DNA from: Leuctra nigra
Lineage: Eukaryota > Arthropoda > Insecta > Plecoptera > Leuctridae
DNA length: 64,000 nt
Reading direction: 5' to 3'
Assembly: GCA_934045905.1 (NCBI GenBank)
Contig: OW203765.1
Coordinates: 27,685,997-27,749,996 of the forward strand
Shown here: positions 1-64,000 of the stretch, piece after piece
Layout: each line of letters opens with the position of its first letter
Numbering within the stretch: the stretch's first letter is position 1
Notes under the pieces: generated by a model
The model's input: the letters and a program-made list of their open reading frames with translations, nothing else
Database searches by the model: none
What the model was told of the DNA's origin: nothing
Made by a program: the position numbers and the translations under genes

Positions 1-59
1 CTAAATACTGCATGAAAATGCTATAGGCCGCCATGGCTTGTGTTGGCAAATTGAGAGTG

Positions 60-440
60 TCATATTTGTGTCCAACGAGTGTCGGGCCGGCATCAGTACG
101 ACACAGATGCGACGGCACGTGGAAAACATGTTCGAAACGCGCGCGCTCCCGTCGACATCGGTCCGGCACAATGTGGACACCGTGCCGACATATCCGCAGA
201 GTGTCCGCCAGTAGACATCGGCCCGACACCGACATGGTGACACCGCGCGGACATATCTGAATAGTGTCTGGCAGAAGACACTGGCCCGACACCGACATTG
301 TGACACACGCGGATATATCTGAATAGTGTCAGCCAGTGCGGCACTGGCCCGATAGCAGAACACTGTCCGAGTGCTGATATATCCGCTTGTCAGTAGTGGG
401 CCGGCATCAAATCGGTATCTACATGCGACGCACCATCGCC
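60..440. repeat. GC-rich degenerate tandem repeat, ~63-bp unit
   Basis: About five to six diverged units are visible. The phrase CGGACATATCTGAATAGTGTC and its variants start near 185, 248, 310 and 374, giving spacings of 62-64 bp, and each is followed by a GGCCCGACACCGACAT-like block. The segment is much more GC-rich than its flanks. Open frames on both strands here are shadows of the repeat; I see no gene. Confidence 0.8.
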
Positions 441-499
441 GTTGCCGACACTCCGTCATCGGTATGATACAGGTCCGGCATAAAACTGACAGTCAAGTG

Positions 500-2144
500 T
501 TTGCTGGGACCTATAATTTAATTTGGTAATTGAAGTGCCCTTTTGGTATTGTAATGCATATTCAAGCATTTTATAATAAACTGGCTAATAACGTTCTTTT
601 TTCATGCAAAAAATGGCTTATATGATCAAAAATCTTTTTTAAAACATAAATACTGTCCAAAGTCACACCTGCTGTTGGTTTAATATGATTTTTCATTGAT
701 TTTACGTGTGTGTCTAAAGTCACCCCCACCCCCGGAGTGAGTTTGGACACTTTAAAATTTAAAAAAAAACATGTGTATTATGGAGGGAAAAAATATGTGT
801 GAGTCTCTATGCTTTCCTTAGACCCCAACAGCACTTTTGGCCAAACCAAAATAAAAAATTTGACCATCATGAGTTCACAGGACTTCAAATTATGCTAAAA
901 TCGTCCATAGCCACCCCGGTTGACGGTACATAACAATTTACAAATAACAGATTAAATAATTTCAACAACCCAATTTTATCACATTTTATTTTCTTTTGCT
1001 CCATTATCTGTTTTCTGTTGGAATACTTTAAAAAAATCTGAATAATTGCATCATGTATGTCGCCCAACATCAGACAAATAAATACCTAGGAGCCTAGTGA
1101 TATTTCAAAATTAAGTTGATATTATTCTTGGTCACATTTTTTCTAAATAAAATATATTGATAGGAAATCAAAAAGATAAAGGTAGGTAGCTTGTAATATT
1201 ACAACAGGCTATTATCATTATTGTTATTTGGTGATGGATAATTTGTAGAATGTAGTTTTTACCAATTATTTTGATGAACATAATAGGTACTATGCAAATA
1301 AAATACCTTCTAGATGATAGGTATCCTCTTTGGCAATAACTCGTTCAGCTTCTTCACCAATCGTCTTGTTGACGGGCACTACCCCATCATCCACAGCATC
1401 GTACTACATGTCCTTGATAGTCGACGATGGCCGCCACGCTTAAATACTCCCTAGGTTTCAATCTACAGTCGATACTTTTTCACACGCTGTCCAGCCGTAA
1501 GGGTCACAGTTTTTTAGGCCTTCGACAACCCCCCTCCCCCCGTAACAGCTTGTCACAAAATCGATGACCCCCCTTAATAATTACGTCACATATTGCCAGA
1601 CCCCCCTTCACCCATTTCCAAACAAAACAATTGTTACATTTTGGTATAATTTATTTGGTTTTACTTTATTATAAACGGTTTTACTGCAAGACAATTGGGG
1701 GTTTTATGTGTAAAAAGATAGGTAACTGCTCTCACTTCACTTCAACGAACGAAATGAGTATATTGTCTATCTATGCTTCAACCATCTTCAACATAAGAAA
1801 TTAAAATTTAATGTTTATGTGCTAGCTTATGAACTTGAAAGTCACTAAGTTATTTTAAATAATAAAACAAATTAATGAAATTCTAATTTGCAGAACATTT
1901 GTGTTACTTCACACACCTCTTACCCCTCCCCCCCCCCCCCCAACCGCCACCCCAGAATCAGCGCCAGAATTACCGTCAATTACCTAGTACCACAATAGCC
2001 ACCAGAGTGCAGTCGTGTTCCTTGTTTTCTCGAATCGAATAAAATGTGTGTTCTACTAGGAAAACCTATGTGTGAAGCGTGTTTGATGAGGGACTACGGA
2101 TAGGTGCAAAACTTTTACCAAAATTCTGAATAAACCCTAAAAAC
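500..2144. other. AT-rich intergenic stretch, no gene seen
   Basis: Low-complexity AT-rich DNA with frequent stops in all frames. It includes a poly-C run near 1929-1941. No splice-bounded coding segment, RNA gene or clear transposon ends were recognised. Confidence 0.5.
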
Positions 2145-2152
2145 ATATCTAC

Positions 2153-2757
2153 CAGGGCCGTAACAAGGGGTGTGCGGGCGGTGTGGCAGCACAGGGCGTG
2201 CCGACAAGGGGGCGCCAGGAAGCCAAATTTTTATGTAATGACTTTTTTACCCAAAATTAATTTTTGCGTATTAAAAACACAAAAAACGCCATGCGGGGCA
2301 TGGTTGAACTTGGTGATGATTTCAGTAATACCCAAGAGGTCTAACCCCCCCCCCCTTCAGAAATTAATGCGCCCTTTAAAGAATTTTGAAATTCTTTTGA
2401 AATAAAAATTATTCTGCTGAAAAAAATTTCATTGAAATTGAACGTCAGAAATGATTAAAAACCATTAAAATCCTATCAAAAATATCAAAATTTTCCGTTT
2501 CAGGCCCCTGGACCCTTATATGGTTAAAAGATCCTCCCCCCCCCCCCCCCCCAGGCCCCTCATTGATGTCATTGTCATGGGCCATGGAAATGTTTGACCA
2601 CTGGTTTGCATAATTATTTGTTTTGTGCACAACCAAAGTTTTGATTTATCCTAGTCTGAAATCATCACTGGTTGGGTGTATAGCGTTTTCTAGGGAGATG
2701 GGGTTGGGGGGTTGGGGGCAAAATTTAGGCACCGAAATCCCTAGATTTACGGCACTG
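2153..2757. mobile_element. hAT-like non-autonomous element with exact 8-bp TSD
   Basis: The left end begins CAGGGCCGTAAC. The right end is TTTACGGCACTG, whose complement CAGTGCCGTAAA matches the left end imperfectly. It is flanked by the exact direct repeat ATATCTAC at 2145-2152 and 2758-2765. An 8-bp target duplication and CAG-starting ends are typical of the hAT superfamily. The 605-bp interior has poly-C runs and no transposase, so it is probably a MITE-type derivative. Confidence 0.85.
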
Positions 2758-2815
2758 ATATCTACTCTATGATATCTACCAAGTTGAAAGCTTAACATGA
2801 CACACGCAATCTGAA

Positions 2816-2945
2816 TCAATCTATTCAATCACATCTATTTCAATCTATCACTAAATCCCACTCAATCAATCTATTCAATCACATCTATTTCAATCTACCT
2901 ATCACTAAATCCCACTCAATCAATCTATTCAATCACATCTATCTA
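2816..2945. repeat. Tandem repeat, 50-54 bp unit, ~2.6 copies
   Basis: The block CTATTCAATCACATCTATTT recurs at 2821, 2871 and 2925; the second unit has an extra ACCT. The motif CTATCACTAAATCCCACTCAATC from this unit also occurs once at about 11876-11915, directly after the right arm of the foldback element. Confidence 0.85.
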
Positions 2946-5200
2946 GTCGGGCGCTAGCTCGACGCTGCCAAGCACCGCTCTCATACAACGTGCGAGCTAC
3001 TACCAGAGACTTATACCGCAACGGCTTAAGTGGTCGAAACGAGGTGTCGACAGGCATACATGCAGTGAGAAATGAAAGTTGAAAATCATGGTTATCGGGT
3101 ATATTTAGCCACCTGACAACACCTAACCAAATATCAAAGTGCTGCGTTCATCCCTTTGGGGTGAATTTTGGGCCTCAAACATGCAAGGATTGACTTTCAT
3201 GTTGGCTGGCTGGCTGGCTAGCTAGCTAGCTAGGCACGTCGTTTTGCTTGCCCTTTTCTACAGATTGCACGGTTTGGTCTAGAGAGTTGAAATTTGGTAG
3301 ACACATAGAGTCCCCCTTCTCACGCGTACTTCTGAAAGAAAATCTGAAATATTTTGACCGGAAGTGAATTTATCCAATTTTAAATTTTAATTTTTTTCAA
3401 AAGTCAAACGGGTCCATCGACAGTTTTGAAATTTGGCAACATTAAAGACAATGTATTGCTAGACACTCCACTTCAAGAAAAAACTAAAATTTCAAACCGG
3501 AAGTGGAAAATTTATCAATATTAAGCGTTCCGCTCTTCCCCTTCATCTACTAACTTACTGCATGTTGAAATCTTCGCCCATTTGCTTGTTATAGAAATCG
3601 GCAGCAGACTGCGTCTCGATAGATATTTGTCGACTAATTGTGCTGTTCATAGAAGAATTCATTATGCACTTCATAATTTTGTCACATTGAAAGATTCAAA
3701 CCTCAAAAATAGGTACCTCAATATGACGACAGAATATGACGTAGTATCAACCATTTGAGAGAACTAGTTTGGATAGTATTTATGGATATTCAAGTATTGG
3801 GACAATAATACAAACGAATAACAGACATCGATTCCGTTCCATAATGACATCTTTATGTCTACTACTTCACGTATGAATATTATAATATCTAAGTTTATTT
3901 CAGTTTCGAGAGTATGGAAACTTCGTTTTGTGTAGAATAAAGAATAATAGATTAACTACGCACAATGAACAATGGTATTCTGACGCCAATCGAATGCCTT
4001 GTGCGAAAGGTGTTTACAAACATGGTCAATTATGCAATGGCATTTTTAAAAGAATACATAATGCACGAAAGAATTCATACTGTCTAAAATATCAAAACAA
4101 ACAATAAATCAATTAGATGCATCAACAATATGCCATCACTATCAGGAATAAAGACCGGTAGACTAATTGATTGTATGATCTATGCGTAATAAACACATAC
4201 ACCCCCTCCCCCCCCCCCACACACACACCATAATCAATAAACAACAACAATAAAAGGTCATTTAATATCGTGAATCGTCATTGCTTGGAGAATAAACAAT
4301 TCACATTCAGATCTATTCAGTGGCTGGTGGATTAGGGGTGGGGGTTGTGTTGTGAGCGTATCAGAGGTTTGGTTTCCTATGTTGTCTTGACACTTTTAAA
4401 CGAATACAAATGTACGTAGATGACACTTGTTTTGGAATATAACATAATAGATTCTGCTGCAGTAGGAGGCTGTCTTCTAGCACAATTGTATTTTCAAATA
4501 ACTTATTTTCACACTATTTATTGTAAAATTGTATACTTCAAGACAATGAGTAAGCACACGACTCGTTCGAAGACGTCCCCAGGGTAAAATTAGTAATCGT
4601 AAAGGACTTTTATTTAAAGCCATTTCATTCAAAATGAAATAAAAAAATCTTATTCATAAATTACATTCATAACTATATTTGGTACTTTTTAAAAGAATTT
4701 GAACATTAGCTTGTATATTACATGACGTGTTGGATAAAGTCATATTTTAAACAATGTTTTTTTCACTTGAGTCTTGACGAGCAACAGTTTTTTTTAAATG
4801 TATAGGTACGCACTGAATGGGACCGAGGAGATAAAATACGCTCCGTGTTACCATTATTTCTCATTGTTATCATATATATATATATATATATTTTTTTTTA
4901 ATCATTTGAGATTTTTTATGTTAATTATCATTTAGTGAGATTTAAACAAAATATGGGTAGGTACATTGATTTTTAATTGATTGTCCCTCGTACATACCGA
5001 TGTAAGCGGTAGACACCTTAGGGAATTTATAAGCGTGTGATCAAGGATTATGCGTCTGTTCTCCGGCAAAAATAGTGCTTTAGCTTCTCGGGTATCTTGG
5101 CAATCAGTCAGGTACAATCAGGTTGACCGTTCTTTGTTGGTTTGTTCGTGTGTTGGTGTGTTTTGTGACTGTTAATGATATACGTCCTACTCCTTCCCAA
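2946..5200. other. Gene-free stretch with simple repeats and a degenerate duplicated block
   Basis: A GGCT/GCTA simple repeat lies near 3199-3232. Between about 3280 and 3510 two diverged ~145-bp blocks share 'TTGAAATTTGG' and 'CCGGAAGTG' phrases. There is a C-rich/CA stretch near 4200-4228 and a (TA)n run near 4871-4892. No coding exon was recognised. Confidence 0.5.
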
Positions 5201-5589
5201 CCCTACAAACACTGGGCGGCCCGGGCTTCTGCCCATCTAGCGCCCAAGTGGGACGTCCCGGGCGGGAACTACTAGGGCATGCCCTGGGCCTGCCCAACGG
5301 AGCCCAACCGATCCGTTTTATCTGGCTGTAAAATTTCTAGGAATGTCCCGTCTTGGTCCCGCCCGGGAATGGCTAGGGACGGCCCGCGCGGGCGCTACGA
5401 CTGTTTGAATTTGAGCTGCTCTAATGACTTATTTTTTTCATATTTATAACTTCATTTCTATAATAATTACATCTACATTTCACATGGATATATTGATTTA
5501 AGAATAAATATGTTTACAATTCCAAAGCAAAGTATTCATACCATTTTAAACGTTATTAGTAAAGTTTCTTTTATGAACTCGGCAGTCGG

Positions 5590-5875
5590 CCATCTTCGTG
5601 AATCAACTTGTTTCCGTTCTCCCTTCTTCATTTCAAACGCGGCGTTTGACGTTTGTTGATATTTTACAGAGTGTCATGAGTGTGTAGTTTACGTCCTTTT
5701 GAGTGATTTTGAATGTGATTTCAATTATTATCTGTGTCCGTGAATGCGTGTTCACTGCTGAATAGTTTGTCTCAGTTCAAACCATTTAATGTGACACAAA
5801 TCGTGAAATAATTACAGTTTTGTTGTGCCTCTTTTGTTTGGATTTTCATCACAGAGCCATACAACCCATTGAAGG
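5590..5875 (+). other. Possible untranslated first exon with donor site
   Basis: This segment is less AT-rich than its surroundings and ends TTGAAG followed by GTGAGT at 5876, a strong 5' splice site. No long open frame is present, so it would be a 5' untranslated exon. It lies inside the candidate element at 5201-9903 and might be that element's promoter and leader. There is no homology evidence. Confidence 0.25.
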
Positions 5876-7094
5876 TGAGTCTTCATCACAACTACATAAG
5901 TATCCAGGCATTAATCGTTGTTACTTTAGTTTTGTATGCTGGGGATACTAATAAACCAATAGGTAGTGTGACCAATGTTCAGTAAACATTAACCTCACAT
6001 GTACATTTTTGAAATGTAGCAATTTATGCAAAGTAAAATTTCCAACTAGGTAGGACCTAGGTAACTAGGTAGTTTAGGTATTTATAAAATAAATAAAGTA
6101 GGTAAACAGTTTGCTTGGCGTGGTAGTCTATACATATCAGTGGTAGTAGTCAGTAGGAACCCTACCTGTAGGTACCTAGTACGTACCTCCGCCTATTTTG
6201 GGAATATTTTCACCCTACATTAACCAATAACCATCCCACATACCTACCAAGGCACCTACTGCAGTTTTAATAATGTTACTTGTTAAAGGTGAATCTACTC
6301 TGGAAGAAAATAGGCTATTAAGATATTGAACTCCAGAAACAAAGCGCGTATTCGTCCTGCGAGCGAACCAAGCTGTATCGTCAAACCGAGCCGAAACATT
6401 AAGAACCGAACCGAGCAGAGTGGTAAATATTTTCATTATATTTAATTATTTAACTTTATCAAGGATTTTAGATATACAGCAATTATTTTTGTTTATGTAG
6501 GTACCTTACAAGGCCAATAACAAACATTTTTGTTGTGATCCGAAAGTAAAAATTATGTTGCATGGAAATTACATTCTTGTCGGAGGTAGTAGATACATAC
6601 ATTGAATGGTGGTCCCGCTTCATTCAAATACGTAGTAAAATTTTTGAGATTGAATGTTGTCATCCAAAAAAATAAACCGCACTTTTGAATTTCCTCTAAC
6701 GCGCCGGTGGTAAGAGAGCAGCCATTCCGTGCGAATGCAGACATATGCCACATAATACATATGACTGCTGAATTATTAAATGTAAATAAATCAGCATGTT
6801 TTTATATTATATTCATGGTATTTTCTTGCTGATTCCAAATATGTAATCAGTTTTGTGCTAAGTTTGAATAGTTATTTTGTTATCAGTAAAATTGTGGGAC
6901 CGCATTTAAATTTAAATTTTGTGTCGAACCATGTAAATTACATAAAAAATTTAGAAGGCTGCACAATGATCCTAACTATTTTTATTTTGATGAATAAGAT
7001 GCTGAACATAGCATCTTACAACCGTACACCCGTAACACGGAATGGCTGAGAGGAAATTAATTTGAGTTGCTAACTTTCACCTTACTTTTTGTAG

Positions 7095-7285
7095 GTTCTA
7101 CAGATTCACCGTGAACTTGCCCTGCTCTTATTCTAGAGTCGATTTAATTGCCTACCTACTTCAATTAAAAAGTAAATTTACTTCTTGGCAAATTAGCGAG
7201 AATTCTGAAGATGCACAGGACTTGGGACTTCATCGAGTTAATGGATTAAATGTTACCTACCCTACAGATGTAATGATTCAGAACT
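7095..7285 (+). pseudogene. Possible internal coding exon of unknown product
   Basis: A stop-free segment of about 63 codons lies between an acceptor (TTTTTGTAG) and a donor (CTGATG then GTAAGC). It reads FYRFTVNLPCSYSRV... and continues through QDLGLHRVNGLNVTYP. I do not recognise the protein. With the possible first exon at 5590-5875 and a further exon-like segment at about 8101-8238 (cysteine-rich but with an early stop near its acceptor), it could be a decayed gene of the surrounding element. An intact product is not supported. Confidence 0.25.
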
Positions 7286-8639
7286 CTCTGATGGTAAGCC
7301 ACATTTTAGTATTTTATATGTGTAGTATTTCCTCTAACCTTACCTATAAATCACATTTATGCAATATACCTAGAATGTTTCAAATTTTTATTGGGGTTTT
7401 AAATAAATAGTGTACTACCTAATGGTAATAATTTTACCTCAAGTGATTATTGTGGCAGGTCACACAACACAAAAGTGATTTTTGTATTATTCATTGCCAA
7501 GAAGTTTATCCTATCAATTTACAAATGCTTCATTGAATCTATCTTTCTTTTTTTTAGGGATCACTCTGTGCCAAAAATTCAATTTTTAAAATTTTTGTAA
7601 AGACTGTTATTTGCAGCTATCTGCTATTGCAGTTATTTACATAAATAGTTCTTGTGTAGTAGGTAGAAACTATTTGCTAGGCAGCCTCATGCTCAAAAGA
7701 AGTTGCATCCACATAGATTGCGGATGTCAGTCCTCGACACCACAAGACCGTGTGCTAATAATTTATGGATGGAATCCAGTATCTGGCCATTAAATCGGCA
7801 AATTCTTTTGAGCATAGCATAATAATAGTGTTAAATATTGACAAAATTAACAAGATCTTACTGATAACAAGATCTTGTAAATGTTGGACTTTCATTGGTC
7901 TGACCGAATAAAAATTTACACAAAAAATAAAAAACACTTCTAACAATACGCTGCATGATCTTGCTAAACTTTTCAAGATCTTGTATAAATCTTGTTTAGG
8001 TTAGAATCTGTACCTACAATAATAAATAATTGCAAATATCTTGCGAACATTATTAGTACAAGGTACATTACCTAAATACTTTGCAATTTTATTTTTTCAG
8101 ATGAAAGAAATACGTATTCAAGTGCATTCATTTTCTTGAAAAACTGAAGATGAAAAATTGTGCCAACATATCCGTGAGTGAAGTAAAATCCGAATTGTGT
8201 CTTGTCGATAAAGAGACAGCGTGCCAGACTCACTGCCAGGTAGTACCTACCTCAGAATGTTTTGATACTATGTGACGTGTGAAGGTTGAAGGACATTTAA
8301 AAATTTTAAGTGATGTGGTAGTATAATCTTTTACAATAATATACGTTTATATTATATGAAACTGTTTTTTTTTTAATTTTCGTGTGTTTTCCTGCTCTTT
8401 ATTATTCCTAAAATTCAATTGCAGTGAATCTCCTACGTGTAGCATTTTATTTTTTGTAATTTATCAAAACAATATAGTACCTAAGTAAGTAGGGAATAGT
8501 ACGTGAAAAAATTATTATTGAAACGATTCAATCGTCCTGTAAGAGATTATCAAAAAATAATTGCTAATTTCAAAATCCAACAACCGATTCATAAACAAAA
8601 ATTATGGATCTTTTTATCCTTCTTCATTTTTTTATGAAT

Positions 8640-9060
8640 AAGGTACCTGTAATACTTAAGTCTCTAGAAATTTTGTTCCAGTAAGTTTTTAAATATCAAC
8701 GCAAATAATTACTGACATTTGTCACCCGCGAAATGTTAAAAATTAATTCATGCAAATGAAATTCAATTATAATGGGACTTTTGGCGGGAAAAACGACGTG
8801 TTACAAGAATCCACTTACACTAATGTGTTACCATTGTGGATCATCTGTCAATTTTCTGTAAATTTTCCTGTTAAAAGTAATCAAACTTTGTTAATTCATT
8901 CCTTGAAAACTATTCATCCCACAGCAAAAATAAAATCACATCTGTGTTCAGCAACATAATCAACTTTCATAAAATAATGGTCTATTATTCTGAAATCTGA
9001 ATTTCACGAGACTTCCCCATTATGTGACAGTCAAGTTGAGGATTTCAAATGATCCCAAAA
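8640..9060. repeat. Dispersed repeat family R4, copy 1
   Basis: This region resembles 28735-29160 over roughly 420 bp. Shared phrases include AACTATTCATCCCACA, ATTATTCTGAAAT and GAGACTTCCC in the same order. It lies inside the candidate 4.7-kb element; the other copy is in the last intron of NRF gene 1. No coding content. Confidence 0.6.
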
Positions 9061-10342
9061 TATTTCCTCCAAATAAAAATGCGTTAAAAATAAAAACAGT
9101 AGGAGGTACCTTAGGTAATGTGTCAGGTCAGTGGAACAGCTTTCAAACAATAGGGAAACATGGCGAGATAAAATAACTTCCAATAACCACTGATTAACTT
9201 TATAATATACCGGCTATTTTTTTTTTTATTAATATTTGACCATTTAAATGCATTTCTAATGTGTTTGAGTAGGTACCTACTGTTCTTCTAGTTGACATAA
9301 CAAATTACAACTGTTGTGAAATATTCCGTGAACTGTGAACTAATACATTGACCCTGGAAGAAAATACCTGGATTATTTTTTTCGTATGGCAACGCCCACT
9401 CTCCGAAATTGTGAAAAAATCCCGTTTCTCGTGTCACTCACGTTTGCAATTAATTATGTCTTAATGAAACGTATTTTTTCCAGGTACATTCGCATTCAAA
9501 ATTAGTGCCTATATGCACGTGTCTGGATCAGAGGCACGTTTTGTAGGTACTGCATTTTGAATGAGAGTGTACCTAGCAAGCTAGCACGTGACCGTTATGG
9601 AATGTGCGTAGGGGGAGGGGGCTACAGAGCGAGCAGCTGCTCCCGCGCGGGCCGCCCGGGCGGGGGCCAGGGCCGGCCTATGCCTCCCGCGCGGGCCGCC
9701 CGGGAGGGTCCAGGGACAGCCCATACCTCCCGCGCGGGCGTCATGGGACGGCCCAGGCCGCCGCCCGGGCTTATTCCCAGTGGCAGGCCCCGGGAGTCTC
9801 ACTCCATGCTAATCACCCATAAGACGGGAGGTCCCTGGGCAGGCCCGTACGCCCATCTGGGACGGCCTAGGACGCGTCCAGGGACCTCCCAGTGTTTGTA
9901 GGGAACCAGCACTATAAACACCAGGTGGCTCAGCTAGTTAATCTTAAAGGAACTCTAGGTTGACATCTTCAAAATCAATTTTCACAACAAGGCAATATCA
10001 AATGGCCACATCCTTTGCCGTAATTCCTTTAACTTTCAGTAGTGTCTCTCTGCGCATGAACAAAGGAAAAGGCTTCTTGGTATGAACGTTCTTATTTTCT
10101 CCTACACCCTTTGACCGATCTCAACCAAATTTGGTGTACTCATTCTATATGAAATAACCCATACCGTATGATACTTGATCCCTTCCAACATCCCCTAATT
10201 TAAAAAATCACCCGTAGGTAATAATAGAAAATTATATATGCATATTCTGCATAACCCCACTCGTGATCTTTGGTACGTTTTTAAACTGTTGGCGGAAAAA
10301 TTTGCGGCATAATCCATGTTATGGAACTATCACTAAACAGCA

Positions 10343-10480
10343 GTGTTGGATTAGTTCCTCAAAAAAAGGAACTAGTTCCAGTTCAAATAAAGAACTGGTT
10401 AGTTACCTACCTGGAAAGTTTCCAGAAACTGGAAAGTTAACTTATGAAATAAGTTCCTTTTAAGTTATATTGCCTTCCAA
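10343..10480. repeat. Truncated copy of the AGTTCC/GGAACT hAT MITE family
   Basis: It begins CAGTGTTGGATTAGTTCCTC, matching the left end of the complete element at 13872-14651, and is full of AGTTCC and GGAACT words. No matching right end (AACACTG) was found, so this copy is 3'-truncated or decayed. Confidence 0.65.
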
Positions 10481-10931
10481 AACACATCCGGATTTTATTT
10501 AAAATGTGCTGTAAACATCTGTAAGCCTTAACGCTTTACCAATAGAGTTTAAATTACACAAAAAAGTGAACTTAGAAGAATTTAAAATTAAGGAAACGCA
10601 TTTACAATCATCTACCTTTCGTGTACCTTTCAGTTTACCAACTGGCAACTAATATGCGTAGTACGAGATGACGCACAAATTCCGGTCTACACCGGAACAA
10701 TACACCTACAATTTACGTTATTCACAAGTTGTGAACTTTTAGCAATTTAAAAGTTGAGATAACTCATATTCAACCAAAAGAAATTGACCCTTTCGTTCTA
10801 CTAACTTGGGAACTATTGGAAGAAAAACAGAAATTTTTAGACAAGAAGTGACGTTGTTGGCGTTAACAATGTAATGATAGGTAACACTCAATGATCAATG
10901 AAAGCTGCTGTAAACTACCACCTCATGTGAC

Positions 10932-11875
10932 ATGTTGTACAAAAACAAAAACTTGTATATAGACTGCCAAGCACCTTTCCCCCTAAAAAGATTGAGATCT
11001 AAAAGAAGGTCGCAGCAATAATATATTGTTGAAACATTTTCGCACTTAAAATTCGTGAAATCATTTCGCCTAGTTACTGCCGCCAAGCACAACATTATAA
11101 ACCAAACATTGTACCCAAATTTGAGATTGAAAAAATCTCTGTGTGAACCATCATAGTATAAACTTTAAAACAATTATACTCATTTAAAACAAAAAATAGA
11201 AAGTATTCAAATTTTAAAAACGTAAACAAAATCAATTTAAAAACATTTTTTTTTTACATAACTTAAAATACAAATTAAAAAAAATTATTTAAAATTAAAT
11301 AAAACAAAATAAAAGTAAAAAAAATAAAAATAAAGCTTGGCGCATTGAATTTGCACCGTCATGTTGACTTCTTCCTTCTTTCCTTCATCACCTTCTTCTT
11401 CCTCTTTCTTTCGTCGTCTCCTTGGTCGACATTTTCTTTTTATGTTGCCCCCTCCTTGACACAATGCGCCAAGCTTTATTTTTATTTTTTTTACTTTTAT
11501 TTTGTTTTATTTAATTTTAAATAATTTTTTTTAATTTGTATTTTAAGTTATGTAAAAAAAATGTTTTTAAATTGATTTTGTTTACGTTTTTAAAATTTGA
11601 ATACTTTCTATTTTTAGTTTTAAATGAGTATAATTGTTTTAAATTTTATACTATGATGGTTCACATAGAGATTTTTTCAATCTCAAATTTGGGTACAATG
11701 TTTGGTTTATAATGTTGTGCTTGGCGGCAGTAACTGGGCGAAATGATTTCACGAATTTTAAGTGCGAAAATGTTTCAACAATATATTATTGCTGCGACCT
11801 TCTTTAAGATCTCAATCTTTTTAGGGGGAAAGGTGCTTGGCAGTCTATATACAAGTTTTTGTTTTTGTACAACAT
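10932..11875. repeat. Foldback palindrome: two ~415-bp arms around a 114-bp loop
   Basis: The left arm (10932-11347) and right arm (11462-11875) are near-perfect reverse complements. The outer ends are ATGTTGTACAAAAAC and GTTTTTGTACAACAT; the inner ends are GCTTGGCGCATTG and CAATGCGCCAAGC. The 114-bp loop is pyrimidine-rich (CTTCTTCCTC). The arms are very AT-rich. A transcript would form a hairpin with over 400 bp of stem. The right arm abuts a copy of the tandem unit seen at 2816-2945. Confidence 0.92.
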
Positions 11876-12039
11876 TTCAATCTACCTATCACTAAATCCC
11901 ACTCAATCAATTCTATTAAATGAATACTAAAGTGATGGAGTTTTCAGACAATGCAGTCAATTGGAGCAATATTCAGGAATATAAGGACCTATTCTATTCT
12001 TAATTTGTCTGAAAAATTGTAAAATCTTATTGATAAAAC

Positions 12040-12545
12040 ATTTTGAAAATTGAGAGACAATGTGTCTTAATGACCATGCAAAAAATGAGTTTGATCAAAT
12101 CTATTGAATACCATTTTGATTTTTCAACCAATCAGGAGATTTTTATTTTAATTTTCACCAAAACGGAATTGAAAAAAATGTGTACCTGCAAACATAACAT
12201 AAAGCCCGATTTACACGGTCACATTTATTGAACAACTTCTGACTTCTGTGTCACAGTCATTGGCACAGTCTTTGTCACATTTCTTGAAGGATATTAGAAC
12301 ATGTTTTAAGTTCTGTGACAGAAAGTTGCTTTGTGTAAATGCAAAATTGTATGCAAAATAGGATTGTGACACAGAAGTTGTTCAAGAAATTGTACCGTGT
12401 AAATCGGACTTAGGAGGTGATATTTATGTGTGCAAAATTTCAGATTGATCGGTGAAACGGTGCAGGCTGTGGGTATCCCCGGGTAACAGAGATAAAAAAG
12501 ATGTCCGTGACAAAGGAGTGAAAAAGAGCCGCTATGGCTTCGCTC
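12040..12545 (+). repeat. Dispersed repeat family R5, interrupted copy
   Basis: The left part (12040-12200) resembles 62690-62830 (shared CTTAATGA-CATGCAAAA, TCAGGAGAT and GCAAACA phrases). The right part (12412-12545) has the family's 'GTGTGCAAAATTTCAG' block and ends in TTCGCTCGCTCAA, the family terminus. The copy is split by the MITE at 12202-12411. The apparent open frames here are not genes. Confidence 0.6.
12202..12411. mobile_element. MITE with ATTTACACGGT inverted ends, nested in R5
   Basis: The left end is AAGCCCGATTTACACGGT and the right end is ACCGTGTAAATCGGACTT. Interior subterminal blocks (CTTCTGTGTCACA, TGTGACACAGAAG) are also inverted. A related complete element lies at 63229-63469 and a partial relative at about 45818-45970. 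It interrupts an R5 repeat, so it inserted later. The exact target duplication is unclear. Confidence 0.75.
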
Positions 12546-12939
12546 GCTCAACAACGAATGCAGTATGATTGTCCAGGTCACTCCAAAAGCCAGTCGTTCC
12601 TCCCACGTCATCTTTGCTCTTGCGTACTGTTTGTCCTTCATTTCTGTGTACTCTTCATAGTTTGTTGTATTACCTGTATGTTCTTCTCAATCATAATATT
12701 GCACTTTCCTTGTTTCCTTTGTGATTTAGGTTCATTCTTCGAATTATTCTTTTGATAATATTACCACTGACGTACACTAATATTACACTCTAAAGAATGT
12801 TTTGTTGACATAGCAAACATTTTGTTACGAGAACAAAACATTTTTGTCAGAAATGTTTGCTTCCTACAACAAAACATTTAGTTGGATAACAAAATGAAAT
12901 TGTAATGTTTTATTGTCTGTAACGGTATTTTCTACGAAC

Positions 12940-13025
12940 AGTTGTACCCGGACTGGTCGTGAACCCGGGTCTACTGTCCACCATCTCGCAGTTTTACCCA
13001 TAAGACCCAGATACGAAGTGAAGTT
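12940..13025 (-). repeat. Possible tRNA-derived SINE fragment
   Basis: On the minus strand there is a GGGTTCACGACC box resembling the RNA polymerase III B box, with GATGGTGGACAG upstream. The A box is poor and no cloverleaf could be drawn with confidence, so this is a tentative SINE remnant rather than a tRNA gene. Confidence 0.25.
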
Positions 13026-13587
13026 GATGTGTACCTTCGTATGTATACAAACACTACGAAAAATTGTATGTAGGACAAAATGCGTAACAAATATTTCGTT
13101 CCCATGACTTTCTTTGTCCTATATCCAAACGGGGGTGCCATTTATTAGGGTAATTAAGAGTACAGGGTAGAAAAAAACTACAAGATAATATTATTCAAGA
13201 GATCCATAAGAATGAGTGTTACTTTTCCTGATCTCTGTTTCCTTTTCTGTTTCTTTTTTCTGTTGTTTTTCTGTTTGTTCTGTTACTGTTTCTATATAGA
13301 ATAAGTAGTTTTGCCGTAAGAATGAAAACCTCATTATCTCCGAATAGCAAAAAGCGGATGTATAGTACAAACAAGTACTAAGCCGACGATATATATTTGC
13401 CTTCATTATTTGCTTGCAAATAAAAAATGACGTTAAGAACTCGGAAATTTTGTTAAAGAGTTTGCATACGAATTCGCAAGTATGAAGGCCATTGGTCAAC
13501 AAATATCATTGTTATAAGGATTCTCTCATCCCATTATATAGTGATATTCATTCCTTATGCGTTCGAGCAATACAGCACATCAACAAA

Positions 13588-16500
13588 ATGTTCCTAAACT
13601 TCAGTTTTACATTAGTATTCGTGATTTTAAATCTATGTTTGGGAGTAAGAAGTGATGTTTCGAGTGGCGATGCTTTGAGACTGTTTGAGCAGTTGTTTGA
13701 GTTTAGTTTGAGCGTGTCAGCTTTGACATCGGATGTGTTTGACAATGAGTTGTGCAGAAATCACAGCAGACTCTACGAGCAAGCAGCCAGGAATAACGAG
13801 ATGTGGGCGTTAAAGAGTGAGTATTCACGCAGTGTTCAATGATCTAGCCTATCTAGCCCATAACCCACGACCAGTGTTGGGTAAGTTCCTTTTGAAAAGG
13901 AACTAGTTCCAGTTCCAAGTTCCTCGCCAAAAAAAGGAACTAGTTCCAGTTCCCGTTCCTTCAATAATGAAAGGAACTATTCCGTTCCTAGTTCCTTTAT
14001 AAAAGGAACTTAGTTACTTTTAGTTCCTTTTTAAAGAAATGTGTAATTAAAATTGGAACATTAAAAATTGCAATTTGCAAATTAAAAATCAAAAATCAAA
14101 AATGGAATCACTGTATCACAGCAGATTCGATAAGATTATCAGAGAGATAAGAAGATTCGTAAAAACTAAAAATTCAGTGGCGATGTAATGTGTCCTACAC
14201 AGTGATCGGAAAGGAAATGTGAGGAAGGAAACAAAGTAAAAGCTAAAAAGACGACGATCTGAAATCTGAAATCTGTGTGCCTGCGCACTGTCATTGCTAG
14301 GAATGAAGTTTGGTCTGAAGGGTTGGCCAATAGATAGATGTCCATTGATTGTGTAAGGTTAGGTGACGACTGGTTTGAATTATTTTTAGATGCCAAATTA
14401 TAATAGCTGACTTCTGACAGAATTAAACAAATATGTGCCTTCTAGACGAGTGCAGTTTTTCGGAGTATAAGTATACAGTCAAGTTTAAAAAAAAGGAACT
14501 TAGCAAAAATCGTTACAGTTCCTCAAAAAAAGGAACTAAACCGTTCCATAGTTCCTCCCTAAAAAAAGGAACTAAGACGTTCCATAGTTCCTAAGAAAAG
14601 GAACTAGTTCCTAGGAACGGAACTATTTCGTTCCGTTCCTACCCAACACTGCCCACGACGAGGCAACCTAATGCTGCTGGGCAACTACACATGCACTAAT
14701 CTTCCTGCTGGTGATCTCCCCCAGTGTTAGACGCCGGCGCCAAGCTGCCTGCCGGCTTGCTGACCGGCAACCTGGTGCTGCTGGGCAACTACACATGCAC
14801 TAATCTTCCTGGTGATCTCCCCCAGTGTTAGACGCCGGCGCCAAGCTGCCTGCCGGCTTGCTGACCGGCAACCTGGTGCTGCCGGGCAACTACACATGCA
14901 CTAATCTTCCTGATGATCTCCCCCAGTGTTAGACGCCGGCGCCAAGATGCCTGCCGGCTTGCTGACCGGCAACCTGGTGCTGCTGGGCAACTACACATGC
15001 ACTAATCTTCCTGGTGATCTCCCCCAGTGTTAGACGCCGGCGCCAAGCTGCCTGCCGGCTTGCTGACCGGCAACCTGGTGCTGCCGGGCAACTACACATG
15101 CACTGATCTTCCTGGTGATCTCCCCCAGTGTTAGACGCCGGCGCCAAGCTGCCTGCCGGCTTGCTGACCGGCAACCTGGTGCTGCTGGGCAACTACACAT
15201 GCACTAATCTTCCTGGTGATCTCCCCCAGTGTTAGACGCCGGCGCCAAGCTACCTGCCGGCTTGCTGACCGGCAACCTGGTGCTGCTGGGCAACTACACA
15301 TGCACTAATCTTCCTGGTGATCTCCCCCAGTGTTAGACGCCGGCGCCAAGCTGCCTGCCGGCTTGCTGACCGGCAACCTGGTGCTGCTGGGCAACTACAC
15401 ATGCACTAATCTTCCTGGTGATCTCCCCCAGTGTTAGACGCCGGCGCCAAGCTGCCTGCCGGCTTGCTGACCGGCAACCTGGTGCTGCTGGGCAACTACA
15501 CATGCACTAATCTTCCTGGTGATCTCCCCCAGTGTTAGACGCCGGCGCCAAGCTGCCTGCCGGCTTGCTGACCGGCAACCTGGTGCTGCCGGGCAACTAC
15601 ACATGCACTGATCTTCCTGGTGATCTCCCCCAGTGTTAGACGCCGGCGCCAAGCTGCCTGCCGGCTTGCTGACCGGCAACCTGGTGCTGCCGGGCAACTA
15701 CACATGCACTGATCTTCCTGGTGATCTCCCCCAGTGTTAGACGCCGGCGCCAAGCTGCCTGCCGGCTTGCTGACCGGCAACCTGGTGCTGCTGGGCAACT
15801 ACACATGCACTGATCTTCCTGGTGATCTCCCCCAGTGTTAGACGCCGGCGCCAAGCTGCCTGCCGGCTTGCTGACCGGCAACCTGGTGCTGCTGGGCAAC
15901 TACACATGCACTAATCTTCCTGGTGATCTCCCCCAGTGTTAGACGCCGGCGCCAAGCTGCCTGCCGGCTTGCTGACCGGCAACCTGGTGCTGCTGGGCAA
16001 CTACACATGCACTTATCTTCCTGGTGATCTCCCCCAGTGTTAGACGCCGGCGCCAAGCTGCCTGCCGGCTTGCTGACCGGCAACCTGGTGCTGCCGGGCA
16101 ACTACACATGCACTAATCATCCTGGTGATCTCCCCCAGTGTTAGACGCCGGCGCCAAGCTGCCTGCCGGCTTGCTGACCGGCAACCTGGTGCTGCTGGGC
16201 AACTACACATGCACTGATCTTCCTGGTGATCTCCCCCAGTGTTAGACGCCGGCGCCAAGCTGCCTGCCGGCTTGCTGACCGGCAACCTGGTGCTGCTGGG
16301 CAACTACACATGCACTAATCTTCCTGGTGATCTCCCCCAGTGTTAGACGCCGGCGCCAAGCTGCCTGCCGGCTTGCTGACCGGCAACCTGGTGCTGCTGG
16401 GCAACTACACATGAACTAATCTTCCTGGTGATCTCCCCCAGTGTTAGACGCCGGCGCCAAGCTGTCTGCCGGCTTGCTGACCGGCAACCTGGTGCTGCTG

Positions 16501-19500
16501 GGCAACTACACATGCACTAATCTTCCTGGTGATCTCCCCCAGTGTTAGACGCCGGCGCCAAGCTGCCTGCCGGCTTGCTGACCGGCAACCTGGTGCTGCT
16601 GGACAACTACACATGCACTAATCTTCCTGGTGATCTCCCCCAGTGTTAGACGCCGGCGCCAAGCTGCCTGCCGGCTTGCTAAACGGCAACCTGGTGCTGC
16701 TGGGCAACTACACATGCACTATCTTCCTGGTAATCTCCCCCAGTGTTAGACGCCGGCGCCAAGCTGCCTGCCGGCTTGCTGACCGGCAACCTGGCGCTGC
16801 TGGACAACTACACATGCACTAATCTTCCTGGTGATCTCCCCCAGTGTTAGACGCCGGCGCCAAGCTGCCTGCCGGCTTGCTGACCGGCAACCTGGTGCTG
16901 CTGGGCAACTACACTTACACTAATCTTCCTGGTGATCTCCCCCAGTGTTAGACGCCGGCGCCAAGCTGCCTGCCGGCTTGCTGACCGGCAACCTGGTGCT
17001 GCTGGGCAACTACACATGCACTTATCTTCCTGGTGATCTCCCCCAGTGTTAGACGCCGGCGCCAAGCTGTCTGCCGGCTTGCTGACCGGCAACCTGGTGC
17101 TGCTGGGCAACTACACATGCACTAATCTTCCTGGTGATCTCCACCCAGTGTTAGACGCCGGCGCCAAGCTGCCTGCCGGCTTGCTGACCGGCAACCTGGT
17201 GCTGCTGGGCAACTACACATGCACTAATCTTCCTGGTGATCTCCCCCAGTGTTAGACGCCGGCGCCAAGCTGCCTGCCGGCTTGCTGACCGGCAACCTGG
17301 TGCTGCTGGGCAACTACACATGCACTAATCTTCCTGGTGATCTCCCCCAGTGTTAGACGCCGGCGCCAAGCTGCCTGCCGGCTTGCTGACCGGCAACCTG
17401 GTGCTGCTGGGCAACTACACATGCACTAATCTTCCTGGTGATCTCCCCCAGTGTTAGACGCCGGCGCCAAGCTGCCTGCCGGCTTGCTGACCGGCAACCT
17501 GGTGCTGCTGGACAACTACACATGCACTAATCTTCCTGGTGATCTCCCCCAGTGTTAGACGCCGGCGCCAAGCTGCCTGCCGGCTTGCTGACCGGCAACC
17601 TGGTGCTGCTGGGCAACTACACATGCACTAATCTTCCTGGTGATCTCCCCCAGTGTTAGACGCCGGCGCCAAGCTGCCTGCCGGCTTGCTGACCGGCAAC
17701 CTGGTGCTGCTGGGCAACTACGACGAGTGTCTGGAGGCGCACGATGACGACGGCGATGTCGCTGGACAACACTGCATGGTCTCACTCGGACCCACCAGCT
17801 ACTTCTCACACATTAATCTCAAGAATAAAGCTGACTTCCTACCGACTGTCATAACCAGCATGCAGAAAAGACTGAACCAAACAAAATCGGTAAATGAGAA
17901 TGTATGTTTCTGTGGAAAACTTCCATGGAGTCAGGATGATAGGAGGGGAAGTGCGTTGTGAAAAATATCCAAACGAACCGGGGCTCGAACCCATGACCTC
18001 TCACTTGCCGGACGAGAGCTCTACCAACCCTCATCAGTACGTTGTGTCTATAATGTCCGTTCGTCCGACCGGGTAGCTCGAGATCTCTTTGTACCTATAT
18101 TATTGTTTTTTTTGTTTGAATTTATTAATTGAACCTGATGGTGCCTATCAGGAACTGGGTGAAACGTTGATCTGAAATAAAAATTATAAAGCAAATGCCG
18201 AAAAACTTATTAATTATAATGAGCGGCAGTATAGAAAAAAGAAGAAGAAAAAAATATATTATAATATGTTGATCCTCCTGTCTGATGCAGCGCAAGTTGC
18301 TGGACCACGTGGGCATGACGTGGTCGGTGTGCGTGCCTGACACGTGTCGGCCACGTGACCTTGAGTTGCATCTTCAACGCGTGTTGCAGCGCCTCAACGT
18401 CAACATCACCGTGGACCAGCTGGCCTGCAACGCGCTCAGAGATCCTCCTGCAACGCTCAGACTCGCTGATGTCTTAGCGCTGTAAGTTGCACTCAGTTTA
18501 CCAAGACAACGCTCAGACTAGCTGATGTCTTAGCGCTGTAAGTTGCACTCAGTTTACCAAGACAACGCTCAGACTAGCTGATGTCTTAGCGCTGTAAGTT
18601 GCACTCAGTTTACCAAGACGACGCTCAGACTCGCTGATGTCTTAGCGCTGTAAGTTGCACTCAGTTTACCAAGACAACGCTCAGACTCGCTGATGTCTTA
18701 GCGCTGTAAGTTGCACTCAGTTTACCAAGACAACGCTCAGACTCGCTGATGTCTTAGCGCTGTAAGTTGCACTCAGTTTACCAAGACAACGCTCAGACTA
18801 GCTGATGTCTTAGCGCTGTAAGTTGCACTCAGTTTACCAAGACAACGCTCAGACTCGCTGATGTCTTAGCGCTGTAAGTTGCACTCAGTTTACCAAGACA
18901 ACGCTCAGACTCGCTGATGTCTTAGCGCTGTAAGTTGCACTCAGTTTACCAAGACAACGCTCAGACTAGCTGATGTCTTAGCGCTGTAAGTTGCACTCAG
19001 TTTACCAAGACAACGCTCAGACTCGCTGATGTCTTAGCGCTGTAAGTTGCACTCAGTTTACCAAGACAACGCTCAGACTCGCTGATGTCTTAGCGCTGTA
19101 AGTTGCACTCAGTTTACAAAGACAACGCTCAGACTAGCTGATGTCTTAGCGCTGTAAGTTGCACTCAGTTTACCAAGACAACGCTCAGACTCGCTGATGT
19201 CTTAGCGCTGTAAGTTGCACTCAGTTTACCAAGACAACGCTCAGACTCGCTGATGTCTTAGCGCTGTAAGTTGCACTCAGTTTACAAAGACAACGCTCAG
19301 ACTAGCTGATGTCTTAGCGCTGTAAGTTGCACTCAGTTTACCAAGACAACGCTCAGACTCGCTGATGTCTTAGCGCTGTAAGTTGCACTCAGTTTACCAA
19401 GACAACGCTCAGACTCGCTGATGTCTTAGCGCTGTAAGTTGCACTCAGTTTACCAAGACAACGCTCAGACTCGCTGATGTCTTAGCGCTGTAAGTTGCAC

Positions 19501-22500
19501 TCAGTTTACCAAGACAACGCTCAGACTCGCTGATGTCTTAGCGCTGTAAGTTGCACTCAGTTTACCAAGACAACGCTCAGACTCGCTGATGTCTTAGCGC
19601 TGTAAGTTGCACTCAGTTTACCAAGACAACGCTCAGACTCGCTGATGTCTTAGCGCTGTAAGTTGCACTCAGTTTACCAAGACAACGCTCAGACTAGCTG
19701 ATGTCTTAGCGCTGTAAGTTGCACTCAGTTTACCAAGACAACGCTCAGACTCGCTGATGTCTTAGCGCTGTAAGTTGCACTCAGTTTACCAAGACAACGC
19801 TCAGACTAGCTGATGTCTTAGCGCTGTAAGTTGCACTCAGTTTACCAAGACAACGCTCAGACTCGCTGATGTCTTAGCGCTGTAAGTTGCACTCAGTTTA
19901 CCAAGACAACGCTCAGACTAGCTGATGTCTTAGCGCTGTAAGTTGCACTCAGTTTACCTAGACAACGCTCAGACTCGCTGATGTCTTAGCGCTGTAAGTC
20001 GCACTCAGTTTACCAAGACAACGCTCAGACTCGCTGATGTCTTAGCGCTGTAAGTTGCACTCAGTTTACCAAGACAACGCTCAGACTCGCTGATGTCTTA
20101 GCGCTGTAAGTTGCACTCAGTTTACCAAGACAACGCTCAGACTAGCTGATGTCTTAGCGCTGTAAGTTGCACTCAGTTTACCAAGACAACGCTCAGACTA
20201 GCTGATGTCTTAGCGCTGTAAGTTGCACTCAGTTTACCAAGACAACGCTCAGACTCGCTGATGTCTTAGCGCTGTAAGTTGCACTCAGTTTACCAAGAAA
20301 ACGCTCAGACTCGCTGATGTCTTAGCGCTGTAAGTTGCACTTAGTTTACCAAGACAACGCTCAGACTCGCTGATGTCTTAGCGCTGTAAGTCGCACTCAG
20401 TTTACCAAGACAACGCTCAGACTAGCTGATGTCTTAGCGCTGTAAGTTGCACTCAGTTTACCAAGACAACGCTCAGACTCGCTGATGTCTTAGCGCTGTA
20501 AGTTGCACTCAGTTTACCAAGACAACGCTCAGACTAGCCGATGTCTTAGCGCTGTAAGTTGCACTAAGTTTACCAAGACAACGCTCAGACTAGCTGATGT
20601 CCTAGCGCTGTAAGTTGCACTCAGTTTACTAAGACAACGCTCAGACTCGCTGATGTCTTAGCGCTGTAAGTTGCACTCAGTTTACCAAGACAACGCTCAG
20701 ACTCGCTGATGTCTTAGCGCTGTAAGTTGCACTCAGTTTACCAAGACAACGCTCAGACTCGCTGATGTCTTAGCGCTGTAAGTTGCACTCAGTTTACCAA
20801 GACAACGCTCAGACTAGCTGATGTCTAAGCGCTGTAAGTTGCACTCAGTTTACCAAGTCAACGCTCAGACTCGCTGATGTCTTAGCGCTGTAAGTTGCAC
20901 TCAGTTTATTAAGACAACGCTCAGACTCGCTGATGTCTTAGCGCTGTAAGTTGCACTCAGTTTACCAAGACAACGCTCAGACTCGCTGATGTCTTAGCGC
21001 TGTAAGATGCACTCAGTTTACCAAGACAACGCTCAGACTAGCTGATGTCTTAGCGCTGTAAGTTGCACTCAGTTTACCAAGACAACGCTCAGACTCGCTG
21101 ATGTCTTAGCGCTGTAAGTTGCACTCAGTTTACCAAGACAACGCTCAGACTCGCTGATGTCTTAGCGCTGTAAGTTGCACTCAGTTTACCAAGACAACGC
21201 TCAGACTCGCTGATGTCTTAGCGCTGTAAGTTGCACTCAGTTTACCAAGACAACGCTCTGTGTGACGCTTTCATAAGCGAGCATGTATGACGAGCAAACT
21301 TATAATGAGAGCAAAATGTAACCTTCGTCATCGTACTTGGTAAGAGTCGCTGACCTTTTGACCTTTTAAATTAGAAGAAGGGTACAGGAAAAGAACGCTA
21401 TAAGTGAATTTTTTGAAAAAATTAGTACTCTAGCAGTGATTTTTATGAGCTCTCAGAATATACCATCGGCTTTTAGAAAATATTGCCACAAAGTCTTGAA
21501 AAACGCAAGTGCAATATTGATTTGAATGGAGGATAGATACGAGTCTCAACATAAAACTTCGTTTATCTGCAGTTTCATCTGAATGTGACTTATAGCGTTC
21601 TCTCTCTGTACACTTCAGATGGAAATAATGATTTTGATCAATATGCGGTGCATAACATTCTCTTTGCCAACACTTTTTTTTTTAGAATTGACTTCTGCTT
21701 TTTTAATGTGCAATTCCTATTTCCTTGAAATATTCTGAACAACTTGAATGCCTCGAATGTTGTTAAAGCTTTGCTAAGCCATGGAGCCAAAGCCAAGACT
21801 CACCAATGTCACTCTTCTTTCAGAGGGATGGTATTCACACTTGTAGCTCTGGTATTCCTCAGCACTGTCTATGACGCAGCCACAAGTCATCAAGGTAGAC
21901 TCTATAAGTACATCAGAGGTAGAAGAAGGACGGAAGTCTTCATTGATTCTTGTTTTGAGCTCAAAAACCAATTACCTATTCTGTCTTCATCCAATCATTT
22001 GTAATGGTTACATGAGTCATTGTGTTAGATAATACTTCAATATAACTGATTGTTGTCAAATGGCAATTGATAGAGCTTGATTGCATCATTCCAAAAGTAA
22101 GCCACTCAAAATCGAGACAAAGGACTTCGGACCTTCTACGTTTGAGGTGTTATTATATTTTAAAATATATATTGTTCGTCGAGATATTTGACGTCAAAAA
22201 GTGTCTGCAACATTATTTAAAATTGATCGAACTTATCGTAATTATTGTCTGCGGTTGATTGATTATGATATTTACGACGTCAGAGAACCGATCTCCTGCT
22301 CTGCTCGCCTTCTCTGTGTCGTCCAACTTCCGACGCCTCCTACAAGCACGGCATCCCGACGCCGACGCCCTCCCCGTCATTGACGGCGTCCGCGTGCTCA
22401 GCCTCCTCTGGATCATCCTCTTCCACGTCTACCTGTTCGGTTACTTCAAACCATTCATCAACTTCGACAAGATCGACACAGTAAGATTTAAGCATTTCTG

Positions 22501-25500
22501 ACGTTCCATTTCCTTATCAAAATTCTTTAATCTTTTGAAAAACAAAACATGATCAATGCAAAACACCATATTTCGTGATGATTTTTCTCTACAATTTCGA
22601 TAGAAGGGACAAATATGACGCATTGAAACACGGTTTTAACTGAATATTCACAGAATTTCTGTAAGTCCTGTAATTTGATTTAATTTCAAAACTCTCCAAG
22701 GGAATACCCTGACAGGTCCTGGATGCCTGGACTCATCACTGCATAGCTCCAACACACACGATGTTGGAATGATGAACTGACCTATGACCTATATCACCAG
22801 GCGACGTTCGACTGGACACACATGTTCGTCTCCAACGGCACGATCAGCGTCGACACTTTCCTCATGTTCGGAGGCGCTCTCGTCTGTTACAACTTCTTCA
22901 AGGAGAGAGACAAGAACGTGTCTTTCAGTGTGACCAAATATTACCTGCACAGATACATCAGGTGAGTTCAGATGCCATTGTATTTCAGAACTTTGCGGGG
23001 GATCATAACTAAGAGACCACAGAAAACTTGTAAGTACACCTGGCCAAGTAAAAACTGTATTTGAACGACCTATATTGGCTGCTGGTCAGGTTCCTTGACA
23101 ATTAATCCTTCCTTGTTATTATCAATAAAATCAGAGCTCACATAGGTACCAGAGTTAGATGACGAGATAGCATACACTTCATCGGACATCTTTACGATAC
23201 CATCAAATCTTTATGGCCCAATCCGGTTCTTTCGAATACGTGTTTACTTTTAACAACTGTTCGTAGAGTCTACGCGTCCGTAGAGCGTTTGAGTGGAACA
23301 GTCCACCAATATGAAACCGATCTTTTTTGCGGATACCTTTACATGATTGGTAATGTGTTTATGTCTTTGCTTGCTCCAGACTGACTCCAGCATACGGTTT
23401 TCTCCTATTCATGAGCGGCACTTTGATGCTGTATTCTGAAGGAGGTCCATTCGTGAAGGCGAACGCTGAGATGTCCAAAAAATGTTGCAGCAGAATCGGC
23501 TGGGCTGGAATCACGTATCTCATCAACTATTTGGATCAGGAGAGACTGGTGAGACCTAACCCTTCTTCTCACTTCATAATAACTTCGCCACATGGACAGT
23601 GGTTTTGTTAAACTCTCCTCTCTTCCTCGTCGGAGATGTAGCGTTTTCAGTCGGAGACTTTTTCCACTGACATTTGCAACTTTTACGTTACACTTTAATA
23701 GCTTATCCCAAGAGTACGAGATTATAAACATGCTTTCTCATTGTCTCCCACAATTCCAAACTTAGAGGAATTAATTCAGTCAAAAGAAAAATAGATAAAA
23801 CGTACGCGTGCAGAATTTCCCTAAGAAAACTGGATAATTTTAAAAGGCCGTATCGATAATAAAACAATAAACATGAAGGTGTGGATATAAACGATGATGG
23901 ATCGATTGAGTTTGGTGTTAACTTGAACCAGTGTTTCGACCATGTTTTTTAGTGCTTTCACGTCGGATGGTATCTGTCTCTCGACATGCAGTGCTTCTGG
24001 TTCTCACCAATAGTCCTCTTCCCTCTGTGGAAGTGAGTATAAAGGAAATCAATCAAAACACTGACATTCTATCCAGAATGCTTATAAACCGTTTCGTCTT
24101 CCAGGAAACCGCGCCTGGGGAAGATTCTTCTCGGCTTCTGGATCCTTGTAGGTCTGACAACCGCGTTCGTTGTTTCTTACGTCAATCAGTATCCGTTCCA
24201 TCCATCAGCGAACTCCAACTCTATGTGAGTACAACATGGAACTATAACTACGGTATAATACAAGGGTAGGTATGGTTTACAGACCTTTGCCTACGAGAGT
24301 GTATCTATGCGTATATGCCTACTTTCAGGACAACCTAATGAACTGCTTCCAAAAGAAGGCAGTACATAGAGATGGAGTAAGGAATTTGGAAATAGGTCAT
24401 AATACTTGTTCATTTTCTAAACATTTTACAGTTTTCAGCATCATAGTATCATAGACTAGGAAAACGCTCTGTGAAACGCGTTGATGAGCGAGCACGGATA
24501 CACGCAACACCTCGAACCGAAATTATGTCTATCGAATGTCATTAAAAGCCAACAATTCTTTAGTTTCGTCACAGACTTGTATAAAAATCACCAAAATCTC
24601 CAAAAATATTGGTGCCAATCCTTGCTAAGTTTTAAGTTGATCGATTAAACCTTTATGATTGAACAGTTCCTTGTTAATTTTCGAAAATCACAGGATCTCG
24701 TTCAAAAAATATACCTGGGACCACTCATATAATATGATATGTAGTGTGTGTACACAATATCAGATCAATCTGTTGAACGGTCATTATTAGTTTCATATCG
24801 TTTAAAACTTTCTGCTCTAACTACCTTGCCTTGAACTGAAGATTCGAAGTCACCGTGAATTTGACAGCCAACACGCAAAATGTCCCTAAAATGACAAAAA
24901 CTTTTGAAAATAACGACAGATTAGAGTGAAAATTGGCAAAAATACCATAAATGTTGGTACCAATGACCATGCGAAGTTTTTATTTGGTCGGTCAATCGGT
25001 TCCAGTTTAAATTTCAAAAATCACAGGAAAAATGGTTTCAAATTTGAACCAATTGGAGGATTTGGCTGAATTTTTTTTTGATTGGGTACAATGTTGGTTG
25101 CAATGACTTTGCTAAATTTCAAATTGATCGAACCAACCAATCGAAAGATAATTTTTATAAAATTTGAACCAATCACAGGATCTCGTTCAGAAAAGATCCC
25201 AGGGATCGCATAGATTACGTTAGTATGTGTACAAAATTTCAGATCGATTGGTTGTGCGGTTTGACCTGGGCAGTGCAGGCAAAAAAAAAAAAAAAAAAAA
25301 AAAAACACACAGAAAAAGTGCCATAAGAGTACCGTGGTGACGCTCGCTACGCTCGCTCAAAAATCTCTAATTACCTGTGACCATGATGTTGCAATATAGA
25401 ACACCATACATGTGACGATAATGTCATCTAAGGACATGGTTGGATCATTGTAGACCGATTCGGGTGAAGTTTCTGTGCATGTAAAAAGTATTTTAATGGG

Positions 25501-27042
25501 ATAAAAACATACTCAAGTTAAAAAAAATGTGCATACATTCGGACATGAACAATGTATTATTTGAGACGGTATATTCTTTCAGGGACGAGCTGAGTTCGCA
25601 ATACTTCCCAACCCACACCCGCTTCACCCCCTACTTGATCGGCATCGGGTTAGGCTACCTGCTTCACACCACCAAGATGGCTGACAACACGCGACGTCAC
25701 TCCCTGCCTGTTGCTAGCCTCGCGTGGCTGACAAGCATCGTCATGTTACTCTGCGCATGGCTCACTGCGCACCACTTCATCCAGCCCGATGTGGAGTTCC
25801 ATAGCATCAACACAGCGGCCTATTCGGCATTCATGCGTCCCGCGTGGGCGTTAGGTGCTGCCTGGGTCGTCTACGCATGCTCCAGGGGTCATGGAGGTCG
25901 GTACATCATTGCACTTCGTTTATCTACCTAGATGTCTTGAACTGGAAATTGATCAGCTAATCTATCGATTTTCCAGGCGTGCTAAGAATAAACCTGGGCT
26001 ATTTGTAGACTATTATGTTTTTGACGGGGTTCCCATGACCTAGAACGGTATTTAATACTTATTTTAATCTGGTCTTATCTGGTCGATTTATTCCGGTATT
26101 TCATGTCCATCACCTAGGTACGTGAACCAATCAATATGTGTTATTCCGGATGGATTCCCACAGGAATTGTCTTCTTCCAGGCTTCCTGACCACGTTCCTG
26201 TCCTGCCACGTGTTCCACGTGCTCAGCAAGCTGTGCTTCTGCGCCTACATGACTCACTACATGATCACCACGGGCCTGCCAACTCTCGCTAAGACTCATG
26301 CGCACTTCAGCGACATGCAGATGGTAACTATCCCAGCAATAATACATACATCGGATCAAGCAGAACATCAAGTTGAAATTCGAACCTAATGCTTAACTTC
26401 CTAAAGTTTCCTTCAACCATAGCTTTAACTAACTAAAGGCTCAAACACTGCATATTACTGCTAAATACTGCTACTGCTAAACTGCTAAAGTTCCTGCTAA
26501 AATTCCTGCTAAAATTCCTGCCCCATTAACGGGGCCGGGGGCCCTATGGATTTAGGGCCTTTTTCTATACCAACGAAGATTTCGTTATCGGTTTTCGTTA
26601 TAGAATAAGGCCCATCTTCATTAACAAATACTGTTTGTGCAATGAGTTTGAAAACTGTGTCACATTCTGAATTGAATGAGAGCCAATTGTTGCTTCGTTT
26701 ACAGATGATGGAGTTCCTGGGAGTGACCGTAATCTCGTTCTTCGCAGCTCTTCTTGTGTATCTATTAGTCGAAACACCGTTCTCAATCCTCGGCAACGTT
26801 CTGCTCGCCAAACGTAAGTAGCAGTTTCGATCCACACCAAAATGTCTCGAGAAGTAATAACGACTTTGATTGACAGCGAATGGACAGTCTCATCTCCAAT
26901 ATATTATTTATTTAAGTACAAAGAAAGGGCAGTTAATTTGAAAAATATGTGGAAGACACAGTCTTGCTGGGCGAAATCTCCACATTCGCCAATTTTACTT
27001 TTTCTTTGCAATTTAGTAATTTTTTGAGAAATGCAATAATAA

Positions 27043-27096
<54 letters not shown>

Positions 27097-27610
27097 CATC
27101 ATCCAAACCAGGTAACTTTATTCAAAGAAGGGACAATTTTATGGAATTAACAAATACATACAGATAGAACCATCATGGCTAACAAACCTGATATTGTCAT
27201 AAAGAACACAGCAACGAAGACATGCATAATAATTGACGTGGCAATACCTATGGACAGGAACGTGGTGCAGAAAGAAGCAGAAAAAAGAATTAAGTATAGA
27301 GACCTGGAAATTGAAATTGGAAGAATGTGGAAATTGAAAACTAAAGTGGTGCCCATTGTTGTGGGAGCTTTAGGTACAATAAGCAAGAAGTTGCAGGGCT
27401 ACTTGAGTGCAATTCCTGGTACACACTTTAGTGAAGAAATACAGAAAACTGCACTACTTGGAACTTGTCGAATCATAAGAAAAGTTATCACATAGTCTCC
27501 ATAACATGACATGAAAGCCTTAGGAGTATGGTTTACTCCTGGCTTTCCATACTTTGAATGTCGCCAGTATCAATTATAGTACTTTGTATTAGATTACTGT
27601 GAATAAAGAA

Positions 27611-27643
<33 letters not shown>

Positions 27644-30170
27644 CTTTATTATCTTTTTCCAAAATACAGTGGGTAAAGGAGGTAGGAAAACCTACCCACA
27701 CAAATGCAAGAGCCTATTAAACTAATTAAATTGAAACCGGCTGGCCGGGCCTGACGGTTCTTCAACTTCTCCGTTAGCTTCATCTTCTTCCACTTCCTCT
27801 TCCTCTTCTTCCACTTCATCTTCTTCTCTATCCACCAATGCCCGCCACAAGTCTCTATTTAACCACCATTAATCTTTATTCACCATCTCCCATTGCTCGC
27901 CTCTCACTTCGACATCTTCTTCAACTAAACCATGCCACCTCGCTCTCGGTCTCCCTCTTTGCCTCTTTCCCTGCTCCAACTTTTCAAACTCTTTCCGAGG
28001 TATTCTCTTTTTGTCCATCCTTTTCATATTCCCAAACCATTTCAAACGCCCTCTACCAATCTTAAAGCACAATCTTTCTACTTCCAATTCCTTTCTTATC
28101 TTAGTACTTCTGATCTTATCTAACTTTGTTACTCGCTTCATACTTCTCAGGAATTTCATCTCTGATGCTTGTATTTGAGATTCTTCTTTTCCTCCAATTG
28201 TCCAAGTCACTGCTCCGTAAGTTAGTATGGATGAAATACATCTGATAGATGATTAACTTACAGCACATCGGAAAATCTTCGTCCCATAACAACTTTCTCA
28301 CAGTTTGGTAGAAGCTCTCTGCCTTCTTGACTCTTCCTTCCACTTCTCTACTAATTTTTGCGTCTTCTGAGATAATACTTCCGAGATATTTAAATTCCCT
28401 TTTTTCTTCTAACTCCACACCTTTCAACATAATCCTTTCTCTCTTCTTATTTTTCTTTGCCTTCCTCATATTAAGAGTTTCACTCTTTTCCTTGCTGATT
28501 TTCAATCCAAATTCTTCCGTAACTTCACTCCACCTGTCTATCTTTCTTTGCACTATTTCATAATTGTCTCCCCAAACCGTTATATCATCTGCATACACTA
28601 ATGTTCATACAATATAATAATTATAATATAAAAATGTAATTATAATAATCATACACAATATGATTACTAAATCACTGCCAGATTACATCTTTCTCATTTC
28701 CTCAAAAACTCAACCTGTATTGATTTGTCCGTAAGGGAAGTCTCGTGAAATTTTATTCTAGTAAATTTGTAAATATTAACACAAATAATAATGACAACAC
28801 ACACTTAATTTTCATTCATAAAATCAAATGCGAATATCATGGAATATTTTGGTAGAAAAACCCGCATGTGTCAAGAATCAGAACTGTGATGTCTTTCCAA
28901 GTCTCAAAGAATGTGTTACATGCTGATTGACCATTATTTTCCATGGCCACGGCATAACAAATTGTGATATCATTGCCAATTTTCTTGTTTAAAAATTATA
29001 AGAAATGTATAATACGTTGTAAATTAATTTATTGACAACTATTCATCCCACAACAAAAATAATAACACCTCCGCTTCAGCAATCTCATTTTTCTTTAAAT
29101 AAACATTATTCTGAAATTTATTTTAAGAGACTTCCCATTAATTATTAGGCAATACTTGACATTGATTCCTAAACCTAGCCTAAGCCAACACTGTGCTTCA
29201 GATACAGGGGAAGAAAGCTTTAAGTCCAATTTTTTAAATTATTAGTTAAGGTGCTGCAAGCGCGAGCGATTTTGCCGCTTGTTGCAGGCACTTTTTTGGA
29301 TACGATTGGAGACAAATTGGGTGGACGAAATGATCTGAAATTTTAATCGTGTTTAGATATAAGATAAACTTTTTTAATTTTTTACTTTGTTAATTAGTAG
29401 TAATTTGATGATTTTTTGTGAAAAATTGTATATTTTCTTGTCTCGCTGAGTGCCTTATGAAATTTAATTTTAAAAATGTGCCAAGTGATAATCCTAAGTT
29501 TGTGTTTTATTTATCAATTGGTTCACGGGTATGGTCTCCAATCGTATCGGAAATATTAATAGTTTTGCGCGGTTTTGTTGAATAACCGGCGCCTAATTAA
29601 CAAGGCTCTAAGCAAAAATTAAAATGTGCTACTAAAACACAATCAAAAACTGATCATGTGAACATCCTATCAAACTTACACCCACTTATGAAACAATTTT
29701 CCTCTCTCAATTAGCTAAAACGGTCGACCGCTTGCAACACAGGTGAACATTTTCTCGGTTTTTAGAAAATATTGCTACGAAGTCTTGAAAAAAGCAATTG
29801 AAATAAATATCGATCTGTACGGAACATCGACGCAGGTTTCAACCTAAAACTTCGTTTATCTCAGTTTCATCCGAATGTGATAGCGTTCTTTCTTCCCCTA
29901 AACCTTCAATTAGGTATTTGGTTATAAATTTACTTCAATACATTCATGCGAGTTAATTAACTGGTTTCAGTTTATGCCAAGGATGTTGTGAGGTCTCCTG
30001 CAAATGGAAAGACAACAACAACACTCAACAACGGATCTTCGAATAAACCGGAAGTGACGTCACAGAAGAATGGAGGTGTGAATACCTTGATCCACCAATC
30101 AGATCTCACGGTTCTGACTAGAAGACATGTGCAGACGGAAGAGAAGGAAAGGAACGTAATTTCTTTATAA
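13588..30170 (+). CDS. nrf-6-like: NRF gene 1: nose-resistant-to-fluoxetine-6-like acyltransferase-3 membrane protein, complete
   Basis: Thirteen exons join in phase to 739 aa: 13588-13816, 17654-17889, 18291-18481, 21824-21894, 22284-22480, 22801-22961, 23380-23548, 23953-24032, 24105-24224, 25583-25896, 26181-26323, 26705-26813, 29971-30170. All introns are GT/AG. Residues 1-22 look like a signal peptide. Residues ~50-220 form the cysteine-containing NRF domain (WALKMLDAGAKLPAG, NYDECL, VCVPDTC). From ~243 it is acyltransferase-3-like with many membrane segments: R279-x10-H290 in the first, RYIR at 359-362, WYLSLDMQCF, and a late VETP. C. elegans relatives act in gut lipid, yolk and drug transport; the substrate here is unknown. 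The start ATG precedes the hydrophobic leader. Exon 2's acceptor sits in array A and exon 3's donor in array B; the frame holds only if the exon-proximal sites are used. Confidence 0.93.
13872..14651. mobile_element. hAT-type MITE (780 bp) in intron 1, exact 8-bp TSD
   Basis: The ends are CAGTGTTGGGTAAGTTCC and the complementary ...TACCCAACACTG. They are flanked by the exact direct repeat CCCACGAC at 13864-13871 and 14652-14659. The subterminal regions are dense in AGTTCC/GGAACT palindromic words. No transposase is present. It lies in intron 1 of NRF gene 1, ending about 10 bp before the first partial unit of array A. Confidence 0.95.
14662..17721 (+). repeat. Array A: 30 x 101 bp, each with a 3' splice site and exon-2 start
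   Basis: The exonic word GACGCCGGCGCC recurs from 14730 to 17659, exactly 29 x 101 bp, giving 30 copies with scattered substitutions and a few compensating 1-bp indels. Each unit has an intronic part (ACATGCACTAATCTTCC then GGTGATCTCCCCCAG, with a CTAAT branch-point-like word) and 68 bp of exon 2 up to GGCAACTAC. Only the last copy continues into the exon body (GACGAGTGTCTGG). Reading from any copy into the next gives an in-frame TAG (CAGTGTTAG). The 87-aa minus-strand open frames here are repeat shadows. Confidence 0.97.
17940..18090 (-). mobile_element. tRNA-derived SINE in intron 2 of NRF gene 1
   Basis: On the minus strand, TTGGTAGAGCTCTCG is an A-box-like segment and GGTCATGGGTTCGAGCCCC a clear B box, spaced as in a tRNA and followed by a non-tRNA body. 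The promoter layout is typical of tRNA-derived SINEs. The acceptor-stem pairing of a functional tRNA is not evident. Element ends were not defined precisely. Confidence 0.7.
18451..21258 (+). repeat. Array B: 50 x 56 bp, each with the exon-3 5' splice site
   Basis: The donor word GCGCTGTAAGT recurs from a GT at 18482 to one at 21226, exactly 49 x 56 bp, giving 50 donors. Each unit has 31 bp of the 3' end of exon 3 (CAACGCTCAGAC...TTAGCGCT) and 25 bp of intron (GTAAGTTGCACTCAGTTTACC). Common variants are ACTAGCTG versus ACTCGCTG. The first donor keeps the frame. Using a later one adds 56n bases and meets TAA in the donor itself (GCG CTG TAA). Confidence 0.97.
21430..21640. repeat. Dispersed repeat family R1, copy in intron 3 of NRF gene 1
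   Basis: The phrases TTTTAGAAAATATTGCCAC, AAGTCTTGAAAAACGCAA, AAAACTTCGTTTATC and AGTTTCATCTGAATGTGA are shared in order with about 29750-29910 (+, intron 12) and 51470-51700 (inverted, intron 3 of NRF gene 2). The last copy probably derives from the gene duplication itself. No coding content. Confidence 0.7.
21975..22150. repeat. Dispersed repeat family R2, copy in intron 4 of NRF gene 1
   Basis: Shared phrases (TTCTGTCTTCATCCAATCAT, AATACTTCAATATAACTG, GTCAAATGGCAA, TTCCAAAAGT) appear in the same order at 32895-33085 upstream of the odorant receptor and, inverted, at about 50955-51130 in NRF gene 2. Confidence 0.7.
24455..25364 (+). repeat. Dispersed repeat family R5, ~0.9-kb copy in intron 9
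   Basis: It begins ACTAGGAAAACGCTCTGTG, runs through GCGTTGATGAGCGAGCACG, and ends after a ~25-base poly-A (about 25279-25303) with GACGCTCGCTACGCTCGCTC. The same start and end words bound 62376-63163. The A-run and a repeated 'CAAAATTTCAGATCGAT' suggest a non-autonomous retroelement, but no coding domain is present. Confidence 0.65.
27034..27102. repeat. (ATA)n microsatellite
   Basis: An AATAATAAT-type run with a few ACT interruptions, immediately 5' of the LINE fragment at 27103-27605. Confidence 0.9.
27103..27605 (+). pseudogene. LINE 3'-end fragment (C-terminal ORF2 region)
   Basis: The open stretch 27175-27495 reads MANKPDIVIKNTATKTCII and continues with IDVAIPMDRNVVQKEAEKR and KVVPIVVGALG. 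This is the post-reverse-transcriptase C-terminal segment found in many arthropod LINEs. A stop codon just upstream in frame (AGA TAG) and the absence of the RT domain show 5' truncation. A 3' UTR with AATAAA leads into a (TAA)n tail at 27606-27645. It sits in intron 12 of NRF gene 1 and is not a functional gene. Confidence 0.8.
27606..27645. repeat. (TAA)n microsatellite shared by two LINE tails
   Basis: A pure TAA run that follows the plus-strand LINE fragment. It also forms the 3' tail (ATT on the minus strand) of the opposite-strand LINE at 27646-28600, so the two are joined tail to tail. Confidence 0.85.
27646..28600 (-). pseudogene. LINE reverse-transcriptase fragment, 5'-truncated and frameshifted
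   Basis: The minus-strand frame 28598-28116 starts MYADDITVWGDN, the YADD catalytic box of LINE reverse transcriptase. It continues with KISKEKSETLNMRK, FKYLGSII and YQTVRKLLWDED, then shifts frame near 28210 to TWTIGGKEESQIQASEMKF...RWHGLVEEDVEVRGEQW. A TAA (27869-27871) interrupts before NRDLWRALVDREEDEVEEE. The N-terminal RT palm and endonuclease are missing. It is a dead copy in intron 12 of NRF gene 1. Confidence 0.88.
28735..29160. repeat. Dispersed repeat family R4, copy 2
   Basis: Counterpart of 8640-9060, with AACTATTCATCCCACAACAA, ATTATTCTGAAATTTA and GAGACTTCCCATTA in matching order. Located in intron 12 of NRF gene 1. Confidence 0.6.
29283..29520 (+). repeat. Dispersed repeat family R3, copy 1
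   Basis: The phrases GCAGGCACTTTTTTGGAT, GATTGGAGACAAA, CGAAATGAT, TCTTGTCTCGCTG and CCAAGTGATAA are shared with 38956-39210 (+, last intron of the odorant receptor) and, inverted, with about 44540-44945 (intron 12 of NRF gene 2). The presence of R3 in the same intron of both NRF paralogues dates that insertion before the duplication. Confidence 0.7.
29750..29910. repeat. Dispersed repeat family R1, copy in intron 12 of NRF gene 1
   Basis: Matches 21430-21640 in order (TTTTTAGAAAATATTGCTAC, AAAACTTCGTTTATCTC, GTTTCATCCGAATGTGATAG). Confidence 0.65.
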
Positions 30171-30447
30171 AGAAGGCTGCCATCTGTCAGCAAATAATGT
30201 AACCATTGAGTTATAAAATAGTACCTACAACATTTTAATTCTGGGTAGGGTAATAGGTACTGGGGGAACAGTTCTACTTCTGGTTAGGATATTAATGGTC
30301 AGCAATGTAATTTGCAGCAGCTGGCAATTCATCTAAAATATTGTTATATTTCTGCTGAATATTACTATTGTAAATGTGTTTGGTAGCGCCTCATCCTTTT
30401 CATAATGTCAGTTAGGCGTTTTCTTATGTTGTATGAGAGAATAAGCA

Positions 30448-30492
30448 CATTACGACTTGGCTGACGTGGAGCGAACGCTCCACTAGATAAAC
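30448..30492. repeat. Short repeat with palindrome TGGAGCGAACGCTCCA
   Basis: ACGACTTGGCTGACGTGGAGCG continues to CGCTCCACTAGAT. A near-identical block is at 42719-42760. It lies in the presumed 3' UTR or flank of NRF gene 1. Confidence 0.7.
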
Positions 30493-30507
30493 TATGGTGT
30501 ATACTGG

Positions 30508-30513
30508 AATAAA
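30508..30513 (+). terminator. Candidate poly-A signal of NRF gene 1
   Basis: First canonical AATAAA downstream of the stop at 30168-30170, about 340 bases away. Position is plausible for a 3' UTR; no transcript evidence. Confidence 0.4.
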
Positions 30514-30861
30514 ATCTAAAACATGTTTTTAAAGATTCATGACTATTATTATTAAGTTTTAGGATATTTCGTCATGTTTTTTTGTAAAACTTTTTATAAA
30601 ATCTAAAAATCTAAAACATTTTGGCATATTGCTAATTTCTTTAGGTAACTCTTTTATAAGTAATCATATTGAGGATATTGATTTCCATTATTAATAAAGT
30701 AAACAGTACCATTTTGTTACAGAAGTGAAGTTTTTACTTTTTATGTATGCAATGCACTGTCAGGAAACAAGAAGTAGAGAAAAAATGTAATCGGCAATAT
30801 AATTCATGAGTGTAGAATGCAAGTGTCTCTCAAAAACGTTTTAGAATAGTTCAACGTTGCT

Positions 30862-31629
30862 TCAAACCATTTTCACCGCTTTCACGGAAACATCGACATT
30901 TCTGTTGAGGCCGGGAGCGAGATCGAAGTATGAATCTGCCAACGCAATCGTGTTCCCGCTGGCCAGCTCGTCCTCCTCCATCTTCAGTGGCGTCTTGGCG
31001 AACTTCGCCGTCTTCCCTCCCGACCCAATCTGCCAGTGGATCTTGAACCTCGCGGAGTTCTCGTCAGACCCAATGTAACGTGCGTAGAATATTATCTTCG
31101 TCGCAATGTGACGAATACATATCCAGAAACATTCGCCCTCCTTTTTATACTTCATTATAGCTCTGTAACGTGTATCTTCAGTTGTATTGAACATAAGCGT
31201 GATGGTGGCCTTCAAAAGAAGGACGTTTTCAGGATGTTCCTTCAGGACATGGTCGTGGACCTCAAGGCGACCTCCAACAAAACCGCAAGCGGTTTGCGCA
31301 AGACATTTGTAAGCAACCTGGTATTTACAGTTACGATAATGATCCTCCAGGTCTTCCTCGCGTTTCCGTTTGACTCCACACCCGTTACACTTGAACTTGC
31401 AAGGGACGAGGAGAACTTGCTCGCTGAGGGCGTCGAGGGCGATGTTGCGGACTGCGGGGGAGCCTCTGGCGCGACACACCGGGCAGCTCTTGAGCGCCTT
31501 CTTGCAGTCGGTGCAGAGGTGGTGCCCGTTGACGCACGTGAAGATGGGGGCTTGACAGTACTCGAGGCACACGGGGCATTCGAGGAGTTGGAGGATACAC
31601 TCTTCGACTTTCTCCACGGAAGACCACAT
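30862..31629 (-). CDS. SIAH/Sina-type E3 ubiquitin ligase, intronless
   Basis: A single open frame of 255 aa. The start chosen is the ATG at 31629-31627 (AAAATAAAAATGTGG); the frame extends 13 codons upstream but without an ATG. An N-terminal RING of SIAH type spans residues 18-52 (C18-x2-C21, C32, H36, C39, C42, C49-x2-C52; ECPVCLEYCQAP...SCPVCRAR). A SIAH-type zinc finger follows (CKFKCNGCGV, HYRNC, CGFVGG, HDHVLKEH), then a C-terminal substrate-binding-like domain. The family ubiquitinates targets for proteasomal degradation with an E2. It is slightly shorter than typical SIAH (~280 aa). Lack of introns suggests a retrocopy-derived paralogue, of a kind often expanded in hemipterans. The frame is intact, so it may be functional. 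It lies convergent to NRF gene 1, starting about 0.7 kb past its stop codon. The 222-aa frame on the other strand is a shadow. Confidence 0.9.
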   Translation of the reverse strand: MWSSVEKVEECILQLLECPVCLEYCQAPIFTCVNGHHLCTDCKKALKSCPVCRARGSPAVRNIALDALSEQVLLVPCKFKCNGCGVKRKREEDLEDHYRNCKYQVAYKCLAQTACGFVGGRLEVHDHVLKEHPENVLLLKATITLMFNTTEDTRYRAIMKYKKEGECFWICIRHIATKIIFYARYIGSDENSARFKIHWQIGSGGKTAKFAKTPLKMEEDELASGNTIALADSYFDLAPGLNRNVDVSVKAVKMV

Positions 31630-32099
31630 TTTTATTTTCTTATGGACATAAAGTTGGACGGAATACAAAAGATTGTGATGGTTATATTGGTGTTTGATTG
31701 TTAATTTTGTGAGTGAGACTTGCAGATTTGGACAGGAATTTTGAAGTTGAGGTCTCGATGTTGGTTTCGGTGAGAGTAGTCATGGATTCTTCAACAATTG
31801 CCCAATTGTATTTTCAACACCATCATTTTAAGGCAATATGAAAGATATCTTATTGTTCATTTTCCTATCTTTATAGTATGGCTGGATGTCTGTTCTTACC
31901 CTTATAAACAATACTTCTTTTAAACAAAACAATCCTACAAAATACTAAAAAGTAGTGATTTTAAAAAATTGCCCACTTCAAAACTTTATTTAAAACATCT
32001 ACAATATTGAGCGCATCGTTCTTTATTGAGCGTATCATTGTAGAGATAGTTTGATATATCACCTAGTTTGGTATATTTTATTTCTGACCTATTCTTCTA

Positions 32100-32263
32100 T
32101 ACACGATGCGCCAAGTATTCTCTGATTTTTTAAATAAAGCTTTGACGTGGCACATCTTTTGATATCATACTTTTCAGTGCTGAATGTTTAGATGTATTTA
32201 CCTTATTTTAGTTGAATTAACTTGGCAGGTATTTGTACACCGAAGTGCTTTTAGGCTGCAAAC
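32100..32263. repeat. Half copy of the GATGCGCCAAG foldback family
   Basis: ACGATGCGCCAAGTATTCTC, TTTGACGTGGCACATC, TTTTGATATCATAC, CAGTGCTGAAT and ACTTGGCAGGTATTTGTACAC match the right half of the palindrome at 40972-41316. The family end (GTGTTTTTTATGGGG there) is split here by the MITE at 32264-32686 and resumes as TTATGGGGG at 32687. Confidence 0.75.
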
Positions 32264-32686
32264 ACACAGGGCGTTTTTTTCCTGCCCAGACGCGGCGTGG
32301 AAAAAAAACGCGACGTTTTTCTTGGGGGAACACACAGGGCGTGAAAAACGCGCGACGTTTTTCTGATCGAACAAACGGGGCGTGCAAGACGCGACGGTTT
32401 TTAGCAGCTGTCAAGGTCATGCTATGTCAGCTGTACAAAAACGTCGCGTGAAATAAACGAACGTGTGTTTGCTCTCATTTAAACCAATCAATGTGTTTCA
32501 TTTTAACGACTTCCTGGGTAAGCAGGAAAATAAACGCGATATGTCGCGTCTGGCCGGCGTGGAAAAAAACGCCGCGTGTAAAAACCGCCTCGTGTGTTCG
32601 CTCCCATAAGACTCAATGCTACCTATCTTCTCGGCGTTCAAACGCTTCGGCAGGGCGTGCAAAAAACGCCCCGTGTGTTTGCAGCC
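32264..32686. mobile_element. PIF/Harbinger-like MITE with TTA target duplication
   Basis: The left end is GGCTGCAAACACACAGGGCG and the right end is its complement CGCCCCGTGTGTTTGCAGCC, with one mismatch. TTA flanks both sides (32261-32263, 32687-32689). The interior has many AAAACGC/GCGTTTT words and no transposase. A 3-bp TTA target and GG-starting ends fit the PIF/Harbinger superfamily. It inserted into the older repeat at 32100-32263. Confidence 0.85.
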
Positions 32687-32894
32687 TTATGGGGGATGGG
32701 GGTGCTTTTAATTATTTGAAAGGAACACGGAAATTAATAAAAATAAAAAAGTTAATGTTTGGAGAAAATGAGAGGTGGTATCTGTGGTGGTCAGTATGAA
32801 ATATTGATACAATTCCTTTAAATAAACATTTCTCTTCCTCGGAGGTAAAAGGCCGGAAGTCAGTTTTAATTATTATGAGGTGGGCTTATAAACC

Positions 32895-33085
32895 AGTCAT
32901 TCTGTCTTCATCCAATCATAATGGTGATATGAGACATTATGTAGTAATAGAATAAATACTTCAATATAACTGTACTTGTTGACATCAGTCAAATGGCAAG
33001 GCAATTGCATTAGGTACTTATTCCAAAAGTGTAAGTACAACACAAAATCAAGAAAATGGACTTCCGCCCTTTTGTCTCTGAGGTA
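32895..33085. repeat. Dispersed repeat family R2, copy upstream of the odorant receptor
   Basis: CATTCTGTCTTCATCCAATC, AATACTTCAATATAACTG, GTCAAATGGCAA and ATTCCAAAAGTGTAAG match 21975-22150. Confidence 0.7.
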
Positions 33086-33476
33086 CAGATTTAACATGGA
33101 CATAGCATAGGACTATCGCTTATAAATGTGCCTATTTAATCTTTCTTCCCGTGAACCTTCTTGTAGTTTGATGCTGTGGCCGATTTGAAATATAGGATCA
33201 ATAATAAAAGTTATATCTAAATTGAACTAACGGAAATACTTACGTAAAATATGCTGTGAATTATTTATCTTTATCGACGTAAGGGTGAATTTTGAGCGTC
33301 TTAGTATTACATTGTCGCCCTTATGACGAAGGACACACATCATTGCAATACAAAATCCATTTTGAAGCATGTTGAAGTAAGCATTTCTGGCAAATAACCC
33401 GTACTAATCGATATAATAACATATGAACTTATTCTTTGGAACACATTCGTGAAATCTAAAGCGGGCGAGTGGACGT

Positions 33477-33530
33477 ATATAACTATATAACTATATAACT
33501 ATAACTTCTATAACTTTATTCTGACGTCAT
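33477..33530 (+). promoter_or_regulatory. TATATAAC repeats and TGACGTCA just before the odorant-receptor ATG
   Basis: Several tandem TATATAACTA words (about 33477-33505) are followed by a perfect cAMP-response-element-like TGACGTCA (33522-33529), ending three bases before the ATG at 33533. They could supply a TATA-type core promoter or simply be a microsatellite in the 5' UTR. No transcription start data. Confidence 0.3.
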
Positions 33531-33532
33531 CA

Positions 33533-36500
33533 ATGGCGCCGCCTTTAATTAACAGTGATGAGTACACCGTGTTCCAGCCTGTGGTACAGCTCATGGATGC
33601 ATTGGGTAAGATCTTACTTATAACACGTCTATGCTAAGATTCTGCGACGATTTGTCGCCATTTCAAAGAGTCCTGGGAACTGCTGTAGACACCAATGGCT
33701 GCGTCAAATTTTAAAAAGTTCGAAAATCGCACCAAAGCTTTTTTTTACACTGTATTGCAAACTTGGGAGAAAGTTTTGAATTTGATACCAATTTTCAGGT
33801 TCCTATAGTAATGAAAAATTAAGAAGTTTTATAAGGAAAAAATTATTTTTCTTTTGAAAAATTTGAATGAATATACTTATAGCTATGAATGAAAATACAT
33901 GGATCATAAAGCTGTAGATAATGTTGTTTCGAGGTTGGAGCAGGGACGGCTCGAGGTATTTTTGCCAGGGTGGGCAGGGAGTGGCAGGCAATTATTTAAA
34001 GTGTGGCAACAACATTTTTGCGAAGAATACAATCATTTATTGGGATGAGTATGTGCCCTGCGGGGCTTTTAAGTATATCAATATTCAATAGCAACGAATT
34101 TGGGGCGCTTAAATGAACACTTTTGGGGTAAAAAGTGTTATGAATGACATTTAAAATCAGGGTGGATTGTAAAGTTTCCATTATGTTCGATCTATAAAAT
34201 ACAATTTGAAGTGCTGTGTGATTTAATTACATTAAGAATAATTTGATTAGGAACCCAAAAATTTAAAATCAAAGAACCTAGATTTTTTGGTGTGGAGAGA
34301 GGGAGAGCAGTAGACGAAGTCAGGTGGGCGCACGCGCCCCCCCCCCCCCCTGGCACCGTCCCTGCGTTGGATCCAAGTTTGAGCTCTTTTGTTGTCGCGG
34401 CAAGTTTGATAATATCCTGTTCTCACTAAGGATTCGATCATGACCCAGTTCAATTACAATCGATATTAATACGGCGGAATATTTAAAGTCGAACTTTAGA
34501 ATGTTGTTACAACTTACATGCAAATTAGATCATGATTCTGTAGGTATACACTCGGTACAACAAAAATTGATCGGCGAACAAATTTGAATGACTGCTGGTC
34601 ATGATCCATAACAATCAATGTTTTTTTTTATTATCGATGAAATAAGAGGTCATCTACCATAGAGTGAGACAAGGAGATCGCTTGGATTGTCTTCTGCGAT
34701 GGTGATCTAACATTTTTCAGTCAATCAGCTTAATTGATCGATCAATTTTAGTTGCGCCAAATGTACACTCGGCCAAACAAAAATTGAACGTTGACCAAAT
34801 TTGAATGACTGCTGGTCATGTACCATAACCAATCAAAGCTTGTTATTATCATTGAAATGTGAGGTCATCTACTAGAGTGAGACAATAAGATCGCTTAGAC
34901 TGACTTCTGATGGTGCGATCTTACATAAATCAGCCTAGATTTATTGAACGTTCAATTTTTGTTTGGCCAAGTGTACATTCTTATAGTTTAAAAATTCAAA
35001 ATGTCTTTTGTTTGACCTTGACTTCAATCATGATTCAGATTTCGATCGCGTTCTTATTACTCAATCGAGACTCGAATCATGGTCGAGTTCGATTGAGTTC
35101 AGTTCACACACACATTTTCTATTTAATTGAGATTTTGGATAATGATCGAATCCTTTGAGAACCGGAAGTATATGGTGACGTATCGCGCCCGATCTGTCCA
35201 ATGATCTGTACAGGTATGCGGCCATACAGTGCCGAGGTGAAGAAGACCAAGATGAATCTACTACGGTTCTTCCTACCCAGACTCATCGTGATCGAAATGA
35301 TCCACGAGGCAGCTTTCAACCGTTGGATCTTCTTCTTCGTCTTTGGGAATCAGATCACGTTTCAAGAGTGGCCGAAACTTGTCTTCCTGGAATTGTGTGC
35401 CATTTTGATGGCGTCTGTTCTTGGCACAAAGTATTTCAATTCTGAAAAGTTTCGTCAAATACTTCTTACGCTTGACAATATAATAACCTCATACTGCTCG
35501 CAAAAGGAAAGGAACAAATTAAAACTTAAAGCAGTTACGGAAGTCACCGACTTCTTGGTGAAAAAATGTATTCCCACAGTATTTGGAGCAATGTTTATTC
35601 TCTATATCACACTTCTTCCTGCATTTATGTCTCATGATAAAGAAGGGTAAGAAAACTATGGCAATCACACAAAATCTTGATACTTCACACATTTTATAGT
35701 CGTCAGTATTCAAATTCAATAGCAACTATAGGGTGATGCATCTACCCTGTATTTTATTGGTTACTCCGAGATTAAAAACAGCCCATCATGAAAATTATTT
35801 GACAAGGTACTAAGGTACATTATTTCCAGATATTATTACATCCATGACACTTCAACTTCGCCGACTCGAGAGCTCACGGTGTCCGTTGTCATGACAATCT
35901 GGATGGCAAACCTAGCATTATTATGTTGCGAATTGAGCTTGACCTTTATATCTATGTGGCACGTCATCTGCCAGTTCAAAATTGTATGTGACAACTTGTT
36001 GAATATCCGAGCTGACAGTCTCGAGCACATCATGGCCAAGCGTCGCCAGAAGACTGAGAACAGTCGAACACCAGCTGAGCGAGGTGTGATGGAGTTAAGT
36101 CAAGGAGGAGCTGACAGTCTCGAGCACATCATGGCCAAGCGTCGCCAGAAGACTGAGAACAGTCGAACACCAGCTGAGCGAGGTGTGATGGAGTTAAGTC
36201 AAGGAGGAGCTGACAGTCTCGAGCACATCATGGCCAAGCGTCGCCAGAAGACTGAGAACAGTCGAACACCAGCTGAGCGAGGTGTGATGGAGTTAAGTCA
36301 AGGAGGAGCTGACAGTCCTGAGCACATCATGGCCAAGCGTCGCCAGCAGACTGAGAACAGTCGAACACCAGCTGAGCGAGGTGTGATGGAGTTCAGTCAA
36401 GGAGGAGCTGACAGTCTCGAGCACATCATGGCCAAGCGTCGCCAGAAGACTGAGAACAGTCGAACACCAGCTGAGCGAGGTGTGATGGAGTTAAGTCAAG

Positions 36501-39500
36501 GAGGAGCTGACAGTCTCGAGCACATCATGGCCAAGCGTCGCCAGAAGACTGAGAACAGTCGAACACCAGCTGAGCGAGGTGTGATGGAGTTAAGTCAAGG
36601 AGGAGCTGACAGTCTCGAGCACATCATGGCCAAGCGTCGCCAGAAGACTGAGAACAGTCGAACACCAGCTGAGCGAGGTGTGATGGAGTTAAGTCAAGGA
36701 GGAGCTGACAGTCTCGAGCACATCATGGCCAAGCGTCGCCAGAAGACTGAGAACAGTCGAATACCAGCTGAGCGAGGTGTGATGGAGTTAAGTCAAGGAG
36801 GAGCTGACAGTCCTGAGCACATCATGGCCAAGCGTCGCCAGAAGACTGAGAACAGTCGAATACCAGCTGAGCGAGGTGTGATGGAGTTAAGTCAAGGAGG
36901 AGCTGACAGTCTCGAGCACATCATGGCCAAGCGTCGCCAGAAGACTGAGAACAGTCGAATACCAGCTGAGAAGGACAGCCAAGGAGACACACAACCTATT
37001 GAGAGAGTCAATGAATTGAGTGTAAATAGTAACTATCAAAGAGACAATGCTTATGAAGAGATGTTGCATGACCTTGACTTGGAGATGCAAAGACGTCTTG
37101 TAGGTTGCATCAAGCATCATCAAGTACTCATCAGGTATGGTTATTAGTTATATACAACTTCTGGATATCCAAATCTACAAACTGACTTACGACCTGAATT
37201 CTATTTGCAGGCTCACTGGAGATTTCGTCTCCACAGTTCAAGCATATATGATGAGTGGTATATTTTTCTATCTTCTCGGGTCATCATTAGCTGTTCTTTA
37301 CTTAACAAAGGTGTGTCCGATATTTGGAACACCTATTCATTTGGGTCAACTGTACTTGATGTTAATTTCAACGTGAATTCTCTTTTAGGTTCGCTCATTT
37401 GATACCATGACTTGGATTTTGTTGATAATAATATCTGCTGGGACCTTACTTTTTGGCTGCGCTGTTTTTATGTCCGATTTGATTTCAGACGAGGTAAGAT
37501 GTACTACGAACTGGAACCCAAAAGTCCAATAGGGAAAAGAAGTGAAGTTTAGATTAGAGAATAATAAATATTTTATGAAAGTGAGGTGTTGTTGATGACA
37601 GATGTGGTATTATTTTTGTTGTGTGATGAATATTTTTCAATGAATGAATTTACAAAGTTTGGTAGATTGTAGCTGTCCATGAAACATAATTTTACGTCAC
37701 ACGCCGAGTCTGGCCGAATAGATAATGTTAGCCAGAGCCGGTTCTATGCATCCCGTAACACAGGGAAACACGGCGTGTGACGTACAGCTTGTTTTTGCAG
37801 AGGAGTGAAATGTCGAAAACTAATAAATTAATTATGGGAAATATATGAATTAAAAAGATGTAATAAAATTTCACATTGCTTTAAAAAATAATAATAATCG
37901 TCAGAAGAATTTCCATTGAAAAACGTTATATGACTTTTATTATTAATGCATTTGCACAAAATATTGGTACCCTTTAATTACAACAGCAGTGCTGACAGTT
38001 TTATTCTAATGCCAGAGCAATTTTTTGACTAGGATGATAACTCCACAGTTATCATCCTATAGGTTTTGAATGATATAATGTTCAACCTGTTGTCTCGTGT
38101 TACAGAGTGCAGCAGTGAGGGAGGCTGTCTACGGTTGTGATTGGTTCGAAGCGTCAGAAAGCTTCAAGCGATCAATGCGGATCATGATGTCGATGGCTAA
38201 TCAACCTGTTGTCCCGTGTTACAGAGTGCAGCAGTGAGGGAGGCTGTCTACGGTTGTGATTGGTACGAAGCGTCAGAAAGCTTCAAGCGATCAATGCGGA
38301 TCATGATGTCGATGGCTAATCAACCTGTTGTCCCGTGTTACAGAGTGCAGCAGTGAGGGAGGCTGTCTACGGTTGTGATTGGTACGAAGCGTCAGAAAGC
38401 TTCAAGCGATCAATGCGGATCATGATGTCGATGGCTAATCAACCTGTTGTCCCGTGTTACAGAGTGCAGCAGTGAGGGAGGCTGTCTACGGTTGTGATTG
38501 GTACGAAGCGTCAGAAAGCTTCAAGCGATCAATGCGGATCATGATGTCGATGGCTAATCAACCTGTTGTCCCGTGTTACAGAGTGCAGCAGTGAGGGAGG
38601 CTGTCTACGGTTGTGATTGGTACGAAGCGTCAGAAAGCTTCAAGCGATCAATGCGGATCATGATGTCGATGGCTAATAAACCCTTGACGCCTATTGCAGC
38701 TGGTTTTATTCCATTTAATTTGGAAACACTGAGAGTTGTAAGTAGAAAGAGTATTCTTATTCTGGGAAAACGCTTAGTGAACTGTTGATAAACGTCTTCG
38801 AAATGCATTGCTAAGTAGATAAATTAACATTCAATCAATCTTCTTTGAAAATTTGAAGAGCTGACTGGTTTGAATTTAAGATAAAGATGGCATTATATTA
38901 TGCTTCGAAGCTATATCTATACAATTTAGAGGATGGATTGAAAAAAATTGATGTTGCAGGCACTTTTTTGGATTGGAGACAAAGTGGGTTGACGAAATGA
39001 TTTGGAATTTTAATCAGGATTTGATAAAAGACAAACTTAGGGTTATCACTTGTTACGTATTTAATTTTTGGCTTCGTTGTTAGCTAGTAATAGTTAGTTG
39101 ATTTTTCGTGAAAAAGCTGTTTTCTTGTCTCGCTGGGTGCCGTAAAAAATTTAATTTAAAAAATGCGGCAAGTGATAACCCTAAGTTTGTCTTTTATCTA
39201 ATCATGATAAAATTTTGATATCAGTTTGAAAGAGCGTATAGCGAGCGTCCTTACGATACTCATGTGGCACTTTTTATGTTCTTTGTTTGTGTTTTTGTTC
39301 AATTTCCAAGGCACACCGTTATGATAATCCATTATAAGTGTTTCCGCAGTAGTTTTATTCGTATACAACTATAGAATTCTTATTCATAATTATTATTGTT
39401 TTAGGCACGGGTTTTGTTTCAGATGCTGAAGATGTCGTATGACAATTACTCCGTGATGTCCGAGATGATTTCGCGCCGCGCAAAATCATCTTCGAGTTCA

Positions 39501-39512
39501 GTTAATCATTAG
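33533..39512 (+). CDS. Odorant receptor (7tm_6) with expanded intracellular loop
   Basis: Seven exons join in phase to 753 aa: 33533-33605, 35214-35646, 35830-37134, 37211-37310, 37389-37493, 38582-38737, 39423-39512, all GT/AG. The C-terminal half carries 7tm_6 hallmarks: CIKHHQVLIR, YLLGSSLAVLYLTK, YGCDWYEASESFKRSMRIM, NKPLTPIAAGFIPFNLETL and a final SYDNYSVM. Hydrophobic segments include FGAMFILYITLLPAFM and IWMANLALLCCELSLTFI. Insect odorant receptors form ligand-gated cation channels with Orco in sensory dendrites. Residues ~230-549 are ten copies of a 33-residue unit (array F), between TM4 and TM5, an intracellular loop in this family. Without nine units the length is ~456 aa, normal for the family. 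Exon 1 is the least certain. Exon 6's acceptor lies in array C; the last copy must be used. Confidence 0.92.
33941..34364. mobile_element. hAT-like MITE in odorant-receptor intron 1
   Basis: The ends CAGGGACGG and CCGTCCCTG are inverted. The 8-bp flanks GGTTGGAG and CGTTGGAT share GTTGGA, consistent with a decayed 8-bp target duplication. A 14-base C run precedes the right end. No transposase. Confidence 0.7.
34545..34975. mobile_element. Two tandem MITE copies with TACACTCGG ends
   Basis: Copy 2 (about 34761-34975) has ends GTACACTCGGCCAAACAAAA and TTTTGTTTGGCCAAGTGTAC. Copy 1 (about 34545-34765) is a diverged version with TACACTCGGTACAACAAAAA and TTTAGTTGCGCCAAATGTAC. Both share GACTGCTGGTCATG and AGAGTGAGACAA internally, with a period near 215 bp. 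Confidence 0.75.
36011..36969 (+). repeat. Array F: coding minisatellite, 99 bp x ~10, in odorant-receptor exon 3
   Basis: Unit starts occur every 99 bp from 36011 to 36902: nine full units and a partial tenth. Each encodes 33 residues (ADSLEHIMAKRRQKTENSR, then TPAERGVMELSQGG) and is in frame. Variants include Leu-to-Pro, Lys-to-Gln, and Thr-to-Ile in the last three units. The repeat is rich in charged residues and glutamine and has no cysteine. Confidence 0.98.
37693..37784. repeat. Short palindromic element with TACGTCACACGCCG arms
   Basis: TACGTCACACGCCG at the left and CGGCGTGTGACGTA at the right are perfect inverse complements, 92 bp overall, in intron 5 of the odorant receptor. It could be a small MITE or solo hairpin. 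Each end holds an ACGTCA/TGACGT word. Confidence 0.75.
38083..38677 (+). repeat. Array C: 5 x 119 bp, each with the exon-6 acceptor of the odorant receptor
   Basis: The junction TGTTACAG|AGTGCAGCAG recurs with exon starts at 38106, 38225, 38344, 38463 and 38582, all 119 bp apart. Each unit has 25 bp of intron (CAACCTGTTGTCCCGTGTTACAG) and 94 bp of exon 6. Only the last continues into AAACCCTTGACG and the rest of the exon. Reading from one unit to the next gives CAG CAG TGA, a stop. Confidence 0.97.
38956..39210 (+). repeat. Dispersed repeat family R3, copy 2
   Basis: TGCAGGCACTTTTTTGGATT, GGAGACAAAGTGGG, TCTTGTCTCGCTGGGTGCCG and AAGTGATAACCCTAAGTTTG match 29283-29520. Located in the last intron of the odorant receptor. 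Confidence 0.7.
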
Positions 39513-39527
39513 CTCATCTTAAAGACG

Positions 39528-39904
39528 GTTGGGTAGTGAGTTTGACCTTGAAGAGATTTTTAATCGATTTTTATCAATATCTTTTACCAATGTAATTTTG
39601 TTGACAAAATAAGGCTTTGTACGAGTATTCAGAACAGTTCAATGAAAATTATTCCATAGCTTGTAATGGTTTATTAGATTTACTTTGTCCTACAGACGTT
39701 AAGTGCCAAAAATTAGTAAAATTAAGGTACTAAACATCTGTTGGACAAAATAAAGCTAATAACTTATACCAAACTATGAAATTATTTTCATTTAATTGTT
39801 CTGAATACTCGTACAAAGCCCTATTTTGTTAACAATTACATTGGTAAAAGATATTGATAAAAATCGATTAAAAAACTCTTCAAGGCCACGCTCACTACTC
39901 AGCC
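39528..39904. repeat. Inverted repeat, ~125-bp arms, just after the odorant-receptor stop
   Basis: The left arm (39528-39654) and right arm (39778-39904) are inverse complements with a few mismatches. Matching words are GGTTGGGTAGTGAG / CTCACTACTCAGCC, TTTTTATCAATATCTTTTACC and ACGAGTATTCAGAAC. The loop is about 123 bp and holds the AATAAA at 39749. The left arm starts 16 bp after the stop codon. Confidence 0.9.
39749..39754 (+). terminator. Candidate poly-A signal of the odorant receptor
   Basis: AATAAA about 240 bases past the stop at 39510-39512, in the loop of the inverted repeat, so cleavage here would leave only the left arm in the mRNA. Confidence 0.35.
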
Positions 39905-40076
39905 CTCTTAATATTGTCAAGTGTACGTCGCCTCTCCATGTTCTGATGAAACCAGTCTTGCAAGTCATCCCTCTGTACAAATATCAGTTATTACACCCAC
40001 ATTGTTGTATGTTTAATTTAGGACACGCCATTGCTTAACTGGTATTGTTTTTAAGCAGGTATGAACACCGTTGATC

Positions 40077-40200
40077 CCAATGCCGGAAAAAACTCCGTGT
40101 GACGGTGTGAAAAAGTCAGCCAAGTCTCTTTACCTAATAATAAAGAAGTATCAAAAAAAGATATCAAAAAAGGAGCCAAGTCAATAACATTAAAATTATT
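40077..40200. repeat. Half copy of the foldback family (left half)
   Basis: AACTCCGTGTGACGG, CAGCCAAGTCTCTTTAC and GGAGCCAAGTCAATAAC parallel the left arm of 40972-41316. Confidence 0.6.
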
Positions 40201-40687
40201 TGATCTTATTGAAATAAAAAAATATAGACTGTCGAGAAAAACTTAAAAAAATGACTTATTTGTCCATGTACACAATGTCTATGTATGTATTAAAGCCACT
40301 CAAATCATGGCATAATAAAAATTATAACTTACAAGTTTTTATTTATACGACAGAGGAATTCCCTATGACAACACAATTAAATAGTTACAATAGTTTTATC
40401 AGAACTGATAAAACTATTCAAATAACTTATTTGATTTAAATCACTACATTTCGAGTACGATTCTTTCTCTTAAAATTAGTTTATAGAATTATTTGTTGAA
40501 GCAAATTAGAAGCTCAAATTCCTCATCACAAAATCCTCATTCATTCGTAGACTAAAAACTAGTCCAGTCAGTCCGCTGTTTGGTCGTAAATGTTTTTGTA
40601 TTAAAAATTACAAATGGTAGCAGATGTTGGATTATCCAATGATTTCGTATTGATTGACGATGGAATAAGAAAATCTTAGAAAATTAA

Positions 40688-40877
40688 AATAGACAACATC
40701 ATAAATCATCTAGTTAGCTCTGCTTTTCAAAAAATTTCATATGCAGTACCGTGATCCAAGTATCTATTATGGTTATGATCCACTGTTGAAAAACCATAAT
40801 AGATACTTGGATCACGGTACTGCATATTAAATTTTTTGAAAAGCAGAGCTAACTAGATAATTTATGATGTTGTCTAT
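40688..40877. repeat. Near-perfect hairpin, ~86-bp arms and 17-bp loop
   Basis: Left arm 40688-40774 and right arm 40792-40877 are inverse complements with very few mismatches (AATAGACAACATCATAAAT ... CCATAATAGATACTTGGATC). The loop is about 17 bases. It could be a MITE or the precursor of small RNAs. Confidence 0.88.
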
Positions 40878-40971
40878 TGCAGTTAAAACAGCGGAATAAA
40901 CCATGATTTGGAGTTACTTTGCAGGAATTATGTAAATTCACGTTTATTTATAAAAATTTATGTTTAATAGA

Positions 40972-41316
40972 CCATAAAAAACACTCCGTGTAAATATACC
41001 AACCAAGTCTCTTCAACTAAAAAAAAAATTATGAAATCTAAAAATTCTGCACTGATAAGTAGTGATATCAAAAAATGAGCCAAGTCAAAATTTAATTTGA
41101 AAATCATTATAATATATATCAAATATACATATATACATAGTATACCTATAATGCCCTAAAAAAACGATGCGCCAAGTATTTTTTGATTTTCAAATAAAGT
41201 TTTGACTTGGCTCATTTTTTGATATCACTACTTATCAGTGCAGAATTTTTAGATATCATTATTTTTTTTAGTTGAAGAGACTTGGCTGGTATTTTTACAC
41301 GGAGTGTTTTTTATGG
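40972..41316. repeat. Foldback element with GATGCGCCAAG core
   Basis: The outer ends are CCATAAAAAACACTCCGTGT and ACACGGAGTGTTTTTTATGG, with arms of about 115 bp (40972-41086 and 41200-41316) in near-perfect inverse complement, including AAAAATTCTGCACTGATAAG. The core contains ACGATGCGCCAAG, a word also at the inner end of the foldback at 10932-11875. Confidence 0.88.
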
Positions 41317-41499
41317 GGATATCACTCCTTTTTTTAGTTTATTCTTACAACTGATGTGTTACACATCAAATAAACAATTACTAAATCCTGTAAAAAATCA
41401 CATTTACAATTTGGTTACACCTAAAGAAAAACTGCGAATGGTGCATATGATATATGCTTTAAATGATCTTTCATGAAGAATATCAAAGGTTTCATTACA

Positions 41500-42440
41500 A
41501 TTGGTCAACCCAGTTCCGAGATATAGCAACACTTCGGTTTTCAAAATGGCTGATGAACTTACTGCATTGCCACATATAATTTATATTTATGTGTCATTAC
41601 AAGTATTCTGTATATGTATTTTTTGTATGGTAAGGGAATTATAATAAATTTTAAATTTTAATGGTGTAATTTCCGGTTTCATAAATAGGAAAATTCTAGT
41701 TTGACTATTGCTATTCCAAAGAGTTGGCCTTACGAATCATTTGTCGCTACTTTCGTATCGATCGGTCTAGCCGTATTCGAGTTATGACGTTACTTCCGGT
41801 TTTAAAATGGCGGCTGAAATCTCTTACCCCATAAATTATAATTTAAACATGATTACAATTTATTATAAGCTGTCTCAAATAGTATTTATTTTATCAAAAT
41901 GTAAATTTGTTAGAGTTTTAAAATGTGTGACGTCATTTCCGGTTTCGGTATGGGAATCGTCAAATATTACTGATGATTATATATAAGGTTGACCGTCTAA
42001 ATCGTTTAGCGCTGGTTTTGTTCTAATCTGTTTAGCCGTTTTTGAGATATGATGTCACTTCCTGTTTCAAAATGGCGGCTTCCGGTTGGTTTTATAACAA
42101 GTCAAATGCAATATCAAAAGTACATACGTTACATAAAATCAAGACAATCGGATCAACAGTTGTTGCTGAAATGCAAATCGATGTATTTAAAATTTCATAA
42201 CGTCATTTCCGGTTTCTTTAACATAATGTTTAGCCTTTTTCTACTGATAATCCATATAGATGACCGTCTGAATCGATTGGCGCAAATTTCGTTCCGATCG
42301 GTCCAACCGTTGACGAGATATGACGTCACTGCCGGTTTCAAAATGGCGGCACAAAAAAATCATACAAGAGGAGGGCAAATCAGACGCCAAAAGTGCACAC
42401 GTGGTAAAAATGTCAGATCAATCGGTTCATCAGTTTAGGC
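41500..42440. repeat. Degenerate ~270-bp tandem repeat with CCGGTTT..AAAATGGCGGC core
   Basis: TTCAAAATGGCTGATG near 41540, TTTAAAATGGCGGCTG near 41800, TTTCAAAATGGCGGCTTCC near 42064 and TTTCAAAATGGCGGCACA near 42336 recur about 260-275 bp apart, interleaved with 'GTCATTTCCGGTTTC'. TGACGTCA-type words recur. The 129-aa open frame at 42049-42438 is a repeat shadow. Confidence 0.7.
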
Positions 42441-42718
42441 TGTGGCCTGTTTACCGGATTCTAGCTCCAGCCTACGGAGATTATTACTGATTAAAACCGC
42501 CCTAAAACACGATTTTCACAGCCCTCTAGCTCGCAAAGGGCGTAACCTATTGTTCCCAAATTTTGTATATGTGGTGGGGTGGGCCATAGCTCAAAATTAA
42601 GATCTTTCGCAACAATGTGAGATTTCCCAATTTTAAGATCCAGTAGGCCGAAAATGCCACTGATGCTTACAGTAAAAGTGGGTTTGCTCCAGCCTTTTTA
42701 AATGAGGGTGTGCGCGCC

Positions 42719-42760
42719 GTACGACTTGGCTGGCGTGGAGCGACCGCTCCACTAGATCTA
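42719..42760. repeat. Short repeat with palindrome TGGAGCGACCGCTCCA
   Basis: Near-identical to 30448-30492: ACGACTTGGCTGGCGTGGAG, then CGACCGCTCCACTAGAT. Confidence 0.7.
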
Positions 42761-43205
42761 TGCGAATTTATCTTTGATTTATATTGTGAGTTTTTATGGG
42801 AATTTATGTAACTTTCGCATAACGAAATTAACGGAGTTACATTTCCACTACGTTGGAAATTGGATTATCTGCCCCCTCTATTTTCTTTTCTTGGATCCAT
42901 GTTTCAGTAAAATACTTTACTAAATGGAGTAATCTTTTATGTCAATGACATCAACACAAACTTGCTAATGTGCAAAAAAAATCTGATTTTTAACAAGCTT
43001 CCGATTCTTGTTTAAACTCAAATCAACTCAAACTCAAAATCAACTATTTGAACACTGGTATGAACTTTATCCAAACGTCGTAGGTATTAAAATGTCAGTA
43101 ACTTTTTTCTCAACGCTCAAATATTTCTGAAAATCAAATTTTCATATGTTGTATATAATGTGTGAAAGTTTCAGATTTGTATCTTTAACAGTTCTGTAAT
43201 AGTTA

Positions 43206-43380
43206 CAGTTTGTTTTTCCTTTGTTTGAACTCTCAACAGACGGAGCCACCGTCAGTTGTTCTGTAAGGCCGAGAAAGACAACATTGCAAGGTGAGCGCGC
43301 AATGAAGTCTTTCTCGGCCTAGCAGAACAACTGACTGTGGCTCCATCTGGTGAGAGTTCATACATAGGAAAAACGAACTG
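43206..43380. repeat. Imperfect long hairpin, ~75-bp arms
   Basis: Left arm about 43206-43280 and right arm about 43303-43380 pair with scattered mismatches (AGTTGTTCTGTAAGGCCGAG against CTCGGCCTAGCAGAACAACT). The loop of about 22 bases holds GCGCGC. The mismatch pattern is compatible with an old palindrome or a small-RNA precursor. Confidence 0.8.
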
Positions 43381-43740
43381 TACCTCTCAAAGAGGGGATT
43401 TTTTTGCATCCAGGTATACATAAATGGATCACTTACCCAAAGCTCTAACACAGAGCTTGATTGTGGAAAAAATAATCGAACCAAAAGTCATTCCGTATCA
43501 AATCAACCACAATATCTCAATTATTTACACAACCCCATTAGATTTAGATGGAACTAAGTATCATTTTCAATGTTGTCTACTTATTTGGATAATATGAACA
43601 TAGCTTGTTATTGAATAATTCCTTTATCTAAATCGGTTAGAGAGGTATAGTCCTTTTAGGGACTTAGTGGAAGAGTGTTCATTGTATATTATTATTTGTG
43701 TCAATAAAATAGTTGTTCAAACAAAAAAATAGTAATACAG

Positions 43741-43746
43741 TTTATT
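43741..43746 (-). terminator. Candidate poly-A signal of NRF gene 2
   Basis: AATAAA on the minus strand, about 355 bases past the stop codon at 44103-44101. Plausible only by position. Confidence 0.35.
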
Positions 43747-44100
43747 TTTTTTTACAAATTGGTACAACCGCTTTGATGAAAATGTGGCCTCACTTATATG
43801 GCATCCGTCTTTAGGAATATAGGTTATAATTTCACAGTATGAAAAGACGATATTACTAAGATTTTCAATCTTACTATACCTCCAGAAAATGCCCCCAACA
43901 AAGGGGAAGTTTTTCAATACCTAATCTGATACAACTTGATAACTTTAAACGGTAATTCAAGGAATGTCATTGGTAGTTGATATGACAAAATAGTCCTAAT
44001 CAGCTGTTTATAATTCACTCAAATTAAAATTGATAACGTGACTCGAGGGCACATGATCTCACCTAGGATGATAACTATTAAGATCTCATTGAACCCTTAA

Positions 44101-47100
44101 TTACAGTTCTGTTCCTTCTTCTTTCCTTTTCTCTTCCTTCTGCACGTGTCTTCTGGTCAGAACCGTGAGATCTGATTGGTGGATCGAGGTCTTCGCACCT
44201 CCGTTGTTCTTCTCTGACACTTCTTGTTCTGTTGAGGCGCCGTTATTGATTGATGTTGGTGGCGTTCCATTTGTAGAAGATCTCGCAGTATCCTTGGCAT
44301 CAACTGAAACCAAGCAAAACTCATTCATTGTGATTTATAAAGTTTCATGTTAAATGTTCAATAGCACTCGGCCGTTGGAGCAAATTGAGAAAGATAATGT
44401 TTCATAAGTGGTTGTAACTTTGATAGGATGATTTGACATGATCAGTCTGATTGTATTAGTAGCACTTTTTTTATGTTTACTTCGTGCCCTGTTAAAAAGC
44501 CACAGGTTATTCAACAAACCCGCGCAAAACTAGGGTTGTACTTGGCACATTTTTTAAATTAAAATATATACGGCACCCAGCAAGACAAAAAATTAGCTAA
44601 TTTTTCACACAAAAAAATCACCTTTTTTAGACTCTTTAGTTTCATTAGTTCTTAAATGTTCCATTTCTATTCTTCACAATCATCTTTATAATAGTGTAGC
44701 TTAGGTATATCCTTTATCCAGATTTTTGAGATTTGCATTTATTAATTTATTCACATAGTATACAAAAAAAAAATTAGTGTTGAAAGTTGAAAAATTCAAC
44801 TTATTATTACATGTATTACTAAGCGACAAATTAAATATGTACCAAGTGATAACCCTAAGTGTGTCTTAAATATCTAATCACGATAAAAGTTTCAAATCAT
44901 TTCGTCGACCCATGTTTGTCTCCAATCGCATCCAAAAAAGTGCTTGTAAAAAGAAGACGAATCGCTCACTCTTGCAACTTAAGTGCAGAATAGGCGTAAA
45001 TGTATGTGAGGTAGGTAGTAAGGTCAAGGGCGTTTCAGGGGGGGCCGAGGGGGCCATGCCCCCCCCCCCCCCGAAATCAGAATGTCATCTAAGAAAATAA
45101 GCACATTTAAAATAATATGTAAAAAAAAACAATTAAAAATAAACAGATCATGTCAAAAACGTTCCAAAATGGTTTGAATTGAGAAATAAATTCAAAAAAT
45201 TTCCGGGGCTGTACGCCCCGGTCTTGAATATCCTAATGAGTTCAATAAATGTACCTATTCTTAAACCTCTTCGACCAATTTATGGATATTTTATAATTTA
45301 TAATTCCCCAAAATAGCTATACACTGCGATTCAAAATTGCATCTAAATGAATGACCTTGATCCAAAATTTTCTCGGGGGCTGTGCCCCCGAACCCCCTGT
45401 TTTTCACAATGATTTGTCGAAATTTTAATAATGTCCGGCCCCCCCCCCCCCGAAATTTCATCCTGGATACGCCCTTGAGTAAGGTAGTTTATGTAAGACT
45501 GGACAGCTCGATGGCTTGGCCAAATACTTTTCGTAAAGAAATTCCTCATCATTCAAATGATTGCTGAACTGCTGCCTTCCCACGATCATAGAGTTGATAT
45601 TACATTAAGAGAGAGTTTGGCGTGGACTTACGTTTGGCGAGCAGAATGTTGCCGAGGATTGAGAACGGTGTTTCTACTAAGAGATACACAACGAGAGCTG
45701 TGTAAAACGAGATGACTGTCACTCCCAGGAACTCTGTTATCTGTAAACACAATACGAGATATTTCAGTCAAATTGTAGTAAAAGAGTTGCTGAACTTTTT
45801 GAGTAATGTTTAGTTTACCTTCAGTGTCACACTTCTTGATGGAAATTAGAACATGTTCTTTTGATATAAACGTTGGGCTCAAGTTCTGTGACAGTAGATG
45901 TTTCGTAAAAAATAAAATCTTATGAAAAATGCGAATGTGACACATATGTTTTAAAGAAATTGTACCATGTACAGAGTATGTTCAAGATATTTGAAATAAC
46001 GGCACTTCCTATATTAAAATAGTGTTTATCTATAATGTATCTTCGCGTACCATCAATCCACAATTTTTAAATATTTTTCGTAAATCGCCATGACTTACAA
46101 AATAATAGAACCCTCGTTTCAATTTCTGAAAAATTCTCGATCTTATCTTATTCTACTATAATGAGTTTGAACAATGGCGCATACAACATAATTATTTACA
46201 TCGCAGAGAAGTTCAGAAGACGACAATCAAGGTAATTGATATTCTGCTGGGATAGTTACCATCTGCGTGTCGTTGAAATGCGCATGAGTCTTGGCGAGCG
46301 CCGGCAGGCCCGTGGTGATCATGTAGTGAGTCATGTAGGCGCAGAAGCACAGCTTGCTGAGCACGTGGAACACGTGGCAGGACAGGAACGTGGTCAGGAA
46401 GCCTGGAACCAGACAATGCCCGTGGTGATCATGTAGTGAGTCATGTAGGTGCAGAAGCACAGCTTGCTGAGCACGTGGAACACGTGGCAGGACAGGAACG
46501 TGGTCAGGAAGCCTGGAACCAGACAATGCCTGTGGTGATCATGTAGTGAGTCATGTAGGCGCAGAAGCACAGCTTGCTGAGCACGTGGAACACGTGGCAG
46601 GACAGGAACGTGGTCAGGAAGCCTGGAACCAGACAATGCCCGTGGTGATCATGTAGTGAGTCATGTAGGCGCAGAAGCACAGCTTGCTGAGCACGTGGAA
46701 CACGTGGCAGGACAGGAACGTGGTCAGGAAGCCTGGAACCAGACAATGCCCGTGGTGATCATGAAGTGGGTCATGTAGGCGCAGAAGCACAGCTTGCTGA
46801 GCACGTGGAACACGTGGCAGGACAGGAACGTGGTCAGGAAGCCTGGAACCAGACAATGCCCGTGGTGATCATGTAGTGAGTCATGTAGGCGCAGAAGCAC
46901 AGCTTGCTGAGCACGTGGAACACGTGGCAGGACAGGAACGTGGTCAGGAAGCCTGGAACCAGACAATGCCCGTGGTGATCATGTAGTGGGTCATGTAGGC
47001 GCAGAAGCACAGCTTGCTGAGCACGTGGAACACGTGGCAGGACAGGAACGTGGTCAGGAAGCCTGGAACCAGACAATGCCCGTGGTGATCATGTAGTGAG

Positions 47101-50100
47101 TCATGTAGGCGCAGAAGCACAGCTTGCTGAGCACGTGGAACACGTGGCAGGACAGGAACGTGGTCAGGAAGCCTGGAACCAGACAATGCCCGTGGTGATC
47201 ATGTAGTGGGTCATGTAGGCGCAGAAGCACAGCTTGCTGAGCACGTGGAACACGTGGCAGGACAGGAACGTGGTCAGGAAGCCTGGAACCAGACAATGCC
47301 CGTGGTGATCATGTAGTGAGTCATGTAGGCGCAGAAGCACAGCTTGCTGAGCACGTGGAACACGTGGCAGGACAGGAACGTGGTCAGGAAGCCTGGAACC
47401 AGACAATGCCCGTGGTGATCATGTAGTGGGTCATGTAGGCGCAGAAGCACAGCTTGCTGAGCACGTGGAACACGTGGCAGGACAGGAACGTGGTCAGGAA
47501 GCCTGGAACCAGACAATGCCCGTGGTGATCATGTAGTGAGTCATGAAGGCGCAGAAGCACAGCTTGCTGAGCACGTGGAACACGTGGCAGGACAGGAACG
47601 TGGTCAGGAAGCCTGGAACCAGACATTGCATGTAGGAATCCATCCGGAATAACACGTATTGGTTCACGTAGGTGTTTGACATGAAATACCGAAATAAAGC
47701 TACCGGATAAAAAAACCGGATTTAAATATTAAAGATTGAACATTGAAGACCCTGTAAATTATAAAATCGAATATTGAAGACCGTTTCTAGGTCTGGGAAC
47801 CCCCAAAATAAGATAAAAGTCAACATAGGTTTAATGCACGTCTGGAAAATCGATAGATTAGCTGAACAATTTCCAGATTAAGACATGTAGGTAGATAAAC
47901 GAAGTGCAATGATGTACCGACCTCCATGACCCCTGGAGCATGCGTAGATGACCCAGGCAGCACCTAACGCCCACGCGGGACGCATGAATGCCGAATAGGC
48001 CGCTGTGTTGATGCTATGGAACTCTACATCGGGCTGGATGAAGTGGTGCGCAGTGAGCCATGCGCAGAGTAACACGACGATGCTTGTCAGCCACGCGAGG
48101 CTAGCAACAGGCAGGGAGTGACGTCGCGTGTTGCTCGCCATCTTGGTGGTGTGAAGCAGGTAGCCTAACCCGATGCCGATCAAGTAGGGGGTGAAGCGGG
48201 TGTGGGTTGGGTGGTATTGCCAGCTCATCTCGTGCCTGAAAAGAAAAGCAGTCCCAAATATGAAATAAGAAAAGCACAACCAACTGTTTGTATTTGAATC
48301 TGAGCAATTTGAAAGAATACCGAAACATGTGCAGAATGAAAATAATATTGCACATTTAAATAATTCCGTCTCAATCAATTCAACAAAGTTCGACTGTGAA
48401 CTAAGATGTACTGCATGATAATAATAGATTTTTTTATGATCCCAGGTGATATGAATTCAATGTGTCTTAATTTACAACAACTGTTTAATATTGCATATGC
48501 AGTGACATTCAAACGAATTGTCCCTCTTGATAGTTTGGACTTTGGAGGTCAATGCTTTGGATATTGAAATCTGCATCACCGAGTGTTCAATTCTACAGAA
48601 CAGAACACTAGTAAATGAGGGATTCTAAACCAAACCCTTGTCGTTGACCATATTTCCATGTTGTACTCACATAGAGTTGGAGTTCGCTGCTGGATGGAAC
48701 GGATACTGATTGACGTAGGATACAACGTACGCGATAATCAGACCTACAAATATCCAGAAGCCGAGAAGAATCTTCCCCAGACGCGGTTTCCTGGAAGACG
48801 AAACAGTTTATAAGTATTCTGGATAGAATGCGAGTGTTTTGATTGTACTTCTTTAATACTCACTTCCACAGAGGGAAGAGGACGATCGGTGAGAACCAGA
48901 AGCACTGCATGTCGACGGCGAGGTACCAGCCGCAGCCCAGACACTGGTAAGAGGCAAACAACATAGTATTGTGGTACAGGAGTTATACACTTCAATTACA
49001 GTATTGGTATTGCTGACGGAAGAAATGCAATTTGTGCTTCAGTATTCTTGGGGTTATTTTCAAATTCGTTTAACCATCATCATTCGATTACTCAGTCTTT
49101 TCAGTTTTGGAAGAATTTTGAGACAACGAAACGATCAGACATTGCGGTATAATGATTAATATCTAATCCGCTTGGACATTTACATAGAATCCCTTACTTA
49201 ACGTTAATTGTCAATTTCTTAGAATGGAAATATATCCTAAACTTATTCTGAATCGAGAAGGTGTCTTTGCTCACAATTGATTGTAAAATCATTTTCTTTC
49301 TTTGTAACCTCGACCATTTGTTGCACATCCCTTGTTCGAGATTGCTCTGAAGAACACGGCTGAGGTATGTTGTGAGTGACACTTCTTTATTTTTACAATA
49401 GGGTCTGGTCCATTATGACGAAAGCAAAGACACATTCTACGATTCGGACGAAGTAATATCAATGAGGAAGTTGGGAAATGCTTTATTATGGAGAGATCTA
49501 CAAGGGTTTGTCTCAACTCTCTTGGCCATCTGAGGTGGTAATGAGGGTGATTTGATCAATCAAATCAAGTCTCACCAGTCTCTCCTGATCCAAATAGTTG
49601 GTGAGATACGTGATTCCAGCCCAGCCGATTCTGCTGCAACTCTGTTTGGCCATCTCAGCGTTCGCCTTCAAGAACGGACCTCCTTCAGAATACAGCAGCA
49701 AAGTGCCGCTCATGAACAGGAGAAAGCCGTAGGCCATAGTCAGTCTGGAGCAGTAGTAAAGACATTATCACGTTATACCTTGTGAATACCAGCGAAAAAG
49801 ATCGGCTTCATCTTGGTGGACAGTTCCATTCAAACGCTTGCTAAATTAGGCAATAGAGTTTATACCGACACTTGGCAAAAGTAAACACGTATTCGAAAGA
49901 AAGGATTAACCCATAAAGATTTGATGGTATCGTTTAAAGAAGTCCGATGATGTGTATGCTATCTAGTCATCTAACTCTGGTACTTAAGTGAGCTCTGATT
50001 TCATTGATATAAACAAGGATCACTTGTGAGGAAACCTGAGCAGCAGCCAATATATTTCGTTCAAATACAGTTTTTACTTTGGCCAGGTGTTCATCACAAG

Positions 50101-53100
50101 TTTTCTGTGGTCTCTTAGTTATGATCCCCCGAAAAGTTCTGCATCGGAACTCACCTGATGTATCTGTGCAGGTAATATTTGGTCAGACTGAAAGACACTT
50201 TCTTGTCTCTCTCCTTGAAGAAGTTGTAACAGACGAGAGCGCCTCCGAACATGAGGAAAGTGTCGACGCTGATCGTGCCGTTGGAGACGAACATGTGTGT
50301 CCAGTCGAACGTCGCCTAGTGGAATAGGTCATAGGTCAGTTCATCATAGAAATAGTAGAAGTAGAAATAAAGTTTTCTTCGCCTATTTATAAAAAAGACA
50401 ATGAGACCACTTGCAAGTTTCTAGAATAAATTGCAATATTATGTAAAAAAAAAAAAAAAAAAAAAAATCGGGACAGAAATATTGGAGGATCAAAAGGTCC
50501 AGTCGACACTTACAGAACGAAGAAAATACATTTTCTTCCATACTGTGCAATATTTTGGCCAATTTCGTGATTATACTCTCAGTCACGTATAGTATCACTA
50601 AATCAATGATCAGTCCTCTAGTCTAGAAAACGTTCAGATATCATCTCAACCATCACTTACCGTGTCAATCTTGTCGAAGTTGATGAATGGTTTGAAGTAA
50701 CCGAACTCGTAGACGTGGAAGATGATGATCCAGAGGAGGCTGAGCACGCGGACGCCGTCGATGACGGGGAGGGCGTCGGCGTCGGGATGCCGTGCTTGTA
50801 GGAGGCGTCGGAAGTTTGACGACACAGAGAAGGCGAGTAGAGCAGGAGATCGGTTCTCTGACGTCGTAAATATCATAATCAATCAACCACCGACAATAAT
50901 TACAAAAAGTTCGATCAATTTTAAATACATTTTCGCAGAACTTTTGACGTCTATATCAGTACCTCATAGGTAGAAGGGCGGAAGTCCATTGTATCGATTT
51001 TGCGTTGCATACTTTTGGAATGATGTAATCAAGCTCTATCAATTGACATTTGACTGATGTCAACAAGTACACATATATTGAAGTATTCTCTTACACAAAG
51101 ACTCATGTAACCATTACAAATGATTAGATGACTGGCTTTCGAGCTCAGCTCAAGAATCAATTAAGACTACCGTCCTTCTATCTCTGATGTACGTATATTT
51201 GAGTCTACCTTGATGACTTGTGGCTGCGTCATAGACTGTGCCGAGGAATGCCAGAGCAACAATTGTGATTACCATCCCCCTGAAATAAAAGTGACATTGG
51301 TAAGTCTTGGCTTTAGCTCCATGGCTTTAGCAAAGCTTTAACAACATTCGAGGCATTGAAGTTGTTCAGAATATATCAAGGAAATAGGAATTCCACATTA
51401 AAAAAAGCATTAAAAAAAGCGCTAAAAAAATGAGAATGTTATGCACCGCATATTGTTCAAAATCATTATTTACATCTGAAGGGTACAGAGAGAGAACGCT
51501 ATAAGTCACATTCAGATGAAACTGAGATTAACGAAGTTTTATATTGAAACTTGTATCTTATATCTTCCATACAAATCGATCTTGCAATTGCGTTTTTCAA
51601 GACTTTGTGGCAATATTTTCTAAAAGCGGAGTGTATATTCTAAAAGCTCACAAAAATCACTGCAAGATTACTAATTTTTCCAAAAAATGGACTAAAAACG
51701 TTCTTTTCCTGTACCCTTCTTCTGATTTATAAGGTCAAAAGGTCAGCGACTCTTAACAAGTACGTAGATGAAGATTATATTGTAAATGCATTTGCTCTCA
51801 CTATAAGTTTGCTCGTCATACATGCTCGCTTATGAACGCGTCACACAGAGCGTTGTCTTGGTAAACTGAGTGCGACTTACAGCGCTAAGACATCAGCGAG
51901 TCTGAGCGTTGTCTTGGTAAACTGAGTGCAACTTACAGCGCTAAGACATCAGCGAGTCTGAGCGTTGTCTTGGTAAACTGAGTGCAACTTACAGCGCTAA
52001 GACATCAGCGAGTCTGAGCGTTGTCTTGGTAAACTGAGTGCGACTTACAGCGCTAAGACATCAGCGAGTCTGAGCGTTGTCTTGGTGAACTGAGTGCGAC
52101 TTACAGCGCTAAGACATCAGCGAGTCTGAGCGTTGTCTTGGTGAACTGAGTGCAACTTACAGCGCTAAGACATCAGCGAGTCTGAGCGTTGTCTTGGTAA
52201 ACTGAGTGCGACTTACAGCGCTAAGACATCAGCGAGTCTGAGCGTTGTCTTGGTGAACTGAGTGCAACTTACAGCGCTAAGACATCAGCGAGTCTGAGCG
52301 TTGTCTTGGTAAACTGAGTGCAACTTACAGCGCTAAGACATCAGCGAGTCTGAGCGTTGTCTTGGTAAACTGAGTGCGACTTACAGCGCTAAGACATCAG
52401 CGAGTCTGAGCGTTGTCTTGGTAAACTGAGTGCAGCTTACAGCGCTAAGACATCAGCGAGTCTGAGCGTTGTCTTGGTAAACTGAGTGCGACTTACAGCG
52501 CTAAGACATCAGCGAGTCTGAGCGTTGTCTTGGTAAACTGAGTGCAACTTACAGCGCTAAGACATTAGCGAGTCTGAGCGTTGTCTTGGTAAACTGAGTG
52601 CAACTAACAGCGCTAAGACATCAGCGAGTCTGAGCGTTGTCTTGGTAAACTGAGTGCAACTTACAGCGCTAAGACATCAGCTAGTCTGAGCGTTGTCTTG
52701 GTAAACTGAGTGCAACTTACAGCGCTAAGACATCAGCGAGTCTGAGCGTTGTCTTGGTAAACTGAGTGCGACTTACAGCGCTAAGACATCAGCGAGTCTG
52801 AGCGTTGTCTTGGTAAACTGAGTGCAACTTACAGCGCTAAGACATTAGCGAGTCTGAGCGTTGTCTTGGTAAACTGAGTGCGACTTACAGCGCTAAGACA
52901 TCAGCAAGTCTGAGCGTTGTCTTGGTAAACTGAGTGCAACTTACAGCGCTAAGACATCAGCGAGTCTGAGCGTTGTCTTGGTAAACTGAGTGCAACTTAC
53001 AGCGCTAAGACATCAGCTAGTCTGAGCGTTGTCTTGGTAAACTGAGTGCAACTTACAGCGCTAAGACATCAGCGAGTCTGAGCGTTGTCTTGGTAAACTG

Positions 53101-56100
53101 AGTGCAACTTACAGCGCTAAGACATCAGCGAGTCTGAGCGTTGTCTTGGTAAACTGAGTGCAACTTACAGCGCTAAGACATCAGCGAGTCTGAGCGTTGT
53201 CTTGGTAAACTGAGTGCAACTTACAGCGCTAAGACATCAGCGAGTCTGAGCGTTGTCTTGGTAAACTGAGTGCGACTTACAGCGCTAAGACATCAGCGAG
53301 TCTGAGCGTTGTCTTGGTAAACTGAGTGCAACTTACAGCGCTAAGACATTAGCGAGTCTGAGCGTTGTCTTGGTAAACTGAGTGCAACTTACAGCGCTAA
53401 GACATCAGCGAGTCTGAGCGTTGTCTTAGTAAACTGAGTGCGACTTACAGCGCTAAGACATCAGCGAGTCTGAGCGTTGTCTTGGTGAACTGAGTGCAAC
53501 TTACAGCGCTAAGACATCAGCGAGTCTGAGCGTTGTCTTGGTAAACTGAGTGCAACTTACAGCGCTAAGACATCAGCGAGTCTGAGCGTTGTCTTGGTAA
53601 ACTGAGTGCGACTTACAGCGCTAAGACATCAGCGAGTCTGAGCGTTGTCTTGGTAAACTGAGTGCAACTTACAGCGCTAAGACATTAGCGAGTCTGAGCG
53701 TTGTCTTGGTAAACTGAGTGCAACTTACAGCGCTAAGACATCAGCGAGTCTGAGCGTTGTCTTGGTAAACTGAGTGCAACTTACAGCGCTAAGACATCAG
53801 CTAGTCTGAGCGTTGTCTTGGTAAACTGAGTGCAACTTACAGCGCTAAGACATCAGCGAGTCTGAGCGTTGTCTTGGTAAACTGAGTGCGACTTACAGCG
53901 CTAAGACATCAGCGAGTCTGAGCGTTGTCTTGGTAAACTGAGTGCAATTTACAGCGCTAAGACATTAGCGAGTCTGAGCGTTGTCTTGGTAAACTGAGTG
54001 CGACTTACAGCGCTAAGACATCAGCAAGTCTGAGCGTTGTCTTGGTAAACTGAGTGCGACTTACAGCGCTAAGACATCAGCGAGTCTGAGCGTAGTCTTG
54101 GTAAACTGAGTGCAACTTACAGCGCTAAGACATCAGCGAGTCTGAGCGTTGTCTTGGTAAACTGAGTGCAACTTACAGCGCTAAGACATCAGCTAGTCTG
54201 GGCGTTGTCTTGGTAAACTGAGTGCGACTTACAGCGCTAAGACATCAGCGAGTCTGAGCGTAGTCTTGGTAAACTGAGTGCAACTTACAGCGCTAAGACA
54301 TCAGCGAGTCTGAGCGTTGTCTTGGTAAACTGAGTGCAACTTACAGCGCTAAGACATCAGCGAGTCTGAGCGTTGTCTTGGTAAACTGAGTGCAACTTAC
54401 AGCGCTAAGACATCAGCGAGTCTGAGCGTTGTCTTGGTGAACTGAGTGCAACTTACAGCGCTAAGACATCAGCGAGTCTGAGCGTTGTCTTGGTAAACTG
54501 AGTGCAACTTACAGCGCTAAGACATCAGCGAGTCTGAGCGTTGTCTTGGTAAACTGAGTGCAACTTACAGCGCTAAGACATCAGCGAGTCTGAGCGTTGT
54601 CTTGGTAAACTGAGTGCAACTTACAGCGCTAAGACATCAGCGAGTCTGAGCGTTGTCTTGGTAAACTGAGTGCAACTTACAGCGCTAAGACATCAGCGAG
54701 TCTGAGCGTTGTCTTGGTAAACTGAGTGCAACTTACAGCGCTAAGACATCAGCGAGTCTGAGCGTTGTCTTGGTAAACTGAGTGCAACTTACAGCGCTAA
54801 GACATCAGCGAGTCTGAGCGTTGTCTTGGTAAACTGAGTGCAACTTACAGCGCTAAGACATCAGCGAGTCTGAGCGTTGTCTTGGTAAACTGAGTGCAAC
54901 TTACAGCGCTAAGACATCAGCGAGTCTGAGCGTTGTCTTGGTAAACTGAGTGCAACTTACAGCGCTAAGACACAAGCTAGTCTGAGCGTTGTCTTGGTAA
55001 ACTGAGTGCAACTTACAGCGCTAAGACATCAGCGAGTCTGAGCGTTGTCTTGGTAAACTGAGTGCAACTTACAGCGCTAAGACATCAGCGAGTCTGAGCG
55101 TTGTCTTGGTAAACTGAGTGCAACTTACAGCGCTAAGACATCAGCTAGTCTGAGCGTTGTCTTGGTAAACTGAGTGCAACTTACAGCGCTAAGACATCAG
55201 CGAGTCTGAGCGTTGTCTTGGTAAACTGAGTGCAACTTACAGCGCTAAGACATCAGCGAGTCTGAGCGTTGTCTTGGTAAACTGAGTGCAACTTACAGCG
55301 CTAAGACATCAGCGAGTCTGAGCGTTGTCTTGGTAAACTGAGTGCGACTTACAGCGCTAAGACATCAGCGAGTCTGAGCGTTGTCTTGGTAAACTGAGTG
55401 CAGCTTACAGCGCTAAGACATCAGCGAGTCTGAGCGTTGTCTTGGTAAACTGAGTGCGACTTACAGCGCTAAGACATCAGCGAGTCTGAGCGTTGTCTTG
55501 GTAAACTGAGTGCAACTTACAGCGCTAAGACATTAGCGAGTCTGAGCGTTGTCTTGGTAAACTGAGTGCAACTAACAGCGCTAAGACATCAGCGAGTCTG
55601 AGCGTTGTCTTGGTAAACTGAGTGCAACTTACAGCGCTAAGACATCAGCTAGTCTGAGCGTTGTCTTGGTAAACTGAGTGCAACTTACAGCGCTAAGACA
55701 TCAGCGAGTCTGAGCGTTGTCTTGGTAAACTGAGTGCGACTTACAGCGCTAAGACATCAGCGAGTCTGAGCGTTGTCTTGGTAAACTGAGTGCAACTTAC
55801 AGCGCTAAGACATTAGCGAGTCTGAGCGTTGTCTTGGTAAACTGAGTGCGACTTACAGCGCTAAGACATCAGCAAGTCTGAGCGTTGTCTTGGTAAACTG
55901 AGTGCAACTTACAGCGCTAAGACATCAGCGAGTCTGAGCGTTGTCTTGGTAAACTGAGTGCAACTTACAGCGCTAAGACATCAGCTAGTCTGAGCGTTGT
56001 CTTGGTAAACTGAGTGCAACTTACAGCGCTAAGACATCAGCGAGTCTGAGCGTTGTCTTGGTAAACTGAGTGCAACTTACAGCGCTAAGACATCAGCGAG

Positions 56101-59100
56101 TCTGAGCGTTGTCTTGGTAAACTGAGTGCAACTTACAGCGCTAAGACATCATCGAGTCTGAGCGTTGTCTTGGTAAACTGAGTGCAACTTACAGCGCTAA
56201 GACATCAGCAAGTCTGAGCGTTGTCTTGGTAAACTGAGTGCGACTTACAGCGCTAAGACATCAGCGAGTCTGAGCGTTGTCTTGGTAAACTGAGTGCAAC
56301 TTACAGCGCTAAGACATTAGCGAGTCTGAGCGTTGTCTTGGTAAACTGAGTGCAACTTACAGCGCTAAGACATCAGCGAGTCTGAGCGTTGTCTTGGTAA
56401 ACTGAGTGCGACTTACAGCGCTAAGACATCAGCGAGTCTGAGCGTTGTCTTGGTGAACTGAGTGCAACTTACAGCGCTAAGACATCAGCGAGTCTGAGCG
56501 TTGTCTTGGTAAACTGAGTGCAACTTACAGCGCTAAGACATCAGCGAGTCTGAGCGTTGTCTTGGTAAACTGAGTGCGACTTACAGCGCTAAGACATCAG
56601 CGAGTCTGAGCGTTGTCTTGGTAAACTGAGTGCAACTTACAGCGCTAAGACATTAGCGAGTCTGAGCGTTGTCTTGGTAAACTGAGTGCAACTTACAGCG
56701 CTAAGACATCAGCGAGTCTGAGCGTTGTCTTGGTAAACTGAGTGCTACTTACAGCGCTAAGACATCAGCTAGTCTGAGCGTTGTCTTGGTAAACTGAGTG
56801 CAACTTACAGCGCTAAGACATCAGCGAGTCTGAGCGTTGTCTTGGTAAACTGAGTGCGACTTACAGCGCTAAGACATCAGCGAGTCTGAGCGTTGTCTTG
56901 GTAAACTGAGTGCAACTTACAGCGCTAAGACATTAGCGAGTCTGAGCGTTGTCTTGGTAAACTGAGTGCGACTTACAGCGCTAAGACATCAGCAAGTCTG
57001 AGCGTTGTCTTGGTAAACTGAGTGCGACTTACAGCGCTAAGACATCAGCGAGTCTGAGCGTAGTCTTGGTAAACTGAGTGCAACTTACAGCGCTAAGACA
57101 TCAGCGAGTCTTTGCGTTGTCTTGGTAAACTGAGTGCAACTTACAGCGCTAAGACATCAGCTAGTCTGGGCGTTGTCTTGGTAAACTGAGTGCGACTTAC
57201 AGCGCTAAGACATCAGCGAGTCTGAGCGTAGTCTTGGTAAACTGAGTGCAACTTACAGCGCTCAGACATCAGCGAGTCTGAGCGTTGTCTTGGTAAACTG
57301 AGTGCAACTTACAGCGCTAAGACATCAGCGAGTCTGAGCGTTGTCTTGGTAAACTGAGTGCAACTTACAGCGCTAAGACATCAGCGAGTCTGAGCGTTGT
57401 CTTGGTGAACTGAGTGCAACTTACAGCGCTAAGACATCAGCGAGTCTGAGCGTTGTCTTGGTAAACTGAGTGCAACTTACAGCGCTAAGACATCAGCGAG
57501 TCTGAGCGTTGTCTTGGTAAACTGAGTGCAACTTACAGCGCTAAGACATCAGCGAGTCTGAGCGTTGTCTTGGTAAACTGAGTGCAACTTACAGCGCTAA
57601 GACATCAGCGAGTCTGAGCGTTGTCTTGGTAAACTGAGTGCAACTTACAGCGCTAAGACATCAGCGAGTCTGAGCGTTGTCTTGGTAAACTGAGTGCAAC
57701 TTACAGCGCTAAGACATCAGCGAGTCTGAGCGTTGTCTTGGTAAACTGAGTGCAACTTACAGCGCTAAGACATCAGCGAGTCTGAGCGTTGTCTTGGTAA
57801 ACTGAGTGCAACTTACAGCGCTAAGACATCAGCGAGTCTGAGCGTTGTCTTGGTAAACTGAGTGCAACTTACAGCGCTAAGACATCAGCTAGTCTGAGCG
57901 TTGTCTTGGTAAACTGAGTGCAACTTACAGCGCTAAGACATCAGCGAGTCTGAGCGTTGTCTTGGTAAACTGAGTGCAACTTACAGCGCTAAGACATCAG
58001 CTAGTCTGAGCGTTGTCTTGGTAAACTGAGTGCAACTTACAGCGCTAAGACATCAGCGAGTCTGAGCGTTGTCTTGGTAAACTGAGTGCAACTTACAGCG
58101 CTAAGACATCAGCGAGTCTGAGCGTTGTCTTGGTAAACTGAGTGCAACTTACAGCGCTAAGACATCAGCGAGTCTGAGCGTTGTCTTGGTAAACTGAGTG
58201 CGACTTACAGCGCTAAGACATCAGCTAGTCTGAGCGTTGTCTTGGTAAACTGAGTGCAACTTACAGCGCTAAGACATCAGCGAGTCTGAGCGTTGTCTTG
58301 GTAAACTGAGTGCAACTTACAGCGCTAAGACATCAGCTAGTCTGAGCGTTGTCTTGGTAAACTGAGTGCAACTTACAGCGCTAAGACATCAGCGAGTCTG
58401 AGCGTTGTCTTGGTAAACTGAGTGCAACTTACAGCGCTAAGACATCAGCGAGTCTGAGCGTTGTCTTGGTAAACTGAGTGCAACTTACAGCGCTAAGACA
58501 TCAGCGAGTCTGAGCGTTGTCTTGGTAAACTGAGTGCAACTTACAGCGCTAAGACATCAGCGAGTCTGAGCGTTGTCTTGGTAAACTGAGTGCAACTTAC
58601 AGCGCTAAGACATCAGCGAGTCTGAGCGTTGTCTTGGTAAACTGAGTGCGACTTACAGCGCTAAGACATCAGCGAGTCTGAGCGTAGTCTTGGTAAACTG
58701 AGTGCAACTTACAGCGCTAAGACATCAGCGAGTCTGAGCGTTGTCTTGGTAAACTGAGTGCAACTTACAGCGCTAAGACATCAGCGAGTCTGAGCGTTGT
58801 CTTGGTAAACTGAGTGCAACTTACAGCGCTAAGACATCAGCGAGTCTGAGCGTTGTCTTGGTAAACTGAGTGCGACTTACAGCGCTAAGACATCAGCGAG
58901 TCTGAGCGTTGTCTTGGTAAACTGAGTGAATCTTACAGCGCTAAGACATCAGCGAGTCTGAGCGTTGTCTTGGTAAACTGAGTGCGACTTACAGCGCTAA
59001 GACATCAGCGAGTCTGAGCGTTGTCTTGGTAAACTGAGTGCAACTTACAGCGCTAAGACATCAGCTAGTCTGAGCGTTGTCTTGGTAAACTGAGTGTAAC

Positions 59101-61871
59101 TTACAGCGCTAAGACATCAGCGAGTCTGAGCGTTGTCTTGGTAAACTGAGTGCAACTTACAGCGCTAAGACATCAGCGAGTCTGAGCGTTGTCTTGGTAA
59201 ACTGAGTGCAACTTACAGCGCTAAGACATCAGCTAGTCTGAGCGTTGTCTTGGTTAACTGAGTGCGACTTACAGCGCTAAGACATCAGCGAGTCTGAGCG
59301 TTGTCTTGGTAAACTGAGTGCAACTTACAGCGCTAAGACACAAGCTAGTCTGAGCGTTGTCTTGGTAAACTGAGTGCAACTTACAGCGCTAAGACATCAG
59401 CGAGTCTGAGCGTTGTCTTGGTAAACTGAGTGCAACTTACAGCGCTAAGACATCAGCGAGTCTGAGCGTTGTCTTGGTAAACTGAGTGCAACTTACAGCG
59501 CTAAGACATCAGCTAGTCTGAGCGTTGTCTTGGTAAACTGAGTGCAACTTACAGCGCTAAGACATCAGCGAGTCTGAGCGTTGTCTTGGTAAACTGAGTG
59601 CAACTTACAGCGCTAAGACATCAGCGAGTCTGAGCGTTGTCTTGGTAAACTGAGTGCAACTTACAGCGCTAAGACATCAGCGAGTCTGAGCGTTGTCTTG
59701 GTAAACTGAGTGCAACTTACAGCGCTAAGACATCAGCTAGTCTGAGCGTTGTCTTGGTAAACTGAGTGCAACTTACAGCGCTAAGACATCAGCGAGTCTG
59801 AGCGTTGTCTTGGTAAACTGAGTGCAACTTACAGCGCTAAGACATCAGCGAGTCTGAGCGTTGTCTTGGTAAACTGAGTGCAACTTACAGCGCTAAGACA
59901 TCAGCGAGTCTGAGCGTAGTCTTGGTAAACTGATTGCAACTTACAGCGCTAAGACATCAGCGAGTCTGAGCGTTGTCTTGGTAAACTGAGTGCGACTTAC
60001 AGCGCTAAGACATCAGCGAGTCTGAGCGTTGTCTTGGTAAACTGAGTGCAACTTACAGCGCTAAGACACAAGCTAGTCTGAGCGTTGTCTTGGTAAACTG
60101 AGTGCAACTTACAGCGCTAAGACATCAGCGAGTCTGAGCGTTGTCTTGGTAAACTGAGTGCAACTTACAGCGCTAAGACATCAGCGAGTCTGAGCGTTGT
60201 CTTGGTAAACTAAGTGCAACTTACAGCGCTAAGACATCAGCTAGTCTGAGCGTTGTCTTGGTAAACTGAGTGCAACTTACAGCGCTAAGACATCAGCGAG
60301 TCTGAGCGTTGTCTTGGTAAACTGAGTGCAACTTACAGCGCTAAGACATCAGCGAGTCTGAGCGTTGTCTTGGTAAACTGAGTGCAACTTACAGCGCTAA
60401 GACATCAGCGAGTCTGAGCGTTGTCTTGGTAAACTGAGTGCAACTTACAGCGCTAAGACATCAGCTAGTCTGAGCGTTGTCTTGGTAAACTGAGTGCAAC
60501 TTACAGCGCTAAGACATCAGCGAGTCTGAGCGTTGTCTTGGTAAACTGAGTGCAACTTACAGCGCTAAGACATCAGCGAGTCTGAGCGTTGTCTTGGTAA
60601 ACTGAGTGCAACTTACAGCGCTAAGACATCAGCGAGTCTGAGCGTAGTCTTGGTAAACTGATTGCAACTTACAGCGCTAAGACATCAGCGAGTCTGAGCG
60701 TTGTCTTGGTAAACTGAGTGCAACTTACAGCGCTAAGACATCAGCGAGTCTGAGCGTTGTCTTGGTAAACTGAGTGCAACTTACAGCGCTAAGACATTAG
60801 CGAGTCTGAGCGTTGTCATGGAAAACTGAGTGCAACTTACAGCGCTAAGACATCAGCGAGTCTGAGCGTTGTCTTGGTAAACTGAGTGCAACTTACAGCG
60901 CTAAGACATCAGCGAGTCTGAGCGTTGTCTTGGTAAACTGAGTGCAACTTACAGCGCTAAGACATCAGCGAGTCTGAGCGTTGTCTTGGTAAACTGAGTG
61001 CAACTTACAGCGCTAAGACATCAGCGAGTCTGAGCGTTGTCTTGGTAAACTGAGTGCAACTTACAGCGCTAAGACATCAGCGAGTCTGAGCGTTGTCTTG
61101 GTAAACTGAGTGCAACTTACAGCGCTAAGACATCAGCGAGTCTGAGCGTTGTCTTGGTAAACTGAGTGCAACTTACAGCGCTAAGACATCAGCGAGTCTG
61201 AGCGTTGTCTTGGTTAACTGAGTGCAACTTCCAGCGCTAAGACATCAGCGAGTCTGAGCGTTGTCTTGGTAAACTGAGTGCAACTTACAGCGCTAAGACA
61301 TCAGCGAGTCTGAGCGTTGTCTTGGTAAACTGAGTGCAACTTACAGCGCTAAGACATCAGCGAGTCTGAGCGTTGTCTTGGTAAACTGAGTGCAACTTAC
61401 AGCGCTAAGACATCAGCGAGTCTGAGCGTTGTCTTGGTAAACTGAGAGCAACTTACAGCGCTAAGACATCAGCGAGTCTGAGCGTTGTCTTGGTAAACTG
61501 AGTGCATCTTACAGCGCTAAGACATCAGCGAGTCTGAGCGTTGTCTTGGTAAACTGAGTGCATTTTACAGCGCTAAGACATCAGCGAGTCTGAGCGTTGT
61601 CTTGGTAAACTGAGTGCAACTTACAGCGCTAAGACATCAGCGAGTCTGAGCGTTGTCTTGGTAAACTGAGTGCAACTTACAGCGCTAAGACATCAGCGAG
61701 TCTGAGCGTTGCAGGAGGATCTCTGAGCGCGTTGCAGGCCAGCTGGTCCACGGTGATGTTGACGTTGAGGCGCTGCAACACGCGGTGCAGATGCAACTCA
61801 AGGTCACGTGGCCGACACGTGTCAGGCACGCACACCGACCACGTCATGCCCACGTGGTCAAGCAACTTGCG
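44101..61871 (-). CDS. nrf-6-like: NRF gene 2: inverted nrf-6-like paralogue, exons 3-13, 5' end not in window
   Basis: Eleven minus-strand exons match gene 1 exons 3-13; ten have identical lengths and the last is 3 bp longer, with the same phases: 61871-61681, 51279-51209, 50857-50661, 50315-50155, 49744-49576, 48943-48864, 48790-48671, 48235-47922, 46402-46260, 45740-45632, 44303-44101 (TAA stop). The frame is open. Acyltransferase-3 features are kept (VRVLSLLWIIIFH, RYIR, GWYLAVDMQCF, VETP). The C-terminal tail differs (ASTEQEVSEKNNGG, KEEKRKEEGTEL). Exons 5, 6 and 10 are nearly identical to gene 1; exons 7, 12 and 13 differ more. Exons 1-2 (signal peptide, start of NRF domain) are not recognisable up to 64000, so they lie outside or are lost. 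Array E sits at the exon-3 donor and array D at the exon-11 acceptor. Same presumed role as gene 1. Confidence 0.9.
44540..44945 (-). repeat. Dispersed repeat family R3, inverted copy in NRF gene 2 intron 12
   Basis: GGCACCCAGCAAGACAAAAA, CCAAGTGATAACCCTAAG, CATTTCGTCGACCC and TTTGTCTCCAATCGCATCC are complements of the R3 phrases at 29283-29520, found in the homologous intron. Confidence 0.7.
45025..45477. mobile_element. hAT-like element with exact 8-bp TSD in NRF gene 2 intron 12
   Basis: The ends CAAGGGCGT and the complement ACGCCCTTG are flanked by the exact direct repeat AGTAAGGT at 45017-45024 and 45478-45485. Both sides carry C/G runs and GGGGCTGT-CCCC inverted words. The 453-bp interior lacks coding capacity. 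Confidence 0.88.
45818..45970. repeat. Partial copy of the ATTTACACGGT MITE family
   Basis: GTGTCACACTTCTTGATGGA, TTAGAACATGTT, CAAGTTCTGTGACAG and AAAGAAATTGTACCATGTA match the interior and right end of 12202-12411. The left end is missing. Confidence 0.6.
46309..47629 (-). repeat. Array D: 12 x 110 bp, each with the exon-11 acceptor of NRF gene 2
   Basis: The junction GGTTCCAG|GCTTCCTGACC (minus strand) recurs at plus positions from 46402/46403 to 47612/47613, exactly 11 x 110 bp, so 12 acceptors. Each unit has 94 bp of exon 11 and 16 bp ending ATTGTCTGGTTCCAG. Only the lowest-coordinate copy continues into CTGCCGGCGCTCGCC and the rest of the exon. Reading across a junction gives CAG GCT TCC TGA. 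Gene 1 has a single copy of this acceptor. The repeated 80-aa open frames are shadows. Confidence 0.97.
50439..50468. repeat. Poly-A run in NRF gene 2 intron 5
   Basis: About 30 A residues; probably a retroelement tail, but no element body was defined. Confidence 0.5.
50955..51130 (-). repeat. Dispersed repeat family R2, inverted copy in NRF gene 2 intron 4
   Basis: Complements of the R2 phrases (CATTTGACTGATGTCAACAA, ATTGAAGTATT, ACTTTTGGAATGATG), in the intron homologous to the gene 1 copy. Confidence 0.65.
51470..51700 (-). repeat. Dispersed repeat family R1, inverted copy in NRF gene 2 intron 3
   Basis: ACTTTGTGGCAATATTTTCT, CATTCAGATGAAACTGAG and ACGAAGTTTTATATTGAAAC complement R1 at 21430-21640, at the homologous intron position. 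Confidence 0.7.
51848..61711 (-). repeat. Array E: 176 x 56 bp, each with the exon-3 5' splice site of NRF gene 2
   Basis: On the plus strand the donor complement ACTTAC|AGCGCTAAG recurs from 51880/51881 to 61680/61681. The span is 9800 bp = 175 x 56, giving 176 donors with no net indel. The unit is the same as in array B (31 bp exon end, 25 bp intron). Variants include GCGACTTAC, CATTAGCG, CAGCTAG, CAGCAAG and GGTGAAC. The highest-coordinate copy joins the exon body (GCAGGAGGATCTC). Later donors shift the frame and hit TAA immediately. Confidence 0.97.
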
Positions 61872-62375
61872 CTGCATCAGACAGAAGGAAGATCAACATA
61901 TTAATTTAAAAAATATATAAATATATTTTTTAAAGAAAAGTAATATTGTTTGTTTAGGATGAACCATCGCTTTGAATGACTATATTCATTAGGGAGATAA
62001 ATTAATTCAGAGAACGCATGTTTTAATTTAATACATAGTTTTTTAATGTAATATTTATGTGAGAATAATACGATATGAGATAATGAAGAATTTTATAACA
62101 AAGTTTCATTTAGGTTAATATTTTTGAAATCAATCGTTTTAACTAGTTCAGTTATCAAAATTTTCCAATATTCAAATCTCATTATCTCAGAAATTAAGTC
62201 GGTGACATGAGTATTTTAAGTTTTCAACACATTCAATATTAGTCGAAAAATATATCAATAGTTTTCTGTTGAAATTGTTGGTGTGGATTAAAAATACATT
62301 TGAATAATGTAGGAAACTAATTCGTTCCCCCATAAGAGCAATGTAAAAATCTCAAACTTCGAAAACGTTTCACAT

Positions 62376-63163
62376 ACTAGGAAAACGCTCAGTGTAACGC
62401 GTTGATGAGCGAGCACGAGAACGCGCCAATTCTCGAACCCGAAATGCGTACACAACGCACAGAAAACATATACATCCATATTGAATTGATTATGATATCA
62501 ACTTAAAAGTGTATGCTTTTCATCGAAACTTTAAAATAGCATCTAAGCACCTGGTTCATAAAGCAAATCAGAATCAATTCAATTGGCACTGGAAAACATT
62601 CATTTCGATACTTCATTACTGACAGATATTAAAAATGTCAATAAGTTCATACGTTCTTAACTAATTGGGATGAATTTTTGTAAAATAAGAGACAATATTG
62701 GTCTTAATGATCATGCAAAATATGAATTTGATCAGAATTATCGAAGACCGTTTTCATTTTTCAGCCTATCAGGAGATATTTATTTAAATTTTAACCAATG
62801 AATGGATTTCAAAAAAATTACGGTATGCAAACAGAGAAGGTTGGTTTTACATGTGTGCAAAATTTCAGCTCGATCAAAGAAAAACTCTGACCTGTATAGC
62901 CAAAATATGAGTTTGATCAGATTTATCGAAGACCATTTTCATTTTTCAACCTATCAGGAGATGTTTATTTAAATTTTAACCAATAAATGGATTTAAAAAA
63001 AATTAGGGTCTGCAAACAGAAAAGGTTTCCTCTACATGTGTGCAAAATTTACTCGATCGAAGAAACATTGTGACCTGTGTATCGGCTATTAACAGGGAAA
63101 AAAAAAAACAGAGGTCCGTGCCAAAAGAGCCAAAAGGAGACGCTCGCTTCGCTCGCTCAAAAA
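62376..63163 (+). repeat. Dispersed repeat family R5, ~0.8-kb copy
   Basis: It starts ACTAGGAAAACGCTCAGTG, then GCGTTGATGAGCGAGCACG, and ends GACGCTCGCTTCGCTCGCTC after an A-rich run. An internal block is duplicated (about 62690-62870 and 62905-63050, both with TATCAGGAGAT and GTGTGCAAAATTT). Confidence 0.65.
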
Positions 63164-63228
63164 GTTGGGTCGGTAAGGTACCTATATACATTTTTTGATC
63201 TTATACTGTAGAAGATAATACTAAAGCC

Positions 63229-63469
63229 CCATTTACACGGTAAAATTTCCTGTAAAATCTTTTATAAAATCTTTTCGTAAAAGAAATTTTACCGTGTAAA
63301 CAAGCCAATTTGATGGTAAATCTTCGTAAAATGTTTTGTAAAAGGGTTGTGTAAAACCTTTTATGATATAAAACATGTTCTATTTCTGTAAAAGATTTTA
63401 CGAAAAGATTTTACGAAAAGATTTTATAAAAGATTTGACAGGAAATTTTACCGTGTAAATGGGGCTTAA
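63229..63469. mobile_element. MITE with AAGCCCCATTTACACGGT inverted ends
   Basis: Left AAGCCCCATTTACACGGTAA and right ACCGTGTAAATGGGGCTT, with further inverted pairing of TTTTACGAAAAGATTTTA words inside. It is of the same family as 12202-12411. The target duplication is not resolvable by eye. Confidence 0.8.
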
Positions 63470-64000
63470 GGAACAGAATAACATGGTTTGGAAAACAAAT
63501 TGTAATTTATTTTGCATAGAAAACTTATTTCGAGCCAACAATCATAATAGTACAATATACAAAATGTGAGAAGTTTTCCTGGTTTCCGCAGTTTTCCGCA
63601 TTCCAATGAACATAGTTGGTAAATGTGTACTCTGCCGTCTAGACGTTATTGTTTTGTTATTCATTACAGTGTATAGTTTACAACCTGTTGTTAATTTTTG
63701 TGTACTAACGACTAAATAGCGTGCGGTGACCGCCCCACTAATTAAATAATTGATATAATATAAGATAGTTATATCCTTGAATGTTAAAATATACATTTAC
63801 AATTCAGTTGTATAATTCTGCATGAATCTGCACAACTATAAAGAAGCAAAACTTTCAACCTATCCCAAGGAAATCTTTGATCCTAAAGTTCAATGAAACC
63901 AGGTGTAGCCCGAGGTGTAACTCTAACTGTTATGTAGGTAATACCTCTATGGTAATACTAATTTTTATAATTATACACTAGATTTTTTTTCTCAAAATTT

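Follow-up and report, generated by a model that had tools for sequence, protein, structure and literature searches.

Tandem arrays across exon–intron junctions in three gene families of Leuctra nigra

How do tandem arrays come to lie across the splice junctions of genes, and which of their many copies is spliced? The question is raised by a 64,000-nt window of the Leuctra nigra genome (the whole stretch of DNA that was analysed), which contains two NRF-6-like genes on opposite strands and, between them, an odorant-receptor (OR) gene.

Five junction arrays in the window

A preliminary description of this DNA had placed five arrays, A–E, at splice junctions. All five were found by TRF at the positions given there (Table 1), and the junction types are as claimed. 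The units of arrays A, C and D consist of an acceptor with the head of its exon; those of arrays B and E contain the homologous donor found in the two NRF-6-like paralogues. The copies run head to tail, with a TRF match of 97–99%.

Table 1. Positions of the window, of its tandem arrays and of the adjoining exons.
Feature	Position	Strand	Description
Window	contig C4, 27685997–27749996		OW203765.1, Leuctra nigra; 64,000 nt
Array A	14662–17721	+	TRF, 101 bp × 30.3; acceptor of NRF gene 1 exon 2
NRF gene 1 exon 2	17654–17889	+	starts in the exon-proximal array A copy; donor AAATCG/GTAAAT
NRF gene 1 exon 3	18291–18481	+	ends in copy 1 of array B; intron base 1 at 18482; acceptor read from sequence
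Array B	18451–21258	+	TRF, 56 bp × 50.1; donor of NRF gene 1 exon 3
Sixth array	36009–36970	+	TRF, 99 bp × 9.7; in frame, wholly within an OR exon
Array C	38082–38682	+	TRF, 119 bp × 5.1; acceptor of a late OR exon
OR exon at array C	38582–38737	+	starts in the exon-proximal array C copy; end GTT/GTAAGT read from sequence
Array D	46308–47629	-	TRF, 110 bp × 12.0; late exon (start 46402) of NRF gene 2
Array E	51848–61711	-	TRF, 56 bp × 176.1; donor of NRF gene 2 exon 3, intron base 1 at 61680

The first three exons of NRF gene 1, when joined, match the NRF domain (PF20146, 2.2e-22, Pfam). The 52 residues of the OR exon at array C match 7tm_6 (1.2e-11, Pfam), a family that to our knowledge is confined to insects and their relatives. 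The exon at array D gave no Pfam match when searched alone, and is assigned to the acyltransferase region by position only. Elsewhere in the window, a LINE-like reverse transcriptase fragment (RVT_1, 1.8e-7) lies on the minus strand at 28119–28604, and an open frame with a Sina-type RING and a zinc finger lies on the same strand at 30865–31779. A 185-bp two-copy tandem repeat at 62716–63078 has similar copies at three other loci (L021:1962–2307, L024:1962–2306 and L063:2920–3290) and probably represents a dispersed repeat family.

Each unit combines an exon edge with the adjoining intron. The unit of array A consists of about 33 nt of intron tail (a branch-like CTAAT, pyrimidines and CAG) and 68 nt of exon 2 head; 30 acceptors were counted, the last of them at the exon start, 17654. 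In array B, 31 nt of exon-3 end are followed by 25 nt of intron start with the donor GTAAGT, and exact CTGTAAGT is present in 49 of 50 units. The unit of array E is the reverse complement of that of array B, and its 176 units include 167 exact CTGTAAGT (169 GTRAGY). Five acceptors were counted in array C, where the first 12 nt (TCAACCTGTTGT) of the apparent intron part of the unit are exon sequence in single-copy relatives. The unit of array D comprises 17 nt of intron tail and 93 nt of exon head, with 12 acceptors counted; its counterpart in NRF gene 1, at about 26158–26340, is single-copy. Beyond the window, NRF gene 2 carries the same 101-bp acceptor array as array A, in 49 copies (L039:1690–6629).

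The sole large array of the window off splice junctions is the 99-bp array, which sits in an open OR frame (35792–37144). This repeat is common to OR paralogues at 95–99% identity (the window copy, L062:433–632 and L066:1–515), and little flanking exon sequence was aligned around it between paralogues by blastn. In a founder-unit simulation of the window, the probability that at least four of five units straddle an exon edge was 2.6e-4, a post hoc value based on an approximate list of 24 exons (48 edges) in a window chosen for its arrays.

Recurrence in other loci and families

Sampling of the same genome (536 Mb in 144 contigs) brought the number of unit types that straddle an exon edge to 12. 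Ten of these lie at acceptors and two at donors; they come from the NRF, OR and CD36 families and from at least six contigs. Amplification of splice junctions is thus recurrent in this genome, as had been suggested, and the accompanying proposal of a locus-specific process is not supported, arrays of the same kind being found outside the window, in other loci and families. The loci also differ in units, copy numbers, variant units and flanks, which makes it scarcely credible that the arrays are an assembly artefact of collapsed, expanded or misplaced repeats.

The NRF domain search gave at least 104 exon matches (150 of 214 candidates scored), the best 30 of which were taken as loci. At the acceptor of exon 2, thirteen of these best 30 have an array. 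Only two unit types, shared by descent, are involved: a 124-bp unit at four loci (L010, L029, L033 and L036) and a 32-bp unit at nine (L016, L018–L024 and L038), these nine all lying in one cluster on contig C4. Among loci picked for repetitive-looking hits or as further NRF matches, L045 has a unit of about 140 bp at this acceptor and L048 the 101-bp array, and no exon-2 acceptor array was found at L049 or L050 (the place of L034). The 101-bp unit is present in 30 copies in gene 1, 49 in gene 2 and nine at L048. Exon 3 was matched in 20 of the 30 loci, with two of these loci ending inside the exon, and a donor array was found among these 20 at L029 only (61 bp × 6.1). Its unit is unrelated to the 56-bp unit of arrays B and E, and the sibling locus L010 is single-copy there. 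One homologous NRF acceptor bears four different units and one NRF donor two. Another NRF-family exon with a junction array (L091, 124 bp × 14) matches Acyl_transf_3 at 1.2e-6 and 28.3 bits, below the cut-off of 31.

The 119-bp junction array of the OR family occurs at eight loci, the window included, in 5–10 copies where whole and in more than 11 at L074, which is cut. It was present in all five loci picked for second partial hits and in two of 14 further loci (20 had first been selected) taken by strand and place. Another of the 14, L082, carries a two-copy 110-bp duplication, unrelated to the 119-bp unit. The late exon was matched in nine of the 20 OR loci with the best scores, and its acceptor is free of arrays in all nine. 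Two junction arrays, of 147 and 135 bp, were found in the CD36 family (92 of 227 candidates scored). The 135-bp array (L092, C12:5760350–5761060) has a truncated exon copy at its 3′ end, followed by unrelated sequence, and is either an orphan array or a broken gene. Single-copy siblings exist at the same junctions as the arrays.

By eye, no evenly spaced partial exons were seen among the matches listed for 7tm_1 (149 matches; 147 of 626 candidates scored) and P450 (98; 92 of 835) or among those for the TCP1 chaperonin (57; 55 of 55). Such match lists are a weak control, since the NRF list likewise fails to reveal array A, the 32-bp arrays and the other 101-bp arrays (gene 2 and L048). Arrays were also counted at a threshold of a period of at least 25, at least five copies and at least 90% match. 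The family samples, 58 exon-centred loci with 196 kb in all, contain 14 arrays that pass it, 12 of them at the acceptor of NRF exon 2 (with two unit types). Of the other two, one is within an exon (L066) and one runs from a stop codon (L002). No array at threshold was found in 50 kb from five hand-picked places, the nearest miss being 30 bp × 5.0 at 89%, inside an open frame. The L002 array (931–1446, 43 bp × 12) starts at a stop codon, that of a 7tm_1 receptor exon, and extends downstream. These counts are suggestive of a preference for junctions over plain introns; they are only suggestive, and give no genome-wide estimate, because the loci are exon-centred and the window was chosen for its arrays.

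The same counts bear on the alternative that ordinary minisatellites arise with no junction bias and pass a survival filter, by which arrays in exons persist as multiples of three and arrays at junctions at any length, all others going unnoticed. Such a filter agrees with the in-frame arrays within exons (99 bp in the OR exon and 30 bp in the L042 open frame) and with the 10 of 12 junction units that are not a multiple of three, against 8 expected by chance; several junction arrays are also of one origin, which leaves fewer independent births than loci. It does not account for the scarcity of arrays in plain introns and intergenic DNA, and it sits poorly with a survey in which all but two of the threshold arrays in 196 kb (12 of 14) lie at the NRF exon-2 acceptor and none in 50 kb of arbitrary DNA. 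We consider this alternative unlikely. That large paralogous families acquired arrays at the same borders more than once points to a mutational bias at these sites.

Breakpoints, reading frame and choice of copy

The reading that we prefer, with a probability of about 0.8, is that the arrays are minisatellites of the type called mirages in amphioxus, born by microhomology-bounded duplication and then expanded, and that the exon-proximal copy is spliced. At birth, the splice site and the edge of its exon would be duplicated in tandem between a few nucleotides common to exon and intron; expansion, to as many as 176 copies, would proceed by unequal exchange or slippage. Some breakpoints show the homology expected of the first step, and one locus has two copies where its relatives have one. 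Copy numbers differ between paralogues.

Short homology at exon edges, which the preliminary description had put forward as a primer of slippage, is present at the exon/intron breakpoints of several arrays, with 8 and 5 nt in clean cases and 4, 4 and 2 nt in less clean ones. Arrays B and E have TRF lengths of 50 × 56 + 8 and 176 × 56 + 8, with the 8-nt CAACGCTC at both array ends. The breakpoint is CTTAT (5 nt, clean) at L029/L090, GTTG beside a mismatch at L091, AACT with imperfect homology beyond in the CD36 147-bp array, and 2 nt in array D (TRF length 12 × 110 + 2). A breakpoint homology of about 6 nt is probable for array C, because TCAACCTGTTGT is exonic in single-copy relatives and a TGTTGT-like word occurs in some native intron tails. 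The left edge of array A is degenerate, with no clear breakpoint homology, and the 124-bp NRF exon-2 unit has at most 2 nt plus filler. An automatic exact-extension test for microhomology gave a clean value for only one of 10 arrays, because of point variants.

The extra copies lie in the intron and, in arrays B and E, drift free of coding constraint, the exon and intron parts of their units varying about equally (0.0135 and 0.0096; 0.0104 and 0.0139). Units equal to the consensus make up 87 of the 176 in array E. Figures for variation in the 101-bp unit cover 8 of 30 units for gene 1 and, for gene 2, 36 of 48, owing to loss of register.

All five window units had been described as 2 modulo 3 and as giving a stop when read from a neighbouring copy. 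The lengths stand for the window, and the stop was confirmed in arrays A, B, C and D (array E has the same unit as array B). Outside the window, units of 124 and 61 bp (1 modulo 3) and of 147 and 135 bp (0 modulo 3) occur, and the L091 124-bp array is open in all three phases (frames of 533–618 codons); therefore neither property is a rule. The CD36 147-bp array likewise lies within an open frame of 478 codons. By residue, the 12 unit types comprise six of 2 modulo 3 (101, 32, 56, 110, 119 and 110 bp), three of 1 (124, 61 and 124 bp), two of 0 (147 and 135 bp) and the unit of about 140 bp, which is mixed. The further statement that the host genes are still open applies to the exons adjoining the arrays, where it was checked.

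Judged from the sequence, the exon-proximal copy is the one that is probably spliced; other choices in the window would lead to a frameshift and a stop. Most copies carry the same signals, and therefore position, or removal of faulty transcripts, must pick the right one. The spliceosome may join the copy nearest to the other splice site of the exon, by exon definition. Junction arrays could grow without altering the protein, unlike arrays wholly within exons.

The arrays might instead have been selected for a function, as decoys or for tuning of splicing or expression, and the intact GTAAGT or CAG of most copies and the repeated hits on the same junctions would be expected of such a role. The donor bases, however, vary little less than the remaining unit in a descriptive comparison, and paralogues have anything from one copy to dozens, so that we regard selection as very improbable.

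Among known systems, the closest kind is the amphioxus mirage, a minisatellite across an exon–intron boundary, reported in Adh3, the globins BflGb6 and BflGb9 and PGBD5 (PMC3087553, PMC3902484). Mirage units measure 10–160 bp and are unstable in copy number, and Adh3 data and RT-PCR of the globins are said to suggest normal splicing (PMC3087553, PMC3902484). The arrays described here likewise have units across the boundary, head-to-tail copies of high identity, splice signals within the units and copy numbers that vary between paralogues, and their units of 32–147 bp fall inside the amphioxus range. They differ in scale (3–6 units in BflGb6, against up to 176 copies and 10 kb here), in host (a cephalochordate, against an apparent insect), in the presence of several different units at one homologous junction among paralogues, and in the homogenised heads of OR exons.

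The human CBS gene contains a 31-bp VNTR of about 16–21 copies. This minisatellite lies at the exon 13–intron 13 boundary (PMC5188458, PMC1395315) and resembles the present arrays in its location, but is found in one gene and is termed non-coding. In the CBS variant c.844_845ins68, the intron 7–exon 8 junction is duplicated, the downstream copy is strongly favoured and the mRNA is normal; chromosomes with the insertion have been proposed as gene-conversion templates (PMC2630376). The duplicated junction is shared with the arrays here, but the variant has two copies, affects one gene and is polymorphic. Human duplicated genes contain variable internal tandem repeats, some at exon–intron boundaries (PMC2812944); these are of minisatellite size and in recent paralogues, as here, but have units of about 30 bp in about four copies and are discussed as intron-making. 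In intron gain by tandem genomic duplication, a duplication within a gene creates a new intron (PMC4974935), whereas here an existing intron lengthens. Intron gain was rejected for the OR and NRF exon-2 arrays, whose single-copy relatives have the acceptor at the same place. The tandem repeats of earthworm metallothionein lie inside an intron and do not span its boundary (PMC12783039). No insect report of junction arrays was found in the openly licensed literature. The arrays belong to a known kind, here on a far larger scale and in an insect setting that appears to be new.

Exon heads of paralogues

Eighteen related ORs, eight with arrays and ten without (L062, L066, L068, L076–L078, L083, L085, L087 and L088), were compared along the exon. 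The fourfold-site difference within the two groups is 0.23 (with arrays) and 0.24 (without) over nt 1–105, and 0.57 and 0.59 over nt 105–147; four more distant ORs differ by 0.60 in the head and 0.33 in the tail (8 of 24 sites, with indels present). These counts leave out L051, L057, L067, L070, L081 and L082, and L065 is included only in the outsider group of the step analysis. In nine array-less ORs (L087 was dropped for an indel), third-position divergence rises from 0.18 to 0.58 at nt 102, a step whose sharpness was matched in none of 5000 shuffles; the step for all sites is at nt 104, and similarity on the intron side stops 8 nt before the exon. In the array-bearing ORs, the step for all sites is at nt 101 and that for third positions at nt 90. 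Final divergence of their exon-proximal copy from the unit comes at about nt 101–108, after scattered differences between the two at several loci. In extent, the block homogenised in the array-less ORs is thus almost that of the unit's exon part. L062 and L066 show no difference over the 54 tail positions compared, and 5 differences over 99 in the head.

This pattern suggests that exon edges are rewritten by the arrays or by the exchange from which arrays arise. Conversion from internal units would yield the OR block, and a common cause of block and unit is also possible. The array itself cannot be named as the cause, because OR heads are homogenised in genes with and without arrays.

No clear OR-like divergence step was seen in NRF exon 2. 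The group with the 124-bp unit diverges by 0.014 and 0.021 within the unit and by 0.062 beyond it, with fourfold differences at 0 of 120 sites. Homogenisation specific to arrays was not established for this exon, and a single-copy cluster on contig C1 is about as uniform (0.011, 0.005 and 0.026). Within that cluster (L009, L025, L028, L030–L032, L035 and L037), exon 2 is almost identical between paralogues, and the intron 30–60 nt upstream differs at 0.67 of sites on average, with intron tails shared by some members.

It is conceivable, although we hold it as a tentative and rather doubtful proposal, that in dispersed paralogous families mirage arrays promote ectopic gene conversion and are promoted by it. 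Paralogues share mainly exons, and strand exchange between them would end at exon edges, where misalignment at microhomology would seed duplication of the junction. Expanded internal units would be the commonest conversion donors and could convert no more than the sequence spanned by a unit. Such a cycle predicts the OR step at nt 102, close to the point at which the exon copy and the unit part.

The arrays present up to 176 near-identical splice sites that differ chiefly in position, and so offer a natural test of positional splice-site choice. If the link with gene conversion is true, intronic arrays of splice sites would drive the evolution of coding exon edges, with tandem repeats shaping the coding sequence of receptors.
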